From assembly GCA_017439585.1 (NCBI GenBank), contig JAFSIV010000020.1, forward strand, positions 19,787 to 83,786: a stretch of 64,000 nucleotides of DNA, in the 5' to 3' direction. Below the pieces are notes generated by a model. It searched no databases. It was given only the letters and a program-made list of their open reading frames with translations, and had not been told where the DNA came from. This DNA comes from Clostridia bacterium (GTDB taxonomy: Bacteria; Bacillota; Clostridia; Oscillospirales; Acutalibacteraceae). Shown piece by piece: positions 1 to 64,000 of the stretch. A program made the position numbers and the translations under genes. Numbering within the stretch: the stretch's first letter is position 1; every line of letters begins with the position of its first letter.

Positions 1-594
1 AACAAAGCGAGCGGTTATGGTTGTTATAATTGAATTTGAGTATTCAAGCAGGAAGCATAATAAAACATTAAAGAGGATAATATTTGCAATATAGTTTTTG
101 CTTTCAGAGAATATTGCGAAGTTAAAGGATAAATATAATAAGGTTGTAACAACTGTTGCGAATATAAATCCATAAAACTTTTTATAAAGAACGAATAAAT
201 AGCCTCTGAATAAAGCTTCGGCAAAAATAGCGTTTGCAAGCAAACCTAAAATCCAATAAATTAAATGCTCAGTTTTAATAAAGCTTATGAAACTGAAATG
301 CTTTGTTGCCGCAGTTACCGCCAGAAATACAACAGGAATAGCAGAGCCTGTAATAAGTCCCCAAAGCAAAGATTTTGGAATGTTCCTTTCTGTGGGAAGT
401 TTAAGTTTCTTTCGCTCTATAACTAAAATAAACAAAAGAGTTAAAATAAGAACAATGCCGAGAGGCAAGCATTCCTCTATAAGCTTTTGCAAAGCGGGGT
501 TTTTGTTTTGAACCTCAGGCAAAAGGGTTATAAGAATTACCGCAAGGTCGAAAAAGAAAAGGGTTTTAAAAATATTGATAATTAAATTTTTCAC
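1..594 (-). CDS. CPBP-like intramembrane protease family protein (C-terminus cut off)
   Basis: Polytopic membrane protein of at least 198 residues that continues beyond the left edge. I read a GTG start at 594 because GGAGA lies just upstream on the minus strand; no ATG fits. Several hydrophobic segments are visible. Around residues 130-140 the text AEALFRGYLF resembles motif 1 of CPBP (CAAX protease/bacteriocin-processing) proteins, EExxxR, with the first Glu replaced by Ala. The expected second-motif FxxxH is not evident in the following helix, where SFNFAIF is read. The family is known; that this copy may be catalytically weak or inactive is inference. A good minus-strand promoter lies at 628-656. 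Confidence 0.6.
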   Translation of the reverse strand, partial: MKNLIINIFKTLFFFDLAVILITLLPEVQNKNPALQKLIEECLPLGIVLILTLLFILVIERKKLKLPTERNIPKSLLWGLITGSAIPVVFLAVTAATKHFSFISFIKTEHLIYWILGLLANAIFAEALFRGYLFVLYKKFYGFIFATVVTTLLYLSFNFAIFSESKNYIANIILFNVLLCFLLEYSNSIITTITARFV

Positions 595-627
595 TCTAAA
601 TCTCCTAAAATACAGGAATATATAGTA

Positions 628-656
628 ATTATATAACAAATTCAAGTATATAGCAA
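628..656 (-). promoter_or_regulatory. Sigma-A promoter for the CPBP-like gene
   Basis: Read on the minus strand: TTGCTA, 17-nt spacer, TATAAT. It ends about 35 bp before the GTG at 594, giving a short leader. No other structure is visible in 595-750. Confidence 0.65.
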
Positions 657-750
657 TAGCTTTATTCTTAAATTACCATTAATTTCTTCGAAATATTTTT
701 TTAATTGGTATTAATATTAATTATTAGTTAAAATAAAGCTTTTAAATAAC

Positions 751-779
751 TTGACATATTAAACTAAAAATAATATAAT
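751..779 (+). promoter_or_regulatory. Consensus sigma-A promoter for greA-lysS
   Basis: TTGACA at 751-756, 17-nt spacer, TATAAT at 774-779: a perfect consensus pair. The leader to greA is about 50 nt and contains AGCAGGG as ribosome binding site. Confidence 0.85.
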
Positions 780-836
780 ATATTTTATATGATTATATCT
801 TTATTAGAATTATAAAAAAGAAAGCAGGGTTTTTTT

Positions 837-1310
837 ATGGCGAAAACTATTAAAATTACCGATGACGGACTCAAAAAACTCCAGGAGGAGTTAGAAATTC
901 TAAAAACAGAGGGTAGAGCAGATATTGCTGAAAAAATTAAGGTTGCCAGAGGATACGGAGACCTTTCTGAAAACAGTGAATATGATGAAGCTAAAAACGA
1001 GCAGGCTAAAATTGAAGCCCGTATCGTTGAAATTGAAGCAATGCTCAAAAATGTTGAGATTATCGAAGATGTTAAGGGTAAAGCTAAATCGGTAATTATC
1101 GGTGTTAAGGTTAAGGTTTTGGATGAGGAATACGGCGATGAAAGTGTTTATCGTGTTGTTGGCTCTACCGAGGCAGACCCCCGTTCCGGTAAAATTTCGG
1201 ATGAATCTCCGGTTGGTAAAGCCCTTTTGGGTAAAAAAATCGGCGACGTGGTTATAGTTGAAGCGCCCGGCGGCGAATTTAAGCTTAAAATCTTAGAAAT
1301 AACAAAATAA
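837..1310 (+). CDS. greA: Transcription elongation factor GreA
   Basis: Cytoplasmic factor that enters the RNA polymerase secondary channel and stimulates cleavage of backtracked transcripts. At 157 residues it has the usual GreA length. The N-terminal half (residues about 1-75) is the antiparallel coiled coil, and its tip carries the acidic [13 protein letters not shown] segment that supplies the catalytic acidic residues. The C-terminal half is the FKBP-like domain, ending with the GK(K)IGDVV pattern. It is transcribed from a consensus promoter, and lysS follows 24 bp after the stop. The greA-lysS order is common in Firmicutes and points to one housekeeping operon. Confidence 0.96.
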
Positions 1311-1334
1311 TTCTATTATTGGATGGAGATAGCT

Positions 1335-2840
1335 ATGGCAGAGAATAATGCTAATAATGCTAATGCAAAAGAGCAGGATTTAAACGAAATATTAAGATTA
1401 AGAAGAGAAAAGCTTGCCAATATGAAAGCGGCTGGTAATGACCCTTTTGCTATAACAAAGTTCGATTTCGATAGCAATTCAACCGAAATCAAGGAGAACT
1501 TTGAAGAGTTTGAGGGAAAAACGGTTAAAATTGCGGGAAGAATTATGGCTCGCAGAATTATGGGTAAAGCAAGCTTTGTTGGTATTGCGGATAGCACCGG
1601 TAAAATTCAGCTTTATGTTCGCCGAGATGATGTTGGCGAGGATGTTTATGCTGCATTTAAGAAATGGGATATCGGCGATATTATCGGTGTAGAGGGTTTG
1701 GTTTTCAAAACTCAAACAGGCGAAATCTCGGTTCACGCTAATAAAATCACCCTCCTTTCAAAGTCTTTAATTCCGCTTCCTGAAAAGTTCCACGGTTTAA
1801 CAAATAATGATTTGCGCTTTCGTCAAAGATATGTTGATTTAATTATGAATCCAAATGTTAAGCGCAATTTCAAAATCCGCTCTCAGTTTATTAAATATAT
1901 GCGTTCATATCTTGATAATATGGATTATATCGAGGTTGAAACTCCTGTACTTAATACTATCGTTGGCGGTGCAGCCGCAAGACCGTTCATAACCCACCAT
2001 AATACTTTAAATATACCTATGTATATGCGTATCGCAACCGAGCTTCCTTTGAAGCGTCTTATCGTTGGCGGTATGGATAGAGTTTATGAAATAGGCAGAA
2101 TTTTCAGAAATGAGGGTATGGACCCTAAGCATAACCCTGAGTTTACAACGGTTGAATTATATCAAGCTTATGCCGATTTCCATGATATGATGGATATTGC
2201 TGAGGGTATTATTTCAGGTGCGGCTAAGGAAATTTTAGGCACTTATGAGGTAGAATGGTTAGGCGAGAAAATCGACCTTACTCCCGGTTGGCGCAGACTA
2301 ACTATGGTTGATGCTGTTAAGGAGTATGCAGGTGTTGATTTCTCTGCTATAACTGATGATGCTGAGGCAGTTAAAGCCGCCGAGGCTATCGGTGTTGAGC
2401 TTGCTGAAACCGCCGATAAAACCTGGGGCAACGCTCTTTATGCTTGTTTCGACCAAAGAGTTGAGGAAAAGCTTATTCAGCCAACATTTATAACAATGTA
2501 TCCTGTTGAGGTTTCTCCTTTAACTAAGGCATCTCCTGAGGACCAGCGTTTAACCGAGCGCTTTGAGTTGTTTGTTTGCCATAGTGAGCTTGCTAATGCT
2601 TATTCTGAGCTTAACGACCCGATTGTTCAGCGCGAGCGTTTTGAGAAGCAATTAGAGCTTCGCGAGCGCGGAGATGATGAGGCTGAGATGCTTGATGAAG
2701 ATTTCTTAACCGCTATGGAATACGGTATGCCTCCAACAGGCGGTATGGGTATCGGTATTGATAGAGCAGTAATGCTTTTAACTAATTCGGATACTATCCG
2801 CGAGGTTATCTTGTTTCCGACTATGAAACCGTTGGATTAA
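1335..2840 (+). CDS. lysS: Lysyl-tRNA synthetase, class II
   Basis: Charges tRNA-Lys in the cytoplasm; 501 residues, normal for the family. The first possible ATG (1323) overlaps GGAG, so the ATG at 1335, six bases after that motif, is the better start. The N-terminal OB-fold anticodon domain covers roughly residues 50-160 (VKIAGRIMARRIMGKASF). Class II motif 2 is FRNEGMDPKHNPEFTTVE and motif 3 is GMGIGIDRAVMLLT near the C-terminus. It is cotranscribed with greA and ends at a strong terminator. Nothing unusual. Confidence 0.97.
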   Translation: MAENNANNANAKEQDLNEILRLRREKLANMKAAGNDPFAITKFDFDSNSTEIKENFEEFEGKTVKIAGRIMARRIMGKASFVGIADSTGKIQLYVRRDDVGEDVYAAFKKWDIGDIIGVEGLVFKTQTGEISVHANKITLLSKSLIPLPEKFHGLTNNDLRFRQRYVDLIMNPNVKRNFKIRSQFIKYMRSYLDNMDYIEVETPVLNTIVGGAAARPFITHHNTLNIPMYMRIATELPLKRLIVGGMDRVYEIGRIFRNEGMDPKHNPEFTTVELYQAYADFHDMMDIAEGIISGAAKEILGTYEVEWLGEKIDLTPGWRRLTMVDAVKEYAGVDFSAITDDAEAVKAAEAIGVELAETADKTWGNALYACFDQRVEEKLIQPTFITMYPVEVSPLTKASPEDQRLTERFELFVCHSELANAYSELNDPIVQRERFEKQLELRERGDDEAEMLDEDFLTAMEYGMPPTGGMGIGIDRAVMLLTNSDTIREVILFPTMKPLD

Positions 2841-2861
2841 ATATAATTTTACAAATTAAAG

Positions 2862-2894
2862 TCCTGCATATCTTGCGATATGCAGGATTTTTTT
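2862..2894 (+). terminator. Rho-independent terminator of greA-lysS
   Basis: Ten-base-pair stem TCCTGCATAT/ATATGCAGGA with a six-base loop, directly followed by seven T residues. Confidence 0.92.
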
Positions 2895-2905
2895 GCATTA
2901 TAGAA

Positions 2906-3241
2906 TTATTTGTTTTTTAAAACAGATTTTGTGGTTTTAATTACTTCGGCAATAGATTTTAATTCTTCAGGAGAACAATCGGAAAGAATATCATCTATCA
3001 TTTTTATTGATATATGAGTGCTTTTAATTAAACTGCCGTATGCAATTTCATCAAGTGTAACACCAAGTGCATTTGCAATATTAACAAGTGTAGGTAAGCT
3101 GAGTTTAGTAGCGGCGCGTTCTATATGCGAAATGTTGGATGGTTCTATACCGGATTTTTCGGCTAGTTTAGCTTGCGTCCAACCTTTTGCTGTACGAATT
3201 TCTTTTATACGATTACCAATAGAAATATAATCAATATTCAT
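2906..3241 (-). CDS. XRE-family transcriptional regulator
   Basis: 111-residue DNA-binding protein. The start is the ATG at 3241 (MNIDYISIG), preceded by AGGTG at good distance; upstream codons in the frame lack support. Residues about 7-62 are a Cro/C1-type helix-turn-helix (RIKEIRTAKGWTQAKLAEKSG, then SNISHIERA). The rest, about 45 residues, is a short helical tail that may dimerise. It is divergent from a SLOG-domain gene; the 128-bp gap contains two near-identical palindromes, which suggests autoregulation plus control of that neighbour. No phage or plasmid genes surround it. Confidence 0.85.
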   Translation of the reverse strand: MNIDYISIGNRIKEIRTAKGWTQAKLAEKSGIEPSNISHIERAATKLSLPTLVNIANALGVTLDEIAYGSLIKSTHISIKMIDDILSDCSPEELKSIAEVIKTTKSVLKNK

Positions 3242-3276
3242 AGATAATATACACCTCGTAAATTTCATTAATATTA

Positions 3277-3328
3277 TTGTATATCCTATTAGGATGTGTT
3301 AAAATAACATAGATATCCTAATAGGATA
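3277..3328. promoter_or_regulatory. Divergent promoter with two palindromic operators
   Basis: Plus-strand promoter TTGTAT (3277-3282), 17-nt spacer, TAAAAT (3300-3305). The spacer holds palindrome TATCCTATTAGGAT. A second copy, TATCCTAATAGGATA, lies at 3314-3328, about 31 bp (three helical turns) away. The core TCCTAWTAGGA is shared. These are probably bound by the adjacent XRE protein, so that occupancy of site 1 would block polymerase; this is inference from position. Confidence 0.75.
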
Positions 3329-3368
3329 CATAATAATATTTATTTGATGAATTACGTATGAGGTGAGA

Positions 3369-3845
3369 ATGTTGATAGCAAATACTTGTTGTTTTATCGG
3401 TCATAGAAAAATAAATGAAACAGAAGAATTAAAGTTAAAGCTTTACGAAATAATCGAAAATTTAGTTATAAATGAAAATGTTGATACATTTCTTTTTGGA
3501 AGTAAAAGCCGTTTTGACGACCTTTGCCTAGAAACAGTAACAAAAATTAAAGGAAAATACCCTCACATAAAACGAGTTTATGTGAGGGCGGAATATGAGA
3601 ATATAAGCGAGCATTATGAAAATTATCTTTTAAAAAGCTATGAGGAAACCTATTATCCCGAAAAAATTAAAAATTCAGGCAGAGCGGTTTATGTTGAACG
3701 CAATTTTGAAATGATAAACAAAAGCCAAATTTGTATCGTTTATTATGAAGAACAATGCGCGCCCAAAAACCGCAAAAGCGGAACAAAAATAGCATTAGAT
3801 TATGCTATAAAACAAGGAAAACGAATCATTAACTTTCCAATGTGA
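3369..3845 (+). CDS. SLOG-domain (DUF1273/YspA-like) protein
   Basis: About 158 residues. The start is uncertain: GAGGTGA overlaps an upstream GTG (3363) and supports the ATG at 3369 or the TTG at 3372. The N-terminal CCFIGHRKI and the central FLFGSKSRFDDLC, followed near the C-terminus by GTKIALDYAIKQGKRIIN, match the Rossmann-like SLOG fold of small DUF1273-type proteins common in gut Firmicutes. SLOG domains are thought to bind nucleotides or nucleotide-derived ligands, but the ligand of this group is not known to me. It stands alone, under the operator-containing promoter shared with the XRE regulator. Confidence 0.75.
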   Translation: MLIANTCCFIGHRKINETEELKLKLYEIIENLVINENVDTFLFGSKSRFDDLCLETVTKIKGKYPHIKRVYVRAEYENISEHYENYLLKSYEETYYPEKIKNSGRAVYVERNFEMINKSQICIVYYEEQCAPKNRKSGTKIALDYAIKQGKRIINFPM

Positions 3846-3853
3846 ATTTAATT

Positions 3854-3919
3854 CGTAGGGGCGATTATTAATCGCCCGAAAATGCGAAATTCTAACGGGA
3901 GGCAATTTGCCTCCCGTAC
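3854..3919. repeat. Twin-palindrome intergenic element, copy 1
   Basis: Two perfect palindromes in tandem: GGGCGATT/AATCGCCC (3859-3877) and CGGGAGGCAA/TTGCCTCCCG (3896-3916), bounded by GTAGGG at the left and CCCGTAC at the right. It lies between the convergent ends of the SLOG gene and copA, where it may also act as a bidirectional terminator. Same layout as the element at 24898-24959, with different stem sequences. Confidence 0.75.
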
Positions 3920-3941
3920 ATATAAAACAACAGTTTATATT

Positions 3942-4151
3942 TTAAAGTATTTCTATAACTTTATAGCCGTTATCGGTGATAAGCTTGGTGATAACCTCGT
4001 CTGCAATCGGGGAGCTCATAGTTATAACGGCAGTGCCTTCGCTATGGCTTACAACAGCCGACGAAACACCCTCTAATTCTTCGAGCAGAGTTTTTACTCT
4101 TGCTTCGCAATGAGGACACATCATACCTTCAATTTTTATTGTTTTTTCCAT
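3942..4151 (-). other. Possible internal start giving a separate 69-residue CopZ-like chaperone
   Basis: Within copA, the ATG at 4151 opens the last 69 residues, which by themselves are a complete CopZ/heavy-metal-associated domain with CxxC. AGAGGA sits seven bases upstream on the minus strand, as good as any true ribosome binding site in this window. Either an old copZ gene was fused in frame to copA and kept its start signals, or both the full pump and a free chaperone are made. Protein evidence would be needed to choose. Confidence 0.5.
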
Positions 4152-6392
4152 TGTTTTTTCCTCTTTTCTTTGAACATTTTTTATTTTTTTATCCTTTTTG
4201 TTTGAGTGAATGTTATATAAATTAAGTCTGAGCGCGTTGGTAACCACGCAAAAACTTGAAAGGCTCATTGCAGCCGCGGCAAGCATAGGGTTAAGCGTTA
4301 ATCCAACCCAAGCAAATGCGCCGGCAGCAACGGGAATACATATTGCATTATAAATAAATGCCCAAAATAGATTTTGGTGTATCACTCGCAGTGTTGCGCG
4401 GCTTAAACGAATTGCCGCAGGCACATCAGAAAGTTTACTGTTAACAAGAACAATATCTGCCGCATCAATGGCAACATCAGTTCCTGCACCGATTGCTATA
4501 CCGATATCTGCTCGGGTTAATGCGGGGGCATCGTTGATACCGTCTCCAACCATAGCCACTCTGCCGTATTTCTGCAAGCTGCGGATGATAGCCTCTTTTC
4601 CGTCGGGCTTAACTTCGGCAATAACCTCGCTAACTCCAACTTGCTTTCCAATGGCATTTGCGGTTATTTTATTGTCTCCCGTTAGCATAACAACCCGTAT
4701 ACCCATATTTTTAAGTTCTGTAATCGACTTTGCGCTATCTTCCTTTATCTTATCCGCAACGGCTATAATACCCAGAACAGTTTTGCCTTTTGCAAAGAAG
4801 ATAGCAGTTTTTCCTTTAAGCGCTAACTTGCTTGAATTTTCAAGTAAATCGTTTGGTATGGTTGCATGCAGGCTTATAAAATCGGCATTACCGCCAAAAC
4901 AAGCTTCGTTATTTATTTTAGCCGAAAGACCACCGCCTGAAAAAATTTCAAAATCGGTTGTTTCTAAGGGATTTAGTCTTAACTCTTTACCAAATTTAAC
5001 GATTGCCTTAGCTATCGGGTGCTCGCTTTTTATTTCGAGACTGTAAGCTATTTGAATTAAATCGTCATTACCTATAACATCTGTTACCTCAGGCTCGCCT
5101 TTGGTAATCGTTCCGGTTTTATCAAGGGCAACAATTTTGGTTTTTCCGGTTATTTCAAGCGAGGTTGCAGTTTTAAACAAAATTGCATTTTTAGCTCCCT
5201 TTCCGTTACCAACCATAATGGCAACAGGAGTAGCAAGTCCGAGCGCGCAGGGGCAACTTATAACAAGCACCGAAACAGCCCGCGTTAATGCAAATCCAAC
5301 CGTTTCACCAAGAATTAACCATAATATTAAAACGGCAAAAGCTATCGCTATTACAATAGGCACAAAAATACCTGAAACCTTATCGGCAACCTTTGAAATG
5401 GGGGCTTTGGTTGCCGAGGCGTCACTTACCATTTTAATTATTTGCGATATGGTAGTATCCTCGCCAACACGAGTTGCCTTGCATTTTAAATATCCCGAGC
5501 GGTTAATTGTGGCACCGCTTATAGTATCGCCAACCGATTTGTCTATCGGGATACTTTCACCGGTGAGAGCAGATTCGTCAACCGCGCTATGTCCTTCAAT
5601 TATAACACCGTCAACGGGGATACTATCTCCCGCACGCACCACAAAAATATCACCCTTGCGAAGCTCTTCAACAGGAATATTCACTTCGGTTTTATTTCGG
5701 ATAACATTTGCGGTTTTTGGGGTGAGATTTAAAAGGCTTTTAAGGGCATTGGTTGTTTTACCTTTTGAACGGGCTTCAAGCATTTTGCCGAGGGTGATAA
5801 GAACTAATATCATTGCCGCAGATTCGAAATAAAGCTCGTGAAGAAAATTATCAGGTCTTGCTATTAAAAGATAAACACTATATATAAAAGAGGCGGCAGA
5901 GCCTAATGAAACCAATGTATCCATATTAGGAGAACGGTGAATTAAACCTTTAAAACCGTTCTTGAAGAATTTATAGTTGATAACCATTATGGCAAGCGAT
6001 AAAATCATCTGCAAAACGCCAATGACAATAGGGTTTTCTATAAAAAACTCAGGCAAAGGAAAGCCCCACATTATATGTCCCATTGAAAAATACATAAGTA
6101 TCAGCAAAACCGATAGGGAAAAAACGAGTCTTTTAAAAAGCAGAGGGGTATCTTTATCGGCTAAGGCGTCTAAGCTGGTTGCTTTCTTGCCTGATTCCTT
6201 TTGAGAAATACCGTATCCGGCTTTTTCAACGGCGGATATAATTGCTTCATCACTTGCAATTCCCTCAACGCTCATTGAGTTAGTTAACAGACTTACCGAA
6301 CAATCAGTAACACCCTCAACGCTTAAAACCGCTTTTTCCACCCTGGCGGCACAAGCCGCACAGTTCATTCCGTTTATGCTATATTGTTTCAT
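3942..6392 (-). CDS. copA: Copper-exporting P1B-type ATPase with C-terminal CopZ-like domain
   Basis: Pumps Cu(I) out of the cytoplasm; 816 residues in the membrane. Order: N-terminal heavy-metal domain (GMNCAAC, Cys11 and Cys14), actuator with TGES, CPC metal site near residue 380 (SCPCALGLATP), phosphorylation motif DKTGT near 422, SEHPIA, GDGINDAP near 616, and the last helices with NPMLAAAAMSLSS, which together define the Cu(I) subgroup. After a basic linker (NKKDKKIKNVQRKEEKT) comes a second heavy-metal domain, residues 748-816, with MCPHC. Most CopA proteins end before this, so it looks like a CopA-CopZ fusion. A TTGAAA/TATAAT promoter is present; no clear CsoR or CopY site was seen. 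Confidence 0.95.
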   Translation of the reverse strand: MKQYSINGMNCAACAARVEKAVLSVEGVTDCSVSLLTNSMSVEGIASDEAIISAVEKAGYGISQKESGKKATSLDALADKDTPLLFKRLVFSLSVLLILMYFSMGHIMWGFPLPEFFIENPIVIGVLQMILSLAIMVINYKFFKNGFKGLIHRSPNMDTLVSLGSAASFIYSVYLLIARPDNFLHELYFESAAMILVLITLGKMLEARSKGKTTNALKSLLNLTPKTANVIRNKTEVNIPVEELRKGDIFVVRAGDSIPVDGVIIEGHSAVDESALTGESIPIDKSVGDTISGATINRSGYLKCKATRVGEDTTISQIIKMVSDASATKAPISKVADKVSGIFVPIVIAIAFAVLILWLILGETVGFALTRAVSVLVISCPCALGLATPVAIMVGNGKGAKNAILFKTATSLEITGKTKIVALDKTGTITKGEPEVTDVIGNDDLIQIAYSLEIKSEHPIAKAIVKFGKELRLNPLETTDFEIFSGGGLSAKINNEACFGGNADFISLHATIPNDLLENSSKLALKGKTAIFFAKGKTVLGIIAVADKIKEDSAKSITELKNMGIRVVMLTGDNKITANAIGKQVGVSEVIAEVKPDGKEAIIRSLQKYGRVAMVGDGINDAPALTRADIGIAIGAGTDVAIDAADIVLVNSKLSDVPAAIRLSRATLRVIHQNLFWAFIYNAICIPVAAGAFAWVGLTLNPMLAAAAMSLSSFCVVTNALRLNLYNIHSNKKDKKIKNVQRKEEKTMEKTIKIEGMMCPHCEARVKTLLEELEGVSSAVVSHSEGTAVITMSSPIADEVITKLITDNGYKVIEIL

Positions 6393-6435
6393 TAAAAACA
6401 GGCTTTTCCTTTCTTTCAGATTTAGGTTTTATAAT

Positions 6436-6464
6436 ATTATACCATAAAAACAAGATTTTTTCAA
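6436..6464 (-). promoter_or_regulatory. Sigma-A promoter for copA
   Basis: Minus strand: TTGAAA, 17-nt spacer, TATAAT; about 44 bp upstream of the copA ATG. Confidence 0.75.
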
Positions 6465-6470
6465 CGAAGA

Positions 6471-6506
6471 TAAAAAATCCGAGCAAAGCATTAGCAAGGC
6501 TCGGAT
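6471..6506 (-). terminator. Terminator of the corrinoid-uptake operon
   Basis: Eight-base-pair stem ATCCGAGC/GCTCGGAT followed on the minus strand by a run of T residues, directly downstream of the ECF S-component stop. Confidence 0.8.
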
Positions 6507-6516
6507 AAGCTTGTAT

Positions 6517-7077
6517 TTAATTGCTGATTGGATTTTTAGCAAACAGTTTTTTAAGCAGTTCGCTTAAAGGAACTATAAGCAAGCCTGCGCAAAAATTTCC
6601 AACCGCGTGCACCGCGTCAAAGGGCAATCCTGCTATAATCCAAGCTATTGTCTGCTTGAAATTAAAGCCAAAAAATAATGCCTGAGTTGGAGCATAAAGT
6701 ATACCAAAAGCAAGTCCGTGCAAACCGCAAATTACAGGGTAAATGACAAATGCTAATTTTTTAGGCATATTTTTGGGTAACAGCATAGTAATTCCCCAAA
6801 GAACAGTCCAAATATAGAGATACGGAATCCACCACATTGTAAAACCCGAATATAATGCGGTAATTAATACACAGAGATAAATTGGTATTAAGGCTTTTTT
6901 GCGAAAGACAAGAGTAAAAACCATTGTAAACATTCCGAGCAGGTGAATGTTTGGTAAAAACTCCATAATAACCTTTGAGCAGAACATTACCGTGCCAAGC
7001 ATGGCAAACACGACCATTTCCTGAACGCTCAAAAATTTTTTCTTTCGGTTTGTTGGTTTATTCCTTGGTGTATACAA
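6517..7077 (-). CDS. ECF transporter S component, probably for a corrinoid
   Basis: Membrane protein of up to 186 residues with about five or six hydrophobic helices and a basic N-terminus (RNKPTNRKKKFLSVQE), typical of substrate-binding (S) subunits of energy-coupling factor importers. It overlaps the preceding DUF4430 gene by 20 bp; the first codon would be TTG at 7077, but no clear ribosome binding site precedes it, so the start may lie a little downstream and translation may be coupled. The cobalamin-type riboswitch upstream and the DUF4430 partner point to vitamin B12 or a precursor as substrate; that assignment is inferred from context. The energising A/T subunits are not in the window. 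Confidence 0.75.
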   Translation of the reverse strand: MYTPRNKPTNRKKKFLSVQEMVVFAMLGTVMFCSKVIMEFLPNIHLLGMFTMVFTLVFRKKALIPIYLCVLITALYSGFTMWWIPYLYIWTVLWGITMLLPKNMPKKLAFVIYPVICGLHGLAFGILYAPTQALFFGFNFKQTIAWIIAGLPFDAVHAVGNFCAGLLIVPLSELLKKLFAKNPISN

Positions 7078-7492
7078 GCTGATAGATTACATCCTCTGCA
7101 ATTTCGGTGGTATCCACGCCTGAGGTTGCATATTCGCCGTCTACATAGAAAGCCCAATAGCTTTTATCTATATCGTAATCGGCGGTTATACCGTTTACAA
7201 CCTTTATATAAAGACCAAATTCGCCGTCTTCACCCTCAATTAGCTTATGTTCTGAAAGAGCGGCACCAACGGTTTTTTTATCAGTGTTAATGGTGAATTT
7301 AACCGTTTTTTCTTCTGCTTTAACTTCAACTAAGGCGGTTTTTTCGCCTTTGCCAAATTCGGTATCCTCTAAATATGTGGCTTTTTCCCATAAACCTGTT
7401 TTGGTCTCTGTATTGCCACCGCAGGAGGCAAGGCTGAATATACAGATAATAATTAGTGCGACTGAGATAGTAGATTTAATTGCTTTTTTCAT
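7058..7492 (-). CDS. DUF4430 lipoprotein, probable corrinoid-binding protein
   Basis: 144-residue secreted lipoprotein: basic N-terminus, hydrophobic segment and lipobox SLASC at about residue 24. Residues about 45-140 match the DUF4430 pattern (GAALSEHKLIEGEDGEFGLYIKVVNG, then YWAFYVDGEYATSGVDTTEI). This domain is related to the C-terminal part of animal cobalamin carriers (intrinsic factor/transcobalamin), so surface capture of a corrinoid is likely. AAAGGA precedes the ATG. It is the first gene after the riboswitch and overlaps the ECF S component; the two most likely form one uptake system. Confidence 0.82.
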   Translation of the reverse strand: MKKAIKSTISVALIIICIFSLASCGGNTETKTGLWEKATYLEDTEFGKGEKTALVEVKAEEKTVKFTINTDKKTVGAALSEHKLIEGEDGEFGLYIKVVNGITADYDIDKSYWAFYVDGEYATSGVDTTEIAEDVIYQLVYTKE

Positions 7493-7520
7493 TTTTAAAA
7501 TCCTTTCTTTTTTTACAAAA

Positions 7521-7550
7521 GAAAATAAAAGTACCCTTCTTTAAGGGTAC
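7521..7550 (-). terminator. Riboswitch expression-platform terminator
   Basis: Minus-strand hairpin GTACCCTT/AAGGGTAC with a four-base loop, then a T-rich tract (TTTTATTTTC), located between the aptamer-like leader and the DUF4430 start. The position fits ligand-dependent premature termination. Confidence 0.8.
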
Positions 7551-7812
7551 TATGAGCAAAGCCGATATCCTGCCATACCGAAAAAAGCCAGAAAAAATCC
7601 GACCTATCTTTACGCATCTCCCCAATTCGCCCAAGAGACTTTTATGCGGCACAGACCGATAAGCATTCCGACTTGACTTGAAAACCAAGAGTTACGGTAA
7701 TGGCTGTTGCTGCGGATTTTCACCGCGATTTCCTTATCCCCGAACAATACTGTCTCGCAGTATGCCCGACAACAAATGCAACGCATTTGATGGCCTGAGT
7801 TTATTCTTTTGT
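7551..7812 (-). promoter_or_regulatory. Cobalamin (B12) riboswitch leader
   Basis: Untranslated minus-strand leader of about 260 nt between promoter and terminator. It contains a B12-box-like core: GGAAATCGCGGTGAAAATCC, then GCAGCAACAGCC and ATTACCGTAAC, then AAGTCGGAATGC. Order and spacing match cobalamin aptamers (GGAA-x-GGTGAAA-x-CC, ACAGCC, late AGTC-GGA). Downstream genes are a DUF4430 lipoprotein and an ECF S component, a coherent B12-uptake regulon. The aptamer end points are approximate. Confidence 0.82.
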
Positions 7813-7821
7813 TACTTAATA

Positions 7822-7850
7822 AGTATATCATATCTGAATTTTAATTTCAA
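7822..7850 (-). promoter_or_regulatory. Promoter of the B12-riboswitch transcript
   Basis: Minus strand: TTGAAA, 17-nt spacer, TATACT, placed just upstream of the aptamer-like sequence. Confidence 0.72.
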
Positions 7851-7866
7851 TATAAAAAACAAGGTA

Positions 7867-7895
7867 TTGCTTTTTATAAAAGGTTTTGTTAAAAT
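7867..7895 (+). promoter_or_regulatory. Candidate promoter of nagA
   Basis: TTGCTT, 17-nt spacer, TAAAAT, about 30 bp before the nagA ATG. The -35 is poor. Confidence 0.45.
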
Positions 7896-7925
7896 GAATT
7901 TGGGAAATTTTTGTTGGAGGAAGTT

Positions 7926-9068
7926 ATGAAAGCGATAATTGGCGGAAAAATTATTTTAAAAGATAAAATTTTAGAAAATTATGCGATAATTTTTTCAAAC
8001 GTTATTGAGGATATTCTGTCTTGCGATAAAATTCCTGAGGGTATAGAAATTATTGATGCCAAAGGCGGATATATTTCTCCCGGACTTATTGATATACATA
8101 TTCACGGATATTTAGGTAAGGATGTTTGCGATGGGGAAGAAGAAAGCATTAAAACAATAGCTTGCGGACTTCTCAAAAACGGTGTTACAGGCTTTTTGCC
8201 GACTACTATGACGGTCGATATGTCGGTTATTAAAAAAGCCCTCCAAATTTGCCGAGATTTAAAGGAAGAGAGCAAAAGCTGGCAAGGAAGTCAGATTTTC
8301 GGTTGTCATGCAGAGGGACCTTTTATAAGTGAAAGTAAAAAAGGCGCGCAAGACCCTAAATATATTTTAAAGCCGAATGCTAAATTTGTTAAAGAGTATG
8401 CCGATATTATTAAGATAATAACCTTAGCTCCCGAAACTGATACAGATAATTTCGCGGTTATAAGAGAAATAAGCGAAGATACCAATGTGGTTGTTTCTAT
8501 GGGGCATACAGAGGCCGATTATGATACTGCTATGAAAAGTGTTAAGGCGGGTGTAAAACATGTTACACACCTATTTAACGCGATGACACCGTTATCTCAT
8601 AGAGCGCCCGGTGTTGTAACTGCGGCATTAAATTCGGATGTTAGCTGCGAGCTTATTGTCGATACATTTCATGTTGATACTGCTTTTTATGATATACTAT
8701 GGAAGTTAAAGGGCAGAAAGCTTTGTTTTATAACCGATTGCTTGTCGGCAGGCGGTTTGCCATACGGTGAATACACCTTAGGCGGCGCTAAAATTATTTA
8801 TAAAGATAATGTTTGTTTCTTGGAGGACGGAACGGTTGCAGGTAGTGTTTTAGCTCTTAATAAGGGTGTTTGGAATGTATATAAAAATTCTTCTATTCCT
8901 CTTTTTGAATGTGTTAACGCGGCATCCTTAAACCCTGCAACAACTATTGGTCTTTCTGATAAAAAAGGTTCTATTGAGATAGGCAAGGATGCGGACATAA
9001 TTATTACCGATAATGAGTTTAATGTTTTAAAAACTATTATCGGCGGAGAAATTAAATATAAAGTTTAA
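7926..9068 (+). CDS. nagA: N-acetylglucosamine-6-phosphate deacetylase
   Basis: Hydrolyses N-acetylglucosamine-6-phosphate to glucosamine-6-phosphate and acetate in the cytoplasm. 380 residues from the ATG at 7926, which follows GGAGG at seven bases; an upstream in-frame start at 7911 is not supported. Amidohydrolase barrel with the metal and substrate motifs DIHIHG near residue 55, HAEGPF, MGHTEADY, HLFNAMTPLSHRAPG and DTFHVD. It is followed 16 bp later by a hexosamine kinase-like gene, so the pair probably handles amino sugars from mucin, chitin-derived or cell-wall glycans. Confidence 0.95.
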   Translation: MKAIIGGKIILKDKILENYAIIFSNVIEDILSCDKIPEGIEIIDAKGGYISPGLIDIHIHGYLGKDVCDGEEESIKTIACGLLKNGVTGFLPTTMTVDMSVIKKALQICRDLKEESKSWQGSQIFGCHAEGPFISESKKGAQDPKYILKPNAKFVKEYADIIKIITLAPETDTDNFAVIREISEDTNVVVSMGHTEADYDTAMKSVKAGVKHVTHLFNAMTPLSHRAPGVVTAALNSDVSCELIVDTFHVDTAFYDILWKLKGRKLCFITDCLSAGGLPYGEYTLGGAKIIYKDNVCFLEDGTVAGSVLALNKGVWNVYKNSSIPLFECVNAASLNPATTIGLSDKKGSIEIGKDADIIITDNEFNVLKTIIGGEIKYKV

Positions 9069-9084
9069 AATTAAGGTGAAAGAA

Positions 9085-10155
9085 ATGGATTATAATAATA
9101 TAGTTAAGCAGTTTAATATACCGGAGGAAATATTGGATATTTCTAAGTATGGAAACGGGCATATAAATGATACGCTCTTGATTAATACAGATTCGGGGAA
9201 AAGATATATTTTGCAAAAAATAAACCGAAATGTTTTTAAAGAGCCTGAAAAAGTAATGGAAAATATTATTGCTGTAACCGAATATCTTAAACCTCGCCTG
9301 TCGGGTAAGGTTCAAACATTAAATTTAATCCCTTGCAAAAATGGTGAAAAGTATACTTCGGATGAGAATAACGATTTATGGCGTATGTATGATTTTGTTG
9401 AAAACGGTGTATCTCTCGAATTGCCTGAGAATGAGAACGATTTTTATCAAAGTGCGGTAGGTTTCGGTAATTTTCAAAGTATGCTTAAAGATTATCCTGC
9501 TGATACTCTTTATGAAACAATACCAAATTTTCATAACACACCTGAAAGATATAAAGCTTTTTTAGAGGCGGTTGAAAAAGACCCTCTCGGCAGAGTTCAA
9601 ACCGCGCTAGAAGAAATTGCTTTTGTTAACGAGCGCAAGGAATTTTATAGTATTCTTGAAGATAATTATAAAATGGGCAAGCTTCCTTTAAAGGTTACCC
9701 ATAATGATACTAAGCTTAATAATGTTATGTTGGATGCCGAAACAAGAGAGCCTATATGTGTAATGGACCTGGATACAATTATGCCGGGATATTCGGTAAA
9801 TGATTTCGGTGATTCTATTCGTTTTGGAGCCTCAACTGCGGCTGAGGATGAAAAAGACTTAAATAAAGTGCATTTTGATATAGAACTCTTTAAAATTTAC
9901 ACAAAAGGTTTTCTATTCGGTTGCAACGGCACGCTTACTGACTGTGAATTAGAACTTTTGCCTGTTGGCGCTAAGATGATGACTATGGAATGCGGAATGC
10001 GTTTTCTAACCGATTATATTTTAGGAGATACATATTTTAAAACCGCATACCCTGAGCATAATTTAGTCAGATGCAGAACACAGTTTAAACTTGCTTCAGA
10101 AATGGAAGCAAAATGGGAAGAAATGTGCAGGTTTATAAAAGAATTTAGTGCTTAA
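9085..10155 (+). CDS. Aminoglycoside-phosphotransferase-fold sugar kinase, N-acetylhexosamine 1-kinase-like
   Basis: 356 residues from the ATG at 9085 (AAGGTGA six bases before it; the GTG at 9076 lies inside that motif). Protein-kinase-like APH fold: GNGHINDT near residue 25, ILQKINRNVF with the ATP-site Lys, catalytic loop THNDTKLNN and metal-binding DLDTIMPG. These segments and the length closely resemble NahK of bifidobacteria, which phosphorylates GlcNAc/GalNAc at C1. Position after nagA supports an amino-sugar substrate. Exact specificity cannot be read; related Firmicutes proteins are often annotated only as phosphotransferases. Confidence 0.78.
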   Translation: MDYNNIVKQFNIPEEILDISKYGNGHINDTLLINTDSGKRYILQKINRNVFKEPEKVMENIIAVTEYLKPRLSGKVQTLNLIPCKNGEKYTSDENNDLWRMYDFVENGVSLELPENENDFYQSAVGFGNFQSMLKDYPADTLYETIPNFHNTPERYKAFLEAVEKDPLGRVQTALEEIAFVNERKEFYSILEDNYKMGKLPLKVTHNDTKLNNVMLDAETREPICVMDLDTIMPGYSVNDFGDSIRFGASTAAEDEKDLNKVHFDIELFKIYTKGFLFGCNGTLTDCELELLPVGAKMMTMECGMRFLTDYILGDTYFKTAYPEHNLVRCRTQFKLASEMEAKWEEMCRFIKEFSA

Positions 10156-10163
10156 TAAGATTG

Positions 10164-10203
10164 AAATCCCCCACCTTTGTTAAAAACAAGGGCGGGGGAT
10201 TTC
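10164..10203 (+). terminator. Terminator of nagA operon
   Basis: Long stem AAATCCCCC-ACCTTTG / CAAGGGC-GGGGGATTT with a short A-rich loop, after the kinase stop. The T tract is weak (TTCGGTTT). It is also convergent with the 10264 gene. Confidence 0.75.
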
Positions 10204-10263
10204 GGTTTAAATAAATGATAAATACTTAATAATTAAAACAAAAATTCGAACCTGCGTAAAAAA

Positions 10264-10680
10264 CTACGATTTTTTGCTGATAATCCAATAACTAATCCAA
10301 TAAATTGAAATTAAAACCCAAACCGTTCCCGAAAGAATCATCGCTAACTGGGTTTTATTTAATATTTCCAAAACGATAACGGACACACATGCCAATATAA
10401 CATAAATTATAAATGAAACACTTTTTGCCTTGTTTGCAATAGATATATTGCGCTCGTCCGTTTCAGCTATCTGCCGTTTTTTCATGGCTTCTTCATTTTT
10501 TGTTATCATAAGATAATTTCTTATTTGAGCGATACCAATTATAGTGAGTGCAAAGCCGAATGAAGATAAAAAGTTATTTTCAGTTCTAATTACATTAAAT
10601 GTAACAATCATCGCAATGCCTAGAATAATATATCCTATTGCGATAAATAATCTAATTTTTAATTTTTTTCTGAAATCCAT
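10264..10680 (-). CDS. Small four-helix membrane protein (DUF2178-like)
   Basis: 138 residues with four hydrophobic segments (about 10-27, 37-53, 88-106, 114-132) and a charged cytoplasmic loop KKRQIAETDERN between helices 2 and 3. The layout resembles DUF2178-type proteins, which are typically encoded next to a small XRE regulator, as here (start two bases after the HTH stop). GAGGAC precedes the ATG. No enzymatic motif; function unknown. Confidence 0.72.
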   Translation of the reverse strand: MDFRKKLKIRLFIAIGYIILGIAMIVTFNVIRTENNFLSSFGFALTIIGIAQIRNYLMITKNEEAMKKRQIAETDERNISIANKAKSVSFIIYVILACVSVIVLEILNKTQLAMILSGTVWVLISIYWISYWIISKKS

Positions 10681-10682
10681 AA

Positions 10683-10880
10683 TCAGTCCTCCTCGAAAAC
10701 AAATATTTCTTCTATGGTCGTATTAAAATATTTAGCAATTTTATAAGCAAGCTGCAGGGAAGCGTTATATTTTCCGTTTTCTAATGAAATGATTGTCTGT
10801 CTGGTTACACCTACTACACTTGCTAAATCTTCTTGCGTAACGTTATTTATTTTCCGTAATTCTCTTATCTTATTATTCAA
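10683..10880 (-). CDS. Small XRE-type HTH regulator (YozG-like)
   Basis: 65 residues, essentially only a helix-turn-helix: LRKINNVTQEDLASVVGVTRQTI, SLENGKYNASLQLAYKIAKYF, TTIEEIFVFEE. I choose the TTG start at 10880 because GGAGG lies seven bases upstream; longer versions have no signal. Such minimal regulators usually control their own operon with the adjacent membrane protein. Two TTTAC/GTAAA palindromes upstream are probable binding sites. Confidence 0.83.
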   Translation of the reverse strand: MNNKIRELRKINNVTQEDLASVVGVTRQTIISLENGKYNASLQLAYKIAKYFNTTIEEIFVFEED

Positions 10881-10896
10881 GTAATCGCCTCCAAAA

Positions 10897-10958
10897 GTAA
10901 AATACACTTTACAATTTGATTATATACAACTTTCACGAAAATGTCAAGTAAATTTTAC
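10897..10958. promoter_or_regulatory. Candidate operators of the small HTH regulator
   Basis: Palindromes GTAAAATACACTTTAC (10897-10912) and GTAAATTTTAC (10948-10958), 51 bp apart, in front of the HTH/membrane-protein pair. The shared half-site is GTAAA. Confidence 0.55.
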
Positions 10959-11090
10959 ATTTTCCAAGATTTTAAACTATTACATATTTTATAATTAGTT
11001 CCGTAAGGTACACTGAAAATCCCACCATATATTTACAAAAAAGATATTTTGCCGTTTTGAGTATGAATTAGAACTCTCATATGGTTTTAG

Positions 11091-11273
11091 TGAAATCGTT
11101 CGCTTACGCTCACGGTGAAATAATTTACTTCGTAAATTATGAAATTTGATGCTGCTGCATCAAGTAAAATTAAATCCACCCACTCGCCGTCGAGGCGAAT
11201 TTCACACGCCGTAGGCGTATTTCACATTGCAAAGCAATATTTCACCCACCCGAAAGGGTGGATTTAGTTGAAA
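11091..11273. repeat. Chain of short hairpins separated by TTTCAC/GAAAT spacers
   Basis: At least six small palindromes in a row: TAATTTAC/GTAAATTA (11121-11139), TTGATGC/GCATCAA (11147-11162), TCGCC/GGCGA, ACGCC/GGCGT (11206-11218), ATTGC/GCAAT (11226-11238), CCACCC/GGGTGG (11247-11262). Spacers repeat TTTCAC or GAAAT. AAATCCACCC near 11171 can also pair with GGGTGGATTT near 11257, enclosing three of the hairpins. No coding potential. Remaining sequence 10959-11090 shows nothing. Confidence 0.75.
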
Positions 11274-11312
11274 AGAAACACCATTTGTCTATAAGACAAA
11301 TGGTGTTTCTTT
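11274..11312. terminator. Strong hairpin, bidirectional terminator-like
   Basis: About 17-bp stem AGAAACACCATTTGTCT/AGACAAATGGTGTTTCT with a three-base loop, followed by TTTTC on the + strand and TTTTC on the - strand. It precedes a copy of the tRNA-Ser 3' end exactly as the terminator at 11445-11483 precedes the intact tRNA. Confidence 0.65.
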
Positions 11313-11314
11313 TC

Positions 11315-11437
11315 TGGCGGAGACGGAGGGATTTTGTCTCGGCACTTTCGTGCCTATCGCCTCGCTTTGCTCGTTGCCGCGCCTAAACAACAGTCCACTG
11401 GACTGTTGTTTTTAACGGCTTGTTCGAATCCCTCCTC
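11315..11437. repeat. tRNA-Ser-derived relic with inverted T-arm fragment
   Basis: TGGCGGAGACGGAGGGATT (11315-11333) is identical to the 3' end of the tRNA-Ser gene at 11495-11513. After 88 bp holding two hairpins (GGCAC/GTGCC, and AACAACAGTCC/GGACTGTTGTT at 11387-11411), a T-arm-like GTTCGAATCCCTCC occurs at 11422-11435 in the opposite orientation. No complete tRNA can be folded here. Confidence 0.7.
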
Positions 11438-11444
11438 ATGTTTA

Positions 11445-11483
11445 TAAAAAATAAAAACGAGCCAAAACTTTGCAGTTTGGCTC
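11445..11483 (-). terminator. Terminator of tRNA-Ser
   Basis: Hairpin GAGCCAAA/TTTGGCTC followed on the minus strand by GTTTTTATTTTTT, 12 bp downstream of the encoded CCA. The + strand side is also T-rich. Confidence 0.82.
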
Positions 11484-11494
11484 ATTTTTTATTT

Positions 11495-11583
11495 TGGCGG
11501 AGACGGAGGGATTCGAACCCTCGTCCCTCAGGGGGCATCATGATTTCGAGTCATGTCCGTTATGACCACTTCGATACGTCTCC
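11495..11583 (-). tRNA. tRNA-Ser (anticodon CGA)
   Basis: 89-nt class II tRNA on the minus strand. Acceptor stem GGAGACG/CGTCTCC, anticodon stem CATGA/TCATG with loop CTCGAAA (anticodon CGA, reads UCG), long variable arm (CCCCCTGAGGG), T-arm GAGGGTTCGAATCCCTC, discriminator G and encoded CCA. Consensus promoter upstream and terminator downstream indicate a functional single-gene unit. Confidence 0.95.
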
Positions 11584-11615
11584 GAATATATCAGCAGCAT
11601 AAGCGCTACCAAAAT

Positions 11616-11644
11616 ATTATATAAAATTAAGATAGTTTTGTCAA
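11616..11644 (-). promoter_or_regulatory. Consensus promoter of tRNA-Ser
   Basis: Minus strand TTGACA, 17-nt spacer, TATAAT: perfect sigma-A consensus, as expected for a stable RNA. Confidence 0.85.
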
Positions 11645-11651
11645 GATGAAA

Positions 11652-12320
11652 TTATATTAAATAGAGACCTGATTTAAGCAAAACAAATCGGTTTTCTCGG
11701 ACATTAACATACTGCAAAACCGGTTCTTCAAAGCTTTCATATTCGAAAATAGTATAATTCTTTAAATCTATTTGAATCAGATTATTAGAACCTGAGTTGC
11801 TAACCATGGCTTTATCGCCCTCTAAGAACATATCGCAGGGCTTGTTAAATGGAGAACGGTTTCCGCCTATTCTAAGTTCTTCTCTCATAGTTGCGAGGTT
11901 ATATCTTAAAAGAACATCGCAGTCTGAATAGCTAGCCCATAAAGCATCATTATGAAGAAGTATATCTGACGGGGTGCACGAGCGGTAAATAAGGCTTCCC
12001 GTCCAAATAGGTGAGCCGTCATTATCAAGGAGCTTTGCAGTACCATCGTTTAGCAGTAAAAACACCTTGCCGTTTGGCAAAACTATGGATTTTGTAGTTA
12101 TATAGTTATCGCAATTATTAATAACTGCTTTATAGTTATTGCCGAATTTAGTGATAAGATAAATATTTTTAGCGATATTGGTGAAACGACCATTATCAAA
12201 AGAAATCATTTTATATGCTACCACAACATTTTCTTCTAAAACTTCCTTGCAGTAAGAAAATATTATTCCGTTTGAGGTGGGTAAAATTTCATAAACCTCG
12301 CCTGAAAAAATCTGTTTCAT
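11652..12320 (-). CDS. Unrecognised protein with propeller-like repeats
   Basis: 222 residues, no signal peptide. I do not recognise a named family. The sequence is almost all beta: short blades such as NGIIFSYCKEVLEENVVVAYKM, NGKVFLLLNDGTAKLLDNDGSPIW, LLHNDALWASYSDCDVLLRYN and GDKAMVSNSGSNNLIQIDL, the last two like NHL/SMP-30-type blades. It is the last gene of the murD operon, starting 11 bp after the PLP enzyme stop. A scaffold or sensor role is possible, but there is no evidence for one. It ends only about 70 bp before the tRNA-Ser transcription unit. Confidence 0.6.
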   Translation of the reverse strand: MKQIFSGEVYEILPTSNGIIFSYCKEVLEENVVVAYKMISFDNGRFTNIAKNIYLITKFGNNYKAVINNCDNYITTKSIVLPNGKVFLLLNDGTAKLLDNDGSPIWTGSLIYRSCTPSDILLHNDALWASYSDCDVLLRYNLATMREELRIGGNRSPFNKPCDMFLEGDKAMVSNSGSNNLIQIDLKNYTIFEYESFEEPVLQYVNVRENRFVLLKSGLYLI

Positions 12321-12331
12321 AATTTTAAATC

Positions 12332-13612
12332 CTATTCTATATTTATTGCGTGTTCGTTTAACATTTTGTTTGCGGCAAGAAGCACGCCGGTTTTTGCACT
12401 ATGGAAATTAAGACCGCCCTGCATCCATGCGGCATAAGGCTCTCTTAACGGTCCGTCTGCCGAAAGCTCGATTGAAGCACCTAATGTGAAAGCACCTGCC
12501 GCCATTATGACGGGGTCTGTGTAGCCTGGCATATCCCAAGGCTCAGGCACAACAAAAGAGTCGACCGGAGCTCCGCTTTGCATACCCTGGCAAAATGCAA
12601 CAAGACCTTCTTCGCTTCCTAGTGTTATACACTGAATAATATCTCCGCGCTTTTCACTCGAAGTTGGGGTAACCGGGAAACCTAAGAGTTCAAAAAGGGA
12701 AGCGGTGTAAACCGCGGTTTTCAATGCCTCACCAACAACATGGGGAGCAGAGAATAAACCTAAATACATTTCGCGACTGTGTCCCAAAGTTGCGCCGATT
12801 TCTCTGCCGACTCCTGCGCAGGTCATTCTGACAGCGCATTTTTCGACCAAATCGTGTCTGCCAGCGATATATCCGCCTGTTTGAGCGATACCGCCACCCG
12901 GATTTTTGATTAATGAGCCTGCAATTAAATCTGCTCCAACATCGCAAGGCTCTTTTTTCTCAACAAATTCGCCGTAGCAGTTGTCAACCATAATAATGCT
13001 CTCAGGTGATACCTCTCTTACTGCGTTAATTATCTTTTCAATAACCGAAATGGTAAGACTAGGTCTTGTACTATAACCGCGGGAACGCTGAATATAAGCC
13101 ATTTTATAGCTATCCTCTTTAAGAGTTTTCTTAATGCCCTCAATATCGGGTGTTCCGTCAGGCAATAAGTCTACCTGAGCATATTTAACACCGAAGTCTG
13201 CCAAAGAGCCATCTTCAACATTATCAATACCAAACACGCCTGTTATAGTGTCATAAGGTCTGCCCGTCAAACAGAGAACTTTATCGCCGGGTCTTAAAAC
13301 ACCGAACAAAGCCACAGCCAATGTATGAGTTCCTGAATTAAAGGAATAACGCATTAAAGCATCCTCAGCACCCATACATTCTGCCATAATTTTTTCTAAA
13401 ATCTCTCTGCCTCTATCGTCATATCCATATCCGGTAGAGCCTGACATACTAGCCTCGCTAACACCGTTTCTTATAAAAGCGGAAAGCACTTTAAGCTGGC
13501 AAAATTCGGTAATATCATCAATTTCCTCAAAGGCTTTTGATGCGTTTTCCAATGCTTTTTTATCAAGGTTTAAAAGTCTTTCATCTATATCAAAAAAGTT
13601 AGTAACATTCAT
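12332..13612 (-). CDS. PLP-dependent lyase of the aluminium-resistance/methionine gamma-lyase-like family
   Basis: 426 residues. The start is the ATG at 13612, which overlaps the upstream stop as ATGA, with GGGTG before it. Fold-type I PLP enzyme of the family annotated as aluminium resistance protein or Met_gamma_lyase. Visible marks are SMSGSTGYGYDDRGRE near the N-terminus, YSFNSGTHTLAVALFGVLRPGD, MVDNCYGEFVE and the cofactor-lysine region GSLIKNPGGGIAQTGGYIAG near residue 230. C-S lyase activity on a sulfur amino acid is the family expectation; the physiological substrate is not established. Translationally coupled to the GNAT-like gene. Confidence 0.85.
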   Translation of the reverse strand: MNVTNFFDIDERLLNLDKKALENASKAFEEIDDITEFCQLKVLSAFIRNGVSEASMSGSTGYGYDDRGREILEKIMAECMGAEDALMRYSFNSGTHTLAVALFGVLRPGDKVLCLTGRPYDTITGVFGIDNVEDGSLADFGVKYAQVDLLPDGTPDIEGIKKTLKEDSYKMAYIQRSRGYSTRPSLTISVIEKIINAVREVSPESIIMVDNCYGEFVEKKEPCDVGADLIAGSLIKNPGGGIAQTGGYIAGRHDLVEKCAVRMTCAGVGREIGATLGHSREMYLGLFSAPHVVGEALKTAVYTASLFELLGFPVTPTSSEKRGDIIQCITLGSEEGLVAFCQGMQSGAPVDSFVVPEPWDMPGYTDPVIMAAGAFTLGASIELSADGPLREPYAAWMQGGLNFHSAKTGVLLAANKMLNEHAINIE

Positions 13613-14292
13613 TTGTTTTTCACCCAATATCCTGAATAATATAGTAGTTCAAATCCATTTTTTTCATAAAATCCTAAAACCTTATCGCGACAGCAAACTA
13701 AAAGCTCGCGAGAAAAGTTTTTTGCCATAATTCCGTTAAGTGCTATACTTCCAAAGCCTTTTTCTCTGCTTGCTATACCGTTTATTATAGCAAGCTTTCC
13801 TGAATTAAAGCTTATTGCGGCGCATTTATTTTCTATTGCGAAATAATCGGCATACCCTTTATTTTTTCTGCGGCAGTAATCAACCGCGAAATAGGGGTAT
13901 TCTGGAAGCGAAAGTCCATCGGTATCAAGTAGATTATAAAGCTTATCGCTTGAAAGCTTGTCCGACTCTATACCAGCTTTAACATCACAAAAGCGGTGCA
14001 TAACATTTATTCTTTCGTCGGGCTTTCGGTTTATGGCTAAAAGGGTATTATAATCACTATAAATACAAACGGGGGACAAAACCTCAACAAATTCTTTAAG
14101 CTCTTCCAAATCAGCGCCGTTATTGAAAATAATCATATTACCGTCGGTCATAGAGATAACTGCTTTATCGGTGTTCTGGCACCAAAATAAAACATTATTA
14201 TCTTCTTTATAACTGTCATAAAGGCATTTGATTTTAACAAGCTCGGCATTTAATAGATTAAGTTCGGGAATTTTATTTACAAGGCAAATCAC
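13609..14292 (-). CDS. GNAT-like acetyltransferase domain protein
   Basis: 227 residues with a GTG start at 14292 overlapping the upstream TGA (GTGA). The C-terminal third has the acetyl-CoA fold pattern: AISFNSGKLAIINGIASREKGFGSIALNGIMAKN, then LLVCCRDKVLGFYEKNGFELLYYSGYW, i.e. strand 4, a Gly-rich pyrophosphate loop and the typical FYEKNGF. The N-terminal 110 residues are poorly conserved and unassigned. Overlaps on both sides (4 bp with each neighbour) mark it as part of a coupled operon. Substrate unknown. Confidence 0.7.
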   Translation of the reverse strand: MICLVNKIPELNLLNAELVKIKCLYDSYKEDNNVLFWCQNTDKAVISMTDGNMIIFNNGADLEELKEFVEVLSPVCIYSDYNTLLAINRKPDERINVMHRFCDVKAGIESDKLSSDKLYNLLDTDGLSLPEYPYFAVDYCRRKNKGYADYFAIENKCAAISFNSGKLAIINGIASREKGFGSIALNGIMAKNFSRELLVCCRDKVLGFYEKNGFELLYYSGYWVKNK

Positions 14293-15299
14293 TTGGTTTC
14301 ACCTGATAAAATTTTTTCCATCATAAAAATAGCTAATTTGTATGCGTTTTCACAGTCTCTTAAATCGGCAACCGAGGAATTAGTATGAATATATCGGCAG
14401 GGGACCGAAATTGCGAGTGTTTTAATACCTTCGCGTGAAAGGTGGATAGCACCCGAATTATTTCCGCCTGTAACCGCTCTTTTGGGTTGACATAATACTT
14501 CGCTGTTTATAGCAAGATTATATAAATCGCGGTTGTATACAGTAGCTTTATCCATAAAAGAAATAGCAGGACCTTCACCTAGATTGCAAACAGTTTCACT
14601 ATCGCTGACATCTGAAATATCGGCGGCAGTTGTACCTTCAAGCACAAGCGCGTATTCAGGGTCTAAGCTAAAAGAGGCAGTTTTAGCGCCTCTGAGTCCC
14701 AATTCCTCTTGCACCGAGAAGGAGGCACAAAAATCATAGGTATCGTATTCTTTTATAAGCTTAATTAAGATAGCGCAACCAATACGGTCGTCAAGTGCTT
14801 TTGATAGAATTTTATCGCCTATTTGCTCAAAGCCTCCGCAAACCACAGCGCTATCTCCAACCGATACAAGCTTTTCGGCTTCGTCCTTACATTCTGCACC
14901 GATATCAATATAAAGGCTATTGGTTTTCGGCAAGGTTTTTGCTTCGTCTTTGCTTAAAAGATGAATGGGTTTTCCGCTTATAACACCTGAAATTTCGCCG
15001 TTTATACGCACTTTTTTAAACATCAAGGTTGCAGTATCAATACCGCCTACGGTATTAAATTTCAAAAAGCCTTCTGAGGTGATAGAGGTTATTATAAGAC
15101 CCACCTCGTCCATATGAGCGTCAAGCATTAGCTTTTTTGAGGCTTTGTTTTTACCCTTTTTAAAAATCAAAAGGTTTCCTAACGGGTCGGTTTTATATTC
15201 ACAATAATCCTTAATTTCGTTTATTATGAATCCGCGAACTTTATTTTCGTCGCCCGATATACCGTCAATTTGGGTGAGGGTTTTGATAAGTTCAGTCAT
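14289..15299 (-). CDS. M42-family glutamyl/metallo-aminopeptidase, second copy
   Basis: 336 residues, cytoplasmic. Metal and catalytic motifs of family M42: LMLDAHMDEVG near residue 63, ALDDRIGC, VQEELGLRGAK (catalytic and metal Glu) and the terminal PCRYIHTNSS His. M42 enzymes are usually large oligomeric aminopeptidases that trim peptides; a few act as cellulases or frv-type proteins. Overlaps the other M42 gene by 8 bp. The two are clearly paralogous but diverged, so they may form a mixed complex or differ in specificity. Confidence 0.9.
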   Translation of the reverse strand: MTELIKTLTQIDGISGDENKVRGFIINEIKDYCEYKTDPLGNLLIFKKGKNKASKKLMLDAHMDEVGLIITSITSEGFLKFNTVGGIDTATLMFKKVRINGEISGVISGKPIHLLSKDEAKTLPKTNSLYIDIGAECKDEAEKLVSVGDSAVVCGGFEQIGDKILSKALDDRIGCAILIKLIKEYDTYDFCASFSVQEELGLRGAKTASFSLDPEYALVLEGTTAADISDVSDSETVCNLGEGPAISFMDKATVYNRDLYNLAINSEVLCQPKRAVTGGNNSGAIHLSREGIKTLAISVPCRYIHTNSSVADLRDCENAYKLAIFMMEKILSGETK

Positions 15300-16305
15300 T
15301 CATAACACCTCCCGAAAGGATATATTCTATTAAAATTTTTGAAATATTTTCAATATCCGAAACCGAAATGATTTCAGAATCGGTATGCATATTTCTTAGC
15401 GGGATAGAAAGGGTGCAGGTTTTAACACCGTTTGCAATTACAGATATTGCATCGGCATTAGTTCCTGTGTTTTCACCCAAGGCTTCTATTTGATATGGTA
15501 TTTTATTTTCCTTCGCTAAATTAATTAGTTTTTTGGAAATTAGGCGGTTAAGCGAGGGGGAAATTCCTATCATACCGCCTTTACCTAAAACCCCTGATTC
15601 TTCTGGATTTATACCAATTCCGTTGCCGAAGCTTACATCTATAACAATAGCTTCATCGGGATTTATGTTAAAGGTTGAGGTTTTAGCTCCTCTAAGACCT
15701 AATTCCTCCATATCAGAGAATAAGAAGGCAACATTAAAAGGCAGAGCCTTATCCTTTAAATATTCTGAAACCTTTAAAAGTGTAACTGCGCCTGCGCGGT
15801 TATCAAAAGACCTACCGCAAAGCTTATCTCCATAAAGTTCTTCGGCAGTTTCTTGAAATGTTACATAATCACCAACTGAAATTATTTCCTTTGCTTTATT
15901 TCCTAGCAGGGTATCAAGCTTTATTTTAGAAATATCCTCATATTTTTGCTCGCCCGAGCTTAAATGAGGGGGAGTAGAGCAAAAAACGGCGGTTATATCT
16001 TCTTTTCCGTGAACAGTTACTCTGCGAGCGGGGAGAGTTCTAATATCAATACCGCCTGATTTTTGGACCGTTAGAAAGCCCTTATCGTCAACATCAGTTA
16101 CTATCATAGCTATCTGGTCAATATGAGCATCAAGCATAAGGGTATAATCGCTATCACCCTTTAAAAAGCCAACAAAGCTTTGGTTATTTAACCTTTTAAC
16201 CGGCATATATTGGCTTAGCAATGCATAGCATAAATCGGCGCTATTTGATATATTGCCAACACTATCGCAATTCGAAAGGGCAAAAAGAGTTTCTTTTATA
16301 TCCAT
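15292..16305 (-). CDS. M42-family metallo-aminopeptidase, first copy
   Basis: 337 residues, start ATG at 16305 in TAATG overlap with the murD stop. M42 motifs LMLDAHIDQIA, SFDNRAGA, DMEELGLRGAK and PLRNMHTDSE are all present, so the metal ligands appear intact. The residue after AHxD differs from its partner (Q instead of E), and the metal loop reads DNR, not DDR. Role: peptide trimming in the cytoplasm, possibly peptidoglycan or dietary peptide salvage given the murD position; that link is inference. Confidence 0.88.
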   Translation of the reverse strand: MDIKETLFALSNCDSVGNISNSADLCYALLSQYMPVKRLNNQSFVGFLKGDSDYTLMLDAHIDQIAMIVTDVDDKGFLTVQKSGGIDIRTLPARRVTVHGKEDITAVFCSTPPHLSSGEQKYEDISKIKLDTLLGNKAKEIISVGDYVTFQETAEELYGDKLCGRSFDNRAGAVTLLKVSEYLKDKALPFNVAFLFSDMEELGLRGAKTSTFNINPDEAIVIDVSFGNGIGINPEESGVLGKGGMIGISPSLNRLISKKLINLAKENKIPYQIEALGENTGTNADAISVIANGVKTCTLSIPLRNMHTDSEIISVSDIENISKILIEYILSGGVMND

Positions 16306-17684
16306 TAAAGTTTCATCACCAATTCTTTGAAATAATTGCCTCTTGCCATAAAGTTCGGGAAAGCATCAAAGCTGGCGCATGCAGGACTTAAAGTTACAAT
16401 ATCTCCTGGATTTGCGTCATTATGGGCAGCATTTAATGCCTCGGCAATATTTTTAACCTTAACTATTTCAGGCTTTGATTTATAATTTTTATCGCGTTTA
16501 ACCGCTTCTTCTATTTTTTCGGCAGTTGTTCCGCAAAGGTATAGCTTTTCAACCTTTTCGAGTATATATGGAACCATAGGCTCAAAGGGGATTTTCTTAT
16601 CGTATCCGCCTGCTATGAGGTGGATTTTTTGGTTAAAAGCTTTTAAGCAGGCAATGGTTCTTGTTGGACTGGAAGCGATGGAATCGTTATAATACTTAAC
16701 ACCGTTTACCTCGCGAATAAACTCAATTCTATGCTCAACACCTTTAAAATCGTGAGCCACCTTTTTAATGGTATCAACACCAACATAGCCCCAAACGGCA
16801 GTAATAGCCGCGAGATAGTTTTCAACATTATGGTCGCCTAAAATGGTGATATCGCTCTTGTGCATAATCGGAACGTCAATACCTCTATAAGCCATGTGAA
16901 GATATCCCTTATTATCAAGCCAAGCACCGTTTTTAAGTTTCTTTTCCATACTGAAACCTAATGACTGACCTCTGACAAAGGTGCGGAAGCTTTCGGTTAT
17001 TTCATTGTCGCGATTTAAAACTGTTCTTGAAAAAGCATTTTGATGCATTATAACATTTTTCTTAGCTTCAACATATTCGTCCATATCCTTATGGATATCC
17101 AAATGATTTGGAGCAACATTAGTAACAACCGCAACGTCGGGGCTCTTTCGCATAGAAATAAGCTGGAAAGAGGAAAGCTCTGCAACAACAAAATCCTCTG
17201 CGGTAATGTTTTCGATTTCGGGAAGCAAGGGTTTTCCAATGTTTCCGCCAACAATAACCTTTTTGCCCTCGGCTTCAAGCATTTTTGCGATTAAGGTTGT
17301 GGTTGTTGTTTTACCGTCAGAGCCTGTAACTGCAAAAACAGTTGCAGGGCATAGGTCAAAGAAAACCTCCATTTCGCTTGTAACCGCGATGCCTTTTTTG
17401 CGAGCGGCTTCAAGCTCGGGAAGATTAAAGCTCATACCGGGAGTTCTGAAAATAATATCAACCTCTAAATTATCAAGGTAATCGTCACCAAGCTTTAATC
17501 TGGCACCTGCATTTTCCAGTGTATCCGCTAAATCGCCTATAAGCTCGCGAGAACGACGGTCACAGGCATAAACCTTGGCTCCCTTTGAAAGAAAATCTAA
17601 TATAAGCGGTGTGTTGCTAACACCAATACCGCACATAGCAATTTTTTTGCCTTTAATTTGCTCGAAAAATTTTTTGCAATCCAA
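16305..17684 (-). CDS. murD: UDP-N-acetylmuramoyl-L-alanine:D-glutamate ligase
   Basis: Adds D-glutamate to UDP-MurNAc-L-alanine in cytoplasmic peptidoglycan synthesis; 459 residues, normal length. The start is TTG at 17684 with GGGAG nine bases upstream. Mur-ligase motifs: AMCGIGVSN Rossmann start, TGSDGKTTTTTLI P-loop near residue 115, NVAPNHLDIH, EHRIEFI, YNDSIASSPTRT and LSPACASFDAF at the C-terminus. It is outside a dcw-type cluster and heads an operon with peptidase and PLP genes, which is unusual. Confidence 0.96.
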   Translation of the reverse strand: MDCKKFFEQIKGKKIAMCGIGVSNTPLILDFLSKGAKVYACDRRSRELIGDLADTLENAGARLKLGDDYLDNLEVDIIFRTPGMSFNLPELEAARKKGIAVTSEMEVFFDLCPATVFAVTGSDGKTTTTTLIAKMLEAEGKKVIVGGNIGKPLLPEIENITAEDFVVAELSSFQLISMRKSPDVAVVTNVAPNHLDIHKDMDEYVEAKKNVIMHQNAFSRTVLNRDNEITESFRTFVRGQSLGFSMEKKLKNGAWLDNKGYLHMAYRGIDVPIMHKSDITILGDHNVENYLAAITAVWGYVGVDTIKKVAHDFKGVEHRIEFIREVNGVKYYNDSIASSPTRTIACLKAFNQKIHLIAGGYDKKIPFEPMVPYILEKVEKLYLCGTTAEKIEEAVKRDKNYKSKPEIVKVKNIAEALNAAHNDANPGDIVTLSPACASFDAFPNFMARGNYFKELVMKL

Positions 17685-17728
17685 AATAAAACACTCCCTA
17701 AATAAAGGTAATATTATCCTAATATATT

Positions 17729-17757
17729 ATTATATCTAAATAATGGTAAAATATCAA
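17729..17757 (-). promoter_or_regulatory. Promoter of the murD-M42 operon
   Basis: Minus strand TTGATA, 17-nt spacer, TATAAT, about 45 bp upstream of the TTG start. Confidence 0.75.
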
Positions 17758-17805
17758 TAGTATAATACGCAATAAATTTATTATTTTTAATTTAAAAAAT
17801 TTTTA

Positions 17806-17834
17806 TAGACTTTTTATAAGTTTTGATATATAAT
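17806..17834 (+). promoter_or_regulatory. Promoter of the PrsA/SurA-like lipoprotein gene
   Basis: TAGACT, 17-nt spacer, TATAAT, about 42 bp before the ATG at 17876; GGAGG precedes that ATG. Confidence 0.65.
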
Positions 17835-17875
17835 AAATCTGTTATTATTTTTAATATCCGTTTCGGAGGTACAAA

Positions 17876-18958
17876 ATGAAAAATTTAAAAAGAATTTTGG
17901 CATTAGCGCTAATTATGATTATGGCTCTTTCGGTTACAGGATGTATACATAAGAAGAACGAAATCGCTGTAACAATCGGTGATGTTGAGTTTACATCGGC
18001 TTATTATATGTGCGCATTATTGGAGGCTGAAAGCGCAGGAAGAACAGAGGTTAGTAATGCGTTAACCGAAAAAGGCGAATATTCGGCAGATATTGATTAT
18101 TCTAAGCAGAAAATAGGCGATAAGAAGTTTGAGACCTGGGTTAAGGATACCGCAATCGATAAACTAAAAGAAATTGCGGCTTGGAAGCTTCTTTGCAAAG
18201 AAAACAAATTTGAAGCAGATGAAGAAATGCTTAAAAATGCCGAATCAAATGTTACTTTCTACTGGGATTATTACGGTTATTCGGCTTATTATGAAAGTAA
18301 CGGCGTAAGCAAAGAAACCTATACCGAATATATTAAGGATTCGGTGTATAAAGAGACTTATTTCGAAAAGCTTTACGGTAAAGATGGTAAAAAAGAAATT
18401 GCCGCTGATAAGGTTAAAACAACCATTTATGATAATTATCTTATCGCAAACGTTTTAGAAGCTTCTTATGAAGAAAATGCTACCGATGCTCAAAAATTAC
18501 TGCTTAAAACAAAGTTTGAAGAGTATGCAAAGTGGCTTAGAGATGGCAGCAAGACTTTTGAAGAGGTTTATTTAACCCATAATAATCAAACTGCCGAAGA
18601 CCATAAACACGATACCGAGTCGGACGAGCCTGCTCCAAAAGACCCTCATGCTTCGGTAATGGCATTTGATAAAAGTTTAAGCTATGCATCAAGCTATTAT
18701 GAAACCGCAAAGGCTTTAAAAGTTGGCGAGGTTAAGGTTATTGAGAATGAGGATAAAACAGGAGTTAAGCTTATTTTAAAGCAGGATATAACTGCTGATG
18801 CATTCTATTTAACCGAGCTTGATATGGATGCTCGTCACACTATGAAAGACGAAGAATTTGAAAAAGAAATCAAGAATTATGTTAAAAAGTTAGATGCTGA
18901 TGTTAGTAAATATGCTATTGGTCAGTTCAAGGTTGATAAAATAGTTTATCCTGAATAA
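17876..18958 (+). CDS. PrsA/SurA-like foldase lipoprotein
   Basis: 360-residue surface lipoprotein: KNLKRILALALIMIMALSVTGC with lipobox Cys22. After it comes IAVTIGDVEFTSAYYMCALLEAE, the N-terminal SurA/PrsA-type helix that binds clients, then a largely helical middle, and a C-terminal region (ASVMAFDKSLSYASSYYETAKALKVGEVKVIENED) where rotamase proteins have the parvulin domain. Its match to an active parvulin is weak, so chaperone rather than isomerase activity is more likely. It is monocistronic, with its own promoter and terminator. Confidence 0.62.
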   Translation: MKNLKRILALALIMIMALSVTGCIHKKNEIAVTIGDVEFTSAYYMCALLEAESAGRTEVSNALTEKGEYSADIDYSKQKIGDKKFETWVKDTAIDKLKEIAAWKLLCKENKFEADEEMLKNAESNVTFYWDYYGYSAYYESNGVSKETYTEYIKDSVYKETYFEKLYGKDGKKEIAADKVKTTIYDNYLIANVLEASYEENATDAQKLLLKTKFEEYAKWLRDGSKTFEEVYLTHNNQTAEDHKHDTESDEPAPKDPHASVMAFDKSLSYASSYYETAKALKVGEVKVIENEDKTGVKLILKQDITADAFYLTELDMDARHTMKDEEFEKEIKNYVKKLDADVSKYAIGQFKVDKIVYPE

Positions 18959-18969
18959 TAAGTAGACTT

Positions 18970-18995
18970 AAAAGGTTGCGTTCGCGCAACCTTTT
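18970..18995 (+). terminator. Rho-independent terminator
   Basis: Eleven-base-pair stem AAAAGGTTGCG/CGCAACCTTTT with a four-base loop, followed by an AT-rich tail. Confidence 0.85.
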
Positions 18996-19064
18996 AATAT
19001 TTTTAGAATTTTTTTAAAAATTTAAGCCAAAATAATTTTGATAACAAATTTATGGGTGGCTTTT

Positions 19065-19733
19065 ATGGAAGAAAATAAGAATAACGAAAAGATTGAAGAA
19101 ATAAAGGAATTGGGAACAGTTTCCTCTATCGGCGGAAAGCATAAAATCTATTGCCTTTCTATAATCGGCGAAATTGAGGGGCATAATGTTTTGCCCGAGC
19201 AAACCAAAACAACAAAATACGAGCATGTTATACCTCAGCTTGTTGAAATAGAAGAAAGTAATGAAACCGAGGGACTTTTGGTGATTTTAAATACGGTTGG
19301 CGGCGATGTTGAGGCAGGACTAGCTCTGGCTGAGCTTATATCGGGTATGAAAAAGCCAACTGTTTCTTATGTTTTAGGGGGTGGACATTCAATAGGAGTG
19401 CCTTTGGCGGTTGCAGCTAAACGCTCTTATATAGCGCCAACTGCTACTATGACTGTGCATCCCGTGAGAACAACGGGCTTGGTTATCGGTGTTCCCCAAA
19501 TAATGAATCATTTTGAAAGAATGCAAGGGCGAATAACCGATTTTGTTGTTAGAAATTCTAATATTTCTGCTGATAGGTTTACCTCTCTTATGATGAACAC
19601 TAATGAGCTTATAACCGATGTTGGAACGGTTCTTTCGGGTGAAAAAGCGGTAGAAGAGGGACTTATAGACGAAGTTGGAACATTGGGTTCGGTGATAGAC
19701 GGACTCTATGCTCTTATTGAAAACCAAAAATAG
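19065..19733 (+). CDS. TepA/ClpP-class serine protease
   Basis: 222 residues from the ATG at 19065 (GGGTGG eight bases before; upstream in-frame ATG unsupported). Crotonase-like ClpP fold: VILNTVGGDVEAGLALAELI oxyanion strand, GGGHSIGVPLAVAAKRSYIAP with the predicted nucleophile Ser, and MTVHPVRTTG with the His. This matches the TepA (translocation-enhancing protein) group near ftsK in bacilli, thought to act on signal peptides or spore coat-related proteins. No ClpX or ATPase partner is nearby. Own terminator downstream. Confidence 0.85.
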   Translation: MEENKNNEKIEEIKELGTVSSIGGKHKIYCLSIIGEIEGHNVLPEQTKTTKYEHVIPQLVEIEESNETEGLLVILNTVGGDVEAGLALAELISGMKKPTVSYVLGGGHSIGVPLAVAAKRSYIAPTATMTVHPVRTTGLVIGVPQIMNHFERMQGRITDFVVRNSNISADRFTSLMMNTNELITDVGTVLSGEKAVEEGLIDEVGTLGSVIDGLYALIENQK

Positions 19734-19739
19734 CAATTT

Positions 19740-19765
19740 AAAACTCGCTTTTTAAGGCGAGTTTT
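19740..19765 (+). terminator. Rho-independent terminator
   Basis: Stem AAAACTCGC/GCGAGTTTT followed by T residues, directly after the TepA-like gene. Confidence 0.85.
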
Positions 19766-19840
19766 TATATACATATTAAAAACTTAATAAACATATTTTT
19801 GCTTTTTTTATTATGAAATTTGCCTATTTTCATAAATTTA

Positions 19841-19869
19841 TTGTAATTATATGGTATTAATGTTAAAAT
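19841..19869 (+). promoter_or_regulatory. Promoter of the cytoplasmic beta-helix gene
   Basis: TTGTAA, 17-nt spacer, TAAAAT, about 58 bp before the ATG at 19928. Confidence 0.6.
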
Positions 19870-19927
19870 AATAACATAGATGGTTGCTTATATCGCAAAC
19901 ATTAAATTAATGAAAAAGGTAATGGCT

Positions 19928-21283
19928 ATGAAATGTTTTAAAACAAGCTCAGGATACGATGCTAAAATTGAATATATAGGTGGCGCTGAGGCAGAAGCTA
20001 AGCTTATGCGCGATAAGATATTAAACACGCAGAACACCGAGGATATTTATGAAATAAAGGGTAATAAGTATTACATAAATAAAAATATGACGGTTGACGA
20101 TATTCCCGCAGATTTAAAGCCGGGTGATGCGGTGCTTTTTGAACGCGGTGGATTATGGCGTATTCCTTGCAGAGAAAATGTTATAATTCCTGAGGGGGTT
20201 ATTTTCGGCTCTTACGGTAGTGGTGAGAAACCGAGATTTTATGGTTCGGCGGCTAATTTTGCGGGTGATCCTGATTGGGAAAAATTTAGCGAAAATATTT
20301 GGAAAAGGCATTTGCCAAACAGAAATGCCGGAATTATAGTTTTTGATGATAAATATGCTTTGGGTGATAAAAAATGGTCGCTTGAAGAAACAACCGCTAA
20401 CTATGATTTTTATTATGACGGTGAGCATGATGATATTTATGTTTATTATGATGGTGATTTGTTAAACGATTTCGAAAGCATCGAAATCGGTCAGCGCGGC
20501 GATATAATAACAATGAAATCGAATACCGTTTTAGATAATGTTTGTATTCGTTATGCCGCTTCGCACGGTGTTGCAACCGAGCATAATATGCATAATGTAA
20601 CCATAACTAATTGCGAGATAGGTTTTATCGGTGGCTCTTTGCAGTTTGATAGAGTGCGTTTTGGAAATGGTATAGAGATTAAGATGGGTGGGCAGGATAT
20701 AACCGTTAAAAATAACTGGGTTTATCAGTGCTATGATGCGGGTATAACCTTCCAAAGCTGGAATAACGGAAAAGAAAGCCGATATCACGATATTGATTTT
20801 TCTGAAAACCTTATTGAATATTGTTATTACGGATATGAATTTTTTACAACCTCTGCCGCAGGCGGCGGACCTTACAGCGAGTATAAAAATATAAATATAA
20901 GTGATAATATAATTCGTTTCTCAGGTTACGGCTGGGCGCACGAGCAAAGACCTGATAAATGGATGCTTTCTCATATCAGAGGCGGTCAATGGGCTTATAT
21001 GGATTATTGCGAGGGATTTAGAATATGCAATAATATATTTGATAGCGCTCGCGCTTATATTATCCATTGGTGGTGGCATGATGAAAATAAAAATGTTATT
21101 CACCCCGAGGCTCATGAGGGCTTAACCGTTTCAGAAAACACCTATTATCAAAAGCTTAGCGACGATAACCGTTGTCTTCTTTACCACCATAATGTGCCGC
21201 TTACAGCAAATGATGAAAATGAGTTGACCGAGGTTATAAAACGCTTCGATTCAAATCCTCGCAAAATAGTTTTAATGAAATAA
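19928..21283 (+). CDS. Right-handed beta-helix protein, predicted cytoplasmic
   Basis: 451 residues with no signal peptide or membrane segment; AAGG precedes the ATG at 19928. Pectate-lyase-like parallel beta-helix. It is clearly homologous to the lipoprotein at 41693 and to the last 420 residues of the protein at 25310: shared AVLFERGGLWR, YGSGEKPR, NCEIGFIGG, FGNGIE, VYQCYDAGIT, EQRPD and SHI. Invariant Asp, Arg and His in these stretches look catalytic, so a polysaccharide lyase or glycosidase acting on imported oligosaccharide is plausible, but the CAZy family is not recognisable to me. It is the first gene of the glycan locus and ends at a strong terminator. Confidence 0.75.
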   Translation: MKCFKTSSGYDAKIEYIGGAEAEAKLMRDKILNTQNTEDIYEIKGNKYYINKNMTVDDIPADLKPGDAVLFERGGLWRIPCRENVIIPEGVIFGSYGSGEKPRFYGSAANFAGDPDWEKFSENIWKRHLPNRNAGIIVFDDKYALGDKKWSLEETTANYDFYYDGEHDDIYVYYDGDLLNDFESIEIGQRGDIITMKSNTVLDNVCIRYAASHGVATEHNMHNVTITNCEIGFIGGSLQFDRVRFGNGIEIKMGGQDITVKNNWVYQCYDAGITFQSWNNGKESRYHDIDFSENLIEYCYYGYEFFTTSAAGGGPYSEYKNINISDNIIRFSGYGWAHEQRPDKWMLSHIRGGQWAYMDYCEGFRICNNIFDSARAYIIHWWWHDENKNVIHPEAHEGLTVSENTYYQKLSDDNRCLLYHHNVPLTANDENELTEVIKRFDSNPRKIVLMK

Positions 21284-21293
21284 AATTAATATT

Positions 21294-21331
21294 AAAAGGT
21301 CTCTTTGCTTTATATAGCAAAGAGACCTTTT
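21294..21331. terminator. Bidirectional terminator
   Basis: Sixteen-base-pair perfect stem AAAAGGTCTCTTTGCT/AGCAAAGAGACCTTTT between the convergent beta-helix and AraC genes; A/T runs at both feet allow use on either strand. Confidence 0.88.
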
Positions 21332-21344
21332 GTGCATATAAACC

Positions 21345-22217
21345 TTATTTCGCATCTTGAACAAACGAGCGGTATTTGTTTGGAGTGATACCGGTTTCTT
21401 CCTTGAAGCATTTGGTGAAATGACTCAAATTTGAGAATCCGCATTGAAGCGCGATTTGAGAAATATTCATTGAAGAATTTGAAAGATATTCAATCGATTT
21501 CTGAATACGAACACTATTCAAGTATTTGTTGAAATTGGTGTTAAATTCTTTTTTAAAAAGTCTGCTGAAATAACTGTAACTCATCGAAGCATTTTTTGCG
21601 GCCTTTTCGAGCGTTGCCGAGGCATAATGTTTATTAATGTATTTAACGGTATCTAAAAATACTGAATCCTTATCTTCAAAATTTAAATCTTGAATTTTAT
21701 CGGAATTTTTTTCAAATATGTATGCGCAAAGCTCTAAAACAGAAGCTTGAAGTATTAAACGCTTAGAAAAAATCTCGTTGGTGAAATTATCGTAACACCG
21801 TTTACATAGGCTTTGTATATATTCCGTATCCTCAAAATCCTTGTAAACTATAAACTCGTCCAGCAAAAAGAAAAAATAACTTGAATGGGGAAGAGGACGG
21901 TTCATTTTCAGTTCGATAATAGATGGGTCAAATTTAATATGATAACACTCACTGTTGCTAAGATATGAGTTTATACTGTGGGGGCAATTTGAATTTATAA
22001 ATATTAAATCATTCTCATTTAAAATAACTTCTCTTGAAACAAAAGAAATTTTCATTTTTCCTGAAATGCAATAAATAAGCTCAATGCTCTGGTGATAATG
22101 AGAAATAGGATTATGATTGTTAACCGACATTTCTCTGCGAGAAACTTCTATAAAAAAACTGGGATTTTCTTCATTGTTATCAAGTGAAATTGACTTGTTT
22201 TCTGCATCAACTATCAT
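21345..22217 (-). CDS. AraC-family transcriptional regulator of the glycan locus
   Basis: 290 residues from the ATG at 22217, seven bases after GGGAGG. The N-terminal half is a cupin sensor (HYHQSIELIYCISGKMKISF, then NENDLIFINSNCPHSINSY). The C-terminal 100 residues are two HTH motifs: LEKAAKNASMSYSYFSRLFKKEF and ISQIALQCGFSNLSHFTKCFKEE, followed by TGITPNKYR. It lies divergent to the permease/binding-protein genes at 22473, so it probably activates the locus when a released sugar binds the cupin. The TTGACA/TATTAT promoter is in the intergenic region. Confidence 0.9.
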   Translation of the reverse strand: MIVDAENKSISLDNNEENPSFFIEVSRREMSVNNHNPISHYHQSIELIYCISGKMKISFVSREVILNENDLIFINSNCPHSINSYLSNSECYHIKFDPSIIELKMNRPLPHSSYFFFLLDEFIVYKDFEDTEYIQSLCKRCYDNFTNEIFSKRLILQASVLELCAYIFEKNSDKIQDLNFEDKDSVFLDTVKYINKHYASATLEKAAKNASMSYSYFSRLFKKEFNTNFNKYLNSVRIQKSIEYLSNSSMNISQIALQCGFSNLSHFTKCFKEETGITPNKYRSFVQDAK

Positions 22218-22243
22218 GTTAATTACCTCCCGTTTTTTATAAT

Positions 22244-22272
22244 ATAATAAAATAAACAAATATAATTGTCAA
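22244..22272 (-). promoter_or_regulatory. Promoter of the AraC gene; intergenic 22218-22472
   Basis: Minus strand TTGACA, 17-nt spacer, TATTAT. On the + strand the only good -10 is TATAAT at 22373-22378, with no matching -35, as expected for an activator-dependent promoter. TGACA occurs twice nearby (22296 and 22315), a possible AraC half-site pair. Confidence 0.7.
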
Positions 22273-22472
22273 GAACTAAATTATGTATAATGATTTGACA
22301 GTTTTTTCACAAGATGACAAAAATATATTCAAATATAGCAAAAATTTAATATATATTTTTCATACTTTGTTATATAATATGCATAAACGATATAAGGATT
22401 ATTGTGATTTCTTTTATAAATTGTTAACAATAGTGCTAAAAATGAGTGTTTAGTGCATTTTAGGAGGCCATT

Positions 22473-23417
22473 ATGATTAATAAATATCGATTAAAGAGGA
22501 AAGCGGGGGACTATATGTTCTCAGCCGCCCGTTATTTGATTTTGATAGGTTTTGCCTATGTTTTGATTTATCCGTTTATTTTTATGGCGGTTAATAGTTT
22601 TAAAACATCAACCGACTGGCTAGACCCAACGGTGCAATGGATACCGAAAAGCGTATCTTTATTTAATATAAAGTATGCAGCTAAGGTTTTGGATTATTTT
22701 TCGTCTCTTTGGAGCACCTTATTAAATCAAATAATATCTGCGGTTATTTCCTTCTTTTCTTGCGCGGTTATCGCTTATGGTCTTTCAAGATTTGATTTTA
22801 AAGGAAAGAAAATCTTAATAGGTGTTATGATACTTCTCATATTAGTGCCTGACCCAATGCTTATGATAGCAAGCTATAATAATATGGACCATTTAGACTT
22901 TGTTGGAATACTTGGTTTGTTTAATAAGCTAACAGGAATAGATATCCGTCCTAGTGTTATAGATTCTCCATTTGTATTCTGGCTTCCTGCTCTTACAGGA
23001 ACAGGTCTTAAAAACGGACTATACATATATATATTTATGCAGTTCTTTAAAGGTCTCCCAAAAGAACTCGAAGAAGCCTCTTGGATAGACGGTGCTGGTC
23101 CTTGGAAAACATTTTTCAGAATTGTAATGCCTTCCGCGGGCGCTGCATCGGTTACAGTTTTGGTTTTCTCGGTTGTATGGTATTTTAATGATTACTATCA
23201 GGCAGATATCTTCTTCTCAGAGAAATTTCCACTGAGCGTTATGCTCTCAACCTTTACCAGTAGATTAAGCAGTATTGTTTCGCAAGATTTAAAATTCTCA
23301 ATAGGAGCTCTTATTTTGGCGGCTTCATTTATAACAATACTTCCCCTTTTGGCATACTTCTTGGTTATGCAGAGAAAATTCGTTCAAAGTATTGCAACCT
23401 GCGGCATCGTTGGATAG
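22473..23417 (+). CDS. Carbohydrate ABC permease, MalG type (no adjacent MalF partner)
   Basis: 314 residues, about six membrane helices; AGGAGG precedes the ATG. The cytoplasmic EAA loop reads LEEASWIDGAGPWKTFFRIVMP, which contacts the transport ATPase. It is in the MalG-like class (C-terminal permease of a heterodimer) and is followed by a solute-binding protein, but no MalF-type gene is beside it. The unpaired MalF-type permease at 40763 is the likely partner. It is the first gene read divergently from the AraC regulator. Confidence 0.9.
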   Translation: MINKYRLKRKAGDYMFSAARYLILIGFAYVLIYPFIFMAVNSFKTSTDWLDPTVQWIPKSVSLFNIKYAAKVLDYFSSLWSTLLNQIISAVISFFSCAVIAYGLSRFDFKGKKILIGVMILLILVPDPMLMIASYNNMDHLDFVGILGLFNKLTGIDIRPSVIDSPFVFWLPALTGTGLKNGLYIYIFMQFFKGLPKELEEASWIDGAGPWKTFFRIVMPSAGAASVTVLVFSVVWYFNDYYQADIFFSEKFPLSVMLSTFTSRLSSIVSQDLKFSIGALILAASFITILPLLAYFLVMQRKFVQSIATCGIVG

Positions 23418-23461
23418 CAATATTTAAAATAATAAAAAATAATTTTAAAGGAGAAAAAATT

Positions 23462-24850
23462 ATGAAAAATTTCAAGCGTATCCTTTGCTTGCTTCTTGCA
23501 ATGGCATTAGTATTTGCTTTTGTTGGATGCGGCGAAAAGGAAACAACTAGCACAGTTGATGACGACTGGGCAATTGAAGTTGAAGGCGGCGAGGTTCAAG
23601 GCGATAGCCAAGCAACCAGCGGCTCAAACAGTGGCAGCGGAAATCAATTAACCGCTAAACCCACCAAAGATGCTGACTCTCTTTCTTGGAAAGAGCTTTT
23701 AGCTCAAATGCCTTCTAACTTGCGTGGTTCAACCATTAAGGTTGCATCTTGGAACCCTATTAAAGATGTTACCGGTGCTCAGAAGGTTATCGATAGCTTC
23801 ACTAAGGAAACCGGTATTAAGGTTGCTTGGGAAGAAATTGACTATGAAAACTATGAAACCACTATCGCAGCTTATATCAATGCAGGCAAGTCTCCTGATG
23901 TTATCCGTTATCAGCATAGTACTGCTGCTAAAATGTCGGTTGCTCAGGATTTAAAAACTGCAACAGGCTATGATTTCAGCGGCGATATCTGGGATAAATC
24001 CACCCGCGATGCTTTCACTGTTAAGGGCAAGGTTTATGGTATTAACCTTAAAAACACCTTTAATATGCAGCCTCAGGTTATGTTTTATAGTGCTAAAAAC
24101 ATTAAGAACAATAATATGGAAGACCCATATCAGCTTTGGAAACAAGGCAAATGGACCTATAATAAGTTCAAGGAAATGTGCTTGCAGTATCTTGAAAAGA
24201 GCGGAAGCACTGCTGCTTGGATGACCTCTTATCATTTGGATTACTTGAACTGGCAAGGCTTAGACCTCGTTACTTTCGACGGTAAACAGTATAAGAGCAA
24301 CCTTTCTAATCCTAAGATTGTTACTGCTATTCAAGAAGCATGCAACAATGTTCAGAGCTCTATTGCAGCAACAACCATGCGTGAGCATGATAAACTCGAA
24401 AATAATACATACTTATTCTTCTCGGGTAACATTATTGCCGCAAGAAGAACCGACTTCCATTTCACAACAATTAAATCCGAAGGCAACTTGCGTTGCGTTC
24501 CGCTTCCGACCATTCAGGGCGTAACTAACTATGTTCCTATGCATGAGTCTGAGGCATACGGTATTCCTAAGGGTGCTAAGAACCCTGCTGCTGTTTACTA
24601 TTATCTCCGTTATTATCTAAACGCAGATAACTATGATGCAAAAATGTTCTTTGCTGATGAGCAGATATTAGAAACTTATAACTGGTGTATGGCTCAAAAG
24701 AATAAGTTCCATTATACCGGTAACACCTTTAATATGTCTGACTATATCCGTTCAGGAACTGCAGCTCAGGTTAAAACTCAGTTAGATAAAATTGCTCCAA
24801 CCGTTAACGCTTATGTTAAGAACGCTAACTCAACAATTGCTAAATTCTAA
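23462..24850 (+). CDS. Extracellular sugar-binding lipoprotein (family 1)
   Basis: 462 residues: signal with lipobox FVGC (Cys23), a low-complexity Ser/Gly/acidic spacer (residues about 28-72), then a family 1 solute-binding domain starting at IKVASWNPIKD with SFTKETGIKVAWEEIDYENYE and later YGIPKGAKNPAAVYYYLRYY. It captures an oligosaccharide at the cell surface for the ABC importer. It lies 45 bp after the MalG-type permease in the same transcript. Codon use is rich in GGC/GAA, consistent with high expression. Ligand unknown. Confidence 0.88.
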   Translation: MKNFKRILCLLLAMALVFAFVGCGEKETTSTVDDDWAIEVEGGEVQGDSQATSGSNSGSGNQLTAKPTKDADSLSWKELLAQMPSNLRGSTIKVASWNPIKDVTGAQKVIDSFTKETGIKVAWEEIDYENYETTIAAYINAGKSPDVIRYQHSTAAKMSVAQDLKTATGYDFSGDIWDKSTRDAFTVKGKVYGINLKNTFNMQPQVMFYSAKNIKNNNMEDPYQLWKQGKWTYNKFKEMCLQYLEKSGSTAAWMTSYHLDYLNWQGLDLVTFDGKQYKSNLSNPKIVTAIQEACNNVQSSIAATTMREHDKLENNTYLFFSGNIIAARRTDFHFTTIKSEGNLRCVPLPTIQGVTNYVPMHESEAYGIPKGAKNPAAVYYYLRYYLNADNYDAKMFFADEQILETYNWCMAQKNKFHYTGNTFNMSDYIRSGTAAQVKTQLDKIAPTVNAYVKNANSTIAKF

Positions 24851-24883
24851 ATGCAAAAGGCGAAATGCAAAATGCATAATGCG
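24850..24883. repeat. AAATGC heptamer-like repeats
   Basis: Right after the binding-protein stop: AATGCAAAAGGCGAAATGCAA and AATGCATAATGCGAAA, irregular copies of AAATGCA. Similar strings at 31574-31610 and 31674-31703. Confidence 0.5.
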
Positions 24884-24897
24884 AAACCAAATTGAAG

Positions 24898-24959
24898 TTT
24901 TGTAGGGTAGGCATTTATGCCTACCGCAAACGGAACGGATAAATCCGTTCCCTACAAAA
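24898..24959. repeat. Twin-palindrome intergenic element, copy 2
   Basis: Ten-base terminal inverted repeats TTTTGTAGGG/CCCTACAAAA flank two perfect palindromes: GGTAGGCAT/ATGCCTACC (24906-24925) and GGAACGGAT/ATCCGTTCC (24932-24951). Same architecture as the element at 3854-3919. It may terminate the upstream transcript; mobility is suggested by the inverted ends but no target duplication is evident. Confidence 0.75.
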
Positions 24960-25079
24960 TGATTAATATATTCTATTATGAAATCTTTTTCAAAAACCAT
25001 TTTGGATAAGGTTAAAATTTAATAAACCCATTCCAAATGATTTCGATACCCCGATGTTTTAATAACATCAAAACAAATT

Positions 25080-25219
25080 GAACATAGGAAATACGAGGCT
25101 AAAAAGTGGATATTAAATTTGAGCGAGAGAGACGGAATATTTTTTGATAATAGAATGAGAGACTGTTATCAACCGAATTTAATATTTGTAATCTAGCGTC
25201 TTATTCATACGATATGTTC
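25080..25219 (+). ncRNA. Nested hairpin leader upstream of the giant secreted protein
   Basis: Non-coding stretch with nested complementarity: outer GAACATA (25080-25086)/TATGTTC (25213-25219), GCTA/TAGC (25098/25194), ATATTAAATTTG (25110-25121)/CGAATTTAATAT (25174-25185; 12 bp with one G-T), and an inner hairpin TTGATAATAG (25144-25153)/CTGTTATCAA (25163-25172) with nine-base loop. GAGAGAC occurs on both sides of the inner arm. A separate hairpin GATGTT/AACATC lies at 25053-25069. The rest of the gap (24960-25309) has no gene; GGAG precedes the ATG at 25310. Could be a leader RNA, an sRNA or a small mobile repeat. Confidence 0.5.
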
Positions 25220-25309
25220 TAAAAGAAAGGGGGATATGCTTCCCAAGTTTTTGAATAATCGTATTTTCCATTCGCGATTAAAAAAATTTATAAAGGAGAA
25301 AATTAGAAA

Positions 25310-28300
25310 ATGAGAAAAACTAAAAAACTCTTAAGCGTTTTAATAGCAGTTGTTTTGGCATTCTCATGCTTCGCTGCTATCCCGATGACAGCATCTGCTG
25401 CAACAACGGTTACAACGGCTGACCAATTAACAGCAGCTTTGGCTGATACTAGCGTTGAGCACATTATCATTGGCGCTTCAATTTCAACCTCAACAACATT
25501 CACTGTTAATAGAGCGGTTACTCTTGAAGGTGCAACCAATGTTTCGGGTTACCATCTTGATGGCGGTAAGCTTGATATTTCAGGAAACGCAACTATATTA
25601 ATTAAGAATGTTAAAATTACCAGAGGCTCAGATACCGTAAAGGTTTCGGGCAGTCCAACGGTAACTATTTCCGGCGGTGAGATTTATTGCTCAAACAGCG
25701 GTACTGGTAACGAAGGTGGTTTATATGTTACCGATTTTAACGGAACTTTAACAGTTACTGATGATGCTATTATCAAAGGTAAAAACTGGGCATATTATAC
25801 CGGCACTTCAAAAACCCAGACAGGTACTGTATATTTCCGCGATGCACAAATTTGCAAGGAAACCGGCGGTAGAGCAGACCTTATGAACCTCAGAGGTTCT
25901 TTAACTACTGAATTCGGCGGCGGAACTGCTGACCAGCAGGTTAATGTAACAGGTCACGGAATGCTAATTAGTACTGCTGACGGTAGTGCTTCTAATAAAA
26001 TTAAAATCACTATTAAAGACGGCGCTGTATTCACCGAGCAAACAGGTGCTTACGGTATATATGTAAATAATGCTGTTAATCTTTTGATTTATGGCGGCGA
26101 ATTCAATTTTGCAGGCGCTGCCCTAGTTATTAATGACGGTGGTTCATATACTAGAATTAGCGGCGGTGTTTTCAACTGTTCAAATGAAAGAATCATTCAA
26201 AAGAATAACGGTGCTTTAACTGTTACAGGCGGTACATTTAATAATACAGCTGGCGGCGCAGTTATTAAAACCGCTTCCGGTAAGCCAAATGGTGCATTAT
26301 GGGTAGAAGGCGGTACTTATAGCACAACAGGTACTCCCTTCGTATTCGAGGCTGCTTGCCAAACCACTTTCCAAAATGTTGATATAACCTGCAATACCGA
26401 TGCTCCTATGGTTAAGGTTGGCTCAGGTGTTACTGTTAGATTAGATAATGCAAACTTAACCAGCAATGATTTAGTTATTGAACCTGCTGCAGATTCAGTT
26501 ATCGAAATGGTTAATCCATCAACCTTAACATCTGTTAACGGTATTGCTGTTCCCGCAGGAACTACTCTTCCTGAGGGTATTACCGTTAATAACGGCGGCG
26601 AGGCTGTTAAGCTTGCAGAAGTTAACGGTGTTAAATATGATGTTTTAGCTGATGCTTTGGCTGCTGTTGAAGAGGGTGGAACTCTCAATATTATCGCTGA
26701 GCTTGGCGACACCACTCTTGATGCAGATAAGACATATACTGTTAAAACAATAGGCGACGGCGTTGTAAACGGCAGAATAACTGTTACTGCTGGTAATGTT
26801 ACATTTGACGCTGTAACTGCTTATGCAATAGCTGCTTCTAATGCTGCTAATGTTGTTATTGACGGTTGTACTCTTATAAGCGATAATTATACTTCTATAA
26901 GATTAAATGATAATGCAACAGGTACTATAACCGTTAAAAACGGAACTGTTGTTTCTACTGGCGATTTAGCTTTCAAAATGAATGCAAACAGCACAGGTAC
27001 TATTAATTTTGAAGATTGTACTTTAACCAATACTTCAGGCGACTTTGCTCGTATAGACGGTAACGGTACTATCAATGTTGGTAAAGAAGACGGTTCTGCA
27101 ACTGTTGTTTTCAACAGCTCTGGCGATACCTTCTGGACCTCAGCTGACGGCGGCGGTAACGGTTCTGCTACCATTAATGTTTATGACGGTGTTGAAGTTA
27201 ACGGCGGTTTGCCCTTTAACCTTAACTCAAATAACGTAACCGTTAATATCTATGGCGGTACTTTCACTCCCGGTTCTGATAAGAACTTTATGAAACTCCG
27301 CAGAACTGCAACTGTTAATATCTATGATGCGGTTGTAAACCAAAATGTTGACTATTCAGCAATTTTTGTTGATGGTGGTACTCATAATATCAATATTGAG
27401 GGCGGCGAATTCTATGGCGTTGTTGTTGATGTTGATAGCGATGTTGCAGGCGGTACTTTAAATGTTACCGGCGGTACATATCTTGATAGTTCTGACCAAG
27501 TATTCTTTAAACTTGGCAGCACAGCAATGGCATACAAATTTACAGGTGTTACTCTCGTTCGCGAAGAAAACTTAGCTCCTCTCTTTGAAATGGCAGACGG
27601 AACTTATGCTGAGTTTGATACTTGTGAACTTAATGCTGGTGGCGGCTTTGCCGGTTCAATGGTATTCCAAGGCACAAGCGCTGCTATGGTTAAGCTTATT
27701 GAGACTGAATTAGTTGATGATTCATTTGAAGAAGTTACTATTATTTATGATGCAGTAGTTTGCTCAATTAATGGCGTTGAGTATCATACCTTTGAGGATG
27801 CTATGGAAGCAGTTCAAGATGGCGATACCGTATTGCTTATTGATGAAGCTGTTGGCGCTATTAATTTCAATGCAGATAAAACTTATACAGTTGATTGCAA
27901 CGGCTATCATTTAGCAGGTACAACAACTGTTAGCGCAGGTAATGTTACATTTGTTAATGTGGAGGCAACAGCAGGTATTGTTGCTGATGGCGCTGCTAAC
28001 ATAGTTATTGAGGGCGGTTATATTGAAGCCGGAACCGCTTTAACCTTAGCTTCAACCTTTACAGGTACTCTCACCGTTAAGGACGACGCTGCTATCACTG
28101 GTTCCTCTTATGCAATTCAAGAATATGCAGGTAATACAGGTACTCTTAACCTTGAAAACTGCACATTGACCGACACAAGCGGCGACTTTGCTAAGCTCGA
28201 AGGCGCAGGAACTATTAACTTAGGTACTGCAGACGGCGAAGGCAAGGCTATTATCAACGGCGCAGGTAATGTGGACGTATTCTGGTTCACCTCTACAGGT

Positions 28301-31300
28301 GGAACAACATTTAATGTTTACGCAGGCGCTGAAATCAATGGAGGTACACCGTTTAACATTAACGGTTCAGGTGTTCCAACCATTAATGTTTATGGCGGTA
28401 AATTAGTATCCACCGCTCACAGACAGATTTTCAATGTTCAGAAAACGGCTAACATTAATATTTCAGGCGGTACTTTCTCTAACAACAGCTCAGCTTCTGG
28501 CGATGCAGCTTACATGGGCGAAGTTGTTTGGGTTAGAGCTAATGCTGCAAACACAGTAGTAAATGTTACAGGTGGTACCTTCGCAGGCGCTTCTGCTCGC
28601 GGAAACGATACCAGTATCTTGGGTACTGTTTCAGATGTTGAAAATGTAACCTTTAATGTTTCAAATGTAACCTTTAATATGGGCGCAAGCGCTGCTGTTA
28701 TTAAGCATCAAGCTGCTAGCGGTAATGTAACTCTTACCAATGTTAAGGTTAACCATTCAGGCACAGGCGCCGCTATTGATATTACAGGCGGCAACGGAAA
28801 GGTTGTTACAATCAACGGTTGTAACTTCACAGCATATGAGGCAGTTGTTAACTTCGCAGTTGAAGGCGAAAATACTATGACTGTTAACTTCGAAGGCGAA
28901 AAGACAACATTAACTTCCAGCTTAGGTGAAGTTATTGTTAAGACTGATGGTGTTACGATCAACGGTTTAGAAAATGCAGAAGAAGTTATTAAGTATGATG
29001 GTATCACACCTAGAATGCTCAGAATCGCTGGTAAGACCAGAGATGATTATCCAAATGTTAACCGCGATATGCGCATCGAAGGCAACACAACATATACTTA
29101 TTCATTTAATTACAGAGCAACCGGCGGTGCGGTTCCTTATATCACTGTTCAGTATAAGAATACAGAAGGTGATTGGGTAGATATTGAGGCTGCTACCGAT
29201 ACAGGCGCTTATGCTGAATACACCTTCACATTAGGCGAAGTTCCCGCAGATACAAGCACATTCCGTATCCGTTTAGGTAGCAAGGCACCAGCTGCTATTG
29301 CTTCTAGCGGTACTGTATACTTCGCAAATTTAACTCTTAAAGCTGCTGATTCCGATGAAAACCTCATCGAAAACGGCAATTTCGCTTCCGGTCCTAAGGC
29401 TTGGAACATTGGTAATAACAACCCTGCAGCATGCTATGATTTTGAATTCATTCCTTATGTTGCTGAGTTGTTTGATGATGAAGCTCTTACCAATAATAAT
29501 GCAGCTCTTCTCTTAAAGGGTGGCGCAAGACACGAAGCTCAGTTCTTTGTAGCTCTTGATGCAGGCGCTTCTTATACCTTCAAGTTTGACTATCGTTCAA
29601 ACACTTCTTTCTTCACTGTTGGTGCTTATAACGGTGCTGTTATTGAAGAAGTATCTACCGAAGGCTTCACTAAGACTTATACAATTAGCAACCCAACCGA
29701 AGCTGCTATTAAAGCTAGAGTTTACTTCCGTTTAGGTGCAGATAGCTATGATGCTAATTTGTATCTCTCTAACCTCGTTCTCTTCAATAATGCTGATGCA
29801 AATCAGACTAACATTATTGCAGACCTTAACCCAATATTCGGAACTGCTGATAATATTCGTATGAGTCAAAACGGCGAAAATGCAGTTAAGAATATTATCG
29901 GTCATGGTTGGTTAGGTAACTTCCAATCTGATTCCGATGGCGGAAATGTTAACGTAGGTTCAAGCAAATACACAAGCATCGTTGAAATTCCTGAAGATTT
30001 CTTCACAGTTTACGAAGATGCTCAAATCCTTGTTAACTTAAAGCAAATCCTTGTTGGTTTAGCTCAAAAATCAATTAATCCTTATGAAGATGCTAACAAC
30101 GATGGTGATGTTAGTCTTAAAGACTTAATCAGAGTTCAAAAGAGAGCTCTTGGTCTCTTAGGTTCTGATGCTGCTGAGGCTGAGCTCAAAGCAGTTATTG
30201 ATGCAGGTGTTGAAACTGCTACCAATGGCGCTGCTTACTATGTAGAAACTGTTGAAGATCTTAAAAATGCTGTTAGCAAGTCTGGTACAAAGACTATCTT
30301 CTTAAAACGCGGTAATACTTATCGCTCAACTAGTGAGATTGCATTGAATTCTAACACAACACTTTCTGCTTATGGCGAAGGTGCTAAACCTGAAATCATT
30401 GGTTCTGCTAAGGATTATGCAACTTCTACTTGGACCGATAACGGTAACAACATTTGGTCTGTTTCATTAGGTTCTTCTAGTGAAGTTGGTAATATCTACT
30501 TATTCAAGGGTAACGAAGTTATCTCAGGTGTTGGCTTCACAGGTACTCGCACTGCTGGTACAACCCGTTTCACAAGTGATGCAGAGCTTGCTAACCAAGG
30601 TGATTATTATCAAAGCGGAAGCACCCTCAGAATTTATTCTGTTGGTAACCCTGCAACTGTTTATGATCGCATTGAAATCGCTCAATCTAATACACTTCTC
30701 GGTCTTGCAAACAATGTAACAGTTGAAAATATCGCTGTTAAGTATTCCGGCGGTCATGGTATGCAAGGTAGTAATAACCTCCAAAATGTAACCGTTAGAT
30801 ACTGTGAAGTGGCTTATGTTGGCGGTAGAACAAACAATGGCCAGGGCGATCCTCTTGGTAACGGTATTGAGTTTGGTAACGGCGGTTCTAACCTCGAAGC
30901 ATCTTACAACTATGTATATCAGTGCTACGATTCCGCTATCACTCCTCAAGCTTATGATGCAGGCAAAAACTTTGAAAACGTTCGTATCACCAACAACCTC
31001 TTAACCAATAACTTCTATGGTTTAGAAATTTGGGGTACAAGTAACAGCTTGTTGAAGGATATACTTGTTGAAGGCAATATCATTGCTAATACAGGTTACT
31101 GCTGGTCATTCGAGCAACGTCCATTAGATGGTAACATCGCTATGTTCTCAGCTCATATCTATGGCGGTAGAAATACCTATAATGCAAATGCTAACAACAG
31201 CATTATCATTAGAAACAACACATTCTCCAATGCTAGAGTAAATATCATCTGCTGGTTCTGGGGCGGTGTTGAAGGCGTTGAAGTTGCTAAATATCCATAT

Positions 31301-31468
31301 CTTACAACCGAAGGCAATATCTACTATCAAGATAATGTTAACTGGGATGGTTACATTATGAGATACGGTGATGTTGATAGCTTCGATTATGCAACATCTC
31401 AAGAAAGCTTAGCAGATGCTGTTAGCGCATTTGATGAGAATGCACTTCTTGTTGCATGGCTTGGATAA
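25310..31468 (+). CDS. Giant modular secreted beta-helix protein with dockerin-like segment
   Basis: 2052 residues with a Sec signal (about 1-30, cleavage after ASA). About 32-430, 435-815 and 820-1235 are three homologous beta-helix modules; the second and third open alike (NGVKYDVLADALAAVEEGG and NGVEYHTFEDAMEAVQDGD). About 1235-1380 and 1385-1510 look like two beta-sandwich binding modules (IENGNFASGPKAWN; YFRLGAD). About 1575-1610 has one dockerin-type calcium loop, DANNDGDVSLKDLIRVQKRALG, with only a degenerate first half. From about 1635 comes the catalytic-looking beta-helix shared with 19928 and 41693. No membrane anchor or LPXTG. A glycan-binding and cleaving surface enzyme is inferred. 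Confidence 0.82.
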   Translation: MRKTKKLLSVLIAVVLAFSCFAAIPMTASAATTVTTADQLTAALADTSVEHIIIGASISTSTTFTVNRAVTLEGATNVSGYHLDGGKLDISGNATILIKNVKITRGSDTVKVSGSPTVTISGGEIYCSNSGTGNEGGLYVTDFNGTLTVTDDAIIKGKNWAYYTGTSKTQTGTVYFRDAQICKETGGRADLMNLRGSLTTEFGGGTADQQVNVTGHGMLISTADGSASNKIKITIKDGAVFTEQTGAYGIYVNNAVNLLIYGGEFNFAGAALVINDGGSYTRISGGVFNCSNERIIQKNNGALTVTGGTFNNTAGGAVIKTASGKPNGALWVEGGTYSTTGTPFVFEAACQTTFQNVDITCNTDAPMVKVGSGVTVRLDNANLTSNDLVIEPAADSVIEMVNPSTLTSVNGIAVPAGTTLPEGITVNNGGEAVKLAEVNGVKYDVLADALAAVEEGGTLNIIAELGDTTLDADKTYTVKTIGDGVVNGRITVTAGNVTFDAVTAYAIAASNAANVVIDGCTLISDNYTSIRLNDNATGTITVKNGTVVSTGDLAFKMNANSTGTINFEDCTLTNTSGDFARIDGNGTINVGKEDGSATVVFNSSGDTFWTSADGGGNGSATINVYDGVEVNGGLPFNLNSNNVTVNIYGGTFTPGSDKNFMKLRRTATVNIYDAVVNQNVDYSAIFVDGGTHNINIEGGEFYGVVVDVDSDVAGGTLNVTGGTYLDSSDQVFFKLGSTAMAYKFTGVTLVREENLAPLFEMADGTYAEFDTCELNAGGGFAGSMVFQGTSAAMVKLIETELVDDSFEEVTIIYDAVVCSINGVEYHTFEDAMEAVQDGDTVLLIDEAVGAINFNADKTYTVDCNGYHLAGTTTVSAGNVTFVNVEATAGIVADGAANIVIEGGYIEAGTALTLASTFTGTLTVKDDAAITGSSYAIQEYAGNTGTLNLENCTLTDTSGDFAKLEGAGTINLGTADGEGKAIINGAGNVDVFWFTSTGGTTFNVYAGAEINGGTPFNINGSGVPTINVYGGKLVSTAHRQIFNVQKTANINISGGTFSNNSSASGDAAYMGEVVWVRANAANTVVNVTGGTFAGASARGNDTSILGTVSDVENVTFNVSNVTFNMGASAAVIKHQAASGNVTLTNVKVNHSGTGAAIDITGGNGKVVTINGCNFTAYEAVVNFAVEGENTMTVNFEGEKTTLTSSLGEVIVKTDGVTINGLENAEEVIKYDGITPRMLRIAGKTRDDYPNVNRDMRIEGNTTYTYSFNYRATGGAVPYITVQYKNTEGDWVDIEAATDTGAYAEYTFTLGEVPADTSTFRIRLGSKAPAAIASSGTVYFANLTLKAADSDENLIENGNFASGPKAWNIGNNNPAACYDFEFIPYVAELFDDEALTNNNAALLLKGGARHEAQFFVALDAGASYTFKFDYRSNTSFFTVGAYNGAVIEEVSTEGFTKTYTISNPTEAAIKARVYFRLGADSYDANLYLSNLVLFNNADANQTNIIADLNPIFGTADNIRMSQNGENAVKNIIGHGWLGNFQSDSDGGNVNVGSSKYTSIVEIPEDFFTVYEDAQILVNLKQILVGLAQKSINPYEDANNDGDVSLKDLIRVQKRALGLLGSDAAEAELKAVIDAGVETATNGAAYYVETVEDLKNAVSKSGTKTIFLKRGNTYRSTSEIALNSNTTLSAYGEGAKPEIIGSAKDYATSTWTDNGNNIWSVSLGSSSEVGNIYLFKGNEVISGVGFTGTRTAGTTRFTSDAELANQGDYYQSGSTLRIYSVGNPATVYDRIEIAQSNTLLGLANNVTVENIAVKYSGGHGMQGSNNLQNVTVRYCEVAYVGGRTNNGQGDPLGNGIEFGNGGSNLEASYNYVYQCYDSAITPQAYDAGKNFENVRITNNLLTNNFYGLEIWGTSNSLLKDILVEGNIIANTGYCWSFEQRPLDGNIAMFSAHIYGGRNTYNANANNSIIIRNNTFSNARVNIICWFWGGVEGVEVAKYPYLTTEGNIYYQDNVNWDGYIMRYGDVDSFDYATSQESLADAVSAFDENALLVAWLG

Positions 31469-31523
31469 GCATTAAACTTAAATATACTTTTTAGTATAAA
31501 GAAATTTAAGGTTTAAATAATTT

Positions 31524-31553
31524 AATTCCGAGGGAGGAAACTCCCTCGGAATT
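31524..31553 (+). terminator. Stable hairpin after the giant gene
   Basis: Thirteen-base-pair perfect stem AATTCCGAGGGAG/CTCCCTCGGAATT with a GAAA tetraloop. No U tract follows, so it may be an mRNA-stabilising or processing structure rather than a full terminator. Confidence 0.6.
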
Positions 31554-31573
31554 AGGTGTGTTAATATATATAA

Positions 31574-31703
31574 ATGCAAAATGCAATATGCAAAATGCAA
31601 AGTGCAAAATTATATTAGATTTTAAAAAGTTGATAAATGAGAATTTATCTGCTGTTTAAAGTCCAATATTTGAAATGTGAAATGCAAAGTGCAAAATGCA
31701 AAA
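31574..31703. repeat. GCAAAAT heptamer clusters
   Basis: Two clusters of near-heptamers: about five units (AAATGCAAAATGCAATATGC...) at 31574-31610 and about four at 31674-31703 (GAAATGCAAAGTGCAAAATGC). They bracket about 65 bp with no gene. The second abuts the leader of the binding protein at 31735. Confidence 0.65.
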
Positions 31704-31734
31704 TATAATTCCAAGAAAGGAAATGGTAATTATT

Positions 31735-34560
31735 ATGATGAGGAATAAGGTTTGTAGACTTGTATCATTGGTATTAGCTTTAAGTATGCTATTAGGTCTC
31801 GGCTGCTATGCCGCTGAGGGTGATAGTGTTACTTCTGAGGCAGAAACTAATATTGATACAATTACTTCTGCTGAGGATATAAGTCCCACCGCGTATGCTT
31901 CTTACATATCAAAGGTGGACAACACTTTGGCTTCAAAGGATATCGAGTTTGATACCAATTTTAAGGTTACAAGCAATCCTACCAAATTAGAGGTAGAGGT
32001 TGCCCAAGCAGGTTTATATACCTTAGGTTTTTCTTATCTTGCAACTGATAAGGCTAACAGTGAATTGACCTTTTCTTTGAAAATAGACGGTAAGCTTCCT
32101 TTTGATGAGGCTGAAAAGTTTAATTTATTAAGAATTTATGAGAATGACGGTAAAGTTCGTGTTGACGGTCTCGGCAACCAATTTGCTCCAACTCAGATTC
32201 CAACAAAAGAATATTATTTTGATATTTTAACCGATATTACCGATTGGACTAATGACCCTTATATGTTCTATCTCACCGCCGGCAAGCATGAGTTTGAATT
32301 TACCGGTCTTTACGGTGAGTTTGATGTTAAAAAGATGATTTTAGGCGGAGAAAAGCAGGTTGAATCTTATAAAAAGCCTAGCGGAGATTTTTATAAGGGC
32401 AAGCCTATTATTATCGAGGGTGAGGACGCAAAGCTTAAAACTAGCTATTGGTTAGCAGGCAAAAGCGATAACTCAACCGTTGATATAACTCCTAACGACC
32501 CCTACAATACATTGGTTAACTATATTGGTGGCGGTAACTGGTCCAAAAACGGCGACACATTAACTTGGGAAACCCCCGAAATGAAAGCCGGATATTATAA
32601 TATCGGTTTTATTTATCGCCAAAGCACAATTATCGGTGCTAAGGTTTACAGAAGCTTAAAAATCGACGGCGAGTCTCCCTTTAAAGAGGCAGATGAGCTC
32701 GGCTTCGCTTATACATATTCTTGGAAAGAAACAACCTTCGCAGACCATAAAGATAATCCTTATTATGTTTATTTCTCAGAAGGCAAGCATACTATCTCTT
32801 TAAGCGTTATCCCAGGCGAGATTGACGGTGTTCGCAACAGTTTAAAGCAAGCAGTTTCCGATATCGGCGACCTTTATATTGATATAACAATGATAACCGG
32901 TGAATCGGTTGATACATACCGCGATTACGATTTATTCTCTCAAATTTCCGATATGGAGGAGAGACTTAAAAAAATCCGCAAAACCTTAAATGATTGCAGC
33001 AAAGAGCTTCAAGAGATAACAGGTGAGAAGAGCGGTTCTTATATCTCTATTATCGACAATATGCGACAAGTTTTGGAGTTAATGCTCGATAACAAGTATA
33101 CCGCCCACCGCTATAAATCAAATTATTACTCAAAATACACCTCTTTGGCATCTGTTCTTTTTGAAATGAACTCTATGCCGCTTGATATTGATAAAATTTC
33201 GCTTTATGCAAAAGACGATAAGCCCTTTGAAAAGGCCAATATGTTTGAAAAGGCTATATATTCTATCGAAAGATTTTTCGTTTCCTTTGTAAACGATTAT
33301 AACAATATCTCGGTTGCAGATGGAAACAGCGACGAAAGTGTTACTATTTGGGTTAACTGGGGACGCGACCAAGCGCAAGTTCTAAACTCTCTTATTCAAA
33401 CCTCGTTTACTCCCAAAGAAAAAATTTCGGTTAATGTTCAGCTTGTTAACGCATCAATCGTTCAGGCAATTCTTTCAGGAAAAGGACCCGACTGTTTGCT
33501 TCAACATTCAAGAAGCGAACCGGTTAACCTTGCAATGCGTGGAGTGCTTTATGATATGACAAAGTTCTCCGATTATAAGGATGTTTTGAAAGATTTCGGT
33601 GTTGACGCCGCATTACCTTATTACTATAAGGGCGGTTTATACGGTATTCCTGATACTCAGTCCTTCTACCTATTATATTATAGAAAAGACATATTAGAAG
33701 AAATGGATATTGACATTTCAAATGTTAACGAATGGACTTGGGATTATTTTGAGGAGGTTGTAAGTCTTCTTGCAACCAATAACCTAACCGCTTGGCTTCC
33801 TAACAACACTGCAACAAGTGTTGGACAGGCAAATGCAGGTATAGGAAGTATCAATATTTTCCCAACACTTATGTTGCAAAATGGTGTTGATATTTACAGG
33901 GAAGACGGCAGAAGCACTAATTTATCCTCTGCTGATACTGCTGCGGTATTCAAAGAGTGGACCGATTATTATACCAAGCTCAGAATGCCTAGAACAATGG
34001 ATTTCTATAACCGTTTCAGAACAGGTTCTTGTCCGGTTGGTATTTCAACTCATACTATGTATACCACATTAAAGGCAGCCGCTCCCGAAATCGAAGGTTT
34101 ATGGAGTGTAGCTCTTGTTCCGGGTACTGTTCAAGAGGATGGCTCGGTAAGCCATATTTCCTCAGGCGGCGGAACAGCTTGTTCTATTATGCAAAACACC
34201 AAAAACCCCGAAGCTTCATGGAAGTTTATTAAATGGTGGGTTTCGGCTGAAACACAGCTTGCTTATTCAAACGAAATCGAAACAATCTTAGGACCTACCG
34301 GTCGTGTTTCGGTATCTAATACAGAGGCTTTCAATGCTCTCGAATGGGATATGGATATGAAGGATACCATTTCTACCGCTTTCAGTCAGATTAGAGAAGT
34401 TCCTGAATATCCGGGTAGTTATTATGTTTCTCGTTCTGTATATCAAAGCTATTGGAATGTTGTTGAAAACAACCAGAGTTCAAAGGAAATGCTTTTGAAA
34501 TACAGCGAAGAAGCAAATGTTGAAATTGAACGCAAATGGCTTCAGTATGAAAACAGATAA
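31735..34560 (+). CDS. Sugar-binding protein fused to an N-terminal tandem binding region
   Basis: About 941 residues. Start is ATG at 31735 or 31738; AAAGGA lies at 31717, rather distant, and earlier ATGs are too close to it. The signal peptide (about 1-30) has a weak lipobox (LGLGC). About 60-210 and 225-390 are two homologous beta-sandwich units (AGLYTLGFSYLATD; AGYYNIGFIYRQST, each followed by LKIDG and PF.EA). A coiled, helical segment at about 395-520 (DMEERLKKIRKTLNDCSKELQE) leads to a family 1 solute-binding domain from about 535 (ESVTIWVNWGRDQ, GIPDTQSFYLLYYRKDIL). The permease pair at 34596/35537 follows, so this is its receptor. Confidence 0.82.
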   Translation: MMRNKVCRLVSLVLALSMLLGLGCYAAEGDSVTSEAETNIDTITSAEDISPTAYASYISKVDNTLASKDIEFDTNFKVTSNPTKLEVEVAQAGLYTLGFSYLATDKANSELTFSLKIDGKLPFDEAEKFNLLRIYENDGKVRVDGLGNQFAPTQIPTKEYYFDILTDITDWTNDPYMFYLTAGKHEFEFTGLYGEFDVKKMILGGEKQVESYKKPSGDFYKGKPIIIEGEDAKLKTSYWLAGKSDNSTVDITPNDPYNTLVNYIGGGNWSKNGDTLTWETPEMKAGYYNIGFIYRQSTIIGAKVYRSLKIDGESPFKEADELGFAYTYSWKETTFADHKDNPYYVYFSEGKHTISLSVIPGEIDGVRNSLKQAVSDIGDLYIDITMITGESVDTYRDYDLFSQISDMEERLKKIRKTLNDCSKELQEITGEKSGSYISIIDNMRQVLELMLDNKYTAHRYKSNYYSKYTSLASVLFEMNSMPLDIDKISLYAKDDKPFEKANMFEKAIYSIERFFVSFVNDYNNISVADGNSDESVTIWVNWGRDQAQVLNSLIQTSFTPKEKISVNVQLVNASIVQAILSGKGPDCLLQHSRSEPVNLAMRGVLYDMTKFSDYKDVLKDFGVDAALPYYYKGGLYGIPDTQSFYLLYYRKDILEEMDIDISNVNEWTWDYFEEVVSLLATNNLTAWLPNNTATSVGQANAGIGSINIFPTLMLQNGVDIYREDGRSTNLSSADTAAVFKEWTDYYTKLRMPRTMDFYNRFRTGSCPVGISTHTMYTTLKAAAPEIEGLWSVALVPGTVQEDGSVSHISSGGGTACSIMQNTKNPEASWKFIKWWVSAETQLAYSNEIETILGPTGRVSVSNTEAFNALEWDMDMKDTISTAFSQIREVPEYPGSYYVSRSVYQSYWNVVENNQSSKEMLLKYSEEANVEIERKWLQYENR

Positions 34561-34595
34561 TAAACTTACTTTGTATATGAAATTGTGGTGAATTT

Positions 34596-35519
34596 ATGAG
34601 CAACAGTACTTTAACTAAAAAGAAAAAGAATATATCGTTAAGTGAAAAATCTGCTTTTATGCTGATTACTTTTCCTTTTGCAAGTTTGTTCTTTGTCTTT
34701 AATATTTTGCCGGTTTTGGCATCAATAGTTTTAAGTTTCTTTGACTATGATATGGTTTCAAACCCAATATTCATAGGAGTTGAAAACTATGCGAGAATGT
34801 TTGCAGCCGATGACACCTTCTTAAAGGTTCTCGGAAACACTTTAAAATTCTCTATTGTTGCAGGTCCTGGCGGATTTATATTAGCTTTCGTTTTGGCTTG
34901 GATGATTAACGAATTTTCAAAGCCGGTTCGCGTAGTGTTAACGTTTATTTTCTATGCGCCCGCGCTTGTTGGTAATGCATATTTTATTTGGACCGTTTTA
35001 TTCTCAGGTGATAGCTTAGGTTATTTAAATAACCTGCTTATAAGCTTTGGATTTATTTCAGAGCCTATAAACTGGTTCCAAAACACTACTTATAATATGA
35101 CAATTCTTATCATAATCCAATTATGGATGAGTATGGGTGTTACCTTCCTTTCTAATATTGCAGGTCTTCAAAATGTAAGTGATGAAATGTATGAAGCAGG
35201 CGCTATTGACGGTATTAAAACCCGTTGGCACGAGCTTTGGTATATCACATTGCCTTCAATGAAGTCGATTTTGTTGTTCGGCGCTGTAATGCAGATTCAG
35301 TCTGTATTCTCGGTTAGCGGACTTATGCAAACATTGGTAGGTTACCCCAGTGTTAACAATTCGGTTGATACGCTTGTATCTTATATTTCCGATATTGGTA
35401 CTGCCAGATACGAAATGGGTTATGCATCAGCTTTATCAGTTATACTGTTCTTGTTGGTATTGGCTTTCCGTTTCGGCATCGGTGCGTTCTTAAACCTTAT
35501 CGGCAAGAGTGATTCTTAA
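34596..35519 (+). CDS. Sugar ABC permease, MalF type
   Basis: 307 residues, six membrane helices, GGTGA before the ATG. EAA loop YEAGAIDGIKTRWHELWYITLP. It lies 35 bp after the fused binding protein and 17 bp before the MalG-type gene, so these three form a complete importer lacking only the ATPase. Confidence 0.92.
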   Translation: MSNSTLTKKKKNISLSEKSAFMLITFPFASLFFVFNILPVLASIVLSFFDYDMVSNPIFIGVENYARMFAADDTFLKVLGNTLKFSIVAGPGGFILAFVLAWMINEFSKPVRVVLTFIFYAPALVGNAYFIWTVLFSGDSLGYLNNLLISFGFISEPINWFQNTTYNMTILIIIQLWMSMGVTFLSNIAGLQNVSDEMYEAGAIDGIKTRWHELWYITLPSMKSILLFGAVMQIQSVFSVSGLMQTLVGYPSVNNSVDTLVSYISDIGTARYEMGYASALSVILFLLVLAFRFGIGAFLNLIGKSDS

Positions 35520-35536
35520 AAGGGGAGGAAAAATAA

Positions 35537-36397
35537 ATGGCAAAAAAAGCGCAGTATAGGCGTTATACACGTTCAACAGCAGGAAATATTGCTTATTTTT
35601 CATTACTTTTCCTTGCCGGAGCGTTCACGATTTTACCTTTGATTTATTGTGTTATCACATCTTTTAAACCGCTTGACGAGCTATTAATATTCCCACCCAG
35701 ATTCTTTGTTAGACGTCCAACTCTTTCAAATTATCTCGAATTACCCTCTTTGTTAGGTAAAATTCAGGTTCCTGTTTCAAGATATTTCTTTAACAGTATA
35801 TTTATAGCTGTTGCGGGTACAGGTCTTCATATTATTGCAGCCTCTCTTGCAGCATTTGCTTTTTCAAAGTCAAGAATGAAGAGTTGGAGTATTTTATTCT
35901 TGATTATTCAAATAATGTTGCTTTATAACAGTGTTACTTTAAGTGTTCCCCAATACTTGATTTTCACAAAGCTTCGAATGGTAGATACATATTGGGTATA
36001 TATTTTACCTGCAATTCCATCGGCGGTTGGTTGCTTCCTTATGAAGCAGTTTATTGATGTTTCGGTTCCTGATGCACTCTTGGAAGCCGCAAGAATAGAC
36101 GGTGCAGGCGTTATAAGAATGTATTATAAGATTGTTATGCCAATCTTAAAACCGGCTTGGATGACAATTATGCTTTTGTCTTTCCAAACTATGTGGACTG
36201 TAATACCCAGCGGAACAATTTTTAGCGAGCAGTTAAAAACCTTACCGCAGGTTATGAGTTCGATTTCAGCAGGTGGTATTGCCCGTTCAGGTAGTGCGAT
36301 GGCAATAACCGTAATTTTGATGATACCTCCGATTCTTGTTTTTATGGTTACTCAAAGTAACGTTATGGAAACAATGAGTACATCGGGTATTAAGTAG
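35537..36397 (+). CDS. Carbohydrate ABC permease, MalG type
   Basis: 286 residues, six helices, strong GGGGAGG before the ATG. EAA loop LEAARIDGAGVIRMYYKIVMP, and the C-terminal SNVMETMSTSGIK tail usual for MalG-like subunits. It pairs with the MalF-type gene just upstream. Confidence 0.92.
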   Translation: MAKKAQYRRYTRSTAGNIAYFSLLFLAGAFTILPLIYCVITSFKPLDELLIFPPRFFVRRPTLSNYLELPSLLGKIQVPVSRYFFNSIFIAVAGTGLHIIAASLAAFAFSKSRMKSWSILFLIIQIMLLYNSVTLSVPQYLIFTKLRMVDTYWVYILPAIPSAVGCFLMKQFIDVSVPDALLEAARIDGAGVIRMYYKIVMPILKPAWMTIMLLSFQTMWTVIPSGTIFSEQLKTLPQVMSSISAGGIARSGSAMAITVILMIPPILVFMVTQSNVMETMSTSGIK

Positions 36398-36407
36398 TTG
36401 ATTCCAT

Positions 36408-38549
36408 ATGGAAGGATTGTGGAATGGTTTGAAAAAAATAGTTTCAATTTTACTTGTTATCTTAGTTATATTTTCGCTAGGGGTTACTGTATCAGCTAAC
36501 CCCACAGATTCTTTCGTTCATGAGGATACTGAGTCCGGTGGGGTTGAATCTGTGTTATCGCAGGAAATGTATCATGCAACAAAGGTTATCTCTGCCGGTT
36601 CTTTAGGACTTGAAAAGAGCTTATCAGGTATGACCGATTTTTGCACCGATAAGGATGGCAACGTTTATGTTTTGGTATCCAACTGGTCGCAAATAGTTGT
36701 TTTAAATAAAGATTATTCGCTTAATCGCGTTTTAAAGCTAACTGATGAAACCGGAAGCTCGATGTTTTTCACCGGTGCACAGGGAATTTTTGTTGATAAA
36801 GACAATAAGATTTATGTTTGCGATACAAACAGTTCAAGAATTTTGATTGCGGATACAAACGGTGTTGTTATTGATACCTGGGGAGCACCCGAATCAGATT
36901 TAATTCCTGAGGATTTCTTTTATCAGCCTTGCAGAATTGTAAGAAATGATAAGGGTTATACATATATTTTAAGCTTAGGTTGTTATTACGGTGCCTTGCT
37001 TTATTCGCCCGACCATAAGTTTTTAGGCTTTTACGGTGCTAACAATGTTGAAGCTACCGCATTAGATACTCTTTCATATTTATGGGAGCGTTTAACCCAA
37101 ACCGAAGAGAAGAAATCTCTCTCGGTTAAAACCCTGCCTTATTCTTTTGTTGATTTATGCTTAGATTCTGAGGACTTTATGCTTACTTGTACCGGTAAAA
37201 CCGAAGAGGATGTAAACGGTACGGGACAAATTCGCAAGCTTTCTCCCACCGGCGAAAACATTATGTTTAAACGCCAAACAAACGGTGAATCTTTATCTGC
37301 TAATAGTATAAACTTCCTTGAAGAAAAGGTTACTGTGAGCTATGGTAAGAAGCGAACTCAAAATATCGTTTCAATAGATGTTGATGAAGATGACTTTATT
37401 TATGCTTTGGATTCGCAAAAAGGCTTCATTTATATTTATGACGATGAATGTAATATGATATGTGGTTTCGGAGGCGGTGGCGACCGTTCAAAGAGACTTA
37501 GTGTTTTTGATAATGCATCTGCTCTAGCTGTTTGCGGAACTGATATTTTAGTTGCTGACATGGATTCACAGACTATTACTGTATTTGAGCTTACCGAATA
37601 TGGTAGTCTTTTGAAAAAAGCTCAATGTATTTATTTAGACGGTGAATATTTAGAGGCTAAACCTCTTTGGGAAGAGGTAAACCGTAGAAATAAGAACTGT
37701 CAGTTAGCATATAGAGGTTTGGCAATCGCTTATTTAAGTGAAGGCGATTATGAAAACGCATTAGAGTGTGCCAGACTCGGCCTTGATTATACTGTTTATG
37801 ATTTGGCTTGGAAAGTAATCAAAAATGAGTTTATGCTTGATAATTTCTTATGGATATTTATTATAGCAGTTGCTTTAATCGGCGGTTTGGTTGCATTCCT
37901 CATTATTAAAAAGCGTAAAAATTTGGTTCTTATTAAAAATGCTTATGTTAAAACGGCGCTTTCCTCAACAATTCACCCATTTAAAGCATTTGAAGAAATC
38001 AAATATAAACAAATGGGCTCTGTTTTAATAGGTAGTGTTATATTATTCCTTTATTATATAGCAAATGTATTGAAAGAAACCGGTTCAGGCTTCCTTGCTA
38101 CCACGGTTGATATAAATAAATACAATACAATTTATACCGTAATAGAGACCATAGGTATTGTTTTGCTTTGGTCGGTTTGTAACTGGCTTATAACCTCTTC
38201 GTTTGACGGAAAAGGTAATTTCAAAGAGGTATTTATTGCAACAACATATTCTTTAATACCGTTAACATTGTTTACATTTATTAGAGTTATTCTTTCTCAT
38301 ATGGTATCTATGTCGGGACTTAAAATAGTTGATGCTGTTGGAATAGTTGTTCTTATATTAACCTTCTTCTTGTTATGTATTGCAATTATGGCGGTTCACG
38401 AATACGACTTCTTTAAGTTCCTTTCAACTTCAATCGTTACAGTATTATTTATGATTCTTGTGGCTTTCGTTATTTTTGTTGTTGGCATATTATTGCAACA
38501 GGTTGGCGAATTCTTCACTTCAATTTTCACAGAAATTTTTTACAGATAG
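36408..38549 (+). CDS. Beta-propeller/TPR/Yip1-domain membrane protein
   Basis: 713 residues. Signal or first membrane helix about 10-30 (the ATG at 36408 has no clear ribosome binding site, so the start could lie slightly downstream). About 60-410 are NHL-like blades (FVDKDNKIYVCDTNSSRILI, DEDDFIYALDSQKGFIYIYD). About 410-470 is a TPR-like helical pair (CQLAYRGLAIAYLSEGDYENALECA). A membrane helix follows at about 480-503, then a Yip1-type domain with four or five helices (HPFKAFEEIKYKQMGSVLIGSV). The extracellular propeller joined to a membrane domain suggests surface organisation of the importer; function not established. Between permeases and a DUF5696 gene, a combination I recall from other Firmicutes sugar loci. 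Confidence 0.75.
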   Translation: MEGLWNGLKKIVSILLVILVIFSLGVTVSANPTDSFVHEDTESGGVESVLSQEMYHATKVISAGSLGLEKSLSGMTDFCTDKDGNVYVLVSNWSQIVVLNKDYSLNRVLKLTDETGSSMFFTGAQGIFVDKDNKIYVCDTNSSRILIADTNGVVIDTWGAPESDLIPEDFFYQPCRIVRNDKGYTYILSLGCYYGALLYSPDHKFLGFYGANNVEATALDTLSYLWERLTQTEEKKSLSVKTLPYSFVDLCLDSEDFMLTCTGKTEEDVNGTGQIRKLSPTGENIMFKRQTNGESLSANSINFLEEKVTVSYGKKRTQNIVSIDVDEDDFIYALDSQKGFIYIYDDECNMICGFGGGGDRSKRLSVFDNASALAVCGTDILVADMDSQTITVFELTEYGSLLKKAQCIYLDGEYLEAKPLWEEVNRRNKNCQLAYRGLAIAYLSEGDYENALECARLGLDYTVYDLAWKVIKNEFMLDNFLWIFIIAVALIGGLVAFLIIKKRKNLVLIKNAYVKTALSSTIHPFKAFEEIKYKQMGSVLIGSVILFLYYIANVLKETGSGFLATTVDINKYNTIYTVIETIGIVLLWSVCNWLITSSFDGKGNFKEVFIATTYSLIPLTLFTFIRVILSHMVSMSGLKIVDAVGIVVLILTFFLLCIAIMAVHEYDFFKFLSTSIVTVLFMILVAFVIFVVGILLQQVGEFFTSIFTEIFYR

Positions 38550-38567
38550 TTTAGGAGGATGAGAATA

Positions 38568-40763
38568 ATGAAATTTAGAAAAATATGTTCAGTATTATCC
38601 GCCCTCCTAATAACAGTATCTGTTTTATCAGGCTGTGGTTCAAAGAATAATACAGGAGTAAAGTATAACAAAAATCCTGAAATTAATAGCCTTTCTTCCA
38701 AAACTATCGCTGAAAATGATAATTTAAAGTTGGATTATTTGGATGATTTGAAGGGAATAACCGTAACCGATAAGATTACCGGTAAAGTTTGGTCTAATCT
38801 TGATAAAGATGAGGCAGGCAATTTTGTTGTTTCTTCTACATTAGATATAAATGTTCAGGATATGGAGTTTTACAAAAGCGAAGGTACTTCAAGCGATACT
38901 CTTGTTGAACAAAACAAGATAAATGTTAAAGAAATTGATAATGGATTAGAGTTTACATATTATTTTGATGAATACGGTATTTCTATTCCGGTTTCTTATA
39001 CACTTGTAAAAGATTCTTTAAAAATTTCGATAAATGGTTCGAAAATTGCAGAATCAAAAGAAAAATACAGATTGGTTTCGGTAACTCCGTCTTCTCGTTT
39101 TTGTACTGTAAAAGACGGTTCGGATGAAAACTATATTTTCTTACCTATCGGCAACGGAGCTGTTTCAATAGCTAACGATTCACCTGATGGCACTAAGTCA
39201 TACGATATTGGTCCTGATAACTATGTAGCTATCAATCCTTTCTCAAACGTTAATTTGCCCAGTACCGCAAGAATGCCTGTTTATGGCGTTAAAGACGGTA
39301 ATAGTGCTGTTTTCTGTATAGCAGAGGAGACTCCGGGTTCGGTTGGTATTATATCATCTGCCGGAAGCGGCGATTCTGATTATTCAAGTGTTAAGCCAAA
39401 TATTTTCTTGGTTGACTATGACTATACGTTTGGAAAAGCCGAAAATTCCCCCGAGGTAAGACACCTTTCTGAACGCACACAGGATGTTATAACAATTGGT
39501 TGCTATTTCTTGCAAAATGAAAAAGCAAATTATATGGGTATGGCAGAGTGTTTCAGAAACTATTTGCAGAAAAATGAATTTTTAGAGACTTCTGAATTTA
39601 AAAATTCTCCTTATTCGGTAAATATCTTGGGCGGCGTTTTATCAACAACATCAATTTTAGGTATTCCGGTTAAAACTGTTAAGACTTTAACAACAATTAA
39701 TCGTGCCAAGGATATGATTGATGAATTGTCCAAACTAACATCATATAACCCAACGGTTTGTTTATCAGGCTTTGGAGAATCAGGAATTAATGCAGGTGAG
39801 ATTGCCGGCGGATTTGAAATCAATTCAAAACTAGGGGATAAAAAAGATATAGCCAGCATAGAAAAATATGCTGCTAAAAATGGTATTTCGCTTTTTACCG
39901 ATTTTGAAATGACAAAATTTAGCGAATCGGGAAGCGGTTTCTCCTATAAAAAGGATTCGGCAAAAACTGCAATGATTCATACTGCAGATAAGAGCGGATA
40001 TACAGTTCCGCTTCGCGAAGCTAGCGCTAATGATACCTATCGTGTTCTTTCAAGAGGTAAACAGGGTAAGGTTGTTGAAAAATTAATAAAGAAAACCGAT
40101 AAATTAGGAATATCTGCTGTTAATTTCTCAACTCTCGGCTCGGTTACTTATTCTGATTATAATAAAAATGACCTTTATTCGCTTTCAAGCAGAACCGAAA
40201 GTGATGTTAAGAAGTATATTAAAGAGTTTAATAAGAGTGGTAAAAAGGTAAGCGGAAAGGCTGCGGCTTATTTTGCATCAGGCCTTATGGACGCAGTTTT
40301 TGACGTTGATGTTATAGGCGACGGTCATTATTCCTTTGATTATCATGTGCCATTCTATCAGATGGTATTTTCGGATGTTACACCGCTTTATACAACCGCT
40401 TTAAATATCTCATCAAATCCTGAGGAATTGATGGCTTATGCGGCATCCTCGGGTGTTGGTATTAATTTTACCTTGATAGATCAATTTGATATTACCTATA
40501 TGGAAACAAATAAGGAAAAGCTTTATGCTTGCGATTATGAAGGCAATAAAGACCGCATTAAGTCTTATGTTGCAAAGTTCGCAGAAGTATATGAAGCTAC
40601 AAGTGGTTCCAGAATAGTTAACTATGAGATAGCTGATAATGGCGTTACTGTTACAACCTTTGAAAACGGTAGTGTGGTTTATGCAAATCATTCCTCTAAG
40701 AGTGTTGATTCAGCTGTCGGCGCATTAAAGGGCTATGAGTTTAAGTTAGGGGGCGAGAAGTAA
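38568..40763 (+). CDS. DUF5696-type lipoprotein
   Basis: 731 residues from the ATG at 38568 (GGAGG nine bases before; the ATG at 38559 is too close). Lipobox VLSGC. Early residues LKLDYLDDLKGITVTDKITGKVWSN, then a beta-rich domain and a TIM-barrel-like C-terminal half (about 350-680; DTYRVLSRGKQGKVV, DGHYSFDYHVPFYQMVFSDVTPLYT). I assign DUF5696, a family found beside Yip1-domain proteins and sugar importers. Possibly a surface glycosidase of a clan-A/D fold; the catalytic residues are not identifiable here. Its stop overlaps the next permease start by one base. Confidence 0.72.
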   Translation: MKFRKICSVLSALLITVSVLSGCGSKNNTGVKYNKNPEINSLSSKTIAENDNLKLDYLDDLKGITVTDKITGKVWSNLDKDEAGNFVVSSTLDINVQDMEFYKSEGTSSDTLVEQNKINVKEIDNGLEFTYYFDEYGISIPVSYTLVKDSLKISINGSKIAESKEKYRLVSVTPSSRFCTVKDGSDENYIFLPIGNGAVSIANDSPDGTKSYDIGPDNYVAINPFSNVNLPSTARMPVYGVKDGNSAVFCIAEETPGSVGIISSAGSGDSDYSSVKPNIFLVDYDYTFGKAENSPEVRHLSERTQDVITIGCYFLQNEKANYMGMAECFRNYLQKNEFLETSEFKNSPYSVNILGGVLSTTSILGIPVKTVKTLTTINRAKDMIDELSKLTSYNPTVCLSGFGESGINAGEIAGGFEINSKLGDKKDIASIEKYAAKNGISLFTDFEMTKFSESGSGFSYKKDSAKTAMIHTADKSGYTVPLREASANDTYRVLSRGKQGKVVEKLIKKTDKLGISAVNFSTLGSVTYSDYNKNDLYSLSSRTESDVKKYIKEFNKSGKKVSGKAAAYFASGLMDAVFDVDVIGDGHYSFDYHVPFYQMVFSDVTPLYTTALNISSNPEELMAYAASSGVGINFTLIDQFDITYMETNKEKLYACDYEGNKDRIKSYVAKFAEVYEATSGSRIVNYEIADNGVTVTTFENGSVVYANHSSKSVDSAVGALKGYEFKLGGEK

Positions 40764-41653
40764 TGAAGCAAAAAAAAGCAAAGGGAATTGAATCTCTAAG
40801 ACGAAGATACGGTTATTCTTTTGTAGCTCATTGGATTATAGGTTTGATTACTTTCTTCTTCATCCCCTTGATTTTTTCAATCTGGTATTCTTTTAGTGAT
40901 GTATCACTTGGTGACTCTGGATTTATATTAGACTTTATAGGCTTTGAAAACTATAAAGTAGCATTAATGGAAGACCCTGAATATTTAGACATGGTTAGAG
41001 ACTCTATCGGTTCAATGTTTTATTCATTGCCGATGATAGTATCTTTAAGTCTTATTTTGGCGGTGCTTTTAAATCAAAAGTATTATGGCAGAACGATAAT
41101 GCGTATTATCTTCTTCTTACCTGTTATAATTGAATCTTCGGTTATAGTTCGTTTGCTTTCCGACCCGTCAATCAATGCTCCTATTTTCAATTTTAGCACT
41201 GAGGGTCAAGGTTTTGTTAATTATGATTTGATATTTGCTAATCTTAATTTACCTCCGCAAATTACCGAATTTTTAACCTTCTTCTTATCTAATACCGTTT
41301 CTCTTACTTGGGGCTGCGGTGTGCAAATTATTCTTTTCCTTGCAGGACTTCAAGGAATTCCTGATTCCTTATATGAGGTTTCTAAGATAGAAGGAGCTAA
41401 TAAATGGGATGAATTCTGGAGAATAACTGTTCCAATGCTAAGACATGTATTGTTGCTCGTTATTATCTATACAATGATTTCTCAATTTACAAATTCTAAC
41501 AACAAGGTTCTTAGTACTTCACTTGGATTAATGAAGGATATGCAATATGATATGGCGGCTGCAATGCTATGGTTCTATTTTGTAATCGTTTTGGCGGTTA
41601 TAGGTTTAGTATTGGTGCTTTATAATCGTTATTGCTTAAAGAAGTGGGATTAG
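40763..41653 (+). CDS. Sugar ABC permease, MalF type (no adjacent MalG partner)
   Basis: 296 residues, six helices; start overlaps the DUF5696 stop (TAATG), so the two are translationally coupled. EAA loop YEVSKIEGANKWDEFWRITVP. No MalG-type gene or binding protein is adjacent; the lone MalG-type permease and binding protein at 22473/23462 would complete it. The variant EAA (EVSKIEG instead of EAAxxDG) is mild. Confidence 0.88.
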   Translation: MKQKKAKGIESLRRRYGYSFVAHWIIGLITFFFIPLIFSIWYSFSDVSLGDSGFILDFIGFENYKVALMEDPEYLDMVRDSIGSMFYSLPMIVSLSLILAVLLNQKYYGRTIMRIIFFLPVIIESSVIVRLLSDPSINAPIFNFSTEGQGFVNYDLIFANLNLPPQITEFLTFFLSNTVSLTWGCGVQIILFLAGLQGIPDSLYEVSKIEGANKWDEFWRITVPMLRHVLLLVIIYTMISQFTNSNNKVLSTSLGLMKDMQYDMAAAMLWFYFVIVLAVIGLVLVLYNRYCLKKWD

Positions 41654-41692
41654 AGGATACTCTTAACTATAAAAATTTAAAGGAGTGTAACC

Positions 41693-43321
41693 ATGAAAAA
41701 AATTATAGCGTTAATTTTAGCTCTATTATTGCTTATCTTTTGCTGCGGTTGTAAAGATAAAGAAGAAACTGTTAGTAAAAAACCTACTAAAAGTGAAACA
41801 ACCCAAACCGACGAAAGCAATGATGCTGCAAGTGATGAATATTGCTTAGCGGTTGTTGATACTACTTATCCATTCAATGAATGGATGGAGGAAGAAGAGG
41901 AAGTAGAGGAAGAAAAGGGTTATGTGATTGAAAAGATCGTAAAAACTCTTGATACTAAGTGGTATGGAGGAAATACGGCTCTTAAATCAAGTAAATCCGA
42001 TAAAGAGGCTACTGCTCTTCGAAACAGCATTTTAAATGCTAAAAATACCGATGTTTCTAAGATAAAAGGAACAGTTTTCTATGTTTCTCCAAAAGGAAAC
42101 AATCAAAATGACGGTAGATCACCCGCAACCGCTGTTCGAGATACGAATGCTGATATTTTCAGAATGGGCGATGTAATGTCAGGCGATGCGGTTTTATTTG
42201 AACGTGGGGGCTTATGGCGCTTAACCTCTACATTTAATTGTGAAGAAGGCGTAACCTACGGTTCTTATGGAACAGGATATAAGCCAATGTTATATGCTTC
42301 TCCGCAAAACTTTGCTGACCCATCTGTTTGGATTCCAAGTAATTTAAAGAATGTTTGGAAATTAACCGTTGCTGATACTGATATCGGTATGGTTGCTTTC
42401 AATTATGGTGAATTAGTAGGTGTTAAGAAGCTTAACGGCTTAGTTTCTTTGGAAACGAACGGAGACTATTATTACAATAAAGGCGAGGATACCCTTTATG
42501 TCTATTGTGATAAGGGTAATCCCGGAAGGATTTATGAAAATATCGAGGTTGGTTTGAGATTCCCGATTATCACAGCAGGTTACCCGGGTATAGTTATTGA
42601 TAACCTTTGCCTTAAATATACAGGAACCTTCGGTATTTATATGTATAATGGTAGTAACACAGTTATTTCTAACTGCGAGATAGGCTTTATTGGCGGTGCT
42701 ATTCAAAGCGGCACTTTGAGATACGGCAACGGAATACAGTCTTGGAACGGCGCTGAAAATCAGTTAGTTGAGAACAACTGGATTTATCAGGTATATGATG
42801 CCGGTATTACATGGCAGGGTGATTACAGTTATCTACCTGAGTATGGCGATATTTATAAGAATATCACTTATAGAAACAATTTAATGGAATATTGCACTTA
42901 TTCATTTGAGTGGTGGCATTCTAATAATGGTGCTTCATATAGTTCTCCTGCAACAGTTCAAAATTTCAGATTATTAAATAATATTAGCCGTTTTGCAGGT
43001 TTTGGTCAGGGTGCTCAGCGTCCCGACTTCTCAGGATGTCATATTATGGGCTTCCAGCATCAGTTCCCAACAGCAAAAGGCAATGAAATTTCAGGAAACA
43101 TTTTTGATAGATGTGCCGATAAAATGGTTGACTGGAGAATTCAGTCTGCCGCAAATAACGGTGAATGGAATATCAGAAACAATACATGGTATCAATCAAA
43201 AGCTAAGACAAATACTGTTTTAGTATATGGTGGTTGGGAAAGCGCAACTAATCAGGATTCGCTTGCAAATGCTGTAAAAGTTTTTGATAAAAATCCTGCA
43301 AAGGTTGAATGGATTTCATAA
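41693..43321 (+). CDS. Surface lipoprotein of the shared beta-helix family
   Basis: 542 residues; GGAG before the ATG. Lipobox with adjacent cysteines (IFCCGC), then a Lys/Thr/Glu-rich spacer including an acidic EEEEEVEEE run (about 67-75). From about residue 130 the beta-helix domain shared with 19928 and the C-terminus of 25310: AVLFERGGLWR, YGSYGTGYKP, NCEIGFIGG, RYGNGIQ, IYQVYDAGITW, QRPDFSGCHI. It ends with DKNPAKVEW like its paralogues. Likely a cell-surface counterpart acting before import. No recognised CAZy family. Confidence 0.78.
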   Translation: MKKIIALILALLLLIFCCGCKDKEETVSKKPTKSETTQTDESNDAASDEYCLAVVDTTYPFNEWMEEEEEVEEEKGYVIEKIVKTLDTKWYGGNTALKSSKSDKEATALRNSILNAKNTDVSKIKGTVFYVSPKGNNQNDGRSPATAVRDTNADIFRMGDVMSGDAVLFERGGLWRLTSTFNCEEGVTYGSYGTGYKPMLYASPQNFADPSVWIPSNLKNVWKLTVADTDIGMVAFNYGELVGVKKLNGLVSLETNGDYYYNKGEDTLYVYCDKGNPGRIYENIEVGLRFPIITAGYPGIVIDNLCLKYTGTFGIYMYNGSNTVISNCEIGFIGGAIQSGTLRYGNGIQSWNGAENQLVENNWIYQVYDAGITWQGDYSYLPEYGDIYKNITYRNNLMEYCTYSFEWWHSNNGASYSSPATVQNFRLLNNISRFAGFGQGAQRPDFSGCHIMGFQHQFPTAKGNEISGNIFDRCADKMVDWRIQSAANNGEWNIRNNTWYQSKAKTNTVLVYGGWESATNQDSLANAVKVFDKNPAKVEWIS

Positions 43322-43359
43322 ATTATGGAATTTGATATAATTATATAAGGAGAAATGTT

Positions 43360-46300
43360 ATGAAAATGAAAAATATATTTCGTTTTGTAGTAACAGCAGT
43401 TGTAATCGTTTCTGTAATACTGTCTAGCTTGATTTTCGTTCATGCAGCCGATACTATAAATGCTAGTACTCCAGAAGAACTTAAAGCAGCATTTAAAAAT
43501 GTTACTGATGGAGGTACCATTAATATTACCGGCGATATTACTATGAATGAAAAGATTTATAGGCAATATGGAAACTTTAAAATTACAGGTAACGGTAAAG
43601 TAACCTGGACTAGTGCTCAGGGCTTAAACCTTGATGCTTGTACTGTAACTATTGAAGGCGAAAATTTAACATTAGAGCAGGCAGATTCTGTTGCAGGCAG
43701 TGATGATAACTATCTTATCATGCTTGAAAAAACAAATGCTACTGCTGCAAAGATAACAATTAACAGCGGTACTTATAAGGGCTTCTTTAAATATAGAAAC
43801 AGCGATAATGCTTCTGCAATTAATACCCTTACCATAAATGGCGGTACCTTTTATCAAACTAACCATTTAATGTTTGGTCTTTTTGCTCAAAGAGCAAGTT
43901 TAACAGTTAATGACGGTGAGTTTATCGGAAACGGTACTAATCAACCGCTTATCTGGGGTAATGATGTTAATAACTCCGTGATTATCAAAGGCGGTACATT
44001 TAAAAGAAATACTACCGCTAATGGCGATAAAGCATTCTTTATGCTTATAGGTAATATGAAAGAGGTTACTATTGGTAATACCGATGGAACCGGTCCTGTT
44101 ATAATTCAGGATGGTAGCGCAGATATGTTCGCTTATGATAGAGATAGCAAATCGGGTTTTGAGTTTGCTATAAACGGCGGTACCTTCGAGCATAAAGGAA
44201 CAGGCAATATAATCGGATATAACGCTGATTGTAAATTTGAGTCAAAAACTACTATTAATGGCGGTAAGTTTAAGCATAGCGGAACAGGTAGTGTTATTAA
44301 AACTCCTGCCAGAGCCTCCAAAGGAGCTATTGCGGTTAATGGTGCAACATTTGAACATAACAGTAGTTCACCGATTTTTGCGCTAAGCGATAAATGTAAT
44401 TATACCTTTAATGATTTAAACATAACCAGCGATTCTGCTAAGGAATTGTTTAATCTAAACGGTGAAATGGAAATAACTGTTTCAAATTCAAATATTAAGA
44501 ATAAAGGTCCTGTTATTAAGATTGAGAAAGGACCGGCTACTATTTATAAGCCGAATACAACTTTAACTTCTACCAGCGGTCAAGCAATTATAGGCGATTA
44601 TGTAAGTTATGATACATATCCTCCCAGAATGCTTGAAATGACTTACTCTAAAATCGGTGTTTACGGTGCTCAAACCTTTATTTCTTTAACACCGGGTGAA
44701 ACCTATCAGCTTGATGTTGATTGCAAACCTCAAAATATATTCATAACTCCTCAGGTGCATATTTATTATAAGCAAAAAGGTAAAACTAATTATGCTAAAA
44801 AATTATATGTATCTACTACTGATGACAATCCAACCGGAACACATATTTCATTTAAATTTACCCTTCCGGACGATACTGTTATAGCTGCAACCGATAATAT
44901 TCATATTATTCTTTCGGCTGAGCTTAAAGAAGTGGGTAAAATTTGGTATGCATCAGCCTCGGTTAAAAAGGTTGAGAACAATGAAGCAGTAGGCGAGAAC
45001 TTAATTCCTGATCCGGATTTCAAAAATTGCCCTGCAACACTTACAACATCTAAAACTGCAACTTGGTCAAAAACCAATTCTCAAATAGATATAGTTGCAA
45101 CACATATAACCTCTGAGTTTAAAGAGCCTCTACCGGTTGCAAACACTCCTAAAATGTGGGAAATCGGTAATAGAAACCAGGATTATTGGGGCGCTATTTC
45201 TCAGGAAATAACTATTGAGGGCAGAAAATGGTATAAGTTTGAGATGGATTATAAGGCCGTTAACGGAGCCAATGCTTTAATCCGAATAGGTGTAAAAGCT
45301 AAAAATGCCAGTTCTTATACCGAAACAGACATAGCTAGTATCTGTTACCAATATAAGTTAATTAATGTTGGTACTAAGTATATTATGATATTTAGACCAA
45401 AGGATTTATATAATGGTAAAAACTTCAGAATTTACTTAGGTCGAAACGACTCTAACCATGCTAGCAATGCTACTGCATATTTTGCTAATGTTTCGCTTCG
45501 CGAGGACATTTCAAGTACAGATGGTGCAGGCGAAGAATACGGCGAGAACTTACTCTTTAATGGTAACTTTGAATATGGTGAATTAGGTGCTATTAACTCA
45601 GATAATGTTGATGTTCAGTTATACGGTTGGAAGCAATTAACAAATGGCGAAATGTTCTCAACCTATAACACAGTTAAGCTTAGTGATATCCCCGAAGATT
45701 TCTTTGCAGTTAAAAATGCTTTAACCGTTCAGAATGCAGAGGGTAATGTTACCTTGCTCGAAACAGTAGAAGCCGGCAAACAATATATTTTCAGCTTCAA
45801 CAATAAATATGATAGCAAAGAAGAGGCCACACCTTATATCTATGCCATAACTAAGGACGGCAATAAGAAAATAACTCCTATTAAGGTAACAAAGGATATC
45901 GGCGGAAAATATAATACCTCTATTTTATTTGAAATGCCGAAAAATCTAGTTGCTGAGAAGAATTTGCGTATTGGTCTAGAATTTAGCGATACAAATATTA
46001 TTGGTTATTTCTCTGATTTTGCTCTTCATGTTGCAGATAAATATCTGATGGCTTCAGGAGATAACATTATCGAAAAAGCAGATTTAAAGAATGTTAAATC
46101 AATTCCTGATTATGATTATAATAAGGATGAATCTGTTTGGATGAAGGAAGGAACCTTCGGAACAGTTGCAGAAAAAGATAACCCCGGAGTTGAAATGGTT
46201 GCAAATGAGCATTTTGATATTATAGCTCCAAAAGTTCTTACAGTTTCAGGCCGAAATAAAGATACTTATGAAACAACCGAAGGCCAAAATGCTAATATTT

Positions 46301-48453
46301 ACCAAGAGGTTAGTGTCACCGCAGGTAAAAAATATCAATTAAGCTTTAATGCTAAGTGGATAACAAAGGGTAGAGCTACCGATAAAGCTTGCGTTGAAAT
46401 TACGTATAACAAGGGTGGCACATGGACTGTTATTACTCCCCAAGTAACCGAATCCGCTACTGAGTATAAAGAGACCTATACCTTTACTGCACCAGCCGAT
46501 ATTTCTTCCGGCGATAATTTAAGGGTTACAATTCATATAAGCAGTGCTTATGTGCAAGGTCATTTTGCTAACTTCTCATTAGTAGAGATTGATGATGCCG
46601 GAAATGCTATTTCCGAAGAAATTATTCAAAATGGTGATTTCACTGCGGAAACTGCAAAGTGGAATTTCTCAAGCGGATTTTCGGATAAAGTGTTTACTGA
46701 TATTCCTGAAAACTATTTTAGTAAAGTGAATAGCTATAAGACCGGTGCAGTTCAGTTTAGCAATTCTGACGATTATGCTATGTATCGCCAGCATATGATG
46801 CTAGAAGCTAACACTCAGTATGAAATGGTTTATGAACATAATTTCACTGATTATGTTGGCGAAAAGGTTCCGTATGGTATAGTTTATTTGTTCTATTACG
46901 GCGATCCGGATGGAGATGGAGAACTAAATAGCCTTAACGGTTCAATAGGCGAGAAGAGTACTGTTCCCGAGCTTAATAAATGTAAGCAGGAAAAAATAGA
47001 CGATTATACAACAAGAACTGTATTTACAACACCTGAAAATATTCGTACCCATGGCGAAGGTAATATGTATTTGTATTGCTATATGCGTCAAGGCTCAGCG
47101 GGATATTGGGGTGGATGTCAGCTTTATAAATTAGATGCTGAGGGCAACAGAATAAGCGGAAATATTATGCTTAACGGCGATTTCGGCTTGGGTAATGTTG
47201 TTTGGGATACTCAAAAAGAGATGAGAGCTTTGGTTGTTGAGAAACCAACCGAGGATTTCTTGAAAAAAATCACCGACCCTGCTGAGATGGTAACCTCTAA
47301 GGGTACTGACACCAATTCAACATATAGCGCAGATGCTACCGTTGATGCATATAAGGCTTATCGCTTTGTTGGTAAAAAGCTTGATATGAATGGCGAGGGA
47401 GTTAATCCTCAGGTTCTTTATCGTTCCAGAAAACAAAACGGCAAATATGTTCCTATGGATGTAGAAGTATTTTATGATTCTGACCGTTTTGTATTTGAAA
47501 TAGATTTCACTATTCCTGATGATGCAATCGTTGTTGATGGAAAAGCAGATATCCGCGTTCAAATGACTAACGGTATCAAAGGTAAAGGTTATTTCACCGA
47601 TTTGAAGCTTGTTGAAAGAGGTAAGCTGATAAATCTTGCCGGCAAATTCAAAGCTTCCAGCAATAACTATCAGAAGTCAAAATATGATGAAGGTGTATTC
47701 ATCTTCTATTATGATGATAAGAAGTTTGAAGATGGAGACTGGTCGGGCGAGCTTTCTCAGGCATTAAATCAGCTTGGTGCCGAAAAGCCCGGTGAAATTA
47801 GAGGTAAGGTTGTTAATAAGAATGGCGAGCCTCTTAAAAATATCAAGTTATTGCTTACTCCCGGAAACAGAACAGCTAAAACTAATGCTAACGGTGAGTA
47901 TAGATTTACTAATGTAAAACCCGGTACATACCAGTTATTTGTTGTTACAGAATCCGGAACTCGCTTGCCGGTGCAGGTTGATTTGCAAATAGCGAGCAGC
48001 GTTATTTCTAATATACCTGTTATTACTGTTTTAACAGCCAGCGAGATTGAGACAGATCTCAACTCAGGAGGCATTGAGCCTTATGGTGCTTTGCGCGGAT
48101 ATTTATATGACGCAAAGGGCAAGCCTATGGCTAATGTTAAGGTTTATATCAGAGATATCGGTTATGTTGTAACTAATAAGGACGGTATGTTCCAGTTTGA
48201 TAAACTTCCGGTTGGCGAATTTGAAATTTATTCAATTATGGCAAATGGCGAGGAGTATATTTTCAGAACGGTTGAAATCAAAGAATTCACAGGTACTTCT
48301 GTTAAGTTGTCCTTAGAAGGAGAAGGCTTTAACTGGTGGTGGCTGCTTCTTATCATTCCTGCCGGACTTATCGGTATTGCCGCTATTGCAGGCGGAACGA
48401 TATTGGTTATTGTTCTTGTTAAAAAGAAGAAAGCCAAGAAATTAAACAATTAA
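43360..48453 (+). CDS. Large membrane-anchored surface protein, beta-helix plus serial binding modules
   Basis: 1697 residues; AAGGAG before the ATG. Signal about 1-30. About 32-420 is a beta-helix like the N-terminal modules of 25310 (NGGTFYQTNHLMFG, NGGTFEHKGTGN). About 425-1440 holds a row of about six carbohydrate-binding-like beta sandwiches, recognisable by repeated openings (NLIPDPDFKNC, NLLFNGNFEYG, EEIIQNGDFTAE, NIMLNGDFGLGN). Two carboxypeptidase-regulatory-like folds follow at about 1478-1545 and 1578-1640 (GKVVNKNGEPLKNIKL; GYLYDAKGKPMANVKV). A membrane helix at about 1658-1687 with a KKKKAKK tail anchors it. The family-specific catalytic beta-helix is absent, so a glycan-capturing adhesin is likely. 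Confidence 0.8.
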   Translation: MKMKNIFRFVVTAVVIVSVILSSLIFVHAADTINASTPEELKAAFKNVTDGGTINITGDITMNEKIYRQYGNFKITGNGKVTWTSAQGLNLDACTVTIEGENLTLEQADSVAGSDDNYLIMLEKTNATAAKITINSGTYKGFFKYRNSDNASAINTLTINGGTFYQTNHLMFGLFAQRASLTVNDGEFIGNGTNQPLIWGNDVNNSVIIKGGTFKRNTTANGDKAFFMLIGNMKEVTIGNTDGTGPVIIQDGSADMFAYDRDSKSGFEFAINGGTFEHKGTGNIIGYNADCKFESKTTINGGKFKHSGTGSVIKTPARASKGAIAVNGATFEHNSSSPIFALSDKCNYTFNDLNITSDSAKELFNLNGEMEITVSNSNIKNKGPVIKIEKGPATIYKPNTTLTSTSGQAIIGDYVSYDTYPPRMLEMTYSKIGVYGAQTFISLTPGETYQLDVDCKPQNIFITPQVHIYYKQKGKTNYAKKLYVSTTDDNPTGTHISFKFTLPDDTVIAATDNIHIILSAELKEVGKIWYASASVKKVENNEAVGENLIPDPDFKNCPATLTTSKTATWSKTNSQIDIVATHITSEFKEPLPVANTPKMWEIGNRNQDYWGAISQEITIEGRKWYKFEMDYKAVNGANALIRIGVKAKNASSYTETDIASICYQYKLINVGTKYIMIFRPKDLYNGKNFRIYLGRNDSNHASNATAYFANVSLREDISSTDGAGEEYGENLLFNGNFEYGELGAINSDNVDVQLYGWKQLTNGEMFSTYNTVKLSDIPEDFFAVKNALTVQNAEGNVTLLETVEAGKQYIFSFNNKYDSKEEATPYIYAITKDGNKKITPIKVTKDIGGKYNTSILFEMPKNLVAEKNLRIGLEFSDTNIIGYFSDFALHVADKYLMASGDNIIEKADLKNVKSIPDYDYNKDESVWMKEGTFGTVAEKDNPGVEMVANEHFDIIAPKVLTVSGRNKDTYETTEGQNANIYQEVSVTAGKKYQLSFNAKWITKGRATDKACVEITYNKGGTWTVITPQVTESATEYKETYTFTAPADISSGDNLRVTIHISSAYVQGHFANFSLVEIDDAGNAISEEIIQNGDFTAETAKWNFSSGFSDKVFTDIPENYFSKVNSYKTGAVQFSNSDDYAMYRQHMMLEANTQYEMVYEHNFTDYVGEKVPYGIVYLFYYGDPDGDGELNSLNGSIGEKSTVPELNKCKQEKIDDYTTRTVFTTPENIRTHGEGNMYLYCYMRQGSAGYWGGCQLYKLDAEGNRISGNIMLNGDFGLGNVVWDTQKEMRALVVEKPTEDFLKKITDPAEMVTSKGTDTNSTYSADATVDAYKAYRFVGKKLDMNGEGVNPQVLYRSRKQNGKYVPMDVEVFYDSDRFVFEIDFTIPDDAIVVDGKADIRVQMTNGIKGKGYFTDLKLVERGKLINLAGKFKASSNNYQKSKYDEGVFIFYYDDKKFEDGDWSGELSQALNQLGAEKPGEIRGKVVNKNGEPLKNIKLLLTPGNRTAKTNANGEYRFTNVKPGTYQLFVVTESGTRLPVQVDLQIASSVISNIPVITVLTASEIETDLNSGGIEPYGALRGYLYDAKGKPMANVKVYIRDIGYVVTNKDGMFQFDKLPVGEFEIYSIMANGEEYIFRTVEIKEFTGTSVKLSLEGEGFNWWWLLLIIPAGLIGIAAIAGGTILVIVLVKKKKAKKLNN

Positions 48454-48483
48454 AAATATAATATGAAATAGTGGGGTCCCATT

Positions 48484-49395
48484 ATGAAAAAAAGAATCGG
48501 CATTTCAATTTGGCAATTTCAACACAAGTTTGGAGACAAAGAGGCACTGCGTATTGCAAAACAAATTGGTGCCGATTCGGTTGATTTTTCCCTAGAAGGA
48601 AGCGAGTGTGATTACAGGAATCCTGATTCGCTCTACGCCAAGGGAGAAGAAGCCATAAGAGCTTATTATAGCGAACTTAGAGAATACGCTGAGGAGATAG
48701 GGCTTGTCATCGGTCAAACTCATGGCAAGCTCCCAGGCTTCCGCAATATTCCTGCGGAGGACGAGGCCTTGATAGAGAATACAAGGCTTGACTGTATTGC
48801 AACAGCATCTCTCGGCGCTGAGGTTATGGTTGTTCATAATGCGACCTCTATTTATTTAGGACCAAATCCTGATCCTGAACTTATGCAGGATTTAAGTCTA
48901 AAAATGTTTAAAGCAATGCTACCATTTGCTAAGCAAAACGGCATTAAAATTGCAACCGAAACCTTTGGCGATGCGGTTAGATTTTCTGCGGTTGACTTTT
49001 TTGGAGATATTAATGAATTTGAAAAAGCTTATAAAGCTGTTAAAGATATTCCAGAGTTAAAGGATTATATTACTATTTGCGTTGATACAGGTCATTCAAA
49101 CAAAGCTATGCGATATGATAATCCAACCCCTGCGGATGTTATTCGCCGATTAGGTAAAGAGGTTACTTGTTTGCATTTGAATGATAATGACACTTTAACC
49201 GACCAACATAAAATGCCTCTTTCGGGCTGCATTGATTGGGAGAATGTTATGAATGCGTTAGACGAAATCGGTTATAACGGCATTTATAATATGGAACTTA
49301 ATCTGCGCCATTTTGGTGAAGCGCTAATAGTAGATTATGCCGAATTTGCTATAAAGGTTATGAGAAATATTCTTGATAAAAGGGACAATAAATAG
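48484..49395 (+). CDS. Sugar phosphate isomerase/epimerase-like TIM barrel
   Basis: 303 residues, cytoplasmic, xylose-isomerase-like fold. Metal-binding positions are all visible: ATETFGD (Glu), CVDTGHSN (Asp/His), LHLNDND, KMPLSGCIDW and MELNLRHFG (Glu). Such enzymes isomerise or epimerise free or phosphorylated sugars, often keto-sugars. It lies directly between the surface proteins and GH3, so it probably processes the released monosaccharide. Ribosome binding site is weak (GGGG). Substrate not predictable. Confidence 0.83.
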   Translation: MKKRIGISIWQFQHKFGDKEALRIAKQIGADSVDFSLEGSECDYRNPDSLYAKGEEAIRAYYSELREYAEEIGLVIGQTHGKLPGFRNIPAEDEALIENTRLDCIATASLGAEVMVVHNATSIYLGPNPDPELMQDLSLKMFKAMLPFAKQNGIKIATETFGDAVRFSAVDFFGDINEFEKAYKAVKDIPELKDYITICVDTGHSNKAMRYDNPTPADVIRRLGKEVTCLHLNDNDTLTDQHKMPLSGCIDWENVMNALDEIGYNGIYNMELNLRHFGEALIVDYAEFAIKVMRNILDKRDNK

Positions 49396-49406
49396 GGGAT
49401 AGTACT

Positions 49407-51554
49407 GTGGGGAATATTGCATTAAGAGTTGAAGAATTAATTTCTAAAATGTCAATAAGAGAAAAAATCGGTCAGTTAAATCAGCCCGAAACACCAACCG
49501 AGAAAACTATTGAGGAATTTAAAGAGTTGGTTAGAAAGGGCGAGGTTGGCTCGATTTTAATGTCGGTCGGTGCAACCGCCGGCAACGATGCCCAGGGTGC
49601 TATTTCAAACGATTTTTATAATGAAATTCAGAGAATTGCCGTTGAGGAAAGTCCAAACGGAATACCGATTTTATTCGGTCGTGATGTTATACACGGTCAT
49701 CACACTGTTTTTCCGATACCGCTTGGTATGGCAGCTTCTTTTAATGACGAATTAGTTAGAAAAAGTTATAGCGATATAGCAAAAGAGGCATCCGCCGAGA
49801 GTGTTCATTGGACATTTACTCCAATGCTTGATTTAGCAAGAGACCCTCGTTGGGGCAGAATTATAGAGGGAACTGGCGAAGACCCTTATGTAGGCGCTCG
49901 CGTGGCTAACTCAGTGGTTAAAGGTCTTCAAGGCGAAAAATTAAGCGATAAGGGTAATATGATTGCCTGCGCTAAGCATTATATTGGCTATGGTGCTTCT
50001 GAGGGTGGCAGAGATTATCACCGCACCGAAATCACCGATTATAGCCTCTTTAACTATTATCTTCCTGCTTTTAATTCGGCAATTAAAGCAGGTGTTAAGA
50101 CCGTTATGTCTTCTTTTAATGATATCAGCGGTCAACCCGTAACATCAAGCTCTTATTATTTAACCGATATTTTAAGAGGTAAATTGGGCTTTGATGGTTT
50201 TGTTGTTTCAGATTACGATGCTGTTATTCAGTTGAAGAAGCAGGGCGTTGCGCATGATAATGCCGATTGCGCTAAAATGGCGCTCAATGCAGGTCTTGAT
50301 ATGGATATGCATGATGCTTGTTATCTTGATAACCTCGAAAAGCTAATTGAAAGCGGAGAGGTTAGCGAGGAAACATTAAATGAATCGGTTAGACGAATTT
50401 TAACCGTTAAAATGGAAAAGGGACTTTTTGAAAATCCCTATTGCTATGGCGGTGAATATGATAAAAATGTTCACTTGAAGGATGCTGAGGATTTGGCAAC
50501 TGAGTCCATAGTTTTACTTAAAAATGAAAATAATCTTTTGCCTTTGAGCAAAAGCGAAAATATATCTCTTGTTGGTCCTTATGCTACCGAAAAGCGTTCA
50601 CTTTTAGGCAGCTGGTGTATTGACGGCAAGACCGACGGTATGGACACTCTTCTTGATATTATGAGAAAAACCTGCGAGGGAAATTTATCCTATTCTTGCG
50701 GTTACGGTTTGGGTTGGGATAGCTCAGCTAAGAACTCATATTTATCGGATGTTGTAGTTATGGCATTAGGCGAGAGTTGGAGCTGCACGGGTGAAGCCCG
50801 TGCTGTTTCGGATATATCTTTGCCACCTGAACAAATTGCATTAATTAAAAAAATCAAAGGAACAGGCAAAAAAATAGTTGGTATACTTTTCTGCGGCAGA
50901 CCGATTGCAATGCAGGAAATATCTGAGGATTTAGATGCAATAATTTATGCTTGGCATCCGGGCTCTTGCGGTGCTCAGGCAGTTTGCAATGTTTTATTCG
51001 GTGATGTATCTCCATCAGGCAAATTGCCTGTAACCTTGCCGAGACTTGCTACCCATATACCGCTTTATTATAATATAACTTCAAGCGGCAGACCGGTTAA
51101 CTGCTATTATAACGAAAACCCTGCAAACTGCTATGTTGATAGCGTGCCGACTCCTTGTTATCCTTTCGGATTTGGTCTTTCGTATACCGAATTCAAGTAT
51201 GGTGAAATTAAAACCGATAGTGATAAAGTAGCTCTTGATGATATTAAGAAGGGCAAAAAGATTAAGGTTTCGGTAAGCCTTGAAAATATAGGTGATTTTG
51301 ATGCCAAAGAAACAGTTCAGCTTTATTTGAGAACTCCTGTTGCTAAATGGATGAGACCTTTAAAAGAACTTAAAGGCTATCAAAAAGTTTCCTTAAATAA
51401 GGGCGAAAAAACCGAAGTTGTTTTTGAACTCGGCGCTGATGAGCTTGGATATTATACTCCTCAGGGTGAGTTTATTGTTGAAAAGGGTATAAGAGAAATA
51501 TTTGTTGGCGAAAATTGCCTTATCGAAAACAAGAAAGATATAACAATTTGTTGA
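49407..51554 (+). CDS. Glycoside hydrolase family 3 beta-glycosidase
   Basis: 715 residues, no signal peptide, so it cleaves imported oligosaccharides in the cytoplasm. GTG start at 49407, eight bases after GGGGA. Domains: GH3 N-terminal barrel (SMREKIGQLNQ-like start, GRDVIHGHHTVFPIPLG, DLARDPRWGR, KHYIGYG), predicted nucleophile Asp in SDYDAV near residue 268, GH3 C-terminal domain (HPGSCGAQAVCNVLFGD, SGKLPVTLPR), and a fibronectin-type III tail. The common SDW is SDY here. Beta-glucosidase, xylosidase or similar activity is possible. Confidence 0.93.
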   Translation: MGNIALRVEELISKMSIREKIGQLNQPETPTEKTIEEFKELVRKGEVGSILMSVGATAGNDAQGAISNDFYNEIQRIAVEESPNGIPILFGRDVIHGHHTVFPIPLGMAASFNDELVRKSYSDIAKEASAESVHWTFTPMLDLARDPRWGRIIEGTGEDPYVGARVANSVVKGLQGEKLSDKGNMIACAKHYIGYGASEGGRDYHRTEITDYSLFNYYLPAFNSAIKAGVKTVMSSFNDISGQPVTSSSYYLTDILRGKLGFDGFVVSDYDAVIQLKKQGVAHDNADCAKMALNAGLDMDMHDACYLDNLEKLIESGEVSEETLNESVRRILTVKMEKGLFENPYCYGGEYDKNVHLKDAEDLATESIVLLKNENNLLPLSKSENISLVGPYATEKRSLLGSWCIDGKTDGMDTLLDIMRKTCEGNLSYSCGYGLGWDSSAKNSYLSDVVVMALGESWSCTGEARAVSDISLPPEQIALIKKIKGTGKKIVGILFCGRPIAMQEISEDLDAIIYAWHPGSCGAQAVCNVLFGDVSPSGKLPVTLPRLATHIPLYYNITSSGRPVNCYYNENPANCYVDSVPTPCYPFGFGLSYTEFKYGEIKTDSDKVALDDIKKGKKIKVSVSLENIGDFDAKETVQLYLRTPVAKWMRPLKELKGYQKVSLNKGEKTEVVFELGADELGYYTPQGEFIVEKGIREIFVGENCLIENKKDITIC

Positions 51555-51582
51555 TTTTTTCAATTAAATAGAGTAATATTAG

Positions 51583-54471
<2,889 letters not shown>

Positions 54472-54487
54472 TATTAAGTAATATTAA

Positions 54488-54526
54488 AAACCCCCAAGCA
54501 AACTGAAATGCTTTGCTTGGGGGTTT
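54488..54526. terminator. Bidirectional terminator between GH2 and TetR
   Basis: Fifteen-base-pair stem AAACCCCCAAGCAAA/TTTGCTTGGGGGTTT with a nine-base loop between convergent genes; A and T runs on both sides. Confidence 0.9.
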
Positions 54527-54535
54527 AAATTTATA

Positions 54536-55087
54536 TCATAAAACTTCGAAAAAATATTCCGTTATAACCTCAGGGCTCTCCTTCATTTTGTTATCAATCC
54601 ACCATTTTAAAGTTCCCATAAAGGTAGATATGATGTGATTTTTCCAGAATAAATCAGGAAGATTATCGCTCTTTTTTGATTCAAATAAAGATAGATGACT
54701 TTCAATGAGTGTTTCAAGATTTATTCTAAAATATCTTAAAAACAGTTCATTATTTTGAGAGGATAACAAAGCCAAAATGTTGTTATCGTTTTGCTGCAAA
54801 TGCTTAAATAAATGCAGAAAAATAGGTTCAGAGCTGTTACATTCAAAAATATGCCGATGCTCATTTTGGCTATTTTTTTCAGTATCAAATATATGGCAAA
54901 ACAATTCTTCGCAAAATTCTTTGAGTAAAAAATCCTTGGTTTCAAAATGAGAATAGAAGGTTGCTCTGCCGATATCTGCGCCTTCGATAATTTCTCCAAC
55001 TGTTATTTGGTTAAACTCTTTTTTAGAAAGTAAATTTGTAAATGAATTAAATATAGCTTCTCTCGTTTTTCTTTGGCGTCTGTCCAT
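54536..55087 (-). CDS. TetR/AcrR-family repressor
   Basis: 183 residues from the ATG at 55087 (GGAG eight bases before). N-terminal TetR HTH: RKTREAIFNSFTNLLSKKEFNQITVGEIIEGADIGRATFYSHFETKDFLL. The ligand domain is about 130 residues and unassigned, with a conserved RYFRINLETLIE-like helix as in the QacR/AcrR C-terminal group. It is divergent from a cation efflux gene and probably represses it, through palindromes in the shared region. Ligand unknown; a metal or drug is possible. Confidence 0.88.
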   Translation of the reverse strand: MDRRQRKTREAIFNSFTNLLSKKEFNQITVGEIIEGADIGRATFYSHFETKDFLLKEFCEELFCHIFDTEKNSQNEHRHIFECNSSEPIFLHLFKHLQQNDNNILALLSSQNNELFLRYFRINLETLIESHLSLFESKKSDNLPDLFWKNHIISTFMGTLKWWIDNKMKESPEVITEYFFEVL

Positions 55088-55114
55088 ATTATTTTCTCCA
55101 TACAATTTTTAAGA

Positions 55115-55205
55115 TTTGTTCAGTAATGAATAACTAAGAAATATAGTATATTGTAACTGCTGATAGTTATAAATATAATATTAATGAACAATTTGTTCGG
55201 TAATG
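55115..55205. promoter_or_regulatory. Shared TetR/CDF control region
   Basis: CDF promoter TTGTAA (55151-55156), 17-nt spacer, TATAAT (55174-55179). Palindrome GAACA-ATT-TGTTC at 55186-55198 covers the start site. TTTGTTCRGTAATG occurs twice, at 55115-55128 and 55192-55205. These are probable TetR sites controlling both genes. Confidence 0.72.
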
Positions 55206-55251
55206 TATTTATTGTATCATAAATTGTAGTTTTAGTCAATCGGAGGCAAAT

Positions 55252-56154
55252 ATGAAAACAGAGAAAAATATTCTAATAGCTTTTATTTTAAACCTCTTAT
55301 TTTCGGTTTTTGAATTTTTGGGCGGTGTTTTTACTGGGAGTGTTGCGATAATTTCAGATGCAGTTCATGATATAGGCGACGCTATGAGTATAGGTATATC
55401 ATATTTTTTAGAGAGAAAAAGCAAAAAGCCGGCTGACGAGGAGTATACCTACGGATATACGAGGTATTCGGTAATTGGCGGATTAATAACAACCGTTATT
55501 CTTTTAATCGGCTCGTGTTCGGTGATATATAATGCCGTAAACCGAATTATAACACCTACTGAAATAAATTATAACGGAATGATTATTTTTGCCGTAGTAG
55601 GTGTGTGCGTGAATTTTTGCGCGGCGTTTTTTACCCGAGATGGCGACTCATTTAATCAAAAAGCGGTTAATTTGCATATGTTGGAGGATGTTCTCGGTTG
55701 GGTTGTTGTTTTGGTGGGAGCTATTGTTATGCGGTTTACAAACTTTTCGCTTATCGACCCGATTATGTCTATTGCAGTTTCGCTTTTTATTCTTATAAAT
55801 GCGGTTAAGAATTTAAAAGAGGTTGTTGATTTATTTCTTGAAAAGACACCGAAAAATATCGAAGTTAAAGAAATAAAAGAACAGATTAAAGAAATTGACG
55901 GTGTTATTGATGTTCACCATATACACCTTTGGAGTATGGACGGACAAAACAACTTAGCAACGATGCATATTGTTTCAGACTCTGAACCTCATAAACTTAA
56001 AGATAAAATCCGTGCAAAATTAAAAGAGCAAGGGATAGGACATATAACAATAGAGATAGAAACAAGCTCAGAAAATTGCCATGAGGAGCATTGCCACGCA
56101 GAGTTTAGTACTAATTCAGGACATAGTCATCATCACCATCATCATTGTCATTAG
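55252..56154 (+). CDS. Cation diffusion facilitator efflux transporter
   Basis: 300 residues. Six membrane helices; helix II carries ISDAVHDIGDAMS (the HDxxD metal site), helix V LHMLEDVLGW (HxxxD-type), and the cytoplasmic domain (about 205-285) VIDVHHIHLWSMDG with metal-binding His residues. The His/Cys-rich tail (HEEHCHAEF, then GHSHHHHHHCH) is unusually dense and suggests zinc or nickel. Proton-coupled export of divalent metal is the family role. GGAG precedes the ATG. Confidence 0.93.
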   Translation: MKTEKNILIAFILNLLFSVFEFLGGVFTGSVAIISDAVHDIGDAMSIGISYFLERKSKKPADEEYTYGYTRYSVIGGLITTVILLIGSCSVIYNAVNRIITPTEINYNGMIIFAVVGVCVNFCAAFFTRDGDSFNQKAVNLHMLEDVLGWVVVLVGAIVMRFTNFSLIDPIMSIAVSLFILINAVKNLKEVVDLFLEKTPKNIEVKEIKEQIKEIDGVIDVHHIHLWSMDGQNNLATMHIVSDSEPHKLKDKIRAKLKEQGIGHITIEIETSSENCHEEHCHAEFSTNSGHSHHHHHHCH

Positions 56155-56216
56155 AGTTACAGTTAAAAGTAAACTTTCGTAAACGGTTCTCATCCTGCGA
56201 CTAAATAAAAATCATA

Positions 56217-56235
56217 ACCACTAGTTACTAGTGGT
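56217..56235. repeat. Small palindrome in the 56155-56431 gap
   Basis: ACCACTAG/CTAGTGGT with a three-base loop, about 60 bp after the CDF stop; it could stop transcription, but no T run follows. Nothing else recognisable until the promoter at 56348. Confidence 0.45.
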
Positions 56236-56347
56236 CTTGTTATATCCACAACGCTCTGTACATTGGTCTGTATATAAAAAATTAAGATTGTCACTTAAAA
56301 AACGATTGAAAATGGTTTTATTTTAATGTTAATAGATAATTTGAGTA

Positions 56348-56376
56348 TTGAAATTTTTTATTTTGTCGAGTATAAT
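56348..56376 (+). promoter_or_regulatory. Promoter of the GH78-like gene
   Basis: TTGAAA, 17-nt spacer, TATAAT, about 55 bp before the ATG; GAAAGG precedes that ATG. Confidence 0.78.
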
Positions 56377-56431
56377 ACCTAAAAATGACAGATCTTTATG
56401 ATATAAAAACTCTCAGAAAGGTTGGAAAAAT

Positions 56432-58069
56432 ATGATTGATGAAAGAAAAAGGGAAATTATATTTCCGGTAAGAGTTGTAAAAGAATTCGGCAATATTCAA
56501 AATGCTGAATCTTTGCTTGCTGAGAAGGATTTACAAATAGGATTAAGTGAACCGGACTGTATTATTTTAGAAAATGACAGTAGTGGCGAAATGTCAGGAA
56601 TTTTACTTGACTTCGGTAGGGAGCTTAATGCATCTGTCAGGATTTTAACCCACTTAACATTTACTGCCGAGCCGGCAAATGTACATATAACCTGTGGTGA
56701 ATCTGTTTCTGAGGCAGTTAGTCAGATAGGCGATAAAAATGCTACAAACGATCATGCTATACGGGATACGGATTATATGCTGCCGTCATACAGTGATATT
56801 ACTCTTAATGAAACAGGGTTCCGTTTTGTTTGTATCCGTCTTAAAGGCAAAAATGCTAAGCTTTCAATCAAGTCTGTTGTTGCGGTTGCGGCTTACAGGG
56901 ATATTCCGTATATTGGCAGTTTTAGTTGCAGTAACGATATGCTGAATAAGATTTATAATACTGCCGCATATACCTGCCATTTGTGCTTGCAAAATTTTAT
57001 CTGGGACGGTATAAAGAGAGATCGTCTCGTATGGGTTGGTGACATGCACCCGGAAATGCTCACGGTTAAATCTGTATTCGGCAACATACCTCTAATGGCT
57101 GAAACCCTTTCTTTTATACGAAATGCTACACCACTTCCTGGTTGGATGAATTTTTACCCAACCTACTCACTGTGGTGGCTTATAATTGTAAGGGATTGGT
57201 ATTTTTACACCGGTGAAGAGAAATTTCTGAATGAGAATAAAGAATATATACTTTCCCTCACAAAACAAGTGATAGATACCGTAAATGAAGACGGAACCGA
57301 TAATTTAAAAATATATTTCCTTGATTGGCCTACCAACGAAACCGAAGCGGGTATACAGGGTTCAAGAGCATTGCTTGTTTTAGCGCTTGAAGCGGCGGCT
57401 CAGCTTGCGGAGTTCTGCAATGAAAACGAATTATCTGCAAAGTGTAAAAGTAAAGCAGCTATTTTAAGAAGATCCGAATGGAATATGAATACTGCCAAAC
57501 AAACCCTTGCAGTTACTGCGCTAGCAAAGTGCTGTAATGCTGAGGAGGCTGCCGAAAAAATCCTTGAAGGCGGCGCTAAAGGTTTTTCTACATTTATGAG
57601 CTATTATCTTTTGAAAACAGCCTCAAAAAAGGATATGGCGGAAACCCTTGATGTATTGGAAGAATACTATGGTGCTATGTTGAATTTGGGTGCTACGAGC
57701 TTTTGGGAGGATTTTAATATCGAATGGGCGAAAAATGCTTCACCGATAGATAGGGAACCGTTTAATAATGAAAGTGATGTACACGGCGATAATGGGGCTT
57801 TCTGTTATAAGGGATTTCGCCATAGTCTGTGTCACGGTTGGGCATCTGCACCTACTGCTTTCTTAGCAGAGGAGGTACTTGGAATAAATATTCTTTCAAA
57901 AGGATGCAAAAAGATTGAGATAAAGCCTAATCTTGGAAATCTTAGTTGGGCAAAAGGCGAGTACCCAACACCTTTGGGAGTGGTAACGGTTAGTTGTGTT
58001 AAAAAACAGGACGGAAGCATAAAAACCGATTGGACTGCCCCTGATGGTATAGAAGTTATATGTGATTAA
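56432..58069 (+). CDS. GH78-like alpha-L-rhamnosidase family protein
   Basis: 545 residues, no signal peptide. An N-terminal beta domain (about 1-160) leads into an (alpha/alpha)6 barrel: FSCSNDMLNKIYNTAAYT near residue 165, IWDGIKRDRLVWVGDMHPE near 190, PTYSLWWLIIVRDWYFYTG, TSFWEDFNIEW and the terminal SLCHGWASAPTAFL typical of GH78 and relatives. Canonical enzymes read RDExxGWxGD at the second motif; here the first Glu is missing, and HPE supplies another acidic residue. It is short for the family, lacking extra CBM domains. It is transcribed alone; rhamnose or another sugar could be the substrate. Confidence 0.75.
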   Translation: MIDERKREIIFPVRVVKEFGNIQNAESLLAEKDLQIGLSEPDCIILENDSSGEMSGILLDFGRELNASVRILTHLTFTAEPANVHITCGESVSEAVSQIGDKNATNDHAIRDTDYMLPSYSDITLNETGFRFVCIRLKGKNAKLSIKSVVAVAAYRDIPYIGSFSCSNDMLNKIYNTAAYTCHLCLQNFIWDGIKRDRLVWVGDMHPEMLTVKSVFGNIPLMAETLSFIRNATPLPGWMNFYPTYSLWWLIIVRDWYFYTGEEKFLNENKEYILSLTKQVIDTVNEDGTDNLKIYFLDWPTNETEAGIQGSRALLVLALEAAAQLAEFCNENELSAKCKSKAAILRRSEWNMNTAKQTLAVTALAKCCNAEEAAEKILEGGAKGFSTFMSYYLLKTASKKDMAETLDVLEEYYGAMLNLGATSFWEDFNIEWAKNASPIDREPFNNESDVHGDNGAFCYKGFRHSLCHGWASAPTAFLAEEVLGINILSKGCKKIEIKPNLGNLSWAKGEYPTPLGVVTVSCVKKQDGSIKTDWTAPDGIEVICD

Positions 58070-58080
58070 ATATATTTAAT

Positions 58081-58123
58081 AAAAAACTGTTTTGGCAGAT
58101 TTTTTCTGCCAAAACAGTTTTTT
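58081..58123. terminator. Bidirectional terminator between GH78-like and AraC
   Basis: Nineteen-base-pair perfect stem AAAAAACTGTTTTGGCAGA/TCTGCCAAAACAGTTTTTT with a T5 loop between convergent genes. Confidence 0.92.
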
Positions 58124-58998
58124 CATTTTAATAGTCCGTGACGTTTGGAAAATTCTTTTGGTGAAATACCGAATTTCTTTTTGAATTCTGCGGCAAAATG
58201 GCTTGGCGAGGAAATACCGACCTTGTTTGCCACATCAATAACTGTCAATCTCCAATCCTTTAATAAAACAGATGCATATTCCATTCGCTTGTCATTTCTG
58301 TATTGTGCAATAGTTTTACCGGTTTCGTTTTCAAATTGTTTTATAAGTGTGGTAGGACTAACAGGAAACATACTGTAAACATTTTTTAAGGAATCGTTTA
58401 AAAGCAGGTAATTATCAAAATACTTGCGAAGACAATAACCGTATTTATTATAATCTGATGTATCAGACAGTATATTATCGCTGAAAAACATAAAGTAGAT
58501 AAGATTGTGCATATAGTTTTGAAATTCTATTTTGTGATTGTATGAAGTACGGCTGCCAATCATTTTTTGTGCTTCATAAAGTAAAAATGTAGAAACATTA
58601 GGTGTTAAAATGGTTTGCTTGAATTTAGTTGTAAGAATACTAATGTTATTTGGGAAAAAATTGATTAGAAAATTTTTGAAATATTCTTCCTTGAAAAAGA
58701 AGGTAAAATGGTTACAGCCCTTAGAGCAAGGTTTTAGAGTGTGAAGGGTATTATTGCCTAAAAAAATCAAGGTATCCTTTGTAAGACTATGTTTTTTACC
58801 TTCAAAGATATGCTCCCATTCCCCTGAAACTATAAGAGAAAATTCGGCAAAACCGTTATGAACATGAGTGGCAGAGTCGGTATCACTAAAATGAAAACCA
58901 ACCTGATCTTCCAAAGAAAACATATGTCGTTCAAAGTTATGGTATTGAATTTGTTCAATGCTTTTATTTTTTGCTTTGAGTTCAGCCAATTGTTTCAC
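58123..58998 (-). CDS. AraC-family regulator of the second sugar module
   Basis: 291 residues if GTG at 58998 is used; a TTG three codons in (58989) fits the AAAGGG motif better, so the start is uncertain. Cupin N-terminus (HVHNGFAEFSLIVSGEWEHIFEG, LGNNTLHTLKP) and AraC HTH C-terminus (LTVIDVANKVGISSPSHFAAEFKKKFGISPKEFSKR). It is divergent from the lipoprotein/SBP/permease genes at 59238-64000, which it probably activates. It is diverged from the AraC protein at 21345, so the two modules should respond to different sugars. Confidence 0.87.
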   Translation of the reverse strand: MKQLAELKAKNKSIEQIQYHNFERHMFSLEDQVGFHFSDTDSATHVHNGFAEFSLIVSGEWEHIFEGKKHSLTKDTLIFLGNNTLHTLKPCSKGCNHFTFFFKEEYFKNFLINFFPNNISILTTKFKQTILTPNVSTFLLYEAQKMIGSRTSYNHKIEFQNYMHNLIYFMFFSDNILSDTSDYNKYGYCLRKYFDNYLLLNDSLKNVYSMFPVSPTTLIKQFENETGKTIAQYRNDKRMEYASVLLKDWRLTVIDVANKVGISSPSHFAAEFKKKFGISPKEFSKRHGLLK

Positions 58999-59237
58999 AC
59001 CCTTTGTTTAGTATGTTAATTATATGTTTTAGAGAATTTTTTGTCAATATGTTTGTGAATTTTTTTTGATAAAATTTATGGATATTTCTATAAAAAAACG
59101 CATTTTTTGGTAATAAATACAATAAATGAAACGTAAAAATTTAGAAATTTAAAAAAATCGTTCATATCTGCAAAAAAACGATAGATACGAGTTTTGTAAT
59201 TTGCTATAATCAAAAAAAAGAAAAGGAGAGATGTCTC
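58999..59237 (+). promoter_or_regulatory. Divergent AraC/lipoprotein intergenic region
   Basis: TATAAT at 59205-59210 with a poor -35 (TAGATA, 17 nt upstream), as expected for an activated promoter. Inverted ATCGTT (59157)/AACGAT (59177) lies just upstream of it, a candidate AraC site. GGAGAG precedes the TTG start at 59238. No gene is present. Confidence 0.45.
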
Positions 59238-60740
59238 TTGAAAAGGATGATTTGTATGTTGTTGTCATTAAGCACTATGCTTTCGGTGGCGGGCTGTGGT
59301 TCGGCTGGAAAGGGAACCGAGCCGGATATTAAGGTTACCGAAGGAGTTCCAACCTACGAGGATAATGCCCATATAGAGCGTGGAGCATACTGTATGCCCG
59401 CCAAAGAAAACTATATGTATCCTGATTCAATAAACGGTGCTTTGGATTCTGCGAAAGCTAATTATAAGAGCAATATAAATGAGCAGGAGTTTAAGGATTA
59501 TAAGGATGCGGGTTTCACCTTTATGCTTACTGAATATAATGCAGATTGGGAAATCAATGAAAATTTCAGCGAAACTAATTTGTATACCACAATGCAGTTG
59601 GCTGAAAAATTGGGTATCCCTGTAATTGTGCATACAGGTCCTTTAGAGCGCTTTACCACTACAGATGACTTTAGAATTTCAAATGAAAATAAAGAATATT
59701 TGCAGAAATTAGTTTCAACACTCTCAACATATAAGATGTTCCGTGGTTTTTCTTTTAAAGATGAGCCGAAAGCAGAATATGCTCAAACTTTTAAAGCTTA
59801 TAAAGATTATTTGCTTACCTTAAAGCCCAACGCAATGTTCTTTGGCAGCTTTCACCCTATTTACGGAAGTGCGCACGTAAGCTTCTCATCCAACAATAAA
59901 AATGCAAGGGAAGAATATTCTAAATATATAGATGCTTATCTTACCAATATGAATTCCTTTACTTATGACTATTATCCACTTCGTGTGGACGGTGCCCGTA
60001 AAGTCAATTTCATTATGGATAGTTGGTATGAAAACTTAGAATTGGTTGCTTCAAAGGCAAAGAAACACAACAATGCAAAGATTGGTCTTACCATTCAAAG
60101 CAGCAGTTACGGTCAGCCAGGACAACAGGATACAAGCTCTCATGCCAGAACCATAAGCACTAAGGAAGATATTGGATTCCAGATATACAGTGCGTTGGCT
60201 TATGGAGTAAAAGAATTCGGTTACTTTACATATTGGCTGCATTGGGGTACGACAGACCCTGCTGCAGAAACCTTCTACGATGCTATGGTAATGCCACCCG
60301 AAAAGAGTGGTGGAGCAGGTATAAAAACCGATTGCTATTATGCAGTACAGGCTATGAATAAAGAGCTTGAAAAGTTCGACCATGTAATGCTTAACTTTGA
60401 TTGGCAAGGCACTATGGCAGTGGCTCCCGAAGGTAAAACCAAGAGTGCTGTATTAAGCAAGGTTGCCGATTATAAAAATGAGCGCATAAAGGATGTATCA
60501 GTTTCAGAGGAAACTATTATAGGATGCCTTAAAGACGGCAAAGGTTATGACGGATATATGCTCGTTAATGCTACGGAACCAAGTGAGAAAAAGACCGATG
60601 AGGTTACAGTTTCTTTCTATAAGGCAACCAAAGCATTAGCTTATGTAAACGGTGAAGAGCAGACAATTACATTAAAAGACGGCAGTTATACATTTAAACT
60701 CGGTGCGGGTGAAGGCGTATTTGTAATTCCGATAGTGTAA
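59238..60740 (+). CDS. Lipoprotein with glycosidase-like TIM barrel
   Basis: 500 residues. TTG start at 59238 with GGAGAG seven bases before; an ATG three codons on is possible. Lipobox SVAGC. The barrel runs from about residue 60: FTFMLTEYNADWEIN, LGIPVIVHTGPL, RGFSFKDEPKAEYAQTFKAYKDYLL (Asp-Glu-Pro, possible acid), FTYDYYPLRVDG, NAKIGLTIQSS and FGYFTYWLHWGTTDP. The pattern recalls clan GH-A (GH42-like) barrels, but I cannot assign a family. A C-terminal beta domain (about 440-500) looks accessory. First gene of the second AraC module. Confidence 0.68.
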   Translation: MKRMICMLLSLSTMLSVAGCGSAGKGTEPDIKVTEGVPTYEDNAHIERGAYCMPAKENYMYPDSINGALDSAKANYKSNINEQEFKDYKDAGFTFMLTEYNADWEINENFSETNLYTTMQLAEKLGIPVIVHTGPLERFTTTDDFRISNENKEYLQKLVSTLSTYKMFRGFSFKDEPKAEYAQTFKAYKDYLLTLKPNAMFFGSFHPIYGSAHVSFSSNNKNAREEYSKYIDAYLTNMNSFTYDYYPLRVDGARKVNFIMDSWYENLELVASKAKKHNNAKIGLTIQSSSYGQPGQQDTSSHARTISTKEDIGFQIYSALAYGVKEFGYFTYWLHWGTTDPAAETFYDAMVMPPEKSGGAGIKTDCYYAVQAMNKELEKFDHVMLNFDWQGTMAVAPEGKTKSAVLSKVADYKNERIKDVSVSEETIIGCLKDGKGYDGYMLVNATEPSEKKTDEVTVSFYKATKALAYVNGEEQTITLKDGSYTFKLGAGEGVFVIPIV

Positions 60741-60758
60741 GTATTAATAATTGAATAG

Positions 60759-60792
60759 GTTAGTCGAAACGCTTAAAAGTGTTTCGACTAAC
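60759..60792. promoter_or_regulatory. Inverted repeat before the second binding-protein gene
   Basis: Arms GTTAGTCGAAACGCTT/AAGTGTTTCGACTAAC (16 bp, one G-T) around a two-base loop, 34 bp before the ATG at 60827 and 19 bp after the lipoprotein stop. No U tract. The CGAAAC/GTTTCG core is shared with 51583-51627. Operator or intercistronic mRNA hairpin. Confidence 0.62.
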
Positions 60793-60826
60793 AACAATCA
60801 TTATTGTGTATGTAAAGGAGAAGAAA

Positions 60827-62425
60827 ATGAAAATCTTTAAAAAGTTTATTGCAGTTTTACTTATTTTAGGTTTGTTTTGTACCGTTGTGGGTTGTGGAGG
60901 AAATAAAGGCGCACATGAGCTTACAGGTGAGAGTATAAATGTAGTAATTCAGACTAACGGTCTTGGTACAGCATGGATTGAGGATGTTGCAGAAAAATAC
61001 ACCTATGAAACAGGTGTTGAGGTTAATGTTCAGTTTGATGCGCTTGTTAACTCTAATTTATTAACAATTCTTACAACCGATGCTATGGATTGTGCAGATG
61101 TTTATTTTGGCCAGACAAGTGAATGGGCTGATTGGCTCAAAAATGACCTTATAGTAGATATTACAGATATTTATACCGATTCTTCCGACGGAAAATCCTT
61201 GGCAGACAGATGTATTGTTCAGGATTATTATGTAGAAAATACTGACGGAAGCAAGAGATACGGTATGATTCCGCTCTCAATGGGACCAATAGGAATGGCT
61301 TACAATAAGAAAATGATGAATTATCTTTGCCATGATGTTCTTAAGTGGGAAGAAGGACACGACTATCCTACCACTACCGCTGAACTTAAACAGGTAACAG
61401 ATGCTCTTAAAACTGTGGTTAAAGACGGCTCAAATAAAGAGTTGTTCAGTTATACATCAGCAGGCAAAGAATTAGATGTTAAAGCCTGGGCATGGTCGGG
61501 AAGTATCGGTACACTTGAATTCTTATTCAAGCCCTGGATACAGCAATACTTCGGCGAAGAGAAAATGAATGAATTTTTCAGTCAACAGTCCAACCCCGAT
61601 ATGTTCAATGATGAAGCATTCTATGTATGCTATCAGAAGATTATGGATTTATTGGAATTGCAAGAGAAATCTGATGGCTCTGTTTCTTCATCAAGTTCTA
61701 TTCCTAACTGTTTATCTTATAATCACACTGAATCTCAGACTCAGTTCTTATTGGGTCACTCCTTGCTTGTTCCTGCAGGAAGTTGGCTTTATTCCGAGTC
61801 TACCGATTTGATGTCTGATATGGACAATTGGGGCTTTATGCCTGTTCCTACTATGACTGATGATAGCGGTAAGGCTCTTTGTGCAGATGGAGTTACAGTT
61901 CCTACTGATGAAAAGGGTAACTATGTTCAGTATTTAGGAATAAATGCTCAGGACTTTATGTTTATTCCTGCACGTTCCCAAAAACAAGATTTGTCAAAAG
62001 CTTTCTTAAAGTATATGTTCTCCGAAACTTCTTTGGCAACGATAGAAGAAAATATTCAGGCACCGGTTTGCTTTGAGTGTGACGATGAGAAAATCGAACT
62101 CAACAATTGGGCAAAGCAGGTAAATAAATTTGTTAAGAATGCAGTTAAAGCAAATTCACTCTGCACAACATATTCTACCAATCCGATGTTCGGTGTAGGT
62201 GCTTTGAATTTTGTTTCCGATACACTTCCTTATGCTAAATTATCGCAAGCAGGTTACGGCAGTATTAAAAAGTATTATGATTCTGAAACCTTAAAGCCTA
62301 TTGCTTCAGCTAAAGATGCAAAGGGTGTTGCAATTACCGAAAATGTTTATAACTATGTCAAGTGGAATTATAACTATAAGATTTCTCATTGGCAAGAATT
62401 TAAGCAAAAGTTAGGAATTTTGTAA
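60827..62425 (+). CDS. Extracellular sugar-binding lipoprotein
   Basis: 532 residues from the ATG at 60827 (AAAGGAG before it). Lipobox TVVGC. Family 1-type solute-binding protein: INVVIQTNGLGTAWIEDVAEKYTYETGVEVNVQFD, then MIPLSMGPIGMAYNKKMMNY and a C-terminal helical lobe (FVKNAVKANSLCTTYSTNPMFG). It belongs with the MalF/MalG genes at 62427/63377, one base after its stop, forming a third importer. Ligand unknown. Confidence 0.9.
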   Translation: MKIFKKFIAVLLILGLFCTVVGCGGNKGAHELTGESINVVIQTNGLGTAWIEDVAEKYTYETGVEVNVQFDALVNSNLLTILTTDAMDCADVYFGQTSEWADWLKNDLIVDITDIYTDSSDGKSLADRCIVQDYYVENTDGSKRYGMIPLSMGPIGMAYNKKMMNYLCHDVLKWEEGHDYPTTTAELKQVTDALKTVVKDGSNKELFSYTSAGKELDVKAWAWSGSIGTLEFLFKPWIQQYFGEEKMNEFFSQQSNPDMFNDEAFYVCYQKIMDLLELQEKSDGSVSSSSSIPNCLSYNHTESQTQFLLGHSLLVPAGSWLYSESTDLMSDMDNWGFMPVPTMTDDSGKALCADGVTVPTDEKGNYVQYLGINAQDFMFIPARSQKQDLSKAFLKYMFSETSLATIEENIQAPVCFECDDEKIELNNWAKQVNKFVKNAVKANSLCTTYSTNPMFGVGALNFVSDTLPYAKLSQAGYGSIKKYYDSETLKPIASAKDAKGVAITENVYNYVKWNYNYKISHWQEFKQKLGIL

Positions 62426-62426
62426 T

Positions 62427-63362
62427 ATGGTAAAAGAAGCTAAAAAATCAAAAGGTATGAAAGAGGTTGTACGCAAGCGTAAGATTTTTATTGTGCTTAT
62501 GCTTGCTTGGCCGGTACTTCATTTATTGCTTGAATGGTATCTTAATTTTGACATTATATATATGGCATTCCGAGACTACACTTTTGATATCATTAATGGT
62601 GATTTTGTTGGACTCGATAATTTCAAGGGTATATTCAATCTGTTTAACCCGTCAAATAATACGATACCTGAATATTATGCATTGATCCACTGTTTACAAC
62701 TTATGCTTTTGGTTATTTTTATCAATGCGCCCTTATCTCTTGCTTTTGCGTATTTACTGTATTTGCAGGTTAAGGGATATAAAATTTTGAGATATACGTT
62801 ATACATACCGGTTATTACCTCTGCTGTTGTATTGGTATTGGCTTACCGTCAGGTTTTCCAGCCGGATGGTCCTATAAATTATCTGTTTAATATGCTGGGA
62901 ATAGAGTGGCCTAATGGCGGATTTTTCTCGGCAGAAAGTGCCTGGAGCAGTATTATAGCATTCAGTATATGGACAGGATTTTCTACTAATATTATTTATT
63001 TCTTATCTTGTATGCGCCGTGTGCCTGACAGTTATATTGAGGCGGCAAAATTAGACGGTGCAAGCGAACCCAGAGTATTCTTTTCTATAATACTTCCGCT
63101 TGCTTCTCCCACAATCTGCACTATGATTTCTTTGGGAATAGCAGGTGTGTTCAGTTGGGCATTACCTTCCTTATTGTTTGTTCCGCAAAACGGCGGTGGC
63201 TATAACGTAGGCACTATGGGACTTTCAATACTTAACTTTACTACGGGCAGACATTACGGTCTTGCGGCGGCATACGGTATTTTGGTAACTATAATAGCTT
63301 GTCCTATTATGATTGGCATTAGAAAAATTTCTCATAAGCTTGAGAATGCCGTGGAATTTTAA
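62427..63362 (+). CDS. Sugar ABC permease, MalF type
   Basis: 311 residues, six helices; ATG one base after the SBP stop. Basic N-terminus (KEAKKSKGMKEVVRKRK), EAA loop IEAAKLDGASEPRVFFSIILP. Pairs with the MalG-type gene 14 bp downstream. Confidence 0.91.
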   Translation: MVKEAKKSKGMKEVVRKRKIFIVLMLAWPVLHLLLEWYLNFDIIYMAFRDYTFDIINGDFVGLDNFKGIFNLFNPSNNTIPEYYALIHCLQLMLLVIFINAPLSLAFAYLLYLQVKGYKILRYTLYIPVITSAVVLVLAYRQVFQPDGPINYLFNMLGIEWPNGGFFSAESAWSSIIAFSIWTGFSTNIIYFLSCMRRVPDSYIEAAKLDGASEPRVFFSIILPLASPTICTMISLGIAGVFSWALPSLLFVPQNGGGYNVGTMGLSILNFTTGRHYGLAAAYGILVTIIACPIMIGIRKISHKLENAVEF

Positions 63363-63376
63363 GGGGGTATAGGGTT

Positions 63377-64000
63377 ATGAAAAGAGAAATTACTCCCACA
63401 AATTTAGTATGGAAAACCGCAAAAATTATCATATATTGCTTAATGGTGTTTTTTGCATTCACTTTTGTTGGTATATTTGTATGGGTTCTTATGAATTCCT
63501 TTAAAACTGCTCCTGACTTTATGCAAAATGCATTGGGTCTGCCAACAATCAAGTGGGATTTTCAAAATTATTTAGATATATTCAAGTTTGAATATAAAAA
63601 TAATAACCTGCTCCAGATGCTTTTGAATACACTGGTTATGATTGCAATTTCGGTTATTTGTACAGTTACATTCCCTGTTATGGCAGGTTATGTTTTCGGT
63701 CGAATGGAATTTAAAGGAAGGGCGAAGTTTGAAGCATTTCTTTATATTCTTATGACGATTCCGATTATCGGCGGAGCAAGTGCTCAACTTAAATTTTTAA
63801 GCAATCTTAATTTGTACGATACATATTTAGGTATATTCCTTTTGCAGTCAGGTGCTTTTGGCGGCGGTATGCTTATACTCACCTCATTTTTCAGAGGCTT
63901 ACCATCTACATATGCAGAAGCTGCTTATATAGACGGTGCAGGCGAGTTTACGGTATTTTTAAAAATATATTATCCGCAGGCTATGCCGCTTTTGTCAATA
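63377..64000 (+). CDS. Carbohydrate ABC permease, MalG type (cut off at right edge)
   Basis: The first 208 residues of a MalG-type permease; the ATG at 63377 follows AGGG. Membrane helices and the EAA loop AEAAYIDGAGEFTVFLKIYYP are present near the end of the window; the C-terminal helices lie beyond it. Confidence 0.88.
   Translation, partial: MKREITPTNLVWKTAKIIIYCLMVFFAFTFVGIFVWVLMNSFKTAPDFMQNALGLPTIKWDFQNYLDIFKFEYKNNNLLQMLLNTLVMIAISVICTVTFPVMAGYVFGRMEFKGRAKFEAFLYILMTIPIIGGASAQLKFLSNLNLYDTYLGIFLLQSGAFGGGMLILTSFFRGLPSTYAEAAYIDGAGEFTVFLKIYYPQAMPLLSI

Follow-up and report, generated by a model that had tools for sequence, protein, structure and literature searches.

The locus examined here encodes one protein domain three times, in proteins predicted to be cytoplasmic, secreted, and lipoprotein, respectively, and it raises the question of what this domain does, whether it belongs to a known enzyme family, and whether its three forms act in sequence.

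Three copies of one beta-helix domain

Within the window, the 64,000-nucleotide stretch of DNA that was analysed, a right-handed beta-helix domain roughly 420 residues long is present in P0001, P0002, and P0003, whose genes begin at positions 19928, 25310, and 41693 (Table 1). BLASTP comparison gave 37% identity over 456 columns for P0001 and P0003 (E 1e-75), 29% over 447 columns for P0001 and P0002 (E 2e-43), and 26% over 407 columns for P0002 and P0003 (E 8e-29), with P0002 matching its siblings through its C terminus, at about residues 1640 to 2052. No fourth copy was found in the assembly, which is 87% complete. In a phylogenetic tree, the window proteins fell into three separate clades (SH-aLRT 100, 99, and 100), and the compartment was largely fixed per clade. 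These data bear out the proposal of an earlier note on this DNA that one domain family occupies three predicted compartments. P0001, P0002, and P0003 are old paralogs from three lineages, and they may differ in specificity.

Table 1. Positions of the domain copies and neighboring genes in the window (loci are relative loci)
Feature	Position	Strand	Remarks
P0001, signal-less (predicted cytoplasmic) beta-helix protein	19928..21283	+	451 aa from ATG 19928
P0001 codons D286; Q292; E320	20735-20737; 20753-20755; 20837-20839		Residue numbering from ATG at 19880
AraC-type regulator	21345..22259	-	Between signal-less gene and transporter genes
ABC permease	22473..23417	+	Homologs >30% identity in 20/77 loci
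Solute-binding lipoprotein	23462..24850	+	Homologs >30% identity in 20/77 loci
P0002, secreted protein, 2052 aa	25310..31468	+	Signal-like N terminus (by eye)
Shared domain within P0002	30227..31465	+	Residues about 1640-2052; D1874, Q1880, E1906 present
954-aa protein: N-terminal half unassigned, solute-binding domain SBP_bac_8	31696..34560	+	10/77 loci
Two ABC permeases	34596-35519, 35537-36397	+	11/77 loci each
Membrane protein, NHL and Yip1 domains (TPR below cut-off)	36408..38549	+	11/77 loci
DUF5696 protein, lipoprotein-like N terminus (by eye)	38559..40763	+	12/77 loci
ABC permease immediately 5' of lipoprotein gene	40763..41653	+	10/77 loci
P0003, predicted lipoprotein, 542 aa	41693..43321	+	Shared domain about residues 102-542; D369, Q375, E406 present
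Surface protein, 1697 aa, three CBM_4_9 stretches	43360..48453	+	C-terminal membrane anchor by eye
Isomerase-like TIM barrel (48484), GH3 (49407), GH2 (51628)	48484..54471	+	Signal-less by eye

From its N to its C terminus, P0002 comprises the signal-like segment, long adhesin-like beta-helix repeats (Pectate_lyase_5), CBM_4_9, one weak dockerin-like loop, and the shared domain; P0003 opens with a hydrophobic stretch that has CCGC at its end. For P0001, an in-frame stop immediately 5' of 19880 limits any extension to at most 16 residues, which are not signal-like by our own signal rule. The start at 19928 was preferred to that at 19880 because several relatives (L025, L037, L038, and L046) start at the same place, opening with M(K/R)....NSSGYD.

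Compartments of the relatives were predicted by rule or by eye. Among 126 classified members, 54 were signal-less and 72 exported, and 11 others were undecided; calls made by hand set L066|2476 and L006|11639 as exported, signal sequences having been seen, and L032 and L035|11313 as undecided. The tree required 19 compartment changes, compared to a mean of 36.8 (28 to 44) in 300 shuffles, so that the compartment switched at least 19 times. In the P0003 clade, 14 of 16 members were exported (one by hand, and with the window's own counted), the other two being cut by contig ends.

Conserved residues and the candidate active site

Asp286, Gln292, Glu320, and Asn263 were each present in all 135 aligned sequences, a set that includes the three window copies, in family alignments with a mean column identity of 23 to 27%. 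Four invariant polar residues are consistent with the catalytic type of conservation that the earlier note had expected. The residues that it named, Asp, Arg, and His, fared unequally: Asp286 was invariant and Arg357 mostly kept (110/135), but His365 occurred in only 73/135, and we therefore rejected an Asp-Arg-His triad; the invariant Glu320 had been missed. The note's motif series was recovered in the three-way alignment; the terminal D.N...V.W lay outside the conserved columns. The strict invariants of the catalytic half were Asp, Gln, Glu, Asn, Cys, and Gly; no Lys or Arg was fully invariant there, and R94 and R260 were kept in about 95% of the sequences. The Asp/Gln/Glu trio was present in all three window copies.

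The contig scan that yielded the first member set used peptide patterns at C245-G252 and just before D286, and conservation at these two places is therefore partly built in. A second set was assembled by a motif-free profile search of 245 genomes, with up to 30 loci examined from the 47 matches listed. This gave 28 matching ORFs, of which L150 was left out as too short; 4 of the 27 usable ones were already among the 135, leaving 23 new members. For L125, L140, L142, and L145, which have stops inside the match, the stop-free pieces alone were used. D286, E320, and N263 were each found in 20/23 of these members and Q292 in 19/23. In L137 to L139, all four residues were changed together, and these were the only motif-free members without D, E, or N; they may reflect poor alignment or a separate family.

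In a rung register made by hand and judged by eye, T290 and E320 appear to form one outward column on adjacent rungs, and D286 and Q292 appear to share that face. The candidate site would be Asp286/Gln292/Glu320 plus Asn263 rather than Asp/Arg/His. On balance, we think that the shared domain is probably a catalytic right-handed beta-helix whose family is unclassified in the libraries searched. A glycoside hydrolase is the likeliest activity, with enzymes working both extracellularly and in the cytoplasm, on either side of the import of oligosaccharides.

Relation to known beta-helix families

Against Pfam and NCBIfam, the three window copies matched no enzyme family above the cut-off. The generic Beta_helix family PF13229 matched P0001 at an E of 7e-6, just above the cut-off, and P0003 at 0.0016, below it, as well as 49/72 catalytic-half sequences at an E of ≤0.01; no Pfam model matched the shared domain of P0002 at an E of 0.1. 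Together with the PDB profile searches, these results uphold, for the libraries searched, the earlier note's view that the domain falls in no recognised family. Nor was a paper on the family found in the literature searched, in which some matches were represented by a title and the start of an abstract.

In the PDB, an hmmsearch with family alignment A2 matched the chains 7v6m (E 1.4e-20), 6kqs (4.4e-18), 5gqc (3.9e-16), and 7v6i (1.6e-15), the match being essentially confined to the N-terminal cap. 6kqs, 5gqc, and 7v6i are chains named lacto-N-biosidase, which we take to be GH136; 7v6m can be added by similarity, and a homologous N-terminal cap and a beta-helix are common to these enzymes and the window family. 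The cap match is not exclusive to GH136, since the rhamnogalacturonan lyase 5olq was also reached, weakly (E 0.005). The catalytic half matched nothing convincingly; its best E of 0.007 came from rungs in chains labelled alpha-galactosidase with no family given (8yk1 to 8yk3, E 0.007 to 0.013), where only generic Asn-rich rungs aligned, and the GH110-labelled chain 7jwf gave an E of 0.9.

Many right-handed beta-helix enzymes are lyases, and the domain could be a polysaccharide lyase or sugar epimerase of the same fold that acts on uronic acid glycans. The 5olq match fits such an enzyme, and R94 and R260 could serve acidic sugars. However, the catalytic half holds no strictly invariant Lys or Arg, and the locus carries GH2, GH3, and a GH78-like gene, with no uronate pathway recognised among the 35 of 52 listed ORFs that were scanned. 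We therefore regard a lyase or epimerase as rather unlikely.

Also unlikely, and slightly more so, is that the domain is a distant member of GH136 or GH141 within reach of a curated dbCAN/CAZy model; the cap matches and the GH141 comparison given below speak for it. According to PMC7335108, lacto-N-biosidases are assigned to GH136, the catalytic pair is D568-x6-D575 (ErLnb136 numbering), GH136 proteins without a signal are known in Roseburia hominis, a precedent for the signal-less form, and versions with and without a signal occur in different species. The window family lacks this pair: at +7 from D286 an acidic residue occurs in about 1% of the sequences, and all 135 have Gln at +6. For this comparison, the pair site in 6kqs was counted by hand, and the strands were matched by their positions rather than through a proven alignment. 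The catalytic half scored 2% against one GH136-like protein in profile-profile comparison and was not alignable. GH136 enzymes have a helical GH136I domain in cis or in trans; the 451-aa P0001 holds little beyond the beta-helix and seems to leave no room for one. GH136 membership was rejected because the defining catalytic pair is lacking.

GH141, which includes the alpha-L-fucosidase BT1002 and the xylanase Xyn141E, shares the parallel beta-helix. Profile-profile comparison with ten GH141_M-containing proteins gave 99% for the whole domain and 96% for the catalytic half, with reversed controls at 0.1 to 0.2%; the match spans the cap and first rungs, and the local alignment ends before the assigned Asp motifs. 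The insertion domain GH141_M (PF21231) matched none of the three proteins in Pfam at an E of 0.1 and had no match in the assembly, and membership was rejected on that ground. The catalytic Asp pair of BT1002 is D523 and D564, according to PMC10154630 and PMC12786026. With the motifs assigned to this pair from spacing only, D.G.[IVL]Y occurred in 7/162 members versus 8/10 of the GH141_M set (one, L102, out of register) and G[IVL][YF].D in 8/162 versus 5/10. GH120 beta-xylosidases have a similar cap and type of beta-helix (80 to 84% for the whole domain), but the catalytic half scored 0.2%, and GH120 was rejected since its insertion domain, PF21258, had no match in the assembly.

A non-catalytic beta-helix with a structural or adhesive role, comparable to the Pectate_lyase_5 repeats found in this locus, is improbable: P0002 and the 43360 protein do bear such adhesin-like repeats and L137 to L139 lack all four candidate residues, but the polar residues are invariant across highly divergent members, and the 54 signal-less members are unlikely as surface adhesins.

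The locus and a proposed pathway

A module of solute-binding fusion, permeases, Yip1, DUF5696, permeases, and solute-binding protein recurs beside family lipoproteins, and P0003 is part of this ABC-import module; L033, L036, L037, and L046 had fewer than four homologs of window genes in the flank examined. Neither the DUF5696 protein nor the N-terminal half of the 954-aa protein had a PDB sequence relative at an E of 1, and no paper on DUF5696 was found in the literature searched. The TIM barrel, GH3, and GH2 group is likely the cytoplasmic end of the pathway.

Under the glycoside hydrolase reading, we infer hydrolysis, residue roles, substrate, and order of steps as follows. Asp286 and Glu320 would be catalytic, with Gln292, Thr290, Asn263, and, in most members, Arg357 in the same pocket. 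Extracellular cleavage of a complex glycan would fall to the secreted and lipoprotein forms, and uptake of the resulting fragments to the locus's ABC importers. In the cytoplasm, the signal-less form would cleave the imported oligosaccharides, and GH3, GH2, and the sugar isomerase would complete the breakdown. A more specific version is put forward tentatively, as possible but doubtful: a new GH family with its own Asp286/Glu320 plus Gln292 site, the same chemistry outside, at the surface, and inside through three old paralogous lineages, large oligosaccharides imported and cut in the cytoplasm, and the NHL/Yip1 and DUF5696 proteins as dedicated importer parts.

Should the domain prove to be an enzyme, it would represent an uncharacterised CAZyme-like family, multiplied in some gut Clostridia and tied to a recurrent importer in which DUF5696 and Yip1 have no assigned function. 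In G022, a genome of about 1.4 Mb, as many as 12 pieces matched, although two or more of these belong to one gene. The family would also offer a natural comparison of a single candidate active site across three compartments, and the named residues make the enzyme reading directly testable.

Neighboring genes did not point to a common substrate. From 244 candidate ORFs (cluster representatives located within 5 kb, with importer homologs left out), 199 were scanned; a size limit had removed 26, and another 19, many lying antisense to another gene, were set aside by hand. No activity dominated the 25 commonest Pfam families listed, which were led by AraC regulators, followed by dockerin, cupin, NMN transporter, GTPase, and others, with GH43 in 2. 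Searches of plasmids with P0001 and of phages with P0003 gave no match at 1e-10, and a promoter scan found 59 sites versus 56.5 in shuffles, no excess.

The earlier note had envisaged a cascade of shedding, surface trimming, and cytoplasmic finishing, which our data do not demonstrate. The signal-less gene lies outside the main operon and is separated from the next same-strand gene by 1,189 bases, and the three family genes are therefore not one operon; their products are, as noted, old paralogs. Among the 34 records that contained two or more classified members, the window being one of them and five locus pairs having been merged by contig, exported and signal-less forms were mixed in 23, compared to a shuffled mean of 22.5 (sd 2.6; 5000 shuffles; P 0.51). 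Co-location therefore gives no support for a cascade, and we rejected it as a conserved arrangement, since the mixing equals random assignment. In favor of the proposed pathway, some individual loci pair the two forms: a signal-less copy comes after the lipoprotein gene in four of them (L020, L022, L034, and L047) and before it in L053. In L038, a signal-less relative gene adjoins a GH3 gene.

A common domain in three predicted compartments

The earlier note had proposed that one beta-helix domain occurs in three predicted compartments, and both parts of this proposal were borne out. Pairwise BLASTP between the domain copies of P0001 (signal-less), P0002 (secreted, 2052 residues), and P0003 (lipoprotein) gave E values of 1e-75, 2e-43, and 8e-29, leaving no doubt that they are homologous, and a simple hydrophobic-stretch rule predicts the three compartments well. 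In their own assembly (1.49 Mb, 23 contigs, 87% complete), P0003 matched nothing beyond these three copies at E ≤ 0.001.

Genes in the window encoding the beta-helix family domain
Protein	Position	Strand	Description
P0001	19928-21283	+	451 aa counted from the ATG common to relatives; second open ATG at 19880
P0002	25310-31468	+	Family domain at C-terminus
P0003	41693-43321	+	ORF with family domain

A search with P0003 at 1e-10 matched 32 of 99 close relatives, and a profile of 106 family sequences at 1e-20 matched 28 of 245 genomes of the order (own genome counted in both) and 1 of 299 of the phylum, namely the own genome. The 77 named relative loci, drawn from the best 80 of 91 matches, all belong to MAGs, nearly all titled Clostridia or narrower clostridial groups (the others, one Bacillota and one Kiritimatiellae), and many come from the gut of buffalo, goat, sheep, deer, yak, or horse.

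To assign compartments, we applied a simple rule to 137 members, of which 134 came from L004 to L080 and three from the window. Members with a hydrophobic stretch after a plausible start were called exported, and those whose open frame had no such stretch ahead of the domain were called signal-less; after four hand corrections, the rule yielded 72 exported, 54 signal-less, and 11 undecided members. In a tree of 123 domains computed quickly with IQ-TREE, with SH-aLRT as the only support measure, nine members of the P0001 clade (n = 12, support 100) were signal-less, the exceptions being membrane-anchored (L039), rated exported from a doubtful TTG start (L042), and undecided (L032). The P0002 clade (n = 10, support 99), which includes two near-identical pairs and is sister to the P0001 clade (support 97), contained exclusively large exported proteins, one set by hand, and the P0003 clade (n = 16, support 100) contained 14 exported members (one by hand) and 2 ended by contig ends. 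The tree required at least 19 compartment changes, versus 28 to 44 in 300 label shuffles (mean, 36.8). Together, the clade structure and the low number of changes show that the window proteins are paralogs that diverged long ago and whose compartments have stayed largely fixed; none is a recent copy of another.

One relative genome, G028, carries all three copies on a single 62,304-base contig, ordered as in the window and with a lipoprotein copy 80% identical; the order lipoprotein, secreted, signal-less copy was also found in L012 and L066. The three compartments had been read as a possible cascade of shedding, surface trimming, and cytoplasmic finishing. Exported and signal-less members occurred together in 23 of the 34 records that hold two or more classified members, versus 22.5 with shuffled labels, which speaks against joint deployment being conserved. 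Taken alone, the distribution of compartments lends a cascade no support. In L024, L035, L048, L062, and L068, three to five family genes stand in tandem, most of them signal-less.

Conserved residues and a candidate site

Residues are numbered from the P0001 ATG at 19880 (minus 16 for the shorter form). The first sample comprised 159 family ORFs on L001 to L099, 145 of them spanning most of the domain; after removal of repeats, 135 sequences were aligned, including the window's three (effective number, 120 at 80% identity). G113, P118, C245, G251, G252, G262, N263, D286, Q292, N310, and E320 were invariant. Because L004 to L080 had been retrieved through two peptide patterns overlapping C245-G252 and the stretch right before D286, a second sample was drawn by searching 245 genomes of the order with a profile, giving 27 usable members, of which 4 were shared with the first set and 23 were independent. 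D286, E320, and N263 were each kept in 20 of these 23, and Q292 and T290 each in 19. N263, D286, Q292, and E320 were all changed in L137, L138, and L139, a joint loss that is what one expects of a single functional site, if these three are not simply poorly aligned. In L145, whose frame is broken, Q292 and T290 are missing, and N263, D286, and E320 are kept. Of the conserved Asp, Arg, and His postulated earlier, Asp (D286) stands at 135/135, Arg (R357) is frequent (110/135 and, in the second sample, 20/23), and His (H365; 73/135 and 16/23) is kept less often.

Rungs were lined up by hand on Asn (N244, N279, N310, N343, N385, and N420), and in this register G264-I265-E266, G288-I289-T290-F291-Q292, and G318-Y319-E320-F321 may be the same strand in successive rungs. 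This would make T290 and E320 neighbors on the outer face, which D286 and Q292 would share.

L137 to L139 could form a subfamily of other function. The more divergent L140 to L149 keep D286 and E320, and Q292 in all except L145; Arg replaces the aromatic residue at E320 +2.

Relation to known beta-helix enzymes

In Pfam, P0001 matched the generic Beta_helix model barely over the cut-off, P0003 matched it under the cut-off, and the family domain of P0002 had no match; an NCBIfam scan of the domain gave none. At E ≤ 0.01, 49 of 72 catalytic-half sequences matched Beta_helix and 2 matched Pectate_lyase_4. In the PDB, the 106-sequence profile found lacto-N-biosidases through their N-terminal cap (6kqs, 4.4e-18; 5gqc, 3.9e-16; 7v6i, 1.6e-15), as well as 7v6m, labeled a fibronectin type III domain protein (1.4e-20), and, weakly, a rhamnogalacturonan lyase. 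The catalytic half alone (72 sequences) reached at best an E of 0.007, to a rung stretch of alpha-galactosidase chains. In profile-profile comparisons, it scored 96% with ten GH141_M-containing proteins, 2% with one GH136-like protein, and 0.2% with ten GH120 proteins (reversed controls, 0.1 to 0.2%). The cap match and these comparisons place the domain in a wide GH136/GH141-like beta-helix group, yet not visibly within any one of these families.

The GH136 catalytic pair is given as D568 and D575 of ErLnb136 in PMC7335108; in the 6kqs alignment these lie in D-S-M-A-W-D-A-D (positions counted by hand). D286 starts a similar strand, which lacks the second Asp in about 99% of the aligned sequences, and the candidate site appears unlike that of GH136. 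For GH141, PMC10154630 and PMC12786026 name D523 and D564 of BT1002; motifs that we assigned to them by spacing, beyond the end of the local alignment, are rare, occurring in 7 and 8 of 162 family members; the candidate site may or may not coincide with this one. Judged from sequence, the domain looks catalytic, and we somewhat favor a glycoside hydrolase. It would then hydrolyze a glycan substrate, whose products might be relayed from outside to inside the cell.

Genomic context

P0003 lies in a tight gene run from 31696 to 51554 (gaps of ≤39 bases) with an SBP fusion, two permeases, an NHL/Yip1 membrane protein, a DUF5696 protein, a further permease, a large CBM-bearing surface protein, a TIM-barrel isomerase-like protein, and a GH3. 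P0001 stands apart: 194 bases separate it from a preceding Clp-protease-like gene and 1,189 bases from the next gene on its strand. In L020, L022, L034, and L047, the lipoprotein gene is followed by a signal-less family member. Within loci reaching 10 kb or the contig end, homologs of >30% identity to permease 22473 and SBP 23462, both members of large families, occurred beside family genes in 20 of 77 relative loci, and those of DUF5696, the NHL/Yip1 protein, and the SBP fusion, the last likewise from a large family, in 12, 11, and 10.

The NHL/Yip1 (36408-38549) and DUF5696 (38559-40763) proteins both recur beside these ABC importers; DUF5696 occurred in no paper of the collection searched. 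The SBP fusion (31696-34560) has a long extra N-terminal half, in which inspection by eye shows a helical stretch and two similar ones (around residues 95-220 and 285-400); this half had nothing over the Pfam cut-off and no PDB relative. Between the P0001 and AraC genes lies an inverted repeat of 16 pairs (21294-21331), which the scan scored as resembling a minus-strand terminator. In P0002, a single dockerin-like calcium loop (~30083-30184; Dockerin_1 E of 0.031, under the cut-off) precedes the family domain, and the relative locus L013 has a longer dockerin-like stretch by eye.
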